Assembly (NCBI GenBank): GCA_903813345.2
Contig: CAIIXF020000002.1
Location: forward strand, 30,868,926-30,932,925
DNA from: Owenia fusiformis
Taxonomy: Eukaryota > Annelida > Polychaeta > Sabellida > Oweniidae
Reading direction: 5' to 3'
DNA: 64,000 nucleotides
The notes under the pieces were generated by a model. The model had not been told where the DNA came from. It did not search any database and saw only the letters and a list, made by a program, of their open reading frames with translations. Shown here in pieces: positions 1 through 64,000 of the stretch. The position numbers were made by a program, and so were the translations under genes. Each line of letters starts with the position of its first letter. The stretch's first letter is position 1.

Positions 1-1738
1 ACCAGTGTCTTATTTTTGAAAAATATGTCTCATTGAACTACAACCAACAACAAGTAGGCCTAAACTCCCGCCTAAACTTAGACCTAAAGCATCAGGCCTA
101 AAGCATAAATGCTGGCAAGATCGTTTCAAAGTTCAGTTAGTTTCAGTAACTAAGTCAACATACGAAATTCGGATGTTCCTCAATATTTACTGAGCTTGGA
201 TGAAGCAAATATTTTGAAAGTTGTAACTTCGAATGTAAATCTCATACCCATTTGTTATTATACGAGTATATTGTTGATATTTGTTGATAATTGTTGACGT
301 TTTTCTTTTGGAGTACACATTGCAGGATCACAGAACCTTGCCTTGTTCGAAATGCGCGAAAAGTGTATTGTTAATACTTGACGTTGTTCTTATATTCGGA
401 TGTGATTGACGTTCTCGGTAATAGCCCACCTGTAACTTCCAACTTAATTTATTTTCGAAAGCCAAATATGATGGTCAAGAATTCATATTAAGGTCACAAG
501 TTGATGCATACATCATATGTGTACATTAAATGTCGAACACATGCCGACTTACATTTATATAAATATCAGTTATCATCTAACCCGATGAGTCTAATGTTTC
601 ATTTTAATTTATAATTATGGTCTCATATTTGAGTATGATTTCAGATGAGGCCCAAACAAAGCAATGAAAATGCATAAAACCTCTTGTGAAAATTCGAACG
701 ATTTTTTAAGAATCCAAAGTGCTCCCCGGGATTGTAAATTTCGTTTTGTGCAATCAAAATAATAGCGGGTAGTTTGAATTTTTGTTTTAGTTTATAGCTG
801 GCACCTCTGAATTTAAAGACATTTGATCTAAATGAAAAGTACATGCATTTTCTGGCGATCCATCATGATAAAAGGCTAAATATTGCGAAAAAACACGGGT
901 TGATACCTGACATTTGGAATTTTAATTTCCTACATAATAATCGAGGTTGAACATAAACAATGTTGAACATAAAACATTGACACAGTTACTGTCTATTTAT
1001 CATGGAATCACTTTAGGAAAACATTATTAATGATTTAAGTTATAATGTATTCCAAGAAACGTATCAATGTAAAAAATGGCACCTTTAGATATCAGCATCT
1101 ACAAAATTATCTAAAACAGAGATATGTAGCATTCGTTGGCATGTGTCAGTGAGTAAGAAGAATACATTTATTACATTTACTACCCTCAATATGAACCCTG
1201 CATGAATCCTGAAGGTTAGAATCATTTGTAAACTTCCTTACATATGAATCCTGATTGTATTTAAAGAGACATGCTTGCTTGCGTCTTACTGAACATTGCA
1301 AAACACCATTTCACTGCATGACTGTATAATATTTCGGATGGGAAAATTATCATTATTAATTGTGGTTTCCTATTCATAATATTCTTTTCCGGCGATATAA
1401 TGATAAATATCCCATATAAATACAGACATAATTGAAGGAATTATTCACTAATAGATTTTTAGAAGTATCATTATTTCGATGATTGTGTCACTTTGTTTTT
1501 TGTTATTTCTTGTTATTTTGCGACTGTGGTCATTTTCTGTTCGATTTCCTCCACCAAAAGAGAACAAAATTATCTTCTTATAAACTGCTGAAATTAATTA
1601 AACGTTGAAATGTGCTGCACATTAGACTGATATAATGAAGAGAGAGCAGCTGAACATGGGCGACATCTTGTGATTAGAATTTTATCAAAAGTACACTACA
1701 TGTAAATACATGCGCAAACTAGAGCTTGGAACACAAAA
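1..1738. other. Upstream region of the netrin-like gene; no gene seen
   Basis: The sequence is AT-rich, with no convincing exon on either strand. The promoter of the netrin-like gene may lie here. A TATA-like GATATAAT occurs near 1630, but it is too common in such DNA to call. Confidence 0.4.
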
Positions 1739-2150
1739 ATGGTGGGAAGGTTTTGTAAAGTATTGATTGGATTGGTGTATCTAAGATTACTCCTAGATGT
1801 GTGTACCGCTCAAGGAGTTTACAGTCGGTGCTATGACACAGAAGGCCGGGCAAAGAGTTGCATGCCTGGATATGAAAACGCTGCTTTCAATGTCCCGGTG
1901 AAAGCAACAAATACGTGTGGAGAAAAAAGTGTTTCAAATGAAAACGGAGAACCAATTGAGTATTGTAAAAAGACGGGTTACACACAGAACACGTGTTCTA
2001 TATGTAATGCTAGTGATGCAGGACTTTCACACCCAGCTACGAATATCAACGATCTAGACAACTATGTCACCAAGACATGGTGGCAATCCGAGACAATGTT
2101 ACAGGGAAATGTACAATATCCCAGCATGGTCAACATCACACTCAATCTAG
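1739..2150 (+). CDS. Exon 1: signal peptide and first half of laminin N-terminal domain
   Basis: The ATG begins a hydrophobic signal peptide ending near a CTA-type cleavage site (residue 24). The rest carries conserved laminin gamma landmarks: NAAFNV, TNTCG, the CSICNA cysteine pair, and TWWQSETML. The donor is CTAG|GTACGT, leaving one base of a glycine codon. Confidence 0.92.
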
Positions 2151-5100
2151 GTACGTTTACGTCAATTAAACATTTACATATACAATAATTATCATTAATT
2201 TGCATTTGGAAGGGTTTTTGTATCTCCAAAGTTAAAGTACTTGAAATTCAAAAATACAGACAAGCTACGCTATAGCTATGCTCTTAATACAAAATGTGAT
2301 TCCATGTTTAATTGTATGGATGCTACCCTGCGTGCAGAGTCTAGTTAAACTACAGAGACGAAGCTCTCTTTTAAGAAGTGAAGTCAAACGAATGCAAAGG
2401 GTATATGGATACATGCTAGATGACAAAACTGTAGAGAACTAAATTGGTAACTAAATTTGAGTTGATTCTCCATTTACGACTCAAACGACATCAATGTGGT
2501 AAATTGAATTTATAATTCAATTTTGCGTCTTCAGGTGTACAGTTAAATACATAGCTTGGTGTTCTTATCATTTTCAAAGTCCAACGATATAACTCATTAA
2601 ATAACGTTTAGCCTAGATATGACATCTCAGAATTCAAGTGGTGGTTTCCAATTTCGGATTCTACGGATAAAGAGCGCTGCTTTTTCAGTAATAAGTTAGT
2701 AAATAGTGCAACGATAATACTTATAAGTTATTTGATGATTTGAAGTGCAATACAGGATCCTGCTCTTGACATTCTGTACGAATGTCTCGAGCAGAATATA
2801 TCCTGTTCTGCGCTTCATATCATATAACGATATAACGTTTGTATCGTGTGATCTTAGGCGCGATCCCCAAGACTTCTCTAGATTTTCCTCTCCGGACCAA
2901 TATTTTCTGTATTGCTAAGATGATGAATGGGGACAATCTCAGTAGCAATACAGATTGGTACTGCACAAGAACTGACCAATCAGAGGGCTTCAATTTACAG
3001 ATCATACGATTAAATGTAACCTGCATAGATTTGGAAACCAGAGGTCCCCTTTGGATCATTCATCAAAGCCCGTCCACGATTGGCGATTAGAAATCATCAA
3101 AAAAGTCATTTTCCGAATTTTAATTAAGTAACAGCGTTGCCAGGCTTTGCTATGCTATCCGATAAATATTTCCGGTAATACTAGACGTGTGGAGGGAATG
3201 TGATAAATACAAAAACTGAACAAATTACATTGACCCCAAAGTATCATTTCAATTTTCATCCAAGCAAGCATGAATCATGTCTAGATCTAAATCAAGAATT
3301 TGTATTTCGTGGCAATATTTGTTCATTAATAAATTTAGTTTTTACTCACGATCTCTTTATGATAATACGATAATTTTTCATCAGAAGGATAATGCTACAA
3401 GATATTATAATAAATTTGCTTTACGGCGACCGTAATTCCCTGAGACCAGTGAATTCCTACGGCAACAGTAGGAAATCTCCGCACGGCGTATCACATTTTA
3501 CAGGCCGTTGAGTCGCTGTAGAAAACATGAAAAAAGAACAACCCTACAGATATTTTCTCTAGGTAGCCTCAAAACAGGGTTCGAGTAAAATGTGTAAAAG
3601 ACCGACCGCATAGGTTTAGCCTCAAATTATTTTCGATTTTGAATACACGTCAATCGTATACTTAAAATATTAGTCCATGGTATGGCTCATAGATATTACA
3701 AATCCGTGGCACCATATATGCATAACGACATTTGAACCGATATTTAGGGAGGGGCTTATGTCCTCATGCTTTGAAAATGCCATTTGGTAAAAAATATTAA
3801 GGCTTTCGGGTCGCATTATGTCTGTCATCACAAGAGGTCAAAAAACGTGAAACTTTTCATGCGCATTTTAGTGCATTTTATGAGACTCAAATTGTAAATC
3901 GAAACTTATATATAATTTAAAGGATTAGGATTACATAGAAATATAATACTATTTTAACGTAAATGTCATTTTTCAATTAGTGCATTGCACTAGGGTACTT
4001 TTCAACGTTTTATTATTTAGAAAAAAATAAGACAGAGCAGATGTGACCAAATTTTGCGAAATATTCAGAAAATCTATAATTAGTAACATATTAGTTTTGT
4101 ACTTATAGAAACAATATATTCACGGAAATATTTTTTGCGTTTTCAAGGGTCAAACAACAGATTATTGTTAATGGTATTCAAAACGTAATCAAATAAAAAT
4201 ATGAAGGATGTATCATTTAAATAATTAATCTAATTTTGGTATTGGAATGTTTACATTTTTAAACTAGATGATTTGCATCGAGGAATAAAGAAGGCGCAGT
4301 CAAATGCTTCGCAAATATCATAGTGTCACAATGCTGTGCTCCCACAATAAAATAACCATGCAATGTTGTAAGAAAGTAAACATTGAATGCATTATAATAT
4401 ATTTCAGTTTTAATTATCGATTGTTTTATAAATGAGAACGCTAGAATGATTGATGAAGAAACCAGAAATCAACTTTCGTGGTTGACGAGTGACTATATTC
4501 AGGACGATTTGATGCAGTAGAGCAAGATTTGTGAAATTCAAAATTGTAATTTAGTTTTTTGAACTGTCCCTTGCGAAGACAAGATTTAGTTTTTGTTTCG
4601 ATCATAACTTGACAAATGTTCGTTCTATTCTAAATGTAAATTTATAAGTGAGAGCCATACTGCCATTAATAAGAACCAGAAACCAACCTTCGTGATGGAT
4701 GAGTGACACCGTTAGAGATGATTTCATTCAGCAGGGCGAGATTGTGAATTATACGAAATTAAAGGTACTCATTTATATTTTATTTCATTGACTATCATCT
4801 GTGTTCACGATATGTATCGTTGTTCCAAGGTGTGACCCTATCAATCATATCAACTCACCCATCGCGTGCAAAGTCCCGATTGGAATTGGGAGAAATTTAT
4901 AGTGTTGCACACATCCAATCTTTCAGACGAACCTCCGATATTTAAAGACGACATCGAATCATTTTTTGTAAGAACGGTTCTCTCAATTTTTTCAGCAATC
5001 CAACATCTCTCGTTTCCGATCTTTCCATTCGAGTTTTAGGAACCCATACTTCATTTTATAATTTGTAACTTTTTATCAAATCAGGCATTATTCATTTGTG

Positions 5101-8100
5101 CACAAACTCTATGTCGCCAAAGCCATGCGAATTGCACTTTTACGAATTGTTGTGAGTGTTGTAAGATACATTTTCCTTTCACGTTGTATATTGATTTGGG
5201 ATAGTTGGATTTTTTTCCATTTGGCAATGAGATCTTAGACGTTTCATTTTCCTGCTATGTTTTGTCATTTTTGGTCTTTCGCATTTGGCACTTGTGCGTA
5301 TATATTCATGACATTTTGGATAGAATTTGGGACAAAATGGCTACTCCCAGGCTATATCTCTTTTGTCTTTATATCGGGTATTGCTAGAAAAACTAGTTTC
5401 TGGGTGAAATTATATGTCACATATGAAGGAGGTTATTTAATTTATACTTGAATACCATGTATTACTCATTTCTGAGTAAATTCTATGCTGAAGAAGTAGT
5501 GAAGAAGTTCAATATCATTGTCAATGTTTTATGTGGAGTGGTAGTCATTGTCCCTGGGTCGTTGCTAATTGTGAGTACTATCCATACACTTTATTTGAGG
5601 GGAGTACAAGTTTCTTTTAACTTCATTCTATATTCTGTATAATCACTGCTACCGACCTAGTTACACAGACGTATCGTCAGTGTATCATGGCGGAACTACT
5701 TCCGGGACTAGGTTTCGGTAAGATTTTTTTATTTCCCGATTTATGTATTTATCATGCAATATGCATCTCACATTTAGTGCAATACATGTATTTATTGTAA
5801 TAGTTGTCTTCGATCGTATGCATTGTGTATTTCACATTTAGTGCAATATTCATATTTATTGTAATATTTGACCATAGTGCAACATCCTACTCACATTAAG
5901 TGCAATATATGAATTTATTGTAATATCAGTCTTCGACCATATGCATGATACAATTCACATTTTGTGCGATATTTGTATTTATTGTAATTTTTGACCATAT
6001 GCAACATGCCACTCTCATTTAGTGCAATACATGTATTTGTTATGCAATATCCATCTCACATTAGGTGCAATATATGTATTTAATATAATGATTGACAATA
6101 TCATTCCATGAACTGCTTATTTATGCCAAACTGATTAATCAGACAATTTATATTTATTTATTTGTATCATTGGTTATTATTGTATAAATTTTTACCAGAG
6201 ACATTTTTTGTCTCTGTCTTTATGAATGTTGACCCAAGCTGCCCATTGGGGGTAGTAATGGGTGACACTCAGATATAATGTATACTGTGTCTCATAAGTC
6301 GGCACCGGCTGGTGATGTTACAAAATGTTGTTTTTATTATGTATTTTATATGTATATTGTAATATCAGTGACACAAAAATAAACTATTTTAAACTAAAAA
6401 CTAAACAGTCACGCTGTGGATAGTAATTTGCCTCGAAGTTAAGGAAGATAGTCTTGTTTGAGAAAGTGTCGATGGTTTTAGGTTTTATATGTTAACGAAG
6501 CCACAATTCAGGTATTTAGTCCCTCGCTTTTGTTACACTGACGAACGACCAATATCAGTGTAATATTGGCAATATTAATGCCGGTCGTCAGTGTAACGAA
6601 AGCGAGGGACTAAATATGTGAAATGCGTCTTCGTTAACATACCAAACCTAAAACCATCTACACATTCTCAAACTAGATTATCTCCCATAACTTCGAGCCA
6701 AATTATAATCCACATCGTGACTTATAAGTAGATTTAAATCGAGAAATAAGAATATCTTACCAAATTCAAATCCCGGAAGTAGTTCAGCCATGATACACTG
6801 ACGATACGTCTGTGTAACTAGGTGGCTAGTAGTGATAATATTTGAAATTTTATAAAAGGTATTCCTTTCAAATAGTGCACTCTGTGATGCTATATTGTTT
6901 TTTTATGTGAGGCGCATCCTATAACGTTTGATTAATCCAAGTTTTTATGTGCACGCGGTCCTAACTTCGACCGTTAATTTGAATTTTTGACCTACCGGAT
7001 GTTTGAAAATCAAGGATTATGAGTCTCATTCTGCACCGTTTTTCTTCAAACTTGTTCCATTCAAAGCATAACAAAAATCCCTTTCTGATGGTACATTATT
7101 CTCTTAATAAGAGACCCTACTTCCAGCGGCATTTTGGTCCCCAGCTGTAAGAAGGCCTTCCGACAGCTGGGGACCAAAACGCTGCGTTAACGAGGGACTC
7201 TTTACAATCAAGTAATGCACCGACATAAAGGCAATTTTGTTTTGCTTTTAATGGTATAAGTTTGAAGAAAAACGGTGCAGAATGAGACTCGCAATCCTTG
7301 ATTTTCAAGCACCTGGTAGGTCAAAAAATCAAATTAACGGTCGAAGTTAGTACCGCGTGATGTGGAGTATTAGGTTTTTTGAGTGCATTTTATACAGTAC
7401 CACATAATAAGCGAGGAATATACTATACTGAAGAAGTTGTTATATCAGTTACGATTTATATGTGAGGTATTCGTGTTTGTGAGTATATTCATGAGGCTAT
7501 TATGTTTTTGATTTTTCATGTGAGATGTTACTTTTTTGCGAATGCATTATGTTAGGCAATATTACCTGTGATTTATAAACGAATCATTAGTTCTATATTA
7601 GAGCTTTCATGAGAGGATTGGTTTATGCGAGTGAATCCAAATGCTATAGTCACTGATTTTTATTTGAGGTATTTTGTTTTGTTTAATGAACAGTGTTCCT
7701 TTTTGTAAAATAATTTCTGGATTTTGCGACCGTTTAAGTTTATGTACTCGAAATACTGAAGGATGTGGGCATTATTTTAGGCATTGTCAATTAAATTGCT
7801 AAAACTGAAGGCTTTAGGTTTGCAGTGGGATGCTGACCCTTTTAAACGTTAAACGAATTATAATATCTATATCAAAGCATTAAGACCAAATTCTAAATAT
7901 TGTATATCTAATATACTATTAGTATTGTTATGAGTATTGGCTCACAATTTGTATTTTTATTCAATTTGTGTTGTAATGACTCGAGTATAATGAGGTGCTA
8001 CTTGGTGTAATGGTCTGGGAATGATGTTTATACTTAGCTCGTGGGTCGGGAGGGGTTGATAGACGTTTGACTTTGGGATTGCTAGTGTTTCTTATGTCAC

Positions 8101-11100
8101 CACCAAGAGTGGTATGACATATTGTTATAGTTTCCAACATAAAGTCCATTGACAGTACATATTCGGCGTTCGGTGTATGTAACGAATATGCGTTGGCATT
8201 TTGCATGTTAATGCTTTGATATTCCCTTATATTAGTATACTCTTGAGCACATTCCATTTGTTGCTGTGCCTTTTCCATTTCCACTTGTGCGTTCATGTTT
8301 TGTTACTTCAGAATTCTGATTTTTTATTAATGTGTAACAAACAGTATAATATAACAACAATTATATTTGTCACTGCGATGCATTACATCGATTCATTTTT
8401 ACATTATTGCCGACATTTCTCAAAGATCCATGTAGTCAAATGTTGAAGATATGGTCCTTATATAAGCAACCAATTCATGTTCAACCATATGCAACAATTT
8501 TCAATCGCAGACGGTATTAGACAAGGAAGAACAACGAGTCTCCCTTTATTGGCAATTGACCCCTGAATACGGCTGTCCATATCTCAAAATGTATTACAAC
8601 TAATTTAGTAAAAAACTGACATATAATAACCATATGTTATTCACAGGTAATAAAGGTGCCAATATATTGATTGCTTCACCAATATCTCCAAAACGACATA
8701 AAATGTTGAAACCTTGATTTTTTATATATAAGGTATTTCAAGGAACACATACCGCAAAATTATAGCCAAGAAACTTGATGTATATATTAAAAATATTTTC
8801 ATGTGATTTTCTTTTAATGTTTGTACTTTAAATTATGAAAAAAATACGAAAAACGTTTTACACGTTTTTTGACCCCTGATAATGACATGCATTATTCGGC
8901 CTAAAAGCCCGCCGTATTTATCACGGCTATACAAAAATAAAACGCGGGACACATGTAGGTATCTAAATATAAGCTCAAATATCATTATGCATATATGGTG
9001 CCACCAACTCCTTAATTAGACGTCCTAGAAATTTCATACCGTGGACTATATGACCAGACACTACGATGTAATGTGCGTTTTCAATCGTGATCCAAAATGG
9101 TTTAACACTTTTAAATCACGACCTAAAAAAGCTGCTGTACTATACTCATTGGATTCCAAGTTGTCGATGCCGTTTCTTCTTATTATTTTGCATCTTTTAA
9201 TCTCTATGTAAAAGACCGACAGCCGACCAAGTGGACCCAACTGTGGAAATTAACTGGTCGGTGGTCGGTCTTTTTCGTAAACCCAGATCTTGAAATGATA
9301 AGTCGGAGTTATAATAATTTCATTTCTACGGTCACCATAGAAGTTAAACAAGCCGTAGCCAACCCGTTTAAAGTTTCAACGGTTACACGTCTGGCGTATA
9401 GTCGATTTGAAGACTGCCAAAATATCTGAAAGTAGCATATCTACGGCAGCCGTAGAAATAATAGACCGTACTGTTACAACTGTTACTAAAAACTTTTTAA
9501 TAAACAATGTATCAGAACCTTGGGACAATTGGCTTTATTTATTTGACCTTCACGGGGTAATGTTTGTTTAAGGAATTAGGAATCTCCATTTACCTGAATA
9601 CAAACAAAATCACTGACAAGTGATATATTGAAGGGTTAAGTCAGGGGGTAGAAACGCGTTCAGTATTTTCGCCTGGTACAACTGGAAATACTCCATTTTT
9701 GATCCAGAGAGAGGTAGGTGTGATTTTACTCGGTATCCTGTGATCGTTTTACAGTGTTTCGATCTAGAAACAGGCTCATCAGATTCCCAGTACATTGAGG
9801 AACACACAATCCTGACAGGCATTCATCTAGAATTTTTGTAATGTGGGGTTAAGCACGGAAATACTTTGATTTTTCCCGATTTCCGAAATGCACGAATCGA
9901 GTCAGATTTCTTTTTATTTACCATTTCATTGACAAGATATGTAAATTTCTTGTGTATGGAATAAGAATACAGCTTCCAGTCGGCAAATTTTATCTTTAAA
10001 ATGATTGAAAATAGAAAAATGATTGAAATGAAAAGAAATACCGGACGAAATAAAAATGTACTGGCCGCAAGTCATCCGGTATTAACAGGCTTGCGTCCAG
10101 TACATTTTTTTTATTTCGTCCAATATTTCTTATTTTCTTTTATCGATCACTTTTAAGCTAAACTGTTATATATAATGCTAAATAGGCCATATCTAAATCT
10201 TCATCATTACCAGGTCTCTAGCATTGTAATTGTCTTTTCCCGTTTGTTTTCCCGAGGCCTTCCTCATATTTGGTCCGCTGGCCTTATCCCCATTCTCCTT
10301 AAAGTTTGGCATGCTATGTTGAGAATTATCGAACAAATCAGTTTTTAAAATTAAATAAATTCCCTAAATGACCTTACGATGCCACCGAAAGTCGTAAGAT
10401 AATTATACGATGACCATAACTTTTATCTCCGCGATAAAACTCTGTCGGCGCCCGGGCGACGTCTAAAAATCGGCCGACGGCGCCCGAATGATGCCCAGGC
10501 TTGCCGGCCGATTTTGGACAAAACAGTTATCATATTAACATTATCAATATAAAATATATTAAACTTTTTGATTGAAGGAAAATCATTCGACATAACCGCT
10601 TTGAGAATCAAGTTCAAGTCTAGTCGTCCAGAAAGTTTTGCCATCTACAACCAGGAAACGGAAGATGGTGACTGGATCCCTTATCAATTTTACAGTGCTT
10701 CCTGTGAGGAAACATATGGAAAAAGCAAACATACACACTGGATTATATCTGGCGCGACAGAAGCAATTTGCACCGATAAATATTCTGATATCTCGCCATC
10801 AACAGGGGGCATTGTTATGTTCAGTACTCTGGAAAAACGACCCGGTGCTCGTAAATTCGAGGAAAGTGACGTCTTGCAGGTATGCTGATACAGTTCAGAA
10901 GTCCGAATTATTGAAGTCGCCATTTTAGATTAAAGTAACCTCTGTTTTCCCCAATGTGTATTAGGCTATGGGCAGAACAAGTGCTAGCCCACAGTATTAA
11001 ATGTATATTATTTCTCTTCATAATTCACAATTGTTTTGAAATCTGACAACACGATAATAGATTAATACATACACTCCCCTCCAGAAGTTTGGCAACCCTA

Positions 11101-14100
11101 ACTCTACCATTGGATTACGTGCTAAAGCCTATTTATGTTTGGATTTTAATGTGCATAGTCTGTAAAGAAAAGACTACTTTTAGGGCTTGAAATATCATTT
11201 TTCTAAAAATTACAATAGGTCGGATATTGATGACAAATCTTATGTAGTTTTGAAAATCGACATTCTAGGCGAGTGGGAGCAGGATCAAATATGGAACTTT
11301 AATTAATAATAATATTGATATGTAGATTCCAAATATGACAATGAAAAGTTTTGAAAAATGGCCCGTTACTATGGAAACGGATGCAAAGTGCCACGCCCAC
11401 TTTTCATTAGCCATAAAGTATGATAAACACAATATTGGCCATAACTTTTTTAATTTTTAACTATTTTTAATGATATTGGTACCATATTGAAGGTAATAAA
11501 ATATCCCGTCACCCTATGTATTATTCAGTCGGTTTCAATTGTTCACCCGGCAATTATGACATCATAATATCCATAAATTTCCATTTTTAGGTATATTTAA
11601 CGAATTGCTCCACATCAATGTCAAATAAATACCTTGGTGAATATTCTTATCAAATAAAATGAGATTATTTTTGTTCACGTTAATGTGCTCTTTCCAGTGA
11701 TACGTTTGATGTTACATAACACTAATACACTTTTATTAAGGTTTAATCAAGCAATGGGTAATAGCAATGAACCATTTTTCAATTATTCTTATTGAAAAGT
11801 ATCTGAATGGCTGGTATGCTCTTCTTTGTATTGGCAATAGTTTTAAAAGTGTCTTTATTATATTGTTCACACATAGACTATTGATGCCAAAACAATGGTT
11901 ATGATGTCATAATGGATAAACAAATGACCATATTAACATGATTTATGCTTGAAGTGAAAAATTTATTATTACGCTTCTCGGATACCAGAATCGATTAATA
12001 TAAGACCAAGAAAGTTAGTCAAAATAGGATTCATCGCCTAAAAAGTACATGGTAACCATGGGAACGAGTGTTTATGGTATGCTTACCAACGTGAAGACTT
12101 TAATTTATCAGTATATCTAGATGGTTGACATACTCTTCTTGTATTGGCAATACATATACCTACTTTAAACCATTATTAAGACGTGGGGCCATTAAAACAA
12201 TCTTATCATATAGTTAATATATGGAATATTGATGCCAAAGCAAGGGTTATGACGTCATAATGTATATGTAAATATAAAGCTAATTAATATAATTTATGCA
12301 GGATGTGAAAGAACTTATTATTACGCTTCTCCTGATACCAATAATGCTAAGATTGCTTAAAAACAAAGAAAGTTACAGTCCAAAATGTTTTTATTGCCTA
12401 AATTGCTGAAAAGTTCACGGTAACCATGGCAACAAGTTTTTATGTTATTCTAACCAACATGCAGCCTTCAATATCAGTATATCCGAAAAGCTTACATACT
12501 CTTGCTTGTATTGGCACTGTATTTACTTTATTTTTAAGAAGTGTAACTAATAAAACACTGTTATTTTATTGTAAATATATGGAAAATCGAGGCCAAAAGA
12601 AGGGCTATGACGTCATAATGGATACGCAAATGAGCCAATTAACATAATTTATGCTTGCGGTGAAAGAACTTATTATTACGCTTCTTCTGATACCAATACT
12701 GCTAAGATTGCTTAAAATCAAAGAAAGTTACAGTCCAAAAAGTATTTATTGCCTAAATTGCTGAAAAGTTCACAGTAACCATGGAAACGAGATTTTATGA
12801 TATTCTTTCCAACATGCAACCTTCAATATCAGTATATCCAAAAAGCCGACACACTCTTGCTTGTATTGGCACTGTATTTACTTATTTTCATTCATTTTTA
12901 AGAAGTGTAACTAATAAAACACTGTTACTTTGTTGTAACTATATGGAAAATTGAGGCCAAAAGAAGGGTTATGACGTCATAATGGATATGCAAATGAGCG
13001 AATTAACATAATTTATGCTTGAGGTGAAAGAACTCATTATTACGCTTCAGCAGATACCAATAATGTAAAGATTTGTTAAAAATCGAGAAAGTTACAGTTT
13101 AAAATGTATTTACCACCAAGTAAGAAATTTAAAAAATGGGCGTGGCTTTTGCGTCCCGTTTCCATAGTGATCGGCCATTTTTCAATTTTTATTATTGTCA
13201 TTTTTGAAATCTACATATTCATATTATGATAGTCAGGTATGATTCATGCGGTTGCAAGCTATCTTAATTAAGGTCAACAAATAAGGCCTTTTTGCTGGAT
13301 CTCCCACTCGCCTATTCCCATGTTTAACCAATGGGAACTGATAGGTTTGTCGCAAGTCATATGGCAAAATATCCAGCTATCCAAGTTAGGGAAAAATTTG
13401 AATTTCCTAACTCTGTTTAACAAAAAAGCATAATTTCTTCACGTTCAACAAAGTTATAGGTCTCCAAAGTCAAAATTATTTTTCAAAAAACTTCTCCCAT
13501 TGAAATTAGACAAGAGGCGTAAAAATGATTTGAAGCTCTTTAACTTTAATGTTCATAAAGTAAACTTAACACTTAGCGTGCAAAAAGTTAAGACAATTCG
13601 ATTAATTTTCTATATTAATTTATTTGGTGAAACATTTACTGAATAGATATCCAGAAATCTGATTGGGGGTGAACCTCATTATTCTGAAAAGGTATAAATT
13701 GATTTGACAACGGTAACTTATATATCATAACGGATATAAAACAATAGCTTAATTCCATTAGCGTACATAGTCATACGAATTAGTTTCTACCTTGGCTATT
13801 ATTTTCAATTATTTAATGAATCTGTAATCATCCTGCTTTAACTTTATTATATAGAAGTGGGTGACTGCTAGAGGTATCAGATTGGTCCTCAGCCGAATCA
13901 ACACATGGGGAGATGAAGTATTTGGAGAACCACAGGTTTTGAAGTCCTATTTCTATGCCATTTCTGACATTTCTGTTGGTGGACGGTGCGTTTTGCTATT
14001 TACTTTAAATAATCATATGTTGACGTACTATGCTCTATAATGTGGTATATACTTTGGAAACATCACCACATTGGGTGTCAATTGGATGCCATTGTAAATA

Positions 14101-17100
14101 ACTATATGTACAAACACTTGAAATAAAAATAAAATATGAAAATGAAATAACATACAATAAAAAATTTAACTTACACTTACACGTTCGAGAAATAGAAGGA
14201 AACGGTCCTTTGGATCGTCTTATTAATACGTTAATAGTACATAAAGGTATATTTATCCTAATACACGTAACGTACAATACCTTTCAGTTGTAAATGTAAT
14301 GGGCATGCCGGTAAGTGTGTTAATAGTACAGAGCAGGGCCTTGAGGGGCAACTAGTTTGTAGTTGTGAACACAACACAACGGGGCCAGACTGTGGAGAGT
14401 GTCTCCCCTTCTACAACAACAAGCCATGGAAGAGAGCAACTGACACAGATGGCAACGCGTGTGAAGGTAAATGCCAAAGCATTGACTTATGTAGGTACAT
14501 TGAAACCTGCTTATCCAAACACCTCCCTGATCTCAATATGAGCACCTTTTCGGTTCAAGGTTTTCATATTAAGAAAACCTTGAAACGTGAACACCTACTT
14601 TTGCATGTCCAAGAGGCTTTCTGAATAGACAAGTTTAACTTTTACTGTATGTTCAAATACTTAGTATTTTTCATTGTAGATAGTAATTCAAAGACTACAT
14701 CTAGTAGTGTTTGCAATTGACAAGACATTCTGTGCACATCCTCAAGTACTGTACTAATAGCCATAATCCAATAATGCAAAAGTGAATACCGATCTGTGAA
14801 TTTACCTCTGAGCAATGTAAGTCGTTATCAATCTTGATAAAATATTTTCTCTCCGCTGATAGCATGTAACTGTAATGGCAAATCCGACCGTTGCTATTTT
14901 GATCAAAGTCTCTTTGAGGCCAGTGGTGAAGGTGGCCATTGCTTGAACTGCAGAGAGAACACAACTGGACCACATTGTGAGAATTGCAAGGAGAACTACT
15001 ATTTAAGTCAAGAAGGGCGCTGTGAAAACTGTGCTTGTAATTCAACAGGTAAGGTTTGCATTAATATAATACGTATACTATTACATCACAAAAGCATTGG
15101 TGCTGATCATATACTGTGTAAACAGACGTTGTGGCAGCACTTTGAACCCCCTTTACTAAGATAACATGTGTTACGCGGAATATGGCATATATTCATGGTT
15201 GCGCGGTATTTGTGACACGAGTGAATATGCCATACTCACCTGCATTGTATGGCATATTCGGCAGCACTTTGAACTCCCTTTACTAAGATGACGTGTGTTA
15301 CGCGGAATATGGCATATATTCATGGTTGCGCGGTATTTGTGATACGAGTGAATATGCCATAGTCACCTACATTAAATGGCATATTCGGCAAGTGAGTATG
15401 GTATATTCTGCAGTGAATATGCGATACATTGATTTCAGTGAATACCCGATACTAAGTTGCGGAATATGCCATACTCACTTGCGGAATATATGCCATATAC
15501 CGCAGGTGAGTATGATAAGTACCGCAAATGAAAACGTGATACAGAAAGCCATAATTTGATTGGTTATGAGAATTGACTCTAAATGTAAAACTACGCAGGA
15601 TTACCATTAAATTTAGTGCTTCGAGTACTAATATATGAATCCTTGATTTATTGAGTACGTTTATGACGTGAGATTGCTGAGTGGTACTTCTGCATTAGTT
15701 GATATATTCAACGCACTGAACTGTTGATTCAGCAATCATTATAATAATTCATAAACTTTTACCCGTTAAATCTAGTTCATTCAATCGATGCAATTGCGTA
15801 CTTCCGTATCACGTTCTCATTGGTTAGTGAGTATGCCATATACCGCAAGTGAATCTGTCATACACCGCAAGTGATAATGCCATATTCGTTGCGGAATATG
15901 ACATATATTTGTATCGTGTCTACAGTATAACAACGTGTTTCTAGGTTCAGAAAATCTACAGTGTGACAGAACAGGGCAGTGTCGCTGTAAACCTGGGGTA
16001 GAAGGCAAAAAATGTGACCGTTGCTCGGCGAATTACTATGGATTTAGCAGTACCGGCTGCAAGTAAATGATGACATTTTTAATATTTTACTTGGCCAATT
16101 CCAGCATCAAGCAAATGTTTCCCTTACAATGCTAACAAAAACAATTCCTATCACGTCTACACCCTCTAAAGCTAAACGTTTTGTCAACATAGCTTAATGT
16201 ATATAATATTTTAGGGTGTTCCACTTTTCAACTTTTTTCGGATCAATATGGAGTTTTACCCAGTTGGTCCTCTGGTAAAGGAAACCATGCAAGCACAAGC
16301 AATTTCAGCCAAATCCGAATTCTTATCGCGAATAGGAGTATTATGGTATCATTTCACTGATTCGTGCCTTAAAATTCAAAACGCCTGCCGAGAGCAGGAG
16401 TTCGCTATTGTTTAGAGATCTCTTCAAAGTATTGTTACATTATACTAAATATTGTATTGTCTTTACGATTTGTGCCTTTGAAACTCCTAAACTCTAAACG
16501 AATGCATGTCTTTTAATATATCTTCCAATTCCGATTTTTTGTCAATTCAAAGACATTTCAACTCAGAGTTCAAATAATGATTCGGGATTAATTAGGGTAG
16601 CGAGAGGCCGAATACATCAATTTGTGATTTGATTAACGGAGTAATGTTGACATTTAAGAAAGTGCATGTAATTATCATTAAATTGTCCAATTACCTTCAA
16701 TATTTACCTTTGTTTCAGGGAATGTGCTTGCTTGCGCAATGGCAGTCTCGACGTCGAGAAGCCCTGTCATCCTGATTTTGGAACCTGTCATTGCGACGAA
16801 TTTGCTAACGGTAAATAATACAGAATGATGCATTTGATAACCCTGTCTGGTTGCTTGAAATATTACCTTGTATTTACTTTGTAAATCATCAAAATATATT
16901 AATATAATCATTTCCTTTAATGTATGTTTGCATCTTTATTTCCAACATGCCATAAGAGTGCGTTGACGCTTGTAAGGCCTATGTATAATTGTATTTTAAA
17001 AGAACGTAAGAAAATATTCTCAGATAAGTTTATTATATGCGTTTGATTGAAGCAATGCAGAATCTTTATATTATGAATAAGATAAGTCACATACATTGCT

Positions 17101-20100
17101 TGCTGTGATGATAATAGCCGACCTACGTCAAAAGATGTAAATCATTTATTTATGTTTAGGATTAAGTGCTAGGCAAAATGACGTTATCATTGAATTTATC
17201 ATTAACCTTACTTGATGATTTATTTTAAGACAGATATACTTGTACTGTGGTCACTCTCCACAGGACAATTCTAGAACATACCTATATCTTATCTCTCTTT
17301 ATCTATTATGGTTTTCATAATGTGTAATGATAACAAAGGATTAATCAGTATCAGGGCTAATATTTAAGTCGATGCTGCTTTTAAGTGTTCATTCTACCAA
17401 CGTTAACTTAGAAGGTGGTTTAAACAGCTAAACATTGAAGAACAACAATTTAGGACTTGATTTTCTATACTTATCTATACTGGAGAACTCGAAATAAACC
17501 CTTGAACTGCTTTGTGAACTAAAAACAGCAAAGAAACATTAACATTTTCCTCAGAAATTGACAGGTTCTTTTCGAGATCAGCTAGATTAACATATACACT
17601 ATGGGCCGAGGGTGCTATACGCCATTGGGGGGAATGGAAGGGGGTATTATTGCAACCTTTTCGACGGCTCTACAGTTTGTTATCAGGTGTATCTTCATGA
17701 ATGATTGGGCAACTATTAAATCAACTAATCCAACCAACGGTTCGGTAGTGCAAGAGCAAAGAATGGGAATATTCTATATGTGTAACCAAATTGGAGAAGG
17801 TGCAAGAGTATGCCAGTCGACTGTAAACATGGATTTCCCTCATGCGTATAAAGCAGCAGGTGCAATGGCTATCGTTTCCTGCGTATTTTTGGGTGTCAGC
17901 TTCATCGCTTTCATAATCGGTTACGGAGCACTGTATAAAAACCCGGGCATCCTCAACGGCAAGTTCTTTGCCTTTCTTGCGGTTGCAGTGTGGATATCAA
18001 CCTTTTGCAACATTTTGAGCTACACCATATTCGGTACTTACATCGAAACTGCCTTTTATCACGTCAGACCATCTGACAGCTCGTCGCTATTTCTAGGCGG
18101 GTTTTACCAAATGGTGGGCAGTTCGGTATGCAGTTTGACAGTAGCCATTTTGCTCAGCTGTGTTCCCGGGGTAATGGCAAGAATGCGTGGACAGGGAAAC
18201 ATCTGGTCGAATGGAAAAACAAACCACGCTGTTGAACTGGAAGCCAAGTAATGATCACCTAATAATAATAATAAAGAAACGCCAACCTGGGTTATTCTGT
18301 CAACGACATGAAGAGAATTGAAAAACATTAAAGGCAATACCCCCAACATATTCCCTGACTTTTTTTGCTGGCTTAGAACATGAACAATCTGAGGACACTC
18401 ATAGAACTTCCTACAAACCTGCTTATGGAAGGACCAAAATTTGGGTTTTTAGCCTTTATTTTAGCTTGTGACAGGTACTCAAACGTTTGTTACGACCCAG
18501 GTGATATGGCAACGAGGTTGAAGCTTCGTCGTTCTTTTATAGGTTAAACATCTAGCTAGGGATAATTAATTTCAATGGTTAAAGAAGGATTCAAAATTAC
18601 AAAGACTTATTTCCACAAAGCGTACATTGAGTTCAATATATGCCGTATATGCAAAATATACTAAATGATCCGATATTCGCTTTATCGGCTGATAAACAAC
18701 ATTAGTCGTAAATGCAGCTAATGAACGATTTGAGTCGCATATGGGGTTGATTTTCTGAAAAAGATCACAAGAGCCCAATAAGAACAGAAACATCACTGGC
18801 TGCTGTTGGGATGAAGAATGGTTGCAGTAATTTGACGTGATAAAATTAAATATCAAAGTCTACATACATTCAACAGCAATAGGGCAGATAACACATTTTC
18901 AAAGATGATAAACTGATGACGATAGTATTTAGTACTGATGAACTCTTAAAGTACACCAATCAAATACACTCTAATATTATAAATAAATATATGAAGAAAT
19001 GAATAAATACAAAATAAGCACAGTGAAATAAGTGAGAACTGCATAATGGGCCCAGAAGGTCCATATTTGTCATTATATGGAGATAAATATTTTTAGTATT
19101 TCAAGAAATTCTAAAATATTTTTGATGCAGTGTTCCCGAAACTGTATGAATAAATCTTCAAGGGTTTCATTATAAGAAAGTCTATCATACACATCGTCCC
19201 CTTATTTCCACATTGTCATAATTGCATTTTTGCTGATATTGAGAAATCAGGAGTTGAAGATTTAGGGCTTCATAACTTATGAGTAGTAATTTTTAGAAAC
19301 TTCTTTTTTTAATATGTAAGCCCTTGCAGAGCAAAAATCACCGATGAACAATTAATAAAACACATCTTTTTATGGGTTCTTGTTTTTTAAATAACAAAAT
19401 AACCCTGAAAACTGAATTTTTATTCACTTCCATTTTGTTATTGTCTGTATAACATTAGTCTGCCCATCTAATTATACAGAATATTACTCATGTTCCATTT
19501 TGACTGGTAAAGGTATAACAGGTCCGAAATTGATAAAGAGATCGAGTCTCCTAAAAACACAATTAAAGTAACCCCCTGATTTTTTCATGTTATTTGATGT
19601 ACAACAAGTTCTTTTGTTTGTACTACATGTAGAGTGTCATGATTTATGATCTCCTTTGATAATCACCTACAAAGTATACTAGTAAGTGATTGCCCCATTA
19701 TATCCACATTGTTATAACTATTAGTCACATGATCATAACTATAAGTCACATGATCAAAATTATGTAATCTGATTGGCTCTGCTGCGGATATGACAAGGTG
19801 GGCCTAAAGTTTTTTCCTAAATTTGCCCTAATAACAATATGGCACTGAATATCTCCATGGTATTTTAGCGCTAATTGAATACTCATTTCAGTAAATATTA
19901 GTACTAAATGAGCACTTCTGGACATAAGTACTGATTTATTGCATGTTTTAGTACTAAATTAGTACTCCTATGATGAGTGATTAAATAGTGAATTTCATTC
20001 TTGATTTTTCATTACTCAATGAGCACTCATACTATGAGCACTAATTAAGTGCATGTTTTAGTACTAAATTAATACACATATCATGAGTGATGAAATAGCA

Positions 20101-23100
20101 CTGATTTCATTGAATTTCCATTGCTCAATGAGCACTCATACCATAAGTAACTAATTTATTGCACATGTATCATGAGTGATGAAATTAAAATGTTGATAGA
20201 CTTTTTAAATTGATGAAGTAAAATACATTTAATAAATTACATTATAATTACATGAAAATATGGATAAATATATCATTGAACATTTCAAAAAATTATCAGC
20301 CCTGTAGCTATTTCATGGAACAGTATGAAGCTAAGAAACAAAATGATAGACACCATATTGATCTATTCTTGAAAAAGTGAACATAAATATACACTGCTTC
20401 ATTACTAGGAGTAAGTTAAACATTAAGATGTGTATATTATAAACTATAAAACTTGGTGGTAAATAAGTCAAGTGAATATGTGTAACAGTTCATAAAAATA
20501 AAAATAAAATGAAAAAAAACATGTGACTGGATCCCAGCAAGAATGTCACTGGTCCACTGGCCCACTGTCATGAGCACTCATGCCACAAATTATAATTTAG
20601 CACTAATATTGTACTAATTGAGTAATCAGCATACCTTGTTGAAATGAATGTGAATTAATCATGAATATTCAACGGAAATTCTTGAAATATTAATTAATTG
20701 TATATTCATGAAATATTCATCACTTATGTATTCATTATATTGCATTCCTTAAAATTCTTGAAATCTTCTCCAAGTTTGGCCTCATATTTCTTGAAGTATT
20801 CATCAACTGTTTATTCGTGAAATATTCATTACTTGTATATTAATGAAATATTCATGATATTTTATTCCTCAATATTCTTGAAATCTTCTCCAGGTGAAGC
20901 CTTATATTAACATGCTCCATCTTGTATGAGTACTTGTATCTACAACTATTTTTGAGGTTATGGGTATTGGCTATCAATTTCTAATTTTTTCTTCAACAAG
21001 TATTGTAATAATTTCAGTATGAATGAAATGTCCCTTGGTCTTCTGGTCTTGGATTGTGATATTTGTTCTTGAATGGTGGGGGAAAGGGGGTATTAGACAT
21101 TGTTTCTTTTCACGTTAGATCATGGTTTTGGGCTATATGGGGTTTGTTTTCCTTGACTGGTATGTACTAAGAGTTTGCTTTTTCTTGCTAAGTTCCATTA
21201 CAACTTTTAGTCCTTTCCCCTTTGGCACAAGTGCTTATATATTCATGAAATATTCATTATATTCTATTCCTCAATATTCTTGAAACCTTTTCAAGGCGAA
21301 GCCACATATTTCTTCATTAACTGTTTATCCTTTTGAATCATTATTTGTCTTGGAATGCTCATCAATTGTACAGGGCGTATAAAAAACCGCAACAAGTATT
21401 TATCTCGTAAAATCACACAAGAACACAAATGTGTACAAAATGTCCCCACCTATGGGTGATCCCATCAAATGGTTATCCTAAAAATGAGTAGACAAGACTT
21501 TAACGACACAATTTGAGGATGGAAAATCCAATATGGCCACCTTAAAATTTACCCAGAATGCCCAAAAATTAGTCAGTTCTAGATTTTCATACTAAGAAGC
21601 ACCCCTGAAAATTTGAAATTGATCCGTCACACAGTTAACCAGAAAACATGTAAACAAGACTTTACAGACAAGATTTGAGGACCGAAAATCCAAAATGGCT
21701 GCCTTGACATTTATCCAGAATGCCAAAAAACTAATGTGTTCTAGATTTTCATACTAAGAATCATCCCTGAAAATTTGAAATTGATCTACCAAACGGTTCA
21801 CCTGGAAATGCGTAGACAAAACTTTACAAACAAGATTTTAGGACAGAAAATCCAAAATGGCTGCCTTGACATTTACCCAGAATGCCCAAAAACTAATCAG
21901 ATCTAGATTTTCATACTAAGAATCATCCCTGAAAATTTGAAATTGATCTATCTAACGGTTCACCTAAAAACGCGTAGACAAGACTTTACGGGCAAGATTT
22001 TAAGACGGAAAATCCAAAATGGCTGCCTTGACATTTATCCTGAATGCATAAAAACTAATGAGATCTAGATTTTCATACTAAGAATCATCCCTGAAAATTT
22101 GAAATTGATCTACCAAACAGTTCACCTGGAAATGTGTAGACAATACTTTACAGACAAGATTTTAGGACAGAAAATCCAAAATGGCTGCCTTGACATTTAC
22201 CCAGAATGCCCAAAAACTAATCAGATCTAGATTTTCATACTAAGAATCATCCCTGAAAACTTGAAATTGATCTACCAAACGGTTCACCTAAAAACGCGTA
22301 GACAAGACTTTACGGGCAAGATTTTAAGACGGAAAATCCAAAATGGCTGCCTTGACATTTATCCAGAATGCATAAAAACTAATGAGATCTAGATTTTCAT
22401 ACTGAGAATCATCTCTGAAAATTTCAAATTGATCTACCAAACGGTTCACCTGGAAATGCGTAGACAAGACTTTACAGACAAGATTTGAGGACTGAAAATC
22501 CAAAATGGCTGCCTTGACATTTACCCAGAATGCCCAAAAACTAATCAGATCTAGATTTTCATACTGAGAATCATCCCTGAAAATTTGGAATTGATCTACC
22601 AAACGGTTCACCTGAAAATGCGTAGACAAGACTTTACTGACAAGATTTTAGGATGGAAAATCCAAAATGGCTGCCTTGACATTTACCCAGAATGCCCAAA
22701 AACTAATCAGATCTAGATTTTCATACTAAGAATCATCCCTGAAAATTTGAAATTGATCCACCAAATGGTTCACCTGAAAACGTGTAGACAAGACTGTACA
22801 CACGAGATTTTAGGACCGAAAAATCCAAAATGGCCGACAATAAAAAAGTGATTATGAGTTTTTGCTAATTTCTTTCAACAAAATTATCACATATAACTAC
22901 TGTTAACAATAACATAGGCTTTTACAACAAATTATAAAGCTACTAAATAGTTTAAGTATGAAAACTGAATAACACCATTCAATATGATACAAAGTATTAT
23001 CGTGCGCTAACTTTTCTTAAAACATTCAAAATGGCTGACATGACTGAGCTTACAGGTCCAAAACCTAATCAGATCTAGAATGAAGTGAGCTGAACAAGAT

Positions 23101-26100
23101 GTTAAAGTTTTAAAAGCAACTGTGAAGCCGTTTTTCTTAAAGTTTGCAGACAAGGATTTTAGCATTTGACTTCAAAATGGCTGACAGGAAGTTGGTATCG
23201 AGTTAATTTTTTTTCATCCACATCTGTATGCACTCATAAGTTATCCCTGAAAATTTGAAGGTGATATCTGTAGCGGTTTTGGAGAAAACTCCCGGACGTA
23301 CGGACAGACGGACAGAAAGACGGACAGACAGACGGACGGACGCGCCTAGGCCGACAATATGGCCCCACACTATGTGGTGGGGACATAAAAACTAGTGATG
23401 ACTACATAAATTTCATCCAATGTACCATAAAGCCACGTCTCTCCTCTTCGCAATCATCCAAATGTGGTAATAGTTGGGTGAGAAATCCTTCCATTTGCAC
23501 AGTGGGTCAAAATCGGCTCTGCGCCAAGTTTTAGATATTGCAAAAATCAGTGCAAGGGCTAAGTGCCAATGTAAGTTCCCCTGACTTGAATTGTTGTGAC
23601 TTTTTCTTTTGGACCTATCTCAGGAGCATCTGTACTCACAATTCCTCCACCAAATATTGCAAAACCTCGAGAAAGAATTGCCTATGGGCTGATTTTCTCT
23701 GCTTTAATCCACATATGACTCAGGGCTGAACGATGCATGACATGGACAGATGTGCAAGGGAGTGGTGGCAATTTGGAGGGGTTATATAGGATGTATTCTT
23801 TCAAGAGTATGAGTATGAACACTATACTGTCTATGTCACACCTGTCACACCTTCTTCCTATAGCCCATATGCGCCTTGTACTGATTTTTGCAATGTTTAA
23901 AACTTGGGTCTGAGCTGAATTTTGCCCCACTTTGCAAAATTAATGATTATTCGGCCAGCCATGACTCCATGTGAATGAATGATATTCCATTGCAAAGAGC
24001 AGTAGTTTGGCTTTTTGGTACATTGAATGAAAAGGATGCAGTCAGCATTGGTTTTATGTTTTCTTCCAACATCGCATCGGGCTCTGTACACTAACTTTTG
24101 TGATGTTTATAACTTGGCCCCAAACTAATTTTGGCCCACTTTGCAAATGGAATGATTTCTCACTCAAACATGACCATATATCCATGAATGATATATCATT
24201 GTAAAGAGGAGACACGTGGCTTTATGGTACATTGAATGAAATCAATGCTGTTATCACTGGTTTTGTGCTTTTTCGAGATAAAAATCTGTTGCCTTTTTTT
24301 GATACGCACTGTATATTCATAAATTATTCATGATATAATATTATCAATCGTTCATCCATTAAACATTCACAATATTATTCATCAATTATTAATGAAAGAA
24401 GAATTAATATACATGATCTATTCATGAATATTACTGAAATACAAATTGGACTCATTATAATTCTTGAAGTGTGAATAAAAGTTGAATACCACTAGTCATC
24501 CTATCCATTCAGTTGATATCATAAACTAGGTCAACTTTTGTCTAGTCAGATAAAATTAAAATGGCTCGTGTCCAAATCTTCAGATCTTGAAACATCTCCT
24601 CTCTAGGTGGAAATACTGTAGCTATCTAATTATTGTTCTAAACAAAAAGACATGTGTTACCTACCTTTTGGCATATGTTCCTGTTTCTCTCTTTTCCTTT
24701 TTAACAAGAGCTTCAATCTAATTTTTTACTTATATGTTTTTCCCGCCTAAAATAATAATTTCCTGACTCATTTATGAGGATTTGCAAGAATGTAAAGACT
24801 TCTTCATAATTCTTCATTTATTCATCGGTAAATATTCATGAAAATTTTATTCATCACAATTCTTCAACTTTTCAAGAATAAAAATATATGGGATTATTCA
24901 TGATGCATGAATATTCAAGAATTATTCAGGAATATGTCATGAATATTATTTCAACAAGGTATCCCCTGTGTATTTTTAACTAAATCTGGCAACATTAACG
25001 CCGATGAACATTTCATTTTTCATAACACATTTTAGAAAGAAATATGGAAAAAATATTTACAAAATCACCAAATTTTGGAGGAAAAATAATCAACAATAGA
25101 ACATAAGTTTCAGTATTTATTTGAGAATATGCCTCTATAAATATATTAACAAATTGAGTCTCAACGATTAAGTATTTATGAATTTGGGTTGGGCTGTATT
25201 TCACGATTACTTTTATTTTGTATTGTATTGTATTATATTAAAAATGTACCCTAAAAACAACTATAATCCACTCCAGGGGTAGCACTTGTCCGGTAAATGT
25301 TTCATGTTTGTTTTTTAAAATCACACAGAAAGACTTCCAATGTACAGTGACAATTTGTATCCACGGCACATCTTGGTCACCAATCCTGAATGAAGGCTGT
25401 AAATGGTGTTTGAAAGTGGCAATTTTAAAAACGCACATGAGATTGTTCTTCGTATAGCACATTCTGCATTGGGTGTTTTTGTTGTACAAAAACTGTCAAC
25501 TCTACTTCTCTCTTTTTCACAAGTTACGTGCGATATGTTATGGATTATGGTTACGAATTTGGTTGCAAATGAACGTTGACCCTTTGAATTGCCTATGGAC
25601 TTTTAGCATTGGTACTTTTCTTTACAGTTTTTGGTCCCCTCCCTTTGGCACTTGTGCTAAGATATTCATCATCAAAAGAGCCCTACACTAATATGATACC
25701 TATCATACATATTAAAGTTTCCTTCTTTTCGTTATGGAAGTAGGAATACAATCAACATGTCATCAATGAACAAATGTGCCAGCTGAGGGTTTTAATAGCG
25801 TTTTGGTGCAGTTGTTGAAGGCATGTAAGATTTAGATGGTGTTTTACGAAGAAAGCATTTACTAACTCCATTATATACATACCATTACCAAACATCGATC
25901 AGAACCAGTGAGACAAATGTTGCAATGGTTTAGAAAGGGTAGCATTTCCTTATTGTTTTGTGATAACATCGTTTTGATTTTTTTGTTCAGTTTCATTTAT
26001 TTTGAACCTATGTATTTGCATTTCTTTTGAAGGAACTGGTTCAAACGATTGTAGGAAAAACAATGAATTGAAGAAGTTGCAAGCATTCAATTCAGCTATT

Positions 26101-29100
26101 CAGGCTATATCTGAACAAGTGAGTATTCATTGGTTGTGAACATTTGTTTAGCACGATTGTTAATCATAGAAGAGAGGTTTAGTTACAGGCTTAAATGTAA
26201 ACTGTGAATCTGAACACACGAGTACCATGGCTACTAGGCTTGCATGGTGTTGGGCAAAAAGTGAAGTTTTTTGCGACAAAAATGGTTGCCATTTTGAAAG
26301 TTGGCTAATTTCTGAATCAGGAGCCATTTGGAGGATTTTCTGTATTCATGTTGAACAAAAATAATTTAAACCAGGGAAACCTATCGAGAGGTTTTAAAAC
26401 TACAAAGTTACTAAATGTTCAAAAAGTGAATTTTGCGAGACAAAAAAGGTGGCCATTTTGAATCAAGATTCATATTAGATGAAGGTCTGTATTGATGTTG
26501 AACACAAATATCCTATTGACAGGTTTTAAAACTATATAGCTACTAAATGATCAAACAGTGAATTTTGCGAGACAAAAATGGCGGCCATTTTGAAAGTAGG
26601 CAAGCTGTTGAATCAAGAGTCATATCGCACCATTAGTATAATAAGGTTCTCAGTGGCTCAAACCATGTTTTGAGAAAAACAGGATTGAAGTTTGGGACTT
26701 TGATAACATTTTTCTATTTATTGTAGGTCAAGATTTTAGGAATTGGTTAATGACATAAAATCCTGTCTTTTGGTGATTTTTTTGTTAGAATTGACACTGT
26801 ACATCTGTTTTTTCAGCAAAAATCAAAATGCAAATAGAACCTTTTACTGACAAAAGCTAATCAAGTTCTTAATTGGTTGCATATAGAACTTATTTTGCCA
26901 TTCATTCCATTGAGGGAAAAGTATTTTGATGTCATTTTGATTTCATGTTGTCTAATTCATAACAAAAATTATAAAAAAAGAAAAATATATATTTCTAAAA
27001 AATATAAAAAGAACTAGTAAATCCAGACATGTCATCATAAAATAAGCATCAATATCAAAATATTGCACAATTACACTGTATCATCAAACAAAACTCTGCA
27101 ATTGCAGTATTGAAACTTACCATGCATATATATGCAAATTAATATATTTCACTGCCATCAGAAAAATAGCACTATCTTAATACATATCACGTTCAGGTTT
27201 AATGTACAGGGTGGTCAAAACAGGACCGGAGAAAAGTTTAATAACTAGGTCAAGCCTGCATATTTTGTCTTGAAGTTGAAAACCAAATAAATGAACTACA
27301 TGATTCTGAAATGTCAAGGAAAATATACGAAATTGACAAAGTAATTCAACTCTTCTTTGGTCCGGTTTTTGACCACCCTGTATTTATAAATCCTAAACTG
27401 CTGACAAATATAAAAATATACTTTAAAATGAAATTATCCTTATCGTATACAAGGATATCCTCCATACACCAATTAACTTTATGGCCTTAACCAATAGATC
27501 AGCAGTAATGTCTCATGAAACACTTATAAGGTAGTGTAATAAAATACCCTTGTAAAATACCCTTGTAAAAAAAACAAAGAGCATGGATATTATCTTTATC
27601 ACCATATATATAACGTTTGCTTGTCCATGCTTTTACTTCCTTGTGTTCCTTATGGTGTTTCTTTTAACGTTCACATTTTGATTTCATACACTATGTGGTT
27701 CATAACTTTGACACACACTTTCCATGTATATAATATACTATTATGGGCATTATCTTCACTACCACTTCATGGTTAACATTAATGTTTTACTTAATTTTCC
27801 TTATGTTTCATATGCTGTTTCTTTTGCTTTCTGAATTGTTTTTTACTGTATATTTACTATAAAAATACTCTTATGGACATTATCTTCACTATCACACTGT
27901 CGCTTATGTTTGCTTGTCCATGAATTTTACTTTCTAATGTTTCTTATGCTGTTTCCTCTTACTTTCTAGTTTTAATTCTAGTTTTTTTGTTAACATTCAT
28001 AGGGAATAAATCATATCATTTCATGAAAAACGGTGACCTTGTCCTACGGAAATTGAGATTATATTTCACAGCAAGTTTGCACAGCAATACTGTATAGCAC
28101 ATGCTCTATGAAATTGATTCTACTTTCCATAGACACCAAACAGATCTTTGTCGATATAATAAAGAAAAAGCCTTAGGGTCCCAACCTCCTTTGTTTACAC
28201 TTACAAAAACGTGAAAAATGACATAAGTAAAAGTTGTTCTAAATTTTTTTAATTTAAAACTCGTGAAAACGATTTCACTTGCCAGCGACATATACTTTAG
28301 TCTTTACCGAACATGTCAATTTGGTTCGTAATATCGCTGTAATATCTCCAAATAAACAATTTCAACATTTTAAAAAACTCAATGCTTGTCCACGTGTTAA
28401 TTATTATTGGTTTCCTGTCACATGACCAAATGTTAAGTTCTGATTGGTCAAGACCTGAAGTTAATTAGAACCTTATAATACCAGCTATAACTGTCATTGT
28501 CTATAGAATTTTTTCATTTAAATTTGATTGGATAAGAGTTAGAACCTTCTTATACATAGGTTATTGCAAATTAAATTGACTTACACCCTTTTGATATTGA
28601 GAAAAGCATATTTAGAGCAAAGATGGAAGTTTGTCATTGATTTCATTGGAAAGAACATGCCCAAATTAGTCAATATGCAAAGTTACAGCATTTTTCTCAA
28701 AATGTCACTTAGAACCTTATTATACTTATGGTGCGATATGTTTCTCCTCTTTTAATTTCTCATTTATTTATTATTTATATGGGGTCGTGGTTGGCTGAAA
28801 AATAATTCCTTTTGCTCAGCGAGTCAAAATCAGTTTTAAGTTTGATTAAGACATTGCAGAAGGGAAGGGGTACGCGATGTAATCTTGCATGATTATGAGT
28901 ATGGACACTACTGTTCTGTCATACCTGCCACACCTTCTTCAAATTGGACTTGGGCATGTGTATTGTTTTTTTGCAGTGTCTAAAACTTGGCTCCTCGCCA
29001 ATTTTGCCCATTGCGCAAGAGGAATGATCAGCCAACCAAGAGACCGTGTAAATAAATGACATATTTAAGAGGTGAAATATGGCTTCATGATTTATTCAAT

Positions 29101-31061
29101 AAAATCAAAGCAGTCATTGCTATTTTTTATTTATTTCTTGCGTTTATACACCCTGTATGAATATTAAATCATGTTATTCAAAAATAGAAAAGTTGCCTTT
29201 TTGTGCCATCTTGTAGTACAGTTGGTTCAATGATAAATCTTGATATCATTGCTCACAGTGTTCTGTTAACCATGTATTATTGGTAGGCAGTCATTTTACT
29301 TCCTATTCATTTCAGTGTCGCCTCATTCAGAGCATCGGTGGGGAGGTAGGAGGAATGGCAGTTTTGGGGTCCAAATTTGTATCATTTGGCACGAACAATG
29401 GGGATATAAGTATTAAACCCCTAAAAGATGCATTTACACTTAATTTAGGTATGTATTTAAAGGGATATTCCTCACCAGCTCATGTCTTACTTGATATGGA
29501 AGTTTTTACTTTTTAAGATTTCACCCAGGAACTGATGTCCAAAACTCTTCAGTTTGCAATACATAGATTTAGTAAAAGAAGAAGGTATTAAGAACACACA
29601 AAACCAGCTTAATATCATTTTTCAATAAATGATGAAATCTTACTAGAAATGAACACAATAATACGCATTAAAGGAACTATATGCTTTTATATTTTAATGC
29701 CGATGTACAAACTACATGTATGTTTTAATGTTGCTCAAGACTCCATTGCTACTTATAATGACAAATGTCACATTGACCTACATTATATTTCAATTCGGAA
29801 AATTTAAGCTTTACATCTGATAAGAGAAAAGGTCAGCTGTCATATTTGGGGGGGGGGAGATTATCTTATACTTCGAGTTTGTCAACATGTTACAGTAGGA
29901 CTGAAAGAATTAAAAAGAAATAATTTGAGATTTACTCTCTCCTCCTTTGCTGCCAGTGTGAATAGGGATTCTGCTACGGCCATTTTGAAATGACCAATTC
30001 AAGACGACTCCGAGTGGGTTTCTAAATATCATTTTCAAAACTGTTTTAAAAGCACTGTTTTAAAAGCTGAAAAAAATAATTCCAGTTTCTAACATTTACT
30101 GTTGTTTTTTCAGCCACACTAAGTGATTCAACAGCATCCAAAATCAAACGGAACTCAGAGAGTGACAGAAAAAAACTTGTTCGCAAAGTTCGAAAGGCCT
30201 TAAATAGCATTGTAAAAGGAGGTACGTTCAGTGTCTGAATATAAACTTCAGATTCATACTTTAGAAATGTCGAAAAAGTGCACATACCTGTATTTGCTTT
30301 ATAATCAGGGGTGGTCATCGAAAGATTTGTCCAGCATGCTATTTTTCATGAAAGTCCAATAACGCTAAGAAAACATGAAATACAAAACTGCTCCCCAAGC
30401 TGACAAAGAACTTAAACATTATTTTTCATAGAAAACATTAAAAAGACCAAATACATCTAGATCTTATTAATACCTTCAGAGTTATGGTGAAAACATGTGT
30501 TAATATTATCATGTCAATTTATCGTGCCATTTCCAATAGGGCCTAGCTTTTACACCTAGCGTTATTGGACTTTAGAGAAGTGAAGGTTATCCGCAAAAAA
30601 TATACTCATTGCATGATAATAATAGTAATTTATTTTCTTTGGTGTAGCGAAACATAGAATAATTTGTGAAGTTTTCTTGTAGTTTTAAGAAAAACAGCAT
30701 TCTCCCCCAAGCTGGACAAATATTTTGATGACACTCCATGATAATTAGAAAATATGATAAACTCTCATTTTTTTTGCAGGCAAATTTCCATTTAAAGCTG
30801 TCAGGAAGGGATCGTTTAAAGTTTTGAATTGGCCAGTTGATATAGTTCAAGGTCGGAACCTAAATAAGCTTAATATGCCTGCTCTCAGAATAATACTCCA
30901 AGCAGTTCCTAGAATGAAATTGCAGAGGTAACTTTCAATTTGCTTCTAATTGAAGAAAACCCATATAAAAAACCTTCGTATTTAAATTTTAGTAGTTTGG
31001 TAAAAATGTCAGTTGTAAGATTTGACTGCAACATTGATTCTTTTGTAGGATGGCACCTTAG
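1739..31061 (+). CDS. Netrin-sized secreted protein: laminin gamma-type N-terminus plus unrecognised basic C-terminus (12 exons)
   Basis: Reconstructed by splicing 1739-2150, 10578-10879, 13855-13985, 14288-14466, 14863-15048, 15951-16062, 16719-16810, 26033-26118, 29316-29448, 30114-30221, 30780-30927 and 31049-31061. Every junction is GT-AG and phases agree throughout, giving about 633 residues. Residues 1-24 are a signal peptide. The laminin N-terminal domain spans about 25-281; its [12 protein letters not shown] and TWWQSETML stretches are closest to laminin gamma chains. Three laminin EGF-like modules follow (about 283-441), then a fourth keeping only six cysteines (443-478). Residues 479-633 are basic, contain one cysteine, and match no family I know. 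Netrins are about 600 residues with this layout, but end in a cysteine-rich NTR module absent here. There is no laminin coiled coil, so trimer assembly is unlikely. Likely extracellular matrix or guidance-type protein (inference). Exons 1-7 are certain as a family; joining to 8-12 rests on phase, order and a poly(A) signal. Confidence 0.85.
2151..3580. other. Start of intron 1; no exon seen apart from the hairpin
   Basis: AT-rich intron sequence with a short inverted repeat around 3445-3480. Short open frames near 2820-3090 on both strands have no recognisable protein character. Confidence 0.4.
2734..2824 (+). ncRNA. Imperfect pre-miRNA-like hairpin in intron 1
   Basis: Arms of about 42 bases (2734-2775 and 2780-2824) pair with scattered mismatches, one small bulge and a loop of about five bases. 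I count roughly 35 matched positions by eye. Length, small loop and irregular mismatches resemble a microRNA precursor, but a decayed inverted-repeat element would look similar. Intronic, same strand as the host gene. Confidence 0.3.
4455..4770 (+). repeat. Diverged direct repeat of about 210 bp, two copies
   Basis: The segment around 4457-4560, with AACCAGAAATCAACTTTCGTG, recurs in altered form around 4668-4770. Only the shared words and their order support it. Confidence 0.45.
5642..6837. mobile_element. Foldback element with long terminal and internal inverted repeats
   Basis: The left end (5642-5710) and right end (about 6768-6837) are near-perfect reverse complements over about 65 bases, sharing GTTACACAGACGTATCGTCA and GAACTACTTCCGGGA. 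A second palindrome (about 6405-6725) lies inside, centred near 6565, with AGTCCCTCGCTTT in both arms. There is no transposase gene, so it is non-autonomous. Confidence 0.8.
5745..6095 (+). repeat. Tandem array of about 60-65 bp units inside the foldback element
   Basis: About six diverged copies of a unit containing TCACATTTAGTGCAATA followed by TTTATTGTAATA. Spacing drifts slightly between copies. It fills the space between the left arm and the internal palindrome. Confidence 0.7.
6952..7361. mobile_element. Palindromic foldback element, about 410 bp
   Basis: The left half (from GCGGTCCTAACTTCGACCG at about 6955) and the right half (ending CGGTCGAAGTTAGTACCGC) are reverse complements with indels. 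The centre is a tight hairpin around 7120-7185 with GGTCCCCAGCTGT and ACAGCTGGGGACC arms. A relative of the right half occurs at 36060-36260. Confidence 0.75.
7961..8296 (-). CDS. Possible small hypothetical protein (111 residues) in intron 1
   Basis: An open frame antisense to the host gene. The N-terminal part is rich in Gln/Glu/Met ([14 protein letters not shown]); the C-terminal part is rich in Ser, Thr and Pro. I recognise no domain and see no splice or poly(A) support. It may be a chance frame or a remnant of a mobile-element protein. Confidence 0.15.
   Translation of the reverse strand: MNAQVEMEKAQQQMECAQEYTNIREYQSINMQNANAYSLHTPNAEYVLSMDFMLETITICHTTLGGDIRNTSNPKVKRLSTPPDPRAKYKHHSQTITPSSTSLYSSHYNTN
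9205..9285. repeat. Short hairpin
   Basis: AAAAGACCGACAGCCGACCA and its near-complement TGGTCGGTGGTCGGTCTTTTT lie about 25 bases apart. Probably a small palindromic element end. Confidence 0.5.
10030..10135. mobile_element. Small palindromic (MITE-like) hairpin in intron 1
   Basis: AGAAATACCGGACGAAATAA... on the left pairs with ...TTATTTCGTCCAATATTTCTT on the right. Both arms also share ATGTACTGG and its complement CCAGTACAT. Arms are about 40 bases around a 20-base centre. It lies about 440 bases before exon 2. Confidence 0.6.
10578..10879 (+). CDS. Exon 2: second half of laminin N-terminal domain
   Basis: It continues exon 1 in phase (glycine codon completed) with [12 protein letters not shown], then [37 protein letters not shown] and [10 protein letters not shown]. 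All are diagnostic of laminin N-terminal domains, especially gamma chains. The donor CAG|GTATGC leaves phase 0. Introns 1 and 2 around it are rich in inverted-repeat elements. Confidence 0.93.
11262..13322. mobile_element. Terminal-inverted-repeat element filling intron 2
   Basis: The left flank carries AGGCGAGTGGGAG (11269 on), ATGTAGATTCC, then CTATGGAAACGG and GCCACGCCCA. The right flank carries the complements in mirrored order, ending CTCCCACTCGCCT at about 13313. Arms of roughly 150 bases surround a tandem array. No transposase is present. Confidence 0.75.
11760..13130 (+). repeat. Tandem array, four copies of about 360 bp, each with a CRE-like palindrome
   Basis: GTAACCATGG marks successive units at about 12051, 12420 and 12776; unit starts are about 369 and 356 bases apart, and a more diverged first copy begins near 11760. 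Each unit contains a TGACGTCA-type octamer (11902 as TGATGTCA, then 12250, 12608, 12972) followed by CATAATG and, later, TTATTATTACGCTTC. Confidence 0.8.
13855..13985 (+). CDS. Exon 3: end of laminin N-terminal domain
   Basis: It encodes [21 protein letters not shown], then a segment ending [12 protein letters not shown], the usual end of a laminin N-terminal domain before the first EGF-like module. The acceptor AG is at 13853-13854; the donor is CG|GTGCGT with two bases carried over. Confidence 0.92.
14288..14466 (+). CDS. Exon 4: laminin EGF-like module 1
   Basis: It begins by completing an arginine codon, then [26 protein letters not shown] and [12 protein letters not shown]. This has the eight-cysteine spacing of a laminin EGF-like module, with the PW(K/R)RAT motif typical of the first module of laminins and netrins. 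The acceptor is CTTTCAG; the donor is GTAAAT. Confidence 0.93.
14863..15048 (+). CDS. Exon 5: laminin EGF-like module 2 and start of module 3
   Basis: It encodes [32 protein letters not shown] and [10 protein letters not shown]. The module 2 pattern, including the CYFD and GGHC motifs, matches laminin gamma and netrin. The donor GTAAGG leaves one base. Confidence 0.93.
15134..15387 (+). repeat. 127-bp tandem duplication in intron 5
   Basis: GCAGCACTTTGAAC starts both copies (15134 and 15261). The second copy repeats the first with few changes, including TTACGCGGAATATGGCATAT. Confidence 0.85.
15172..15910. repeat. Cluster of AATATGCCATA / GGAATATGGCATA words in both orientations
   Basis: Beyond the duplication, intron 5 carries many short copies of GGAATATG(G/C)CATA and its complement, alternating with CACTTGCGG or CCGCAAGTGA, from 15172 to 15500 and again 15825-15910. 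This creates many small palindromes next to exon 6. Confidence 0.7.
15951..16062 (+). CDS. Exon 6: laminin EGF-like module 3
   Basis: It encodes [22 protein letters not shown] and [10 protein letters not shown], completing a canonical third module. The acceptor GGTTCAG and donor AA|GTAAAT keep the frame with exons 5 and 7. Confidence 0.93.
16719..16810 (+). CDS. Exon 7: first part of laminin EGF-like module 4
   Basis: It encodes [16 protein letters not shown], then [11 protein letters not shown]. This gives the first five cysteines of a fourth module. The donor G|GTAAAT opens an intron of about 9.2 kb that contains a separate gene and a nest of mobile elements. Confidence 0.88.
17601..18251 (+). 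CDS. Claudin/PMP22-like four-pass membrane protein
   Basis: A single-exon frame of 216 residues. Four hydrophobic segments are visible at about 13-33, 86-110, 121-145 and 163-188. The first extracellular loop carries the family signature: Trp36, then G-I-F at 56-58 (usually G-L-W), Cys61 and Cys71. The ten-residue cysteine spacing matches claudins. Claudin/PMP22/EMP proteins act in cell junctions or as plasma-membrane adaptors. The cytoplasmic tail is short (about 25 residues) and does not end in an obvious PDZ-binding motif. The gene sits in intron 7 of the netrin-like gene on the same strand. A poly(A) signal follows almost at once. A 5' non-coding exon is possible, because TAG and AG sites lie just upstream of the ATG. 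It could instead be assigned to another branch of the same superfamily. Confidence 0.85.
   Translation: MGRGCYTPLGGMEGGIIATFSTALQFVIRCIFMNDWATIKSTNPTNGSVVQEQRMGIFYMCNQIGEGARVCQSTVNMDFPHAYKAAGAMAIVSCVFLGVSFIAFIIGYGALYKNPGILNGKFFAFLAVAVWISTFCNILSYTIFGTYIETAFYHVRPSDSSSLFLGGFYQMVGSSVCSLTVAILLSCVPGVMARMRGQGNIWSNGKTNHAVELEAK
18270..18275 (+). terminator. Poly(A) signal of the claudin-like gene
   Basis: AATAAA lies 19 bases after the stop codon, within an AAT microsatellite (18261-18275). Confidence 0.6.
18280..19880. other. Intron 7 of the netrin-like gene, downstream of the claudin-like gene; no gene seen
   Basis: AT-rich, without open frames of protein character or strong repeats. Short direct words (TCACATGATCA) repeat near 19725-19755. 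Confidence 0.4.
19885..20190 (+). repeat. Diverged tandem repeat of about 111 bp
   Basis: GCATGTTTTAGTACTAAATTA recurs at about 19941 and 20052. Each copy is followed by CTCAATGAGCACTCAT, with a third partial copy ending near 20185. Confidence 0.65.
21462..22835 (+). repeat. Tandem array with a near-constant 162-bp period, about 8.5 copies
   Basis: The GGCTGCC or GGCC word after AAAATCCAAAAT falls at 21535, 21697, 21859, 22021, 22183, 22345, 22507, 22669 and 22832; every step is 162 or 163 bases. Units also share GATCTAGATTTTCATACT and ATCATCCCTGAAAA. The minus strand reads open through about two units (22324-22629) because 162 is a multiple of three, but stops elsewhere argue against a real protein. 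Confidence 0.9.
23294..23345 (+). repeat. GGAC/AGAC microsatellite
   Basis: Runs of ACGGACAGACGG and AGACGGACAG next to the right end of the inner nested element. Confidence 0.8.
24963..26032. other. Intron 7 tail before exon 8; no gene seen
   Basis: AT-rich. It includes one copy of a dispersed motif, CCCTTTGGCACTTGTGC (about 25640), that recurs in other places in the window. Confidence 0.4.
26033..26118 (+). CDS. Exon 8: sixth cysteine of truncated module 4, then charged helix-like segment
   Basis: It completes the glycine codon left by exon 7 and supplies GTGSNDC, a plausible loop-closing sixth cysteine. [19 protein letters not shown] follows. The seventh and eighth cysteines of a normal module are missing. 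The donor CAA|GTGAGT gives phase 0. Assignment to this gene rests on phase and order. Confidence 0.65.
26225..26625 (+). repeat. Three diverged copies of a unit ending GACAAAAATGG(C/T)GGCCATTTTGAA
   Basis: GTGAATTTTGCGAGACAAAAA-type words followed by GCCATTTTGAA occur at about 26265, 26425 and 26560, separated by AGGTTTTAAAACTA and GATGTTGAACA. They resemble the AAAATGGC repeats at 21.5 kb and 51 kb in style, not in detail. Confidence 0.65.
27205..27382. mobile_element. 178-bp MITE with TACAGGGTGGTCAAAA ends
   Basis: The left end TACAGGGTGGTCAAAACAGG is complementary to the right end TTTTTGACCACCCTGTA, and the next bases (ACCGGA / TCCGGT) continue the match. There is no coding capacity. Flanking TA suggests a Tc1/mariner-mobilised element. 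Confidence 0.85.
27390..29315. other. Rest of intron 8; one MITE relative, otherwise no gene seen
   Basis: The 28785-29157 part resembles the middle nested element (right end TTATACACCCTGTA). A family of words ATGGACATTATCTTCACTA repeats around 27740-27900. No exon candidates were found. Confidence 0.4.
29316..29448 (+). CDS. Exon 9: unrecognised C-terminal domain, part 1
   Basis: The acceptor ATTTCAG is strong and the donor is G|GTATGT. It encodes [18 protein letters not shown] and [14 protein letters not shown], with 44 open codons in the phase left by exon 8. I recognise no family. It contains the only cysteine of the C-terminal region. Confidence 0.65.
30114..30221 (+). CDS. Exon 10: very basic segment of the C-terminal domain
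   Basis: The acceptor follows a T-rich tract ending TTTTTTCAG; the donor is G|GTACGT. The encoded peptide includes SKIKRN and [19 protein letters not shown], a strongly basic, amphipathic stretch that could bind polyanions such as heparan sulfate (inference). Confidence 0.65.
30780..30927 (+). CDS. Exon 11: C-terminal domain, part 3
   Basis: The acceptor TTTTTTTTGCAG is excellent and the donor is AG|GTAACT. It encodes [19 protein letters not shown], then a segment with [18 protein letters not shown]. The phase fits exons 10 and 12. Confidence 0.65.
31049..31061 (+). CDS. Exon 12: last three codons and stop
   Basis: The acceptor CTTTTGTAG is followed by one base completing an arginine codon, then Met-Ala-Pro and TAG. 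It is very short, but no other frame is compatible with the phase, and a poly(A) signal follows about 195 bases downstream. Confidence 0.55.
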
Positions 31062-31255
31062 AGAGTGGAAAAGTTGAAGACAAATATGACTCCGGCAGTG
31101 ACCCTGGGTACTATCTTAAAACCACTGGACATTTATCAGTACCTAAAGGAATTCTGACACTAGCACACATATTTCATGCATGTATACGTACTTACCCATT
31201 TTGATAATGCACTCACGCTTCACCTTTGTACATTATGTGTAATAAGTTATATTCA

Positions 31256-31261
31256 AATAAA
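31256..31261 (+). terminator. Poly(A) signal of the netrin-like gene
   Basis: An AATAAA hexamer lies 195 bases after the stop codon, implying a 3' UTR of roughly 215 bases. Confidence 0.6.
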
Positions 31262-31390
31262 GAATGATACAGGATGATCAAATTATTGGTAAATAATGAT
31301 GTATATAACTGTATACTTACACTGAGATAGATACATACATTCTGACCAATTCTATCTTCAGCATTATTCATTTCATTGTGTTATCACCAT

Positions 31391-32132
31391 ATGCAGCAGA
31401 GCCTGTGGGAAATATTGGATGCGGAGCAAATGAGCGGAGGGTGCGGAGCTAACGGTCATTTTTGAATTTAAATTTGGGATATTTCTGAAACTAAGCCGTT
31501 TTGGGACTTCAAATATACCAAGATATGTGTATTTGACACCAAATATCAATACAATTGTGAAAATAGTAGCGCAATTCATTCTATAGCGACGCAGTGTGCA
31601 TTAAACCTTTCCCAGACCTATATATTTTGAAAATATCCTTTTAATACTGAGTCCCCAGCATTCATAAAAAATTGTGTTCAAGGTACACTATCTATACAAA
31701 TTATTTTTGCATCTTGGAAGCCTCTAAATATTGGGTGCGGAGGTACGTTTATGGAGCTTCTCTGCACCCAATATTTAGAGGGGGCTCATATCTGAAAAAC
31801 ATTCCGAATTTTTATAAAATCACACAGATACTGTCTGGCTTCCAAGATGCAAAAATAATTTGCATGGGTAGTGTATCTTGAACAGCATTTTTTATGAATG
31901 CTGGGGACGCAGTATTAAAAGGATAGTCTCAAAATATAAAGGTCTGGGAAATGTTTAAGGCATACTGCGTCGCTATTAAATGAATTGCACTACTATTTTC
32001 ACAATTTTATTGATATTTGGTGTCAAATACACATATCTTGGTATATTTGAAGTCCCAAAACGGCTTAGTTTCAGAAATATCCCAATTTTAAATTCAAAAA
32101 TGACCGTTAGCTCCGCGGGCTCTGTCTGCATA
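31391..32132. mobile_element. Foldback element just past the netrin-like gene
   Basis: Nearly the whole 740 bases form a palindrome. Left arm words such as GCGGAGCTAACGGTCATTTTT, AGTCCCAAAACGGCTTAG (as complement) and GCACCCAATATTTAGAGG recur as complements in mirrored order on the right, with ends ATGCAGCAGAGCC and GGCTCTGTCTGCAT. The centre is near 31760. It starts 130 bases beyond the poly(A) signal. Confidence 0.85.
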
Positions 32133-35100
32133 GGGTGGTAATACTGACTTTCATTTTGCTGAACATGTCTTTAAGTTTGCACCATTTTCCACATAGCAAA
32201 AGTTCTGGCTTTTTTCCTTATGATTGGAGTACACTCGGGTATTTCCTTTTCTTTGCAGGGTTTTGTAACAATTCTTGGTTATTTCCCTTTGGCACTGGTG
32301 TGTACATATCTGGAAACATTATTTTTGAACAAAATGTGATTTGAATGTTAATTTTGTAAAATAATGTAACAATTCGATTCTATTATACAAACAGTGAGAT
32401 CATTTATCATTTTATCCCCACTTTGAAATTGGAACAGAGACACTGGGGATGAACTGGAGGGAGGTTTTGCCTTGTATCAATATGGCCGCAATGAGAAGGA
32501 GCATTTTCTTGTCACAATTCTTTAGCTTTTGTCTTTCAATTTACAGTTAATATTTTGGCAAGTGCTTTGTGAATTACGACTTCAGAATATAAATACACCT
32601 TAGAAATTAATGCAGTCATTGCTTTGATATTTGCGAATCAACTTAGGAAACGAGGAATATATATATAAGCACTAGTGCCAAAGGGAAAGAACCAAAGGGA
32701 AAGAACCAAAAGTTGTAATGGAACTTAGTAAGAAAAAGCAAACTCTAAGTGCATACCAGTCAAGAAAAACAAAAATCAGAAAGCTTTTAGCAAGTTAAAC
32801 ATTTCCTCTTATCATTGAAAAGGTGCCTCGTTTCCTAAGTGAGAGAATTGATTTGTAAATATCTTAACAATGGCTGGCTTGATTTCTAAGTTGTAATGAT
32901 ATGTAATGAAGATTTCTCATGAAAGATAACAATTGAACGCCCCTTCACATGGCCACCATTTCTCTACATACAGAGATTGGTCCCCTCTCCATGTCGCAAA
33001 CATATCTTTGAACCATCTATGGGTTCTAGCAGAGAGCAGTAACCTCATAGGTTCTCTGTCAACTGTTGCAATGTCTAAAACTTGGTCCATAGCAGATTGT
33101 GCAAAATCAATGATTATTCAGTGGTATGTGGTCATATATGAATAAATGACATACCATTGGAAAGAGGAGACACATGGCTTCATGGTAAGCTAAATGAAAT
33201 TAATGTTACCATCACTGGTTTTGTGGTTTTACAATGTTTTTGCTTGTTGCGTTTTTTGGGGTGCACTGTAGTCAAGATGAAATTAGGCTAACAAAAAATC
33301 AAAGCTAACAAATGGCTGTTAACATTCAGACCAATTTGATAGAAGAGATCATTTGTCCCCAATTTGGAAACTTCCTGAAAAATAAAGAAAATATGAATTA
33401 ATATTGATGTTTTTGTATTCTACTTATTAGTAGTGGAGTCTATAGAAAATAATAAACAAAAGGTGTGTCGGTATATGTGAGTGTTAGAAGTATTAGATTA
33501 ATTAAAAAGTGCCAGCAGCTTCCAAATGAAATCTGCTGGCCCATAGTCACTGTTCCACAGCTGGATGACTCCAACTGCAGTTAGCTTCATTCAAGATGGT
33601 TGCAGAAATTATTTTGTTTTCGATAAACCCCTGATTTCAGCTAAACTAAGCTGAATCTTGATTCCAAAGATTTCGCCATGCAAATTAATAAAACTACGGT
33701 TGTATTCAACCACAAATGAATGCCCTACTGTAACACCTTCAATATTAGAGAATTTTAAAGAAAACAGATTCACTTGGAATGACTCTAACTGAAGTTGATG
33801 ATCTACGTCATCATCAACTTTTATTTTTGGAAAAACCAGGATAGTATCACAGGCTGGTATCGAAAAATTTGTCCACTGTGACAAAATATCATTTAAACAA
33901 TTCAGAAAATATTGAACCTATTTACTCAAAAGAGGATCTTCTTTTTCTGATTTTTATTGCATGAAAACATTATCATCCTGGAAGTCCTGTCTATCAAAGT
34001 ATTTCTGTTTCAAATGTTGCATTCACGCCATGTGGAACAGTCATACTGGGTCATACAGGAATTTAGTATAAATCTAGAGGCCTGCAGATCGCCGTGCGAT
34101 GTCTTTCAGATTCAATTGATTGCGGGCGCTGTACGATGCTTGACTAATGTGACCATACTCACGATTAGATCAAGCCATCAGTGAAGTCATCGGCGCCCGG
34201 TCGATTTAGAAATCGGACGATGACTACTCATTGGCCGGCGCCTGTGTGACCTAGGCATTAGCCTTGTATAGCTAGGTTTGAGGCAAATTGTTGCCAATTT
34301 TAATTTTCAAATATTTTTTTTAATTGTTGCCATTTTGGTTTACCCTTTTTGTAGGAGTCTTAGAAGTTGGTTCAACTCTTTGATTCAACCGTGTTTTAAC
34401 TCATTATTCATAACTGTTACACTTTGTGTATTTTCATCCTTTTTATAACTCCATTCAAGCCATCGGACTGTTAATTCAACATTTTGTATGGAACTATTTT
34501 CAATATTGTTGGTAATCAGTCAAAAAAAGTTTTTATTTCACTGTAGCAGTTATGAATTTATTACATATTAAGATATATTTACTTGTGTATACATAAATTC
34601 AAATATATCTATATTATACTGTATTACCATATTCTATGGCCACTGAGTGTGGCCATACAATATAAATAAGACACTGTTTGTTGTTTTGAATTTGCCTTTA
34701 AATTGCCGAGCCGTCTTGTTTTTTATTGATGTAAACATAATAAACTCACCTTCATTGATCTTTACACGCAGTCCTATTTCATAAAATGGTCTACTTCGCA
34801 GGATATGTATTCACAAAAGAATTAAAACAGAACTGAAGGAAATGTTTACAACAAGCGGCCATCTTGACTAAATCGCTATAGCAGAAAAAAGGCATGCTTT
34901 CAAAATGGAGAACGAGACGACGTCTATTTTAAATGAAAACGTTCAATATCTCATCAACAAGACAAGCCGTTACCATTTCAATTCATGAAATATTAACAGA
35001 ACGATTTTTAAAATATTACATAAATTTATTGAACGACGGCTTAAGATTTTACAATAGTTCACAGTGTTCCAGATGAAATCACTTCTAGCCAAGAATTGGC

Positions 35101-35150
35101 TAGAGAATCGAGTAAATACTGTACACCCTATGAGTTAAGAATTTGTATAC
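32133..35150. other. Intergenic stretch; MITE relative and repeats, no confident gene
   Basis: A relative of the middle nested element lies at 33000-33270. A minus-strand frame of 91 residues (33609-33884) looks slightly protein-like (alternating hydrophobic and polar residues) but shows no family, splice or poly(A) support. A GC-rich motif near 34195-34245 (GGCGCCCGGTCGATTT) resembles 10447-10500. Confidence 0.4.
32630..32800 (-). repeat. Reverse copy of a dispersed repeat seen at 21.1 kb
   Basis: The complement of 32665-32765 matches 21140-21245 closely (GACTGGTATG, TTTGCTTTTTCTTGCTAAGTT, CCCTTTGGCAC). Shorter relatives of the GGCAC(T/A)(T/A)GTGC end occur at 5285, 25645 and 32290. Probably a short interspersed element. 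Confidence 0.6.
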
Positions 35151-35708
35151 TCATACCTGCCAACCTACCGTATTTTTACGGGAATCTACCGTAAATTTTT
35201 CGTTTTTCCGTAAAAAAATGACAAACTACCGTAAAAAATACCATTTTTTCCCGTAAAAACGCCCATAAAAAATCTAGGCCTACCGTATTTTTTTCGTAAT
35301 CTTCCGTAAATTTTATATTTAAAAAACTCGTTTATTCCATGAGAACGGCCGTAAAATCTACCGTAAATTTTTGAAAATCTAACGTAAATTATCGAAAATC
35401 TACCGTATTTCTGCTAAAATCAACAGTATTTTTGTTCAAACTACCGTACAATTTCCCGTAATTGTTGGGAAATGCTGAAAAATTGAAGTCTTCCTGTACT
35501 GTCCCTGTAATATTCCTTCACCAACCCGAATATAAATAGGTATCGGCAGGTCTGTGGTTATCAGGTTATTGCGCATTTATCTAAGTAAGTTTGCGTTTAA
35601 TCAGTCCAAACACCAACTACCACTAGTTAGAAAGAATTCTTTCTGCCATGATTTTTGTAGTTAACCAAACCCTTTTGTACACAGATCTTTATTCCGAATG
35701 CAACATAC

Positions 35709-35931
35709 TTTTTACATTAAACGCAGCAATTTCCAAAAGTCCTACGCATCTGTTCGAAATTGATCAAAACGCCCCGTTCTCTTCCAAAACGCCCCGTTGG
35801 ATCTATACACCTTGAAACTACACGTTTGTAGTCATAGACTCTGCTGGGCGTTTTGGAAGACAACGGGGCGTTTTGGTCAATTTCGAACAGTTGCGTAGGA
35901 CTTTTCAGAATTGCTGCGTTTCATGTAATAA
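35709..35931. mobile_element. Palindrome inside the 2.1-kb element
   Basis: Left AACGCAGCAATTTCCAAAAG, CCTACGCATCTGTTCGAAAT and AAAACGCCCCGTT are mirrored on the right as AACGGGGCGTTTTGG, ATTTCGAACAGTTGCGTAGG and ATTGCTGCGTT. Arms are about 95 bases. Confidence 0.8.
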
Positions 35932-36059
35932 ACATGTTGATGCAGCGATGGAGGCTTGTAATGGGAGTTCCTTGCGCAGAATATGGGGGAGAGTGATAGA
36001 AGAACTGGCGAGATATCAAGGATTGTGGTTGAAATCTCTGAGGATTTGCAACTTCTCAC

Positions 36060-36270
36060 ATCTTGGGACCAAAACCCCGCTATTAAAACGAGGGACTTTG
36101 TAAACAAAAGCAATGTCTCGACTGAAAGGTATTTCTGTGAAAGTTTTAATGGAACAAGTTTGAAGAAAAACGGTGTTGTGTGAGACTCACAATCATTGAT
36201 TTTCCAAAGACAGGGTCGATTTGAAATTCAAATTAACGGTTTTGCGGGGCGTTTTGGTTTCGATACGCCC
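36060..36270 (+). repeat. Half-copy related to the 6952-7361 foldback element
   Basis: GGGACCAAAACCCCGC, ACGAGGGACTTTGTAA, AACAAGTTTGAAGAAAAACGG and AAATTAACGGT occur in the same order as in the right half of the foldback in intron 1. Confidence 0.7.
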
Positions 36271-37254
36271 CGCAAACAAACACATTGATATCATTAGAGA
36301 CTTGCGAGTGAACAAATCAATATTTAATACCATAGGATTCCAATGTTATATGAACATTATGTCTGTCATTTCAATTCGTTAAAGTTATAAAGTCATCTAA
36401 GATGGTGAGTAAAAACGTGTAAAATCCATATTTTGTATTTCAGTAAATGTTTCATTCATGGTATTTCCAAACATCCTGATATCTAAAAAAACTGGTGAGA
36501 AGGTGAATAAAAGTGGAGATATTTTGTTCGTATTTTGAATCAATCTAGATTTATTGTAAAAGAGTTGTAAAAGAGTTGTATTCATATACATGTACATTTT
36601 GCTGAAACATTAAAATCCAAAGTTGCTGTTAGTCCATTGTAGGCATGGTAAATGAAGAATAAAAAGTGTATAGTCTCTATTTATTCTTGAAAATAGTATA
36701 TCTATTTTTTATTGAAAATAATAGTTTCGTATAATTCTCAGGTGGAACATGTAGTTCTGCTTTACAAACTGTAATTATCAAAAGCACTCTTGCAGTAAAA
36801 TATGTATTCACAATAACAACAACAATATGACCACGTAAACATTGTATTAATATAGAAAACCGCATTGTATAAAGGTTTAACTAACGCAATTTTCAAAATC
36901 TACCGTAAAACTACCGCATTTTTTCAAAATTTTCCGCAAAACTACCGCTTTTTTCAAATTTCTACCGCAAAATTACACTTTTTTCAAAAATTTACCCCAA
37001 ACCTCTGAAACTACAGTATTTTTTAAAATCTACCGCAAAAACTACCGTATTTTTTAAATTTACCGCAAAAACTACCGTTTTTTAAAAAATCTACCGCAAA
37101 AACGACAGTTTTTTCTGAATTCTACCGCAAAAACTACCGCAATTTTGTTGAAAAATACCGTAAAAACTGCCGTATTTTGAAAAAATCTACCGCAAAAATA
37201 CAGCAATTTTAAAAAAATCTACCGCAAAATTTTGGTCTTAGGTTGGCAGGTATG

Positions 37255-37934
37255 AATACTGCCCCCTCAATTTTGGCATTTTAATTTGTCAGCTGGAACT
37301 TGTCTTTCATGTTATTTTACATTTAGCATAGCCTAGTATTCTGGTATTTAGAGTAGTTTTGAAATTGATGTAACCAGACATGTGTAAGGTATTTTAGGCA
37401 TTTGTTAACTTTTTAAACATGCACTTGAGTTCAATTACACGGCATACAGTGTATAAACATCATTGATTTTATCAACACTGAGTCAGTTCACCTCAAGTGA
37501 TTCACTTTCTGTTGAGGAGTCACCAATTTTATCTACTTTAGATGATCTTCCATATTGTTGATGCTGTATGTTGACACAATGGTTAGGCGTGTATAATGCA
37601 CAATATCTTTTGATTCTTGTGATTGTTATAAAATAGTCCTTAGGTGAGGGTCTAAATATTTCATATTTAAAACTTTAAAATGAAATATTCTGCATTATGC
37701 TTGTTCAAGAGGTGTTTTACAACAGAGCCAATGAAATAAAACAAGTCGTGTTTATATATTCTAGCAGAAAAATAAGCCATTGTTGTTTAACAATGGATAT
37801 TTCCTATTTTTTATGTTATTGGAGAATAGGAACATAGATCAAGTCTATTAATCAAAGGTACTAATCAATTACTCATGTAATCATGTTACAACTTATAACT
37901 AGTGAAATGTCCAAAATGAAATTCAATATCACAT
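37255..37934. other. Region past the sulfotransferase stop; no gene seen
   Basis: AT-rich. It should hold the 3' UTR of the minus-strand sulfotransferase gene, but I see no canonical minus-strand poly(A) hexamer close to the stop. Confidence 0.35.
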
Positions 37935-38837
37935 TTAACAATTAGATAACCTATTAAATTGAGATTCTTCCCATTTGACGATTTGATCCTTCACATCCTC
38001 ATAATTATCAAGAGTGTCTTCCAAAGCTGCTTTCCTTTGTCTTTTGAAAGAAGTCAAGTTTAAAAATGGTTTATCAGATGATGGATATCCTAAAAATGTA
38101 AATATTGCATTCGGAAGTTCAGTTGTCTTTTGAAGGATATCATCATATGTGACATACATTACATAGGGATATGATTTTAACTCATTCAATATTATCTTCC
38201 AGTGTTCATTTTGGGACGTTGCATAATTTTCAAAGTTTTCAATATCTAAATTAAATGGAGATCTTTCAGTTTTTCCTTTCATTTGAGAAGTCCATTGTTG
38301 TGTTCTGGTGGCCTTTACTAGGCTGATGTATTGATCCAAAAGATTACATCTCTGGAGCACAATAACAGCAGGATTTTCAAGTAAGGTCATCAATTTCTTC
38401 AATTCAAGTTTACTCGCCTTTAACTGACTTATGAATACTTTAAATCCAGTCAGAATGCCAGGGATATTAGCATCAGGTTTAATACAACGTAAAATGTACT
38501 CTGATTTATTCCTGATATCATCAAGCTGGAATTTACTCAGTTGGACTTGAGATAGAAGTTCATCGTATGATGTTAAATGTGAATGTTTGTTAATTAAATC
38601 CTGTAAATACGTGGAGCCACTTCTTGCTTCTGATAAAATCAAGAAGTGTTTAAATTGGCGTTTATCTGTGTGGTTACCAATGTCAAGATTCTTGTCTGAT
38701 AAAATATTCTCCAATGTGCCATTTTTACTTAATCGATCTGCTATTTTCCCATGCTTAATATACATTTGGTATGTCTTTGAGATAATGATGTAGATGAAGA
38801 AACTGATCACCACAAGCGGTGTTTTCCATGGTCTCAT
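37935..38837 (-). CDS. Golgi-type sulfotransferase-like protein, 300 residues, single coding exon
   Basis: A type II membrane layout: a short basic N-terminus, one hydrophobic anchor (about 7-22), then a stem with two N-glycosylation sites (Asn39, Asn55). Residues 69-78 (SEARSGSTYL) form the 5'-phosphosulfate-binding loop of sulfotransferases. A 3'-phosphate-binding-type strand and helix follow near 158-174 (VIVLQRCNLLDQYIS). A late NYEDV motif recalls Stf0/NodH-like sulfotransferases. Such enzymes move sulfate from PAPS to sugars or similar acceptors in the Golgi lumen; the acceptor cannot be predicted. The frame is intact. Just upstream of the ATG the minus strand reads TTGTTGTCAG, a plausible acceptor for a 5'-UTR intron. 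A processed retrocopy is possible but nothing looks broken. Confidence 0.85.
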   Translation of the reverse strand: MRPWKTPLVVISFFIYIIISKTYQMYIKHGKIADRLSKNGTLENILSDKNLDIGNHTDKRQFKHFLILSEARSGSTYLQDLINKHSHLTSYDELLSQVQLSKFQLDDIRNKSEYILRCIKPDANIPGILTGFKVFISQLKASKLELKKLMTLLENPAVIVLQRCNLLDQYISLVKATRTQQWTSQMKGKTERSPFNLDIENFENYATSQNEHWKIILNELKSYPYVMYVTYDDILQKTTELPNAIFTFLGYPSSDKPFLNLTSFKRQRKAALEDTLDNYEDVKDQIVKWEESQFNRLSNC

Positions 38838-39490
38838 TATTATCTGACAACAAAGAGTTAATGAATATACTGGACTGTATTGTCATTTCATCTAGTCACT
38901 ATCAATAGTTAAGGTAATCTGTTATGACTCCATTTAAAATCCCTTTCAGCTAAGTAAGGACATTTACGACATGTTCAAGCAAATGATTTGTGAGCCAAAT
39001 ACCCTTGGCACATTATTTCATTCTTAACTTATTATACCTCCTGGCAGTTTTTGAGTAATTCTGCATGTTGAATTTTATCAAGCCATAGACTTATAAAAAT
39101 AAGCGCAATCACTTTCTGGCTATCTTAATGTTATCTTAATGAAATGACTTTGTTTTATTACCAAACAAAAAATTCAAAAACACAAGAATGATCAAGATGA
39201 TTAGTGGCTTTATTAATGACGGCAGTTTCAATATTTTGAATGCTGTTTGTGAATTTATAGCCAAGTAAATATCAGACAATAATAACGCTAGCTTTGATGG
39301 AGAATATCATTCATCCTCCCCGCAGCCGTAAAAATATACAGGAATGATCGGTAGTATCGCATTACTTGGAGATCAAAGAATATCAAATTTTAACTCTGGC
39401 TTTTAATCCTCCTTGTGGAATACATCATCATTTAATATGATTACAAGCCCCATGTATATCAACAAGATTTAACTAGACATTTCATATATT
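38838..39490. other. Upstream side of the sulfotransferase gene; no gene seen
   Basis: Likely 5' UTR or promoter DNA for the minus-strand gene. AT-rich, with no clear elements. Confidence 0.3.
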
Positions 39491-39494
39491 TCAG

Positions 39495-39730
39495 AAAAGA
39501 AAGAAGCAGAAGATGTATGTAACGAGGACCTCAGGAAGAGGGCTTTAGAAACTTACATGAGATTGACCATGACCACTGATGATAATTATCATCTGATGAG
39601 GCAAATGTGACACAGTTACCGAGAGAGACAGGCAGAGGTAGAAAAGGTGATAAAATCAATCTACACAAAAAGTTGTGAGACACTCCAGAAAGCCAAATGG
39701 AACTCAGAGACTCCAAAGTCCAGCACAAAG
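39495..39730 (+). pseudogene. Candidate exon or pseudo-exon with one in-frame TGA
   Basis: The acceptor ATATTTCAG is good and the donor AAAG|GTACAG acceptable. One frame reads as a charged, helical protein segment (EDVCNEDLRKRALETYMRL, then QAEVEKVIKSIYTKSCETLQ) across the whole interval except for TGA at 39608-39610. The composition is clearly protein-like, but I do not recognise the family. A decayed copy of a real exon is the simplest reading. Confidence 0.4.
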
Positions 39731-39789
39731 GTACAGTACAGGTCTTGCCGAAGATCTTATAATTATGCATCGCGGGGCAGAACTTCGGT

Positions 39790-39870
39790 GCATCTATCGG
39801 TGCATCAATGCACCCAGTTCGGTGCATCGATGCACCCAGTTCGGTGCATCGGTGCACCCAGTTCGGTGCA
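39790..39870 (+). repeat. 22-bp minisatellite with GCATCGATGC palindrome
   Basis: About 3.5 copies of CACCCAGTTCGGTGCATCGATG. Each unit contains GGTGCATCGATGCACC, so each can fold back on itself. Related words occur at 43335-43350. Confidence 0.85.
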
Positions 39871-40615
39871 TCGATTGGCGTGTTCGATGCACCGATCGTT
39901 GCAACAGGGAATTCTGTCAGTGCATCGAATGTTGCGCCGATCGGCACAGTAACTTGGGACAATGGGTAAAATACAATGGGGACAGATTATTTTTTAGTTT
40001 GATATCTGTACATTTAAATTGTACGTCAAACCATGGGCTTTCAACTAGAATTGAAAGCCCATGGTCAAACGTATAAATACTGTAACAAATTTTTTTTTTC
40101 AAAAATTTTATGGTCCCAGTATTTGGAGGTTTTCAGCACTTTAACAGCAATCTCCCCAGTTATGGTTGAGCTAGCCAGTTTTACACATATTTGGGCAATT
40201 ATTTCCATTGTTACCTAGTTCGTAGATAGTGTAAGTGATTTAATTAGTGAGTTAAACTGGGCACTTCCGGTGATTTTTGGATGTTCTTATTTAATTAGTG
40301 ATTTCGTTTCACATCTTGGAATTTGGCATTTAGAGTTGCGATCCGATTTTTATGAGCGGCCGTTTCAAGAAAGTTCTACAATTTCCATTAAATACAGGTT
40401 AGTTAGTCTTCTAGATAGAATAACTTGTTATAACGATCTAATGTCACTGTATTATGATAGTTTATTGTGATATTTATTATCTGTGTAATTAACCCACATT
40501 ATTTAATTACATTTTGGGGTGATCCTGACGTTTGTAGGCCTAGAATTGTAACATGAAGTTGGTTTACATAAATTTTCATTTACAACTGGATGACATCATC
40601 ACACCGCTGCTCTAC

Positions 40616-40623
40616 TATATAAG
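40616..40623 (+). promoter_or_regulatory. TATA box directly upstream of the 90-bp satellite
   Basis: TATATAAG in a GC-richer context (GCTGCTCTAC before it, GCAGCGAGCTC after it). The CTGCT and AGCAG flanks are complementary. The satellite begins about 25 bases downstream, where a start site would fall. Confidence 0.45.
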
Positions 40624-40639
40624 CAGCGAGCTCTATAGA

Positions 40640-41470
40640 AGAGGACGTTCCAGGACTTAGCAGTTCATTCAGCGAGATATTTTGACTTTGGTGATTTCGC
40701 ATAACTGAAGTTAGAATATACATCTACAGAGAAGAAGTTCCAGGACTTAGCAGATTATCCAGCGAAATATATATTTTGACTTTGATGATTTCGCGTCATT
40801 GAAGTTAGAATATACATCTACAGAGAGGAAGTTCTTGAACTTAGCAGTTTATTCAGCGAGATATTTTGACTTTGATGATTTCGCATCATTAAAGTTAGAA
40901 AATACATCTACAGAAGAAGACGTTCCAGGACTTAGCAGTTTATCCAGCGAGATATTCTGACTGATGATTTTGTGTCATTGAAGTTAGAATATACATCTAC
41001 AGAGAGGAAGTTCCAGGACTTAGCAGTTCATTCAGCGAGATATTTTGACTTTGATGAGTTTGTGTCATTGAAGTTAGAATATACATCTACAGAGAGGACA
41101 TTCCAGGACATTATCCAGATTATCCAGCGAGATATTTTGACTTTGATGATTTCGCATCATTGAAGTTGGAATATACATCTACAGAGAGGACGTTCCAGGA
41201 CTTAGCAGATTATTCAATGAGATATTCTGATTTTGGTGACTTATCATTGAAGTTGGAATATACCACAACCCAGAGAAGACGATCCAGGAGATTGCAGATT
41301 GTAGACATAATTACTTTGACTTTGGTGATTTCGTATCATCAAGGTTGGAATATTCAACTACACAGAGATCCAGGAGACAACACAAAGAAGAGGTCCAGGA
41401 GATAACAGCGTAATATTTGCACTCTGAAGATTTTGCATCCTTGAAGATTGAATATACATCTGCTCAAGAT
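40640..41470 (+). repeat. Satellite with about 90-bp period, roughly nine copies
   Basis: GAAGTTAGAATATACATCTACAGAG-type words fall at 40707, 40801, 40891, 40980, 41070, 41162 and 41249, with two weaker copies after. Units share TTCCAGGACTTAGCAG, GCGAGATATTTTGACTTTG and TTTCGCATCATTGAAG. Confidence 0.9.
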
Positions 41471-41789
41471 TGATGACGGGGATTGGTGACAGTTATTTTT
41501 GAGTAAGAAATAAGTTTACTTTGTCATTTTGATGTGAATGATAACTGGGACTTGGAATATTCTTACTTTTATCCGAGATTGAGAATAGCAGGACTTACAG
41601 TAGTCACTTTGACACTTTGTTGTGGAGTATAACTGACTTAGAATATTCTTACACACTTGCATTTAATGTTTTGAGTTAGTTTTGTAGAACATTTATCTGA
41701 AGAAGACATCTGAAGTTGAGGACTTGGCTGATTTGCAGTTTGAGCTGACAGTGACAGCTATCAGAGAAGAAGATACAAATCAGCAGATT

Positions 41790-42400
41790 ACAAAGCGTGT
41801 TGTTTTGACTTTGGTGATTTCACATCACTGAAGTTAGAACATACACCCAGTTTGAGTACCAGAGCAGAGGATACAGGACTTAGGAGTTTACCGAGCCTGT
41901 TGTTTTGACTTTCGTGATTTCACATCACTGAAGTTAGAACATACACCCAGTCGGAGAACCAGAGCAGAGGATACAGGACTTAGGAGTTTACCGAGCCTGT
42001 TGTTTTGACTTTGGTGATTTCACATCACTGAAGTTAAAACATACACCCAGTTGGAGAACCAGAGCAGAGGATACAGGACTTAGGAGTTTACCGAGCCTGT
42101 TGTTTTGACTTTGGTGATTTCACAAAACTGAAGTTAGAACATACACCCAGTTGGAGAACCAGAGCAGAGGATACAGGACTTAGGAGTTTACAGAGCCCAT
42201 TGTTTTGACTTTGGTGATTTCATATCACTGAAGTTTAAACATACACCCAGTTGGAGAATCAGAGCAGAGGATACGGGACTTAGGAGTTTACAGAGCCTGT
42301 TGTTTTGACTTTGGTGATTTCACATCACTGAAGTTTAAACATACACCCAGTTAGTGAACCAGTTGGAGAACCAGAGTAGAGGATACAACTGACTTAGGCG
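41790..42400 (+). repeat. Satellite with exact 100-bp period, six copies, related to the 90-bp array
   Basis: The G of CTGAAGTT falls at 41830, 41930, 42030, 42130, 42230 and 42330. Units are nearly identical (GAACCAGAGCAGAGGATACA, GGACTTAGGAGTTTAC). The half TTTTGACTTTGGTGATTTC-CATCA-TGAAGTTAGAA is shared with the 90-bp units, so one array derives from the other or both from a common unit. Confidence 0.92.
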
Positions 42401-44020
42401 ATTTTGCATCGACAAAGCTAGAACATACATCCGGTCTGAGAATAATATCTTTGATAAAGCCTAAGTACAGCATCAAGAATTCTTCAGAGGGAGACCAGTG
42501 TAGCGCTCCAGGGCATCAGTGTTTGAGAGCCAGACCCAAGCAAGACCCAAGACAGTTGCTGAGTTTAAGGTGTACAAGACTTACAATCATATATGAACAT
42601 TTTATATGGCAGATAACAATAGTGTGAATATTTTGAGATATAAGATGACAAGTGATAATGCAGAGAATTGTTCTTTGATTATATGAACTCTGGATATTAT
42701 ATACAGCATTAGTGATTCAGTGATAAATTATTTCGTTATATGGACTCTGGAGTTTTGGAATAGAATCAACAAAATAACTTCATTACATATTTGAAATTTG
42801 ATGTACTTTTATTTGGGCTTATAAACGCCACAATATATTGTTTTATATATTATATATATAAAATTATATATTCTGTTTAATTCTTTAGGGACAAAGCACA
42901 TTTAACGTGTGCCGTGCAATCCACAAGTAAACACTGTTTACTAAACAGTGGTCTTTTTATTAGCCACACTACCACATATCCACAAAAAGGCCAAACTGTT
43001 ACAATACTTTATATCCTACTCTTCAAACACAGTATTTTTAATCAGACATTGATTTATAACAAATATAAGCCAACTCAAAATACATTACTGTTTCCACGAT
43101 TCGTACAATTTTCGTTTGTTACAGTTATAAGCCGACATTGCGTCGATCGGCATATATTTTCACTGATCATTAATAAATAACATCTTTATAAAATATAATT
43201 TTTGACAACGGGGGCAAATCACGATTGGTTGGGACAGATATATTTATTATACAAGTGGGACATATTTCAACACATATATAGATGTGTACGCGTTTTACAT
43301 TATAATTAAACATATACATTTAGATTGGTGCCGAGGCTACTCGATGCATCGATCGGCACGGATCAATTATTCCAGACACAGGCAAATTACAATGGAGACA
43401 AATACTTTTTAGTAAGGGATATATCTTTACATATTGTACGTTAAAGGTTAAAACTTTGATAATCTTCGAACACAGTATTTTTAATTTGTACATTGATTTT
43501 TATTCAGACATTTAGTGTGCTCTCGAACAAATAAGCGCACGCCAAATCATAATTTGATAATTTTCAGGATTCACATTCATTTGTTATTGTTCCGACGTTG
43601 CATATACACCTGTATTCTCACTGATCATAAATAAACGCAGATTGATAAAAAAAAAATTTCCTACAGGTACAAATCAAGTTGACGGGGCAGATCACGATAA
43701 GACACATGTGGCTGAATAGGAATTAAATTTGACCAGACATACTGTAGGTGTATACATGTAGACGTTTGACAGATATGTACTTGTATTTATAATGGATATG
43801 ATTTTATTAAATAAATTGATATGAAATCCCAATCTCATACAGTATTGCTATTTATCTTTCTTTAGTTTTTTGTTATGTGACATGCAAATAAAATTGTTGC
43901 CGAGTGTATGAGAATGTATTTTTGGCAAATCAAAGTAGAATAATGGAATTAATTCTAGTTCAAATAACATCTTATTCAAACGTTTGACTTAACCCTTACA
44001 TGATTGGTTCACATTTGCTC
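42401..44020. other. Repeat-rich stretch without genes
   Basis: It contains a diverged direct repeat of about 440 bp: CTTC(A/G)AACACAGTATTTTTAAT at 43021 and 43463, each followed by TTCACTGATCATTAATAAA or TCACTGATCATAAATAAA. An AT microsatellite lies at 42840-42865. Confidence 0.5.
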
Positions 44021-44029
44021 CTATGTTCT

Positions 44030-44560
44030 GAGCAAATAGGAAGATGACAAAGATAAAAATTATCTCCACCGCGCAAATTCGAACCCACTACCCCCCCCTG
44101 GATATTATTTCAGAAGTGCAAACTTACTGAGCAATTTACACTCATAGTTAGTTCAGATAGGAAGACAAAACAAATTATTATCACTCCGGGATTCGAACCC
44201 ATTACCTCCCTGATATGACTTCAGATGTTCGAACCTATTGAGCAATGACACTGAAAGTAGTTCTTAAAGGAAGATAATAAAAATAAAAGATATTATCACC
44301 ACCGGGATTTGAACCCACCACCTCCCGAATGCGAGAATTTACTGAGCAATGGACACTAATAGTAGTTCAAAGAGAACAAAAATAAAAAATTATTATCACC
44401 GCCGGGATTCCAACACATTACCTTCCGGATATGACTCAGATGCGTGAATTTACTACAAGTAGTTCAAAAAGGAAGATGATAAAAATAAAAAATATTATCA
44501 CCACCAGGATTCGCTACCTCCCGGATATGATTTCAAATGCGAGAATTTTCCGAGCAATTC
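44030..44560 (-). repeat. Tandem array of five tRNA-like units
   Basis: On the minus strand each unit reads like a tRNA-derived sequence. An A-box-like TTGCTCAGTAAGTT or TTGCTCAATAGGTT is followed, about 40 bases on, by a B box and T-stem (GGGTTCGAATCCCGG). The B-box core lies at about 44077, 44191, 44307, 44407 and 44509 (plus coordinates), so the period is 100-116. Later copies have mutated boxes. Acceptor stems do not pair convincingly, so these are tRNA-like repeats, not working tRNA genes. Confidence 0.6.
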
Positions 44561-44701
44561 AAGATCGAACAGACACACACTCTAGCACAGAGTACAATAT
44601 TCATAAACCAGTTTCTCTTTTTTAAGAATTTGTGGCCCTAAAGAGGGCCTTTGGTTGTAGCTTTTTTATAGTAGGCTTCATCTACTTTGATTGCCTCGCG
44701 T

Positions 44702-45500
44702 TTAATGACCAGAGGCAGCTCCCTTCCTAAGCACGATCTGCGGCATCACTTTGTACAAATGATCGATGTATTTGTTACATTTCTCTGTTGTGACATCGTT
44801 CCAAAACTCGAAAATACCGTTCACCAGTTCGTCTTTCGTGGTCGGCTTGACGTGACGGCGCAGGAATTCCTGCAGCTCAGCCCACATCATTTCAATCGGG
44901 TTGCAATGGGGGGACTCTGCGGGACTTTCACAGTGGAAAACGCCATTCTGCTGCATCCAATCTTTTGTTGATCGTGACACGTGTTTTGGATCATTGTCCT
45001 GGTAAAGACCATTGTCCTGTGGAAAGCGTTGAGTAATAATGGCAAAAACGTTTCTGCCAAGATCTCTTGATAGGCATCGCTGTTCATTATCCCTGTGAAC
45101 ACCTTGATGCTAGTAGCGCCTCTTCTCGATATTCCGGCCCACACATGAACTTTGTAGGGGTGTTTGGCGACGGGTCTTAGCTTTTCGGGGTGTTTGGTGA
45201 CGGGTCTTAGCTTTTCGGGGTGTTTGGCGACGGGTCTTAGCTTTTCAGGTTGGCCCTTCTTTCTTTGCTCCGGACTCCATCTTGATCGTTGATTCATCCG
45301 TAAATACAACGTCATAGTTTTCTCTGGTCAGGATTTGCTTCACGAAACATCTGGCAGTACCTGGTACCAACACACCTCCAGCCCAGCTTGCGTCTCATCC
45401 GCACTGGATGAAGAGAACTGCATGTTGAAGTACTCGCCCATCTTAGCTGCAGGGGTAACTGATGTCATTTATCATCCATCTCCATTTGTTTGTCCACGTA
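44702..45500 (-). pseudogene. Broken Tc1-type (DD34E) transposase gene
   Basis: Read right to left on the minus strand, pieces of a Tc1 transposase appear in order: RRKLGWR and GTRYCQM, VVFTDEST with the first catalytic Asp, RKKGQPEKLRP, KVHVWAGIS, FTGIMNSDAYQEI, a DNDPKH motif, and NPIEMMW with the catalytic Glu. The second Asp to Glu spacing is 34, as in the Tc1 family. At least three frameshifts separate the pieces (near 45400, 45310 and 44985), so it cannot make an active enzyme. The N-terminal DNA-binding part is hardly recognisable. It also carries an unusual internal triplication. Such enzymes cut and paste elements at TA sites, and TA-flanked MITEs occur elsewhere in the window. Confidence 0.85.
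45157..45246 (-). repeat. 30-bp unit, three copies, inside the transposase gene
   Basis: Exactly three 30-base units (45157-45186, 45187-45216, 45217-45246). They encode EKLRPVAKHP three times in frame, where Tc1 relatives have this segment once between the RKKGQP and YKVHVWAG motifs. One copy reads Thr for Ala. Confidence 0.9.
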
Positions 45501-45599
45501 GTCCATGTTCTTACTCAGCCTCGGGGCATCTTCGATCTTGATCATTCTCTGATCTGCTTATATACTATGCAGTTGTCACAAAGAAGACATGGTTGACTC

Positions 45600-47525
45600 A
45601 CGGTTGACTCGCAGTTGACACGCGTCATCTATAGTTAGTCTTGGAATTCATGAGTTTTTTACATTGCTTTTCCCTGCCATTGCTTAATTAGGCAAAGGTG
45701 CAACATGTCGTTGACTAAGATCTAGAAATTGTAAATCTTATCCAAATATGACATTGGGTAGGTGTAATTACTGTAGATAAGGTAAATTAGTTTACAGAGT
45801 TTGAGGATTCAGAGAATAATGGAATTTAAACCTTTGAAATCCGCGAAATTAAATGGCTGCAAAATTGGTATTTCTCAAAATTCGCGAAATTAAAATTCGC
45901 GAAATTAAAACTCGCGAATAATACCAGGCGTACAGTATGTATCATTGCTGTCTGATGATTCTACTTGGTTTTTCATAAATACTAATAAATGAATTTCAGC
46001 TTTCTGTCTGAAGAATTTTACAGCTAAAAGTAAGATAACGGACCTTAGGCGGGCAGCTGCAAACAAGTGCAGTGCAGTGCCTTGCGGTTTCATAGCAAAG
46101 TCAAAAGTTCTCTGAATCGAACAGTAAGTGCATGATAATGTAATACTACAGGGTGTCTGGTAAATGCTATTATTTGGGGAGGTTTCACTGGGCATAAAAT
46201 TGCTGCAGATTGTAGAATTGTAACGTTATGGCAATATCCACCAACTTTCATGATGTATATTTTTAACTTTAACGTTAATATTGTTGGTAACTGGGGTGAG
46301 GGGTCTGTGGAGCAATTCCAAATCATCTGTACAATGTGATTTAACTGTTTAACTGAAAATCTTTACAAAATATAACTAACGTGTGAAAAATGTTAACATG
46401 GACGCAAATCAACATTTTGACTTTCGTTAGATGGGGTAAGGGGGGTAAGGGGGGTTAAGATTTAAGGCCTAACTAAATTAACTATGTTTTTGACGGACAT
46501 CTATGTTTTTGACGGACATCTATGTTTTTGACGGACATCTATGTTTTGACCTGGCCCCTTAACATACATGCTAATGTACCAATAGCATAACACATTCAGA
46601 TGGTGCATCATGAAACTTGGTGGAACCTTTTATCTGTAGTAATGATATCTATAAAAAATAAAATCTCTTCAAATTAGAGCATTTTACTCCTTGGACACCC
46701 CATAACTTTCAATATGGAGAATTATATTCAAGTATAATTGTCTTATATATTTTTCCAAATTGAGATCCATACAATTAATGAAGTATTTCAGGCTTTACCT
46801 ATGTTTCTTTAATTGATCAATTCCAATTTGGCATCAGCATTGTACATTTTTGCCGATTTAACATAGAATTGTGCAGTCTAATTTATTTTCTATTTTTAAT
46901 TCCTAATTTAGATATGTCATTGTTTAGTTCACCCACTTGACAGGCCTGTAGCACCCCCACCCCGGCTAAAAGCCTGCCGAGTGGGTGCCTTTTAAGTTGT
47001 GCTATTTTGTCATGTTAATGCCTTGTATATAATAATGATGACAGGATAAAATTTTGTTCTTTCAGATCTGATAATGCTCCTTGATGCTAACTGAACTTTT
47101 ACTGCTGTTGCGGATGTCGTGAGTACTGAATGGACTGAATTACATCTCAGGCAGTTATTATGAACATACAAAAATGACAATGTAATTGTAAAAACATGGT
47201 GCCGATCATGGTACATTATTGGATTATTTTAAGTGATCATGATTGTATAGGTTGTCTAAAGATGAATATAATCCTGTAATGTTTGAATACAGTGTTTGTT
47301 TGTACACATAATTTTGAATGCAATATTCTTTTCATAATGCAACTACAGTTGTATGATGCTCATGGTGTTAGATAAGCGCATGTGGGGCCCAATTTATGCA
47401 GAATATCTAGAAAAGTGCTCACAATTACCTTGATGCGAGTAGGTAGTTACCAGTTTCACCACCAGGTGGCTGATTCGGGGTAAATAGCATGGCAGGTATA
47501 GCAGAAAGTGCCCTTAAACTTGAAT
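45600..47525. other. No gene seen; short repeats
   Basis: ATTCGCGAAATTAAA-like words repeat at 45842-45915. A 19-bp unit, CTATGTTTTTGACGGACAT, occurs about 3.5 times at 46482-46550. No exon candidates stand out. Confidence 0.4.
46482..46550 (+). repeat. 19-bp minisatellite
   Basis: Three full copies and a partial one of CTATGTTTTTGACGGACAT, essentially identical. Confidence 0.9.
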
Positions 47526-47527
47526 AT

Positions 47528-47670
47528 TCATCATTCTAGTGGATCAATTTTCATCATTCTAGTGGATCAATTTTCATCATTCTAGTGGATCAATTTTCAT
47601 CATTCTAGTGGATCAATTTTCATCATTCTAGTGGATCAATTTTCATCATTCTAGTGGATCAATTTTCATA
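47528..47670 (+). repeat. 23-bp minisatellite
   Basis: Six nearly identical copies of CATCATTCTAGTGGATCAATTTT (split here as CATCATTCTAG plus TGGATCAATTTT). No spacers are present. Confidence 0.93.
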
Positions 47671-47910
47671 TTACCCTTGTGTATCTGATAGTTATACAAA
47701 TGAAAATATGACCAGTAAGGCAAAAAATATCCGTCCACTAAAAAAAAAGATATTCTACTTTTTGTGATTTTATAACACGGGGTCTATGGGGAATCTACCC
47801 GACCTAGAAAACACATTTAAAAAATGTTTCAAATGTGACATCACTTTGACTGAATTTTGAATATTTAATGATGCAAATCAAGATTATTTCTACTCGCATC
47901 TAGGCTATTG

Positions 47911-48095
47911 CACTAGAATATCTGCTTCAGATTGCACCAGTGGTTTAATTTAAATAATTGAAACACACCAGGTTGCTTCAAATTGAACCAGATGCACCAG
48001 ATTTCTAGTGCAGAAAAGTGCTCACAATTGCACCAGAATATCTGCTTCATATTGCACCAGTGGTTTAATTTAAATAATTGAAACGCACCCTGCAC
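47911..48095 (+). repeat. 120-bp direct repeat
   Basis: GAATATCTGCTTCA, ATTGCACCAGTGGTTTAATT and TAAATAATTGAAAC recur exactly 120 bases apart (47941 and 48061). Nearby CACCAG and CTAGTGC words suggest older copies. Confidence 0.85.
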
Positions 48096-48992
48096 TTTTT
48101 ACATGTTGAATCTCCATTTGGTTTGCGCACTAGGCTGCTTCAGAATGAACCAGACACTCTAGTGCACATAAATTCTGGCGCAGTCTAGTGCGCTTCAGAC
48201 TGCACTCAGCTATAACGAGGGGTGTTAACATGTAGACTGACACATGTGACAAACACTTAAATAAAACTTGTCAAATTTATCCTGAGAAAAAAAACTTTCC
48301 AATTGAAAATATTAAATACCAATATGCAGATATGTGCTACTAGAATTGTATTTTATACAATTATTAAGTTTTAGTAAAAACATTTAAAATATTAGCGTCA
48401 TGTTCAATGTTAAATCTATTTCAAAGTATAAAATATGAAAACGTTTAGTCTTTGGATGGAATATATGAATTGAAAGAACATGTACATGTTGGTCTACAAT
48501 GTTCAATTTTTCACAGACGACCAAACATTGTTTAAAAAGGGTATGATCTCAGATTACCGGTGTATGATGACAATGACGGGAAAAAGTTTTAATCAGGATG
48601 TTTTATTGCTACATTTATTCAAATACGCATTTTGTTTAACATCACTGACTCAAAAAATGTGATAATAAGCAATCATATCCCATGATATGCATGAGTTTAG
48701 TTAAAGAGAAAATATTTTGATTGGTAGAATATTGTTGGCAAAAACCGCTTTAAGCAAAGATTGATAATAATGGGCGCGGTGAAGCAAAACTTGAATGCAT
48801 AATCAGCTTACTTTCTCGCTCCCTGTACTATTGAACAATTAACATTTCTTGTACCCTGTATTGATCAACTTTTGCAACTCTGTACCATGTACTATGGCAT
48901 ATAAAACATTTAAAACGATACTATTTATATTCTTTCTTCAACCATCATATAACTTTGAACATGGAAAATAATGTGATGTATGTCTGTTGGCA

Positions 48993-49220
48993 CTATGCTG
49001 CAGTATTGTTTTCATTCACAGTTTTTTCAGCTTCTTTTTGATGAAGTATATCATTATTGCCATCAATAATAAAACAGTTGTCACTGTGATCGTTTAAAAT
49101 TTCACCCTTCTCAAAATCATTTTCGTTAGAATCCTGATTCTCCAAAGTGTCTAAAATGTTTTTGTCTTTCTGTAGTCTTTCGTGTAGGGATTGATCTTCC
49201 CTTGATTGAGTATTATTAAA
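48993..49220 (-). CDS. Possible last exon of an unknown minus-strand gene
   Basis: About 75 open codons of acidic, hydrophilic protein (LHERLQKDKNILDTLENQ, then DFEKGEILNDHSD). On the minus strand TTATTTGACAG precedes the open part as a plausible acceptor. I see no canonical poly(A) hexamer nearby and no known domain. Confidence 0.25.
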   Translation of the reverse strand, partial: FNNTQSREDQSLHERLQKDKNILDTLENQDSNENDFEKGEILNDHSDNCFIIDGNNDILHQKEAEKTVNENNTAA

Positions 49221-50022
49221 TTTTGCTGCTGTCAAATAATTGTTCAGAAATATCTCTAACCATACATCTGTGTCCTGAAGGTGTTGTGGGAACAGTCACA
49301 TGTAATTCTTTCTAGTCCTTGTATAACATAACATGACATGTCCCACCGTTTAAACAAAATGTCTGTTTCTCACATTCTTTTACAATGCTTAGTGTTCTCT
49401 TCTTGTACTTGTCGTTTTGCTAGTATTTTTGTTGCCATAGTGATTGTCACCAATAATATTGTGATCTGTAAGTAGAATGGATATAATATTATATGCATAA
49501 TTCAGTTCGCAAACACAGATAGGATTGAGCTTTAATCAAAATGGCAGTCAATGTGCTTGATTGGATTCTTTACATAATCAGGGTTTTAAATTTTTGTGAG
49601 GGATCATTGTCAATTGACACACATGAGTATCTTATGGTTTACATGTAGATCCAATATTGTTGGCCATCATCTTGTATGTGCCTTCTAAACGTCTTATATC
49701 TCAGCTTTAAATTTTATTAGAACTGTAGTACACCAGGCAACAAGAGCAAGGTATAAAGTTGATAATGTACAGATTACACAATGCAAAGGATATTACATTT
49801 GCAGTCACTAATTGATGAATGAGCTTAACAATATTAAAATTATTTATGTCATCAGGGTACAATTCATGAAAATAGATTTTTAGATTGATTTTAGTGTGCC
49901 AAGACCTTTTAAAGTAGAAGGTGACATATGTGTTTTCAAAACAACTTTTATTAAAAGCAGCAGCAAATGAAGAATCAGAATTGATTGATAAAGTTAAACA
50001 CCTCAAAGCCGGTGACATCTAA

Positions 50023-50193
50023 GATGTTATTGTAACATTGGCAATGCATGTGTTCACAAAGGACAACTTGATAGAATGCAGCATAATAGGAAAAAAATCC
50101 CACCTCGACCAAAAGCCGCCACTGAGAAGTGGAAAATACAATGAGTTGCAGAGTGTGCAAGATATACTAAGTATGATAGCAGAATTCCAATAA
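50023..50193 (+). pseudogene. Decayed BEN-domain-like fragment
   Basis: The 56-codon frame reads LAMHVFTKDNLIECSIIGKK, then PPLRSGKYNELQSVQDIL and a stop. The order (FT-x-D/E-x-L, a CS/SS-x-x-G-K motif, then P-P-L-x-x-x-K) is what I expect at the end of a BEN domain, a DNA- or chromatin-binding module. A TAA sits just before it and upstream frames are broken, so this is a pseudogene or a last exon. The stop overlaps an AATAAA. By eye only; could be chance. Confidence 0.3.
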
Positions 50194-50399
50194 AGTTATC
50201 ACTTTCAATGTTCTTGTTTTGAATTTATTAAGTCAACAAGAAAAACAGCAACTCCAGGGATTAGAAAATCCCACTGAACAAAACATATTTTGATTATTAG
50301 TGGCCATCTCAAATTTCCTAGCATTTGAGTTATCAAAAGTTAGATTCTTTCTTACGAAAAGTGGCAGCCATTTTGAAATTCTCGAACAGAGCTACTGTG

Positions 50400-50720
50400 T
50401 GCCTAGGCATATGGCTCAGTGGCAGAGTCAAGGTTACCAATATGGCTTGGCCCCGGGTTCGATTCCCGGTTCAGACAAGTTTGTTTGTGCATTATGTAAT
50501 TCTGGGTGTTTGACTGAGTGGTTCACGACTCGTATAAAAGGCTGTGGTGTGTACCTGTATGTCTGTGTATCTGTGCACACAAAAGAACACAGGGCTCCTC
50601 CAAGGAGGGGTTTCTGGCTCTATCTTTGAGTGTAAATACGTAAAATATGGAATATACCAATGAGGTATTGCTCGTAAAATACGGAATATACCAATGAGGT
50701 ATTGCTCGCCAAATATAGCG
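50400..50720 (+). mobile_element. tRNA-derived SINE
   Basis: A pol III A box (TGGCTCAGTGG, 50412-50422) and a perfect B box (GGTTCGATTCC, 50456-50466) are 33 bases apart, inside a tRNA-like head with a CCGGG/CCCGG T-stem. About 250 bases of unrelated body follow. The body ends in two copies of a 34-bp unit (CGTAAAATA-GGAATATACCAATGAGG) at 50639-50708. The ends do not form an acceptor stem, so it is not a functional tRNA gene. Confidence 0.75.
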
Positions 50721-50844
50721 GTAACCAAGATATAATAATAGTAACCAGAACAACGGCAACGCAGAACAGAACAGAACAGAAATGACTGGCATTTTTACAA
50801 ACAAAATATATAGCAAATATCATAAAATAACACACAAGAAAGGC

Positions 50845-51450
50845 CACCATTTTCAAAATGGTTGCTCACTAGCCAAGTTGTCATCAGAAGAAGTAATATG
50901 CTTTTTTTTATAGTATTCACATACCAAATATGAACAAAATCGCTCCACTACTTTTCGAGTAATGGTAAAATACTTAAAAATGGCAGCCATATTTCAAAAT
51001 GGCCGCCTTCTACCAAAAGTGTCATTAAACAGTGTGCCATGCTTATAGTATTCACATACCAAATATGAACAAAATCACTCCACTACTTTTCAAGTTACAG
51101 CAAAAATCGTTAAATAGCGAGTAAAGGCCGAGTAAATTACGTTTAAATGGCGGCCTTTTTTCAAAATGGCCGCCTTCTACCAAAAGTGTCATTAGACAGG
51201 GTACCATGCTTAAAGTATTCACATACCCAATATGAACAAAATCGCTCCACTACTTTTCGAGTTATAGGAAAAATAAGTTAAAATGGCGACCATTTTTCAA
51301 AATGGCTGCCTTCTACCAAAAGTGTCATTAGACAGTGAGTCATGCTTATAGTATCCACATACCAAATATGAACAAAATCGATCCACTACTTCTTGAGTTA
51401 CAGCAAAAATCGTAAAATAACGAGTAAAGGCCGCCATTTTTCAAGATGGC
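50845..51450 (+). repeat. Four diverged tandem units with AAAATGGC(C/T)GCC and CATACC-AATATGAACAAAATCG
   Basis: GGC(C/T)GCCTTCTACCAAAAGTG occurs at 51001, 51168 and 51304, with a more diverged unit before. Spacing varies (167, then 136) through small indels. Each is followed by CTCCACTACTT(T/C)T. Confidence 0.75.
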
Positions 51451-51828
51451 TGCCATGTGCTTCTTTAATATCTACATTTTTGGCTTTATCAAAGTCCTAT
51501 ATAATTTTTTTACATTTAAAACATATTACTATACAGTTTTACATATTGCACCTAAATTACTGTAATATCAGCACTTCGTTCGATGGGATAATAAAGCATA
51601 GCCACAGCAACAGCATGGCAAAAAATTTCAAATCACAATTACGCCTGTTCAAGTATTGAAAAAAAGTCATTGTTATTTACCTTACCAATTTAAGTGCAAT
51701 AAGTTCCAGCCTATTGAAAATAACAAAAAGTCTGTTGAAAACATATTTATTTCACCTTTCAGAAATAAAGTATACAATTAAAATATGCCTGTGGTTTTAA
51801 ATATGTCACCAATTTATTTATAATATAG

Positions 51829-51963
51829 ATCTGCAAAGGCATCATGGGAAAACATTGAACACAAGCAAGGTGGTAGCATAAATTGGGACAGGGGGATAGA
51901 TGAGCATTTATCGAATGACTTAGATGGTAGTTTGCCAGAAAATGCCTCAATCTCTGAGAACAA
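51829..51963 (+). CDS. Candidate coding exon of an unknown plus-strand gene
   Basis: One frame is open for 44 codons (KASWENIEHKQGGSINWDRG, then DEHLSNDLDGSLPENASISE) between an AG at 51827-51828 and a consensus donor AA|GTAAGA. The composition looks like real protein. It joins in phase to 52561-52606. No known family recognised. Confidence 0.4.
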
Positions 51964-52560
51964 GTAAGATAACTTTTACCTTTTTATTTCATGTTGTTAA
52001 CTCAAGCATAATTAACTTAAATTAATAGGTTGACTTAAACTAGTTCCTTTATTCCCTCTGGCCTCTTGATCATGAGTCAGACAGTTATAAGTTGTACTTT
52101 CATGTATGTGCGAAATCTCTCTAATATAAGTTATATTGAGGGGGTGTGTAGTCAACTCTGACTGTTGTCACTATAATATACTTATACTAGATTTACAATA
52201 AGAAAAGCCAAAGCTAGAAGTTTCAGTGCCAGACATACACAATCCAAAAAGGTTGTTTCTTTTCAGGTTTGATTATGATTTAGGAAAGCTGAGGTTTATT
52301 TTCCTAATGATTTGTGTACTCTTATGTTTCTTTTTTCTTGCTGTGTTCTGTTACAATTTCGGGTATTTTCATGTTTGTACTTGAGCAAAAATCTTTTTTT
52401 AAGAACATATTATTTTAATGGTTTATATCTTATTACAGTAAACTTAGGGCTACAATATATAATTTTACATCATTTAGATCATTATGAGCATTTCCGAATT
52501 GAACTAAATTAGCATACCACTAAATAACTTTTGAAAAAGCGAACTAACTTCATTCAAGAG

Positions 52561-52606
52561 TCGATCAAGGAGGTTACCAGGTAGATTTAAAGCAAAAATA
52601 AGCAAG
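52561..52606 (+). CDS. Candidate short coding exon, in phase with 51829-51963
   Basis: After AG at 52559-52560, one base completes the codon left by the previous candidate exon; then RSRRLPGRFKAKISK runs to a strong donor, AAG|GTGAGT. It is basic. It ends in phase 0, which would also fit the Gln-rich segment at 58082, though that is far away. Confidence 0.35.
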
Positions 52607-53010
52607 GTGAGTCAGAGCGAGATGGTACCAGGGATTATGTAGCAACCTTGCCACAAAGTTAGGAGGAGTACAATACTTGTGGGGAGTACTTATTATACTG
52701 ATATTATCACCTACCTTATCTCTCAATGGTTGTGTAAACTAATAACATAGATAGAACACATATGGCCCTCTATTCCTTAAGGATTGGTGGAAAGCCTTAA
52801 AGCAGGTAATGTATACAAGCTAATATACCTGTTTTGACATGGTGCGAACATGATTTTATAAGTGTCAAGTAAAACAAAATTTTTACGTAAACAGCATTTT
52901 GCTTTGTTCACTCAGTCAATTTGTTCACTCAGTGAATTCATCATCATTTATCAATTCCTGACATTCAGTCATGCATATGTACAGATTGGTACCTATCTAA
53001 TTGATAAACT

Positions 53011-53058
53011 GCAACTAGATAACTCAACCTTGAGGTCAAGGTTGAGTTATCTAGTTGC
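53011..53058. repeat. Perfect 21-bp hairpin with a 6-base loop
   Basis: The arms (53011-53031 and 53038-53058) contain CAACTAGATAACTCAACC and its exact complement around GAGGTC. Perfect pairing implies a recent origin or selection. It sits 70 bases before a MITE. Confidence 0.85.
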
Positions 53059-53130
53059 AAAAGTCGTAAAGAGGCTGATTGCTGGTTTTCAACAAAAACA
53101 GAGTGCTAAATTGTGGTATTGCGGGATAAA

Positions 53131-53645
53131 CAGGGTGGGCCAAAGAAACGCCACTTTTTTTTCAAGACACTACAACTTTTTTATTTTCCAACCTACATAC
53201 CCCAAATTTTGCAGTTATATAGTGCCAGGGGTTCTTAGTAATAATATAATGTAACAAGTCCATCAACTTAAGATTATATTTGATCTAAAAGGGGAGTTCA
53301 ATTGGTCCACCACCCTATATTTTAGTTTTAGTCGCCTTGCTGATATAGCAGTATCAATGAAATGTTAGCTAAGTTTTTTTAGTTGAGCAATTTTCTAGAT
53401 TGGGTGCCTTCATACAATCTCCTGGAGATTTTGCAAATCATGCTTATTTTTCATGGCATACCACAACATGTTTAAAAAATGAGACGCTGGGGACATATTT
53501 TATTCAAGTAAAAGTGTATAATTCAGGATTCCTGGCTAGATAACAACCTCAAGTTTCATTTGGTATGCAAATTATGATTTTGTAGCAAAAATTAAAAAGT
53601 TATAGCATTTTGAAAAAAAGTGGCATTTTTTTGGCCTACCCTGTA
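53131..53645. mobile_element. MITE of about 515 bp with CAGGGTGGGCCAAA ends
   Basis: The left end CAGGGTGGGCCAAAGAAACG with CCACTTTTTTT is mirrored by the right end AAAAAAAGTGGCATTTTTTTGG, then CCTACCCTGTA. It resembles the 27205 and 21369 elements in its C-A-G-G-G-(T/C)G termini beside TA. No coding frame. Confidence 0.85.
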
Positions 53646-54002
53646 ATGCCAGGAGATGTTGTAAAGCAAAATCGCAGAAATCTGGAAATGACAATAAACA
53701 ATTGAAATACCAGGAATCTCAACATCGATATACATGTTAACAGAGAAATTGACGGTATAGGCGAAACAAGATTTCCACGATGAGTTAAAAAGTGATACCA
53801 GATCAATATAGTGTTTGTAAAGTACAATTTCTCATCAATGATGGAATTAATTGGAGCAATCCTATAGCAATAAGGCCCAGCATCAATGGTGAGGATATTG
53901 GACATGGAATTAGATACAGGTTCAGCGGTATCTAAAGTACCATGTGATGGCATTCTGTTGTTTACGCTTAAATTGAACAGCCGTAAAGGATCATAATTGT
54001 AG

Positions 54003-54092
54003 AGTAGATTCATGTTTTGTACAGAGTAGATTCATGTTTTGTACAGAGTAGATTCATGTTTTGTACAGAGTAGATTCATGTTTTGTACAGAG
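54003..54092 (+). repeat. 22-bp minisatellite abutting an inverted-repeat element
   Basis: Four copies of TAGATTCATGTTTTGTACAGAG. The word TAGATTCATGTTTT occurs again at the far end of the adjacent element (57437). Confidence 0.9.
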
Positions 54093-57000
54093 TACACTTG
54101 GTAAAAATGTAAAAATAATATAGAATAAAATGTTTAATATACTGCAAAATAAGTTGCATTAAGAGAGAATCATAGAGAATATTTTTTCCAGTATAATAGG
54201 CAGTTATTTTTTGTATTATAGCGGAAAAAAATATAATACGTATTTTGAAGAATTATTTTTGATTTAATAATATTATTCGTGTATTATTTAAAGGGAACAA
54301 CATATAATACCATATAATATAGAATAATATTTTTGTCAGGAGCAAATAATATGTTGGCATCTGCAATCAAAAACCGATTATACGCGTTTATTTTCGAGCC
54401 GTTAATCCCTAATTATTCAATTCCTATGAAATGAGTTTCATTCATACTTATACTTAAGTAATTAATCCGTTTGTTATGGTTAATGGATTAATCTCTACAG
54501 CCGATGGCTCTAAAAATTCCACAAAAATAATTTGCAGAATAAGTTTTTACATATATATTTGATTGTATAATGTCCCTCATGTTATGATTAACATTGTGTT
54601 AAATTTTTGATTCAATCAATTAATTCATTGTAAAGTTAATTTTTGAATTTTTAATTAATTGGTTTTCCTCACATTTTTATTCCATTGTTTCTCTGTCACA
54701 TTAGGTTTTTGGCAAACAACTCTTAAATCCCCCTCTTACACAGATACAAACAGCCACCTGTATTCACTTTGCCAACAAAAAACAGTCATGACACAGAACT
54801 GCTCAATAATTAATGAACACATTACGCATTCTATACAGAACCATACTTAAGGACCCCCCTCCCCGTGGCCAACGATTCTCTCAAATTCATATAGTTTTTC
54901 AACATTCACATACATGTATTGACATTCCAGAGCAATATAATAAGTCAAACTTTAATCCCTAATTATTCAATTTCTATGATTTGAGTTTTGTTCACACCGA
55001 TAAATAATCTGTTTGTTAGAGTTAATGGATTAATTTCTACAGCCGATGGTTCTAATTTCAACCAAAAAATAATTTGCAAATTTAGTTTTTCATATTTATT
55101 TGATCGTAAAATGTCCCTTATGTTATAATTAACATTGTGTTAAAATTTGGATTTAATTGATTGACTCAATGGAAAGTTAATTTTTAATCAATGGCTTTCC
55201 TCATATTTTTACTCCATTTGGTTTCCTCACAATTTAAATCAATAGTTTCTCTGTCAAATTAAGCTTACAACAAACAAGACTTAAAGCCCTCTCTCACACA
55301 GACACAAACACCTTAATTCACTTCACAAACAACACAAAACATTGATGACACGAAACTGCTATATATCAATACATTACAAATTTGATACAGGTCCATGGCA
55401 AGGAAGGGGGGGGGGTCGTTGGGTTCGAGTAAATCACCCTCCCCCTTGCCAAAATTCTTTCAAAATCCTATTATCAATTGTGAACCCTTGGTATGTTTTG
55501 AAAATTGATCCCATTGGCTAAAACTTATTACAAGCCTGTAATATATTGTATGTTTTGCTCCGATTTTTCTGACAAATCACTGATAATAAATAAGGAAACG
55601 TCCATTAGGTTAACCTATACAAGTGGTGTTAAGCCATGCTAAAACAAAATAAGAACTTGTATTCTCTCACATTTCACAATTCGTGTGTTTTCTGTTATCC
55701 ATATAATATTTGAGATATAAACCGGGGATATCCCGGGAGGGGGGATATAAACATCAGATTAATACATGATGTTATACATTTGTTTCTACTACAATTGGAT
55801 CATTTCTTTTTATTACAACTTTCTTTGTTTTCCATTTCCAAATATATATATTCAAAAGGTGCGAGATTCGGTATGTTTAGTTGTTTGATAATGAAAATAA
55901 AGAAGTGGGCACAATTTACATTTATTCCTAATGTTTCATCTGACAAAGCAATAATTACGCTTTGAGCAAATTGGTGCATGGTAGAACAAACTGATGTAAA
56001 TAACATATTGACATACAGCATGTCAGAGCAATATGATAAGTAAAATGTTAATCCCTAATTATTTAATTTCTTTAATATGAGCTTCATTAACACTGACAAC
56101 TAATCCGTTTGTTAGAGGCAATGGATTAATTTCCTACAGCCAACAGTTCTGAGTTCCACAAAAAAATTATTTGAAAATTAAGTTTTTCATATTTATTTGA
56201 TTGTATAATGCCCCTTATGTTATGATTAACATTGTGTTAAAATTTGGATTTAATTGATTGACTCAATGGAAAGTTAAGTTTTAATCAATGGGTTTCCACT
56301 CCATTGTTTCTCTGCCACATTAAGTTTACAACAAACAGCATTTAAGGCCCCCTCTTACACAGAGTGAGACACAAACAACCACCTGTATTCACTTTGCCAA
56401 CCACAAAAATAGTCTTGACACAGAACTGCTCAATTTGTCAGTTAAATACAAGTACATTACGCATTTTATACAGGCCCGTACCTATCGAGTAACGATCCCC
56501 TCCCCTTGGCCAACAATTCTTTCAAAATCATGCAGATTTTCACCATTCACATACATGTATTGATGTCAGAGCAATATAAGTAATACCTTAATCCCTAAGA
56601 TTTTTTCAATTTCTATGAAATGAGTTTTGTTCACTGATAGCTAATCCGTTTGTTAGAGTTAATGGATTAATATCTAGAACTGATTCTTCTAATTTCCACA
56701 AAAAATAATAATTTGCAAATTAAGTTTTTCATATTTATTTGATGGTATAGTGTCCCTCTTTCTATGATTAACATTGTGTTAAAATTTGGATTGAATTGAT
56801 AAACTCATCGGAAAGTTAATTTTTTGATTTTCAATTGATGACTTTTCTTCACATGTTTACTCCATTGTTAACATTAATTTTAATCAAATTAAATTGATTA
56901 ATTTCTTCTTAATATTTATTTTGTAAATATGTTTCAAATAGAAATAGAACAATCAAAATAAAATGTATGTGTGACATTTGTAAGTAATGGAGATGAGAAG

Positions 57001-57436
57001 GCTAGAACGGTTAATCCTATTAACTGCCATGCTGTGCATTCTTTGTTTTGTTTGGTTAAGTAATTAACCAGATGGATTGTACATCAAGTTGGGCGAGAAT
57101 AATCGCGTATAATATTTTTTAACAACCCAAATAATACAACATAATTTGATATATTCTGTTCAGATTGGAAAATACAAGAAAATAGTATTTTTTAGAATAG
57201 AAAAAAATTCTAAATAAACTGCAATCATCATATTTGGATCTCGCTTATTTCTAATTATATTATATTAATCTCTATATAATACAGTATATTTTGCTGATTA
57301 TATTTTTTTCCTTCATAATATAATATAATAATTACAATACTGAATGGAAATACTGTATTATTACGCATCTTTTTACACAAATATCCGAAAATAAAACATA
57401 TTTTTATATATTATTTTATTGATTTCACCAAGTGGT
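54091..57436. mobile_element. 3.3-kb AT-rich element with diverged terminal inverted repeats
   Basis: The left end TACACTTGGTAAAAATG is mirrored by CATTTTT-type sequence and CACCAAGTGGTA at 57426-57437. Both sides continue with ATAATAT-rich DNA containing GGAAAAAAATATAATA or its complement. The inside is largely a tandem array. No transposase. Confidence 0.55.
54400..56900 (+). repeat. Tandem array of about 548 bp
   Basis: TTAATCCCTAA starts units at 54402, 54952, 56048 and 56588. The double-length step suggests one position (near 55500) replaced by other sequence. Units share CTACAGCCGATGG, TAATCCGTTTGTTA, TTATGATTAACATTGTGTTAA and CATTCACATACATGTATTGA. Confidence 0.85.
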
Positions 57437-57439
57437 AGA

Positions 57440-58075
57440 TTCATGTTTTAATTTTAGGGGGATTCAAATAACCGAACTATAACATATCGTTTAGGCAGAT
57501 GAGGTTTATCACATTTATCAAATCTCTGTTCGGTCTTCTTAAGCATATTTAACAACACTTTTCATATTATTGGTTTCTTATTGAATTAAATGAGGACAGG
57601 AAACTCAATTTGACCAAACATTTTTGATACATATTCCCATTCTGTTTTGAATAAGTAACCCAAGTATAAATTTAGACATTATTTATCAGAATTCATTATT
57701 ATTGGGATAATTAAATCATAACAGATTTAAAGTCATAAGTATTATATGTAAAATATAGGAAATACATAATCTAGCGGATATCAATCCAGGTCATATTTTT
57801 CAGTCATGATGTACAATGCAAGTATTACTGTAAATAAAATAGAGTTTTATTGTTTGTAAATAGTTTTTTTGTTGTTTGCAAATACTGTAGTTGAAGTAAT
57901 GATATTGAGCAAATTATTTTGTTCTTATAACAGTATCCAGTGTAGGTATGCGCATATTTTTAAGCATTGGCACTGAACCTTATTTAGGTATTGTCCAATT
58001 TCCTTTGTTCTGGCTGACACCACCTATTATTCAATTCACTCCAGTACAGGGCTGATATTTTACTAGTCTGAGTTT
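57440..58075. other. No gene seen
   Basis: AT-rich sequence between the 3.3-kb element and a decayed coding stretch. Confidence 0.35.
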
Positions 58076-58081
58076 CAACAG

Positions 58082-58800
58082 GGCAAACAGCAAATTTGGC
58101 AAGGTGGGCAACAATGGCAAATGCAAGTCCCTATGTTTGGAGCAGCATTCCTTAAATATCAACAAAGTTATTTCCCTTGTCAACAGGGTGGGGGAAGGAC
58201 AAATATGCTTGTTCACTCATAATGCAAACACTTTGGTTTCATTAACAGGATTTTTAAATCAACCAAACTTTCCTGTGAAATGTGAAATTGATATAAAAAA
58301 GAAAGGAAAGATCTAGCTATCAGCCCTCTAACTGAAGTCCAGGAGAACTTGAAGATTTCAGAAAATGGAAATGGCAAAGTTCCTGAAAGATGATGAGACA
58401 TCAGAGTCCGAAAATATTCACATGTAGAAACTGTAAAAAGATCTACATGGAAAAAAGGACTAACTGGCTCACATTTCTAAATGTACAGAATGAATTGCTA
58501 GATATCTATGCAAGAAAGGATGTGAGTTCAAAGCTCTTATATGGATCAAAGACCATGAAAAGAACCATGTGTCAGAAATGGAAAACGCCATACTAGCCTC
58601 AACCAACTCTGTAATTCTTAACCCAGATTTTGAGAGATTGGGCCAAAGTCAAATACAATACAATACAAATGTACTCATTGCCTCACATCATTTAATAGCT
58701 ATCCTCATTTTAAACTTTTCTTCGATTGCCTTGGACCTGCTGTTTATGAACTTGAACAAAAAACAAAGTAATAATGTGTGTGTAATGATATACATGTAAT
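58082..58800 (+). pseudogene. Decayed coding stretch: Gln-rich start, zinc-finger-like end
   Basis: After a plausible acceptor (GAGTTTCAACAG) a frame of 46 codons is rich in Gln, Trp and Gly (GKQQIWQGGQQWQMQVPMFG). Protein-like text continues across several frames (LAISPLTEVQENLKISENG, then FTCRNCKKIY and, frameshifted, LCKKGC with DHEKNH). The Cys/His spacing hints at two degenerate zinc fingers. No family is certain. Probably a dead gene copy or mobile-element protein. Confidence 0.3.
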
Positions 58801-58955
58801 GTGTGAACAATCCCCGGGATTGTCATGATTGTTATTTGATAAACACATTTCGTCCAGTACATACATCCGGGTTAAGAGAGTGAAAATAAATGCCATTACA
58901 AATTGAACTCAAAGTTTTATGTCTGATCGTTATTGAACTAAATGATCAGTTCGCA
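58796..58955 (+). repeat. Probable 5' long terminal repeat (start uncertain)
   Basis: The right limit is set by the adjacent primer-binding site; the segment ends in CA, as LTRs do. An AATAAA lies at about 58886. The left limit is a guess at a TGTAATG. No 3' copy is in the window to confirm it. Confidence 0.4.
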
Positions 58956-58972
58956 TGGTGTCAGATTAATGG
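58956..58972 (+). other. Primer-binding site, tRNA-Leu type
   Basis: TGGTGTCAGATTAATGG begins like the complement of a CCA-tailed tRNA-Leu 3' end (TGGTGTCAG...). It lies 339 bases before gag, the usual place for reverse-transcription priming. Confidence 0.6.
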
Positions 58973-59310
58973 ATTCAGTCGTCAGAGGATAGAACTATCT
59001 ATCAAGATCTCGTAGGCTTTAGGATAAAAGCTGAAAAGCACTGACGGAGAAGAAATTAGGGACTCAAGACTGAGAATTCACAGATATTCCAACGGAAAAT
59101 TCCCAAAAACTGTCGTACAACGTCACACGTGAACTACTCGTGATAGTACTTCGCGGAGAGGAAGTGAACAAGGAATCTTATGCTTCGCGGATCACTGGAT
59201 TTACATTTTGGAACCAGTTTACAGTTTAGCGGTGATATATTGCATTGCAAGTAGACTATATGACTATACTACATTTATATACAACGGTAGTGTTAATATT
59301 TCTAGTGATC

Positions 59311-60281
59311 ATGGCTAAGTTTTCACCACCTTCAGAATTTAAGTTCGACAGACCAGCAGAATGGCCAGCTTGGAGAGATAGATTCATAACATTCCGCCAA
59401 GCTTCAAAACTCCAGAAAGAGGATGAGGTAACACAAATTGCTCAATTATTATACACTATGGGGCCACAAGCAAATATTATTTACAAATCGTTTCAATTTG
59501 CTGAACCTGTAGAGCCTGTTGAGGGTGCGGAAGCATCACAGCCTCAAGGTGATTTACGCACATATGATAATGTTTTGAAGCGATTTAATGACTACTTTAT
59601 ACCCAAGGTGAACGTGATACATGAACGCAAAACATTCGGATTGCGCTCTTGGGATAGGAATAATGAAAGCATTGAAACATTCATTGAGAGCTTGTATGAA
59701 CTAAGCGAGCACTGTGAATATGAAAACAGAGATGAACAGATTAGGGATAGGTAATTCTGAATGTCGAAGATGAATTTCTCTCGGAGAAACTGCAGACATT
59801 GGCGATGGATAACCCCCTGACTCTTTCAAGAATAATCGAAATAGTTCGTTCTCATGAATTGATTAAGGGACAATCCAAGAAACCTACTCCTGAAAATAAT
59901 GTAGACCGTCTCAGCTATGGCAGCCGTAGGAGCAGAGCCAAACCAAGGTCCAATCAGAAACAGCCAACAAACAATGATGACAAATCAAGATCATCAAAGA
60001 AATGTTCCAGATGCGGCTACAATCATTATGATGGAAAATCTTGCCCAGCACAAGGCAAAATCTGTAATAAGTGCAAAAAGAAAAATCATTTTTCTTCAGT
60101 GTGTAAAAGCAAAAGCAGCCATGTTCAAGGTGTCAGTGTTGAAGCTTACGATGTAGATCAGTCTGAGCATGATGATTCTTCTGAATTTTTCATTGGAGAA
60201 ATATCTGATAATTCACATATGCAAAGTCATGAGCCTCCTTGGCGTGTTCAACTTCCAATACATGATCGACACCGGGGCTGA
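59311..60281 (+). pseudogene. Ty3/gypsy gag, frameshifted
   Basis: Starts at MAKFSPPSEFKFDRPAEWPA, a typical gag opening in Mag-like Ty3/gypsy elements. An in-frame upstream ATG at 59245 adds 22 hydrophobic residues, which I consider less likely to belong. A frameshift near 59750 breaks the capsid part; the second piece resumes at NVEDEFLSEKLQ. Two zinc knuckles follow (about 60003-60107): one with C-x2-C-x3-H-x5-C spacing, one canonical C-x2-C-x4-H-x4-C. These bind element RNA. The gag frame ends at 60281, overlapping protease in another frame. Confidence 0.88.
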
Positions 60282-60511
60282 TATAAATGTAATATCAAAT
60301 GATTCATATGAGAGGTTGTCTCCAAGGCCAAAGTTGACCAAGTTCAACGGCATAATAAAGACTGTGGGAGGTAGTGTGTCTTCAAAGGGATCCTTTATAG
60401 CTAAAAGCTCTTTGAATGGTAAAAGGTTCTCTATGAGGCTGTACGTGGTTGAATGAAAGTCAGATAATCTTTTGAGCAGAAATTCGTCAAAGAATTTGAA
60501 TCTGATTTAGT
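60225..60511 (+). pseudogene. Ty3/gypsy protease region, broken
   Basis: An aspartic-protease active site, IDTGAD, lies at 60265-60282 (DTGA at 60268-60279), with NVISNDSYERL after it. The frame stops at 60456 and shifts to SDNLLSRN, the usual end of this region. A piggyBac-like element then interrupts it. It would process the polyprotein if intact. Confidence 0.8.
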
Positions 60512-60515
60512 TTAA

Positions 60516-61208
60516 CCTTTAGCGTGCTGCCGGCGGACTCGTCCGCCGAGACTAAAATGTCTCTCACAACTGCCGGCGGACCCGTACGCCCGATTTCAAA
60601 CTTTTAAAAACTTTACTTTTTCGCGCCATTCGTATTGTCCAATTAGATTGCCCGATTTATTCAGTGCCTAACATGACTTCCTGTTGACCTAGAAATGCGA
60701 TATTTCGAAAAATAATTCTCAATTCAACAATTTAAACAGTGTTTAAGTCGTTTTTAGTGAACGAATCGTACAAAATGGTGGACAAATACGATCACAACGA
60801 AAATGTGGAGGAAATGGATTACGATTTCGAGCTCTTTAGGCTCTTGGAAGCCGATAACGGTCATCGAAAATAGAAGCTAGAATATTTTCTGAATTGAAAA
60901 ATTGAACATTTGATCGCTGCAAATTCAGATTTGGATTCTGACCAGACGAAGAGGCGGAGCGGCGGATTCCGGAGGAGTATTCATGGTATATTTATGCCCA
61001 GTCGTGTTAATGTACGAAAAAATTCATGAGAACATTTTTTTCATGAGCCAGGCCACTGTGTCTTCCCTTTGTGAAAATTTTATCCAGATTCATTCAGTAG
61101 TTATTGAGATATTAATTATTTAGTCCAGGCATATCATTTTTTGCACTCTTTGAAAAATAAGCCAGTTGCGTGGGATATATTTGCTGAAATAAGGCAGCAT
61201 GGTAAAGG
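60516..61208 (+). mobile_element. piggyBac-like non-autonomous element inserted in the retrotransposon
   Basis: TTAA flanks both sides (60512-60515 and 61209-61212), the target duplication of piggyBac elements. The ends CCTTTAGCGTGCTGCC and (complement of the right end) CCTTTACCATGCTGCC match at 14 of 16 bases. The left side has a subterminal CGGCGGACTCGTCCGCCG palindrome. Inside, an ATG at 60775 opens only 32 codons (MVDKYDHNENVEEMDYDFEL), acidic as at the start of piggyBac transposases, ending at 60873. The 693 bp is far too short for a transposase gene. Confidence 0.88.
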
Positions 61209-62427
61209 TTAATGAAGCCCAAGGCAATATTGAACAAAGTCACACTCCCAGTAACACAGTGTCAAATCTCAATGTATCTGACAGAGCTCAACCAGGTACT
61301 ATATCTAGTAACAAAGTTACTCAAAGTATACATGATATTGATAAGGTTACTCAGGGTACACAAAGGTCAGGTCACAATGATATTGATAAGATTGTCCATG
61401 ACCCAGATTTATATGGTGAGGTTGGCAATATGAAATTCCCCCAGTGAAAATAAAAATCAAAGATGATGCTACCCCATATAGTATAAATGTGCCACGACGC
61501 GTACCATTTCCACTGATGAAAAAATTACGCGAAACTCTTGACCTAATGAAAAAACTTGAAATAATTGCCCCAGTGCGAGAACCAACAGAATGGTGTTCAC
61601 CAATGGTTCCGGTACTTTCTAAGTCAGGTAAGCTGCGGATAACAGTTGACTATAGACGGCTAAATGAATCAATATGTCGCGAAAGATATATGCTTCCTAC
61701 AGTAGACACTATTCTGCAGAAGTTAACAGGTAGTAAAGTATTTACTTCATTAGACGCGACCAGCGGCTTCTATCAGATGCCCTTGTCTGAAGAGAGCCAA
61801 TACTTGACAACTTTTATCACGCCATACGGTAGGTACGTTTTCAGAAAGCTACCTCAGGGAATTTCGATCGCTCCAGAAATTTTTCAGAGAGAGATGTCAA
61901 ATATTCTGGATGGTATCCCAGGCGTTGCAGTTTTCATGGACGATATAATTGTCCATGGTGATTCTGAAAAATCGCACAATGAAAACCTTGAGAAAGTTCT
62001 AAAGAGACTAAAATCAAGAGGAGTCAAACTCAATAAGAACAAATGTAACTTCAAGAAAACGGAGTTAGCTTTTCTAGGCTACTGCGTTTCAGATCGAGGC
62101 ATCAAGCCCGATCCAGACAAAGTTGAAGCTATTTTGCAAATGGAAGCGCCTGCGAATGTCGAGCAATTGCGCCGGTTTTTAGGCATGGTGAACTGGCTTT
62201 GCCGCTTTGTACCAAACTTGTCAACCATTCTAAGTCCATTGAATATGCTTCTCCGGAAAGAGTCAGCCTGGACTTGGGATGAAGCTCAGAGGAGTGCTTT
62301 CAACTTGATAAAGGAGAAAGTAAGTAGCTCACCAACTTTGAAATTTTACGATATCTCCAAAGAAACGAGAGTCTCTGCAGATTCTAGTTCCTTTGGACTC
62401 GGGAGGTGTTTTGGAACAGAAACATAA
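61199..62427 (+). pseudogene. Ty3/gypsy reverse transcriptase
   Basis: The linker (61209-61440) ends in a YGEVGNMKFP stretch. The RT core (61444 on) shows PRRVPFPLMKKL, EWCSPMVPV-SG-LRITVDYRRLN, FTSLDATSGFYQMPL, the catalytic FMDD at 61933-61944, and FLGYCVSD. It copies element RNA into DNA. A one-base shift near 62395-62410 separates RT from RNase H. A stop also splits the linker from RT at 61445. RT is otherwise well preserved, suggesting a fairly young insertion. Confidence 0.92.
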
Positions 62428-63346
62428 AGATGAGTGGTTTCCTGTACATTATTGTTCCCGGACACTCAATAATGCAGAGAAACACTATGCCCAAATTGAA
62501 AAAGAATTATTGGCTAGTACGTGGGCCTGTGAAAAGTTTAGTCAGTATCTAGTCGGGTTAGAGTCATTTAGGCTAATAACTGATCATAAACCTCTAGTTC
62601 CCTTGATAAACCAAAAGAGTCTTGATCAAGCCCCCATTAGATGCCAGCGTTTACTCATTCACTTGATGAGATTCAACTGCAAAGCTGAGTATAGACCAGG
62701 GAAGACTCTTATCATATCTGATACACTGTCCAGAGCCCCAGTAACATCCACCATAAATGAAACAGTGGATAGCGTAGCCCAACATGAAGATTTTGTCATT
62801 GAAAATTTGCCTGTTTCAAAGTCACGCTTAGACAAAATACGCGATGCTTCACAGGTAGATAAACAAATCTCAAAAGTCATAGAATATGTTATTGAGGGTT
62901 GGCCAACATACTACAAAGATGTTGACAAAGTAGCAAAGCAATTTTATGACTTAAAAGGAAGTCTCAGTGTTGTGAATGGTATTTTAATGTATGAAAATCG
63001 TATCGTGATTCCGATGTCAATGAGAAATAACATACTCGATACCATACATGAAGGTCATTTTGGTGTAGAGAAATGTCGCGAGCGAGCGAATACATCCGTA
63101 TTTTGGCCCGGCATTACCAAACAGATCAAAGAATTAGTAGAAAATTGTTCTCACTGCCAAGAGAAGAAAGCTACAAATCGTTCTGAACCGATGATTAGTT
63201 CCATATTACCAGATAGACCTTGGCATAAAATAGCGACAGACCTATTTGAAGCAGCAAAGAAGCATTATATGGTAGTCGTAGATTATTATTCTCGTTATTT
63301 AGAGATAGCACATCTTGCCCAAAATACCACCTGCGAGCAAGTATGA
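62393..63346 (+). pseudogene. Ty3/gypsy RNase H and N-terminal part of integrase, truncated
   Basis: RNase H signatures: HYCSRTLNNAEKHYAQIEKE, LITDHKPL and YRPGKTLIISDTLSRAP. The integrase zinc-binding segment follows (HEGHFGVEKC, VFWPGI, NCSHCQ), then the start of the catalytic core (WHKIATDLFE, VVDYYSRYLEI) with its first Asp residues. The core stops near 63346, where the sequence jumps back to the RT start, so the rest of integrase and the 3' LTR are missing here. Confidence 0.9.
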
Positions 63347-63352
63347 GGTTAT

Positions 63353-64000
63353 GAGGTTGGCAATATGAAATTCCCCCAGTGAAAATAAAAATCAAAGATG
63401 ATGCTACCCCATATAGTATAAATGTGCCACGACGCGTACCATTTCCATTGATGAAAAAATTACGCGAAACTCTTGACCTAATGAAAAAACTTGAAATCAT
63501 TGCCCCAGTGCGAGAACCAACAGAATGGTGTTCACCAATGGTTCCGGTACTTTCTAAGTCAGGTAAGCTGCGGATAACAGTTGACTATAGACGGCTAAAT
63601 GAATCAATATGTCGCGAAAGATATATGCTTCCTACAGTAGACACTATTCTGCAGAAGTTAACAGGTAGTAAAGTATTTACTTCATTAGACGCGACCAGCG
63701 GCTTCTATCAGATGCCCTTGTCTGAAGAGAGCCAATACTTGACAACTTTTATCACGCCATACGGTAGGTACGTTTTCAGAAAGCTACCTCAGGGAATTTC
63801 GATCGCTCCGGAAATTTTTCAGAGAGAGATGTCAAATATTCTGAATGGTATCCCAGGCGTTGCAGTTTTCATGGACGATATAATTGTCCATGGTGATTCT
63901 GAAAAATCGCACAATGAAAACCTTGAGAAAGTTCTAAAGAGACTAAAATCAAGAGGAGTCAAACTCAATAAGAACAAATGTAACTTCAAGAAAACGGAGT
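63353..64000 (+). pseudogene. Second copy of the reverse-transcriptase region (partial, runs off the window)
   Basis: 63353-64000 repeats 61418-62065 at a constant offset of 1935 bases. I count four substitutions by eye. The junction is marked by a doubled ATGAGGTT at 63344-63358. The copy contains the same PRRVPFPL, TVDYRRLN and FMDD motifs. It is either a tandem duplication within the element or an assembly effect. Confidence 0.93.

Follow-up and report, generated by a model that had tools for sequence, protein, structure and literature searches.

Gene content of the locus

The window, a stretch of 64,000 nucleotides of Owenia fusiformis DNA located on C2, contains twelve plus strand exons that the original prediction had read as one phase-compatible gene of about 633 residues. 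Their joined frame encodes 635 residues and the GT-AG ends lie where they had been placed. Exons 1 to 7, hereafter the head, code for a signal-like peptide followed by a laminin N-terminal (LN) domain and by three complete laminin EGF (LE) modules plus half of a fourth; Pfam matches (Laminin_N, 7.4e-74; EGF_laminin, 2.6e-22, four stretches) agree with the predicted LN domain and three and a half EGF-like modules. Exons 8 to 12, hereafter the tail, follow downstream, and a single-exon gene lies in between. Among the twelve exons only the junction of exons 7 and 8 is doubtful, and a phase match such as that found there is a one in three event. All features are listed in Table 1.

Table 1. Exons, genes and other elements of the window, with two exons from loci related to the tail
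Feature	Position	Strand	Observations
Head exon 1	1739..2150	+	Signal-like peptide (by eye) and LN start; 69% identity to exon 1 of the C6 laminin gamma gene
Head exon 2	10578..10879	+	LN; Laminin_N 1.2e-27; 71% to C6 gamma
Head exon 3	13855..13985	+	LN end; Laminin_N 1.4e-7; 77% to C6 gamma
Head exon 4	14288..14466	+	LE1; 68% to C6 gamma
Head exon 5	14863..15048	+	LE2 and start of LE3; 78% to C6 gamma
Head exon 6	15945..16062	+	Remainder of LE3; 65% to C6 gamma
Head exon 7, read as terminal	16719..16818	+	First half of LE4, then TAA; AATAAA at 17493; start of C6 exon 7 is 53% identical over 32 aa
Single-exon gene, 216 aa	17601..18251	+	ATG and TAA in frame; AATAAA at 18270
Tail exon 8	26033..26118	+	Acceptor phase and donor position fit an exon of the C4 relative (by eye); residues little conserved
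Tail exon 9	29316..29448	+	67% to a C3 exon, 57% to a C4 exon
Tail exon 10	30114..30221	+	Over 24 aa, 42% to a C3 exon and 50% to a C4 exon
Tail exon 11	30780..30927	+	Open frame, acceptor, possible donor
Proposed tail exon 12 (RMAP-stop)	31049..31061	+	Sequence only; optional
Homeodomain-like exon upstream of the C3 tail relative	L001:5908-6118		Interrupted by stops
Homeodomain-like exon upstream of the C4 tail relative	L002:7206-7397		Open
Repeat of about 162 bases, head to tail	21745-22716		Open frame in most copies; a related sequence lies close to the tail relative on C4
Single-exon open frame	37935-38882	-	Pfam Sulfotransfer_1, 1.3e-7
Transposase fragments	44702-45327	-	Tc1/mariner-type (by eye)
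Ty3/gypsy-type element	59236-63346	+	Gag-, reverse transcriptase- and integrase-like frames (by eye)

The head is derived from laminin gamma

Exon by exon, the head is 53-78% identical to a laminin gamma gene on C6, and the positions of the six head introns match in both genes (by eye). Exon 1 of the C6 gene also finishes at a GT donor following ...LNLG; the two genes differ in start codon, since the open frame of C6 begins further upstream than the matching start. Over 355 aligned positions identity amounts to 73% with C6 gamma and 57% with mouse gamma1, and the head and C6 gamma have an insertion in common that is absent from mouse. Identity to the netrin LN exon of the same genome, found on C9, is 41% in the six-sequence alignment; this exon is followed, 35 kb further along on the same strand, by one of the genome's three NTR matches. 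Searched against PDB, the LN-LE part of the head scores 449 bits with mouse laminin gamma1, 375 with netrin-1, 221 with laminin beta1, 208 with alpha5 and 203 with netrin-4. A phylogeny of the LN domain had been suggested as a check, and in the unrooted tree of six sequences the head and C6 gamma are set apart from the rest with a support of 1.000. On the PDB scores, the identities to C6 and C9 and the tree grouping, the reading of the head as a netrin was rejected. The original prediction of a netrin-sized protein that derives from laminin gamma and is not a netrin is thereby upheld, also with respect to the lack of an NTR domain.

The head frame ends in ...CDEFANGK* after 475 residues, with its TAA at 16816-16818, within eight bases of the donor proposed at 16810. 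The C6 exon with the start of LE4 reads on, uninterrupted by an intron, across the rest of this module into laminin B-like sequence; further downstream the same gene has a match to a laminin B domain (C6:38934514-38934819, E 1.1e-18). Genome searches with the head and with laminin B scored best candidates only, by which weak exons may be missed. Within that scope 52 head matches were listed, seven of them on C2 and all seven inside the window, and none of the nine laminin B matches (E <= 0.001) is on C2. Hence a full laminin gamma gene on C2 that would begin with exons 1 to 7 was rejected, as neither laminin B nor a further head match is listed for C2 outside the window. The head product has neither a laminin B nor an NTR domain, and there is no room for a coiled coil in its 475 residues. 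Its half LE4 carries five cysteines, which makes an awkward protein end and counts against the 475-residue reading. Judged by these comparisons, the head is an old truncated paralogue of the C6 laminin gamma gene.

Constraint on the head

Over 464 codon pairs the head and C6 gamma differ with a dN of 0.196 and a dS of 2.26 (saturated), a ratio of 0.087 that partly reflects the constrained C6 branch and the saturated dS; dS was infinite in three of the eight segments, one of which is a misplaced alignment of 15 codons (27% identity) that was retained in the total. There is no stop and no lost splice site across seven exons, and the head retains each of the 26 cysteines present in the 379-residue stretch of C6 that was compared. 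When the head was made to evolve neutrally in simulations, none of 500 replicates was free of stops at any of 0.1, 0.2, 0.5 and 1.0 substitutions per site. This makes the head look, from its sequence, like a working gene under long constraint.

The head could instead be a decaying leftover of a second full laminin gamma gene that recently lost its 3' part and yields no useful protein. With mouse gamma1 as reference, 49 changes are unique to the window copy and nine to C6 gamma (chi-square 27.6), and this faster change, together with the broken EGF module and the loss of Y147 discussed below, fits decay. The faster change indicates changed or relaxed constraint and as such speaks both for and against function. 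Against decay stand the seven intact exons, the complete set of cysteines, the failure of neutral simulations to keep the frame open even at 0.1 substitutions per site, and the fact that C2 outside the window shows no laminin B match or further listed head-like match. We consider decay quite improbable.

The intervening gene and the tail

The product of the 216-residue gene contains several hydrophobic stretches, by eye those of a claudin-like multi-pass membrane protein, and has no Pfam match at E <= 10. A genome search gave five matches at E <= 1, itself included, among which relatives at C11:25874768 (62%) and C1:61689478 (58%) are open over nearly the full length.

The tail has 161 residues and is basic (30 K+R versus 10 D+E), with two cysteines. 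The small exon 12 is not required, since the frame of exon 11 also reaches a TAA at its donor. A profile search, one of the checks proposed earlier, returned neither NTR nor any other Pfam family at E <= 10, in accordance with the predicted lack of NTR features; no PDB chain was matched at E <= 10 either, and none of the three genome NTR matches (E <= 0.001) is on C2. An NTR identity of the tail is thus unsupported by profile search. Two other resemblances were also rejected: at E <= 10 PF02946 (GTF2I repeat) is matched nowhere on C2, C3 or C4, and none of the 53 PF00505 (HMG box) matches at E <= 1 falls at the tail loci of C2, C3 and C4. As an HMG box, a C4 exon failed in Pfam as well.

Exons 9 and 10 have relatives on C3 and C4 and have kept their frame open while silent sites in these comparisons are saturated or nearly so (pS 0.68-0.85). 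Exon 11 has no relative among the matches listed for the genome and for the C3 and C4 loci. A further match of the C4 protein, on C5, is short (24 residues) and weaker. Some 2.2 kb upstream of the exon 9 relative on C4 lies an exon that resembles a homeodomain (Pfam Homeodomain, E 0.0023, 18.1 bits, under the cut-off of 22.9); two frames of the C3 counterpart were examined and gave no Pfam match. When the C4 exon was searched in the window the best hit (E 0.17) was on the minus strand, far from the tail. A nuclear role for the tail gene is likely, given the homeodomain-like exon, below cut-off as it is, upstream of the C4 relative.

One gene or two

We think it probable that the twelve exons represent two neighbouring genes, the truncated laminin gamma head (1739-16818) and a separate tail gene of exons 8 to 11 or 12, the tail being, as part of the same explanation, a short and divergent member of an unnamed family. 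A single protein with a netrin layout and an unknown basic tail, as originally predicted, is unsupported because a complete gene on the same strand, with two intact paralogues, intervenes, and because relatives of the tail are found on C3 and C4, two places for which the genome search, with best candidates scored, listed no match for the head. The below-cut-off homeodomain-like exon on C4 also favours a separate tail, and the head's own TAA speaks against that prediction too.

The single gene would be a chimera, in which the truncated gamma head captured four tail exons by exon joining and which would encode a secreted protein ending in a basic domain from a homeodomain-type gene family. Several observations are in its favour: head and tail exons share a strand, exons 7 and 8 are compatible in phase, and the donor at 16810 is usable (ACG followed by GTAAAT, a donor sequence also present in exons 4 and 6). 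The cysteine of exon 8 could be the sixth of LE4 and so close the half-made EGF module, and exon 8 lacks much of the content of its C4 counterpart. The persistent open frame of exons 9 and 10 fits as well, as does the failure to recognise a first exon for a tail gene among plus strand open stretches of at least 45 aa from 18.3 to 26.0 kb. On the other hand, the supposed intron would harbour a complete same-strand gene and two AATAAA signals (17493 and 18270), and the head frame stops by itself just past the donor. Neither the C6 gamma gene, which runs on into laminin B-like sequence, nor the C3 and C4 loci, at which the genome search lists no head match, have such a join. We therefore regard the chimera as unlikely, and its wider form, a secreted fusion of a gamma head with a damaged node contact to the basic domain of the homeodomain-type family, as distinctly unlikely. 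If true, this fusion would add another way in which a netrin-format protein can arise, and a domain formerly of nuclear type would have come to lie in the extracellular matrix.

Node residues and a possible mode of action

For the two-gene explanation the question is what a free gamma-type LN would do. According to PMC9852560, the trimer is broken by the gamma1 mutations Y147R, S213R and D261R, and calcium is held by D108 and T116 (106 and 114 in the numbering of PMC3409155). According to our alignment C6 gamma retains all five residues. In the head, S213, D261 and the two calcium residues are unchanged and Y147 is replaced by alanine, an exchange whose effect cannot be read from the cited tyrosine to arginine mutant. 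Another residue near the calcium site, N108 in the numbering of PMC3409155, is D in the head.

The node geometry, as given in PMC11260871, has the gamma1 toe contact the beta1 heel and the alpha1 toe contact the gamma1 heel. In competition for the gamma1 LN netrin-4 prevails over beta1, and it fails to support binding of alpha; for LaNt alpha31 competition or integration at nodes has been proposed (PMC9788559 and PMC11260871). The head product is probably a secreted monomer of 475 residues with LN, LE1-3 and half of LE4. It would be unable to enter a laminin trimer and might reach the matrix as a free gamma-type LN, there to take the gamma place beside beta or alpha LN domains. With alanine at Y147 and the other node residues retained, such a free LN would have one altered contact, by which it may cap or weaken polymer nodes in the way of netrin-4, an imperfect beta LN. 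Alternatively it may compete, as proposed for LaNt proteins. By analogy with these proteins, the head could tune the basement membrane.

Comparison with known systems

According to PMC9788559, netrins are considered to have emerged at least twice from ancestors of laminin type; LaNt proteins are laminin-derived netrin-format proteins that originate by alternative processing of a laminin gene. Consequently, of the undescribed family of soluble proteins that had been proposed for this locus, the derivation from gamma and the probable secretion stand, but the word undescribed is too strong. Among the listings and opening lines of abstracts covered by our literature search, nothing was found on a gene-encoded truncated laminin gamma. 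As far as the literature searched shows, a separate, constrained gene for a gamma-type protein of netrin format is a new form among these laminin-derived proteins.

With laminin gamma chains the head shares LN, LE1-3, calcium ligands and cysteines, and with C6 gamma also the intron positions; it differs from them and from mouse gamma1 in that it stops in LE4 and has no laminin B domain or anything beyond. Netrins likewise have LN followed by LE1-3 and are of about the same size, and in netrin-4, too, the LN lacks one of the node contacts (PMC9788559). Unlike netrins, the head continues after LE3 with half of a fourth LE where these have NTR, and its LN is nearer to that of laminin gamma.

The closest likeness is with LaNt alpha31, which, according to PMC9788559, has a laminin-derived LN, a few LE repeats and a short end in a netrin-like format, lacks a coiled coil and is predicted to act on LN-LN nodes, as we propose for the head. 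The same source describes an alpha-type LN, identical to that of the parent chain, that results from intron retention and polyadenylation in LAMA3. The head, in contrast, has a gamma-type LN that is 27% different from the C6 gamma chain and is a gene of its own: it lies on C2, separate from the gamma gene with its laminin B match on C6, which does not correspond to LaNt-style alternative processing. LaNt proteins and netrin-4 show that basement membranes can be tuned by free LN domains. If a free gamma-type LN with one node contact replaced has a gene to itself, this would show that evolution fixed such a regulator as a gene as well as by splicing, and for a further class of chain, and the head offers a natural variant for asking whether gamma LN monomers cap laminin polymers.
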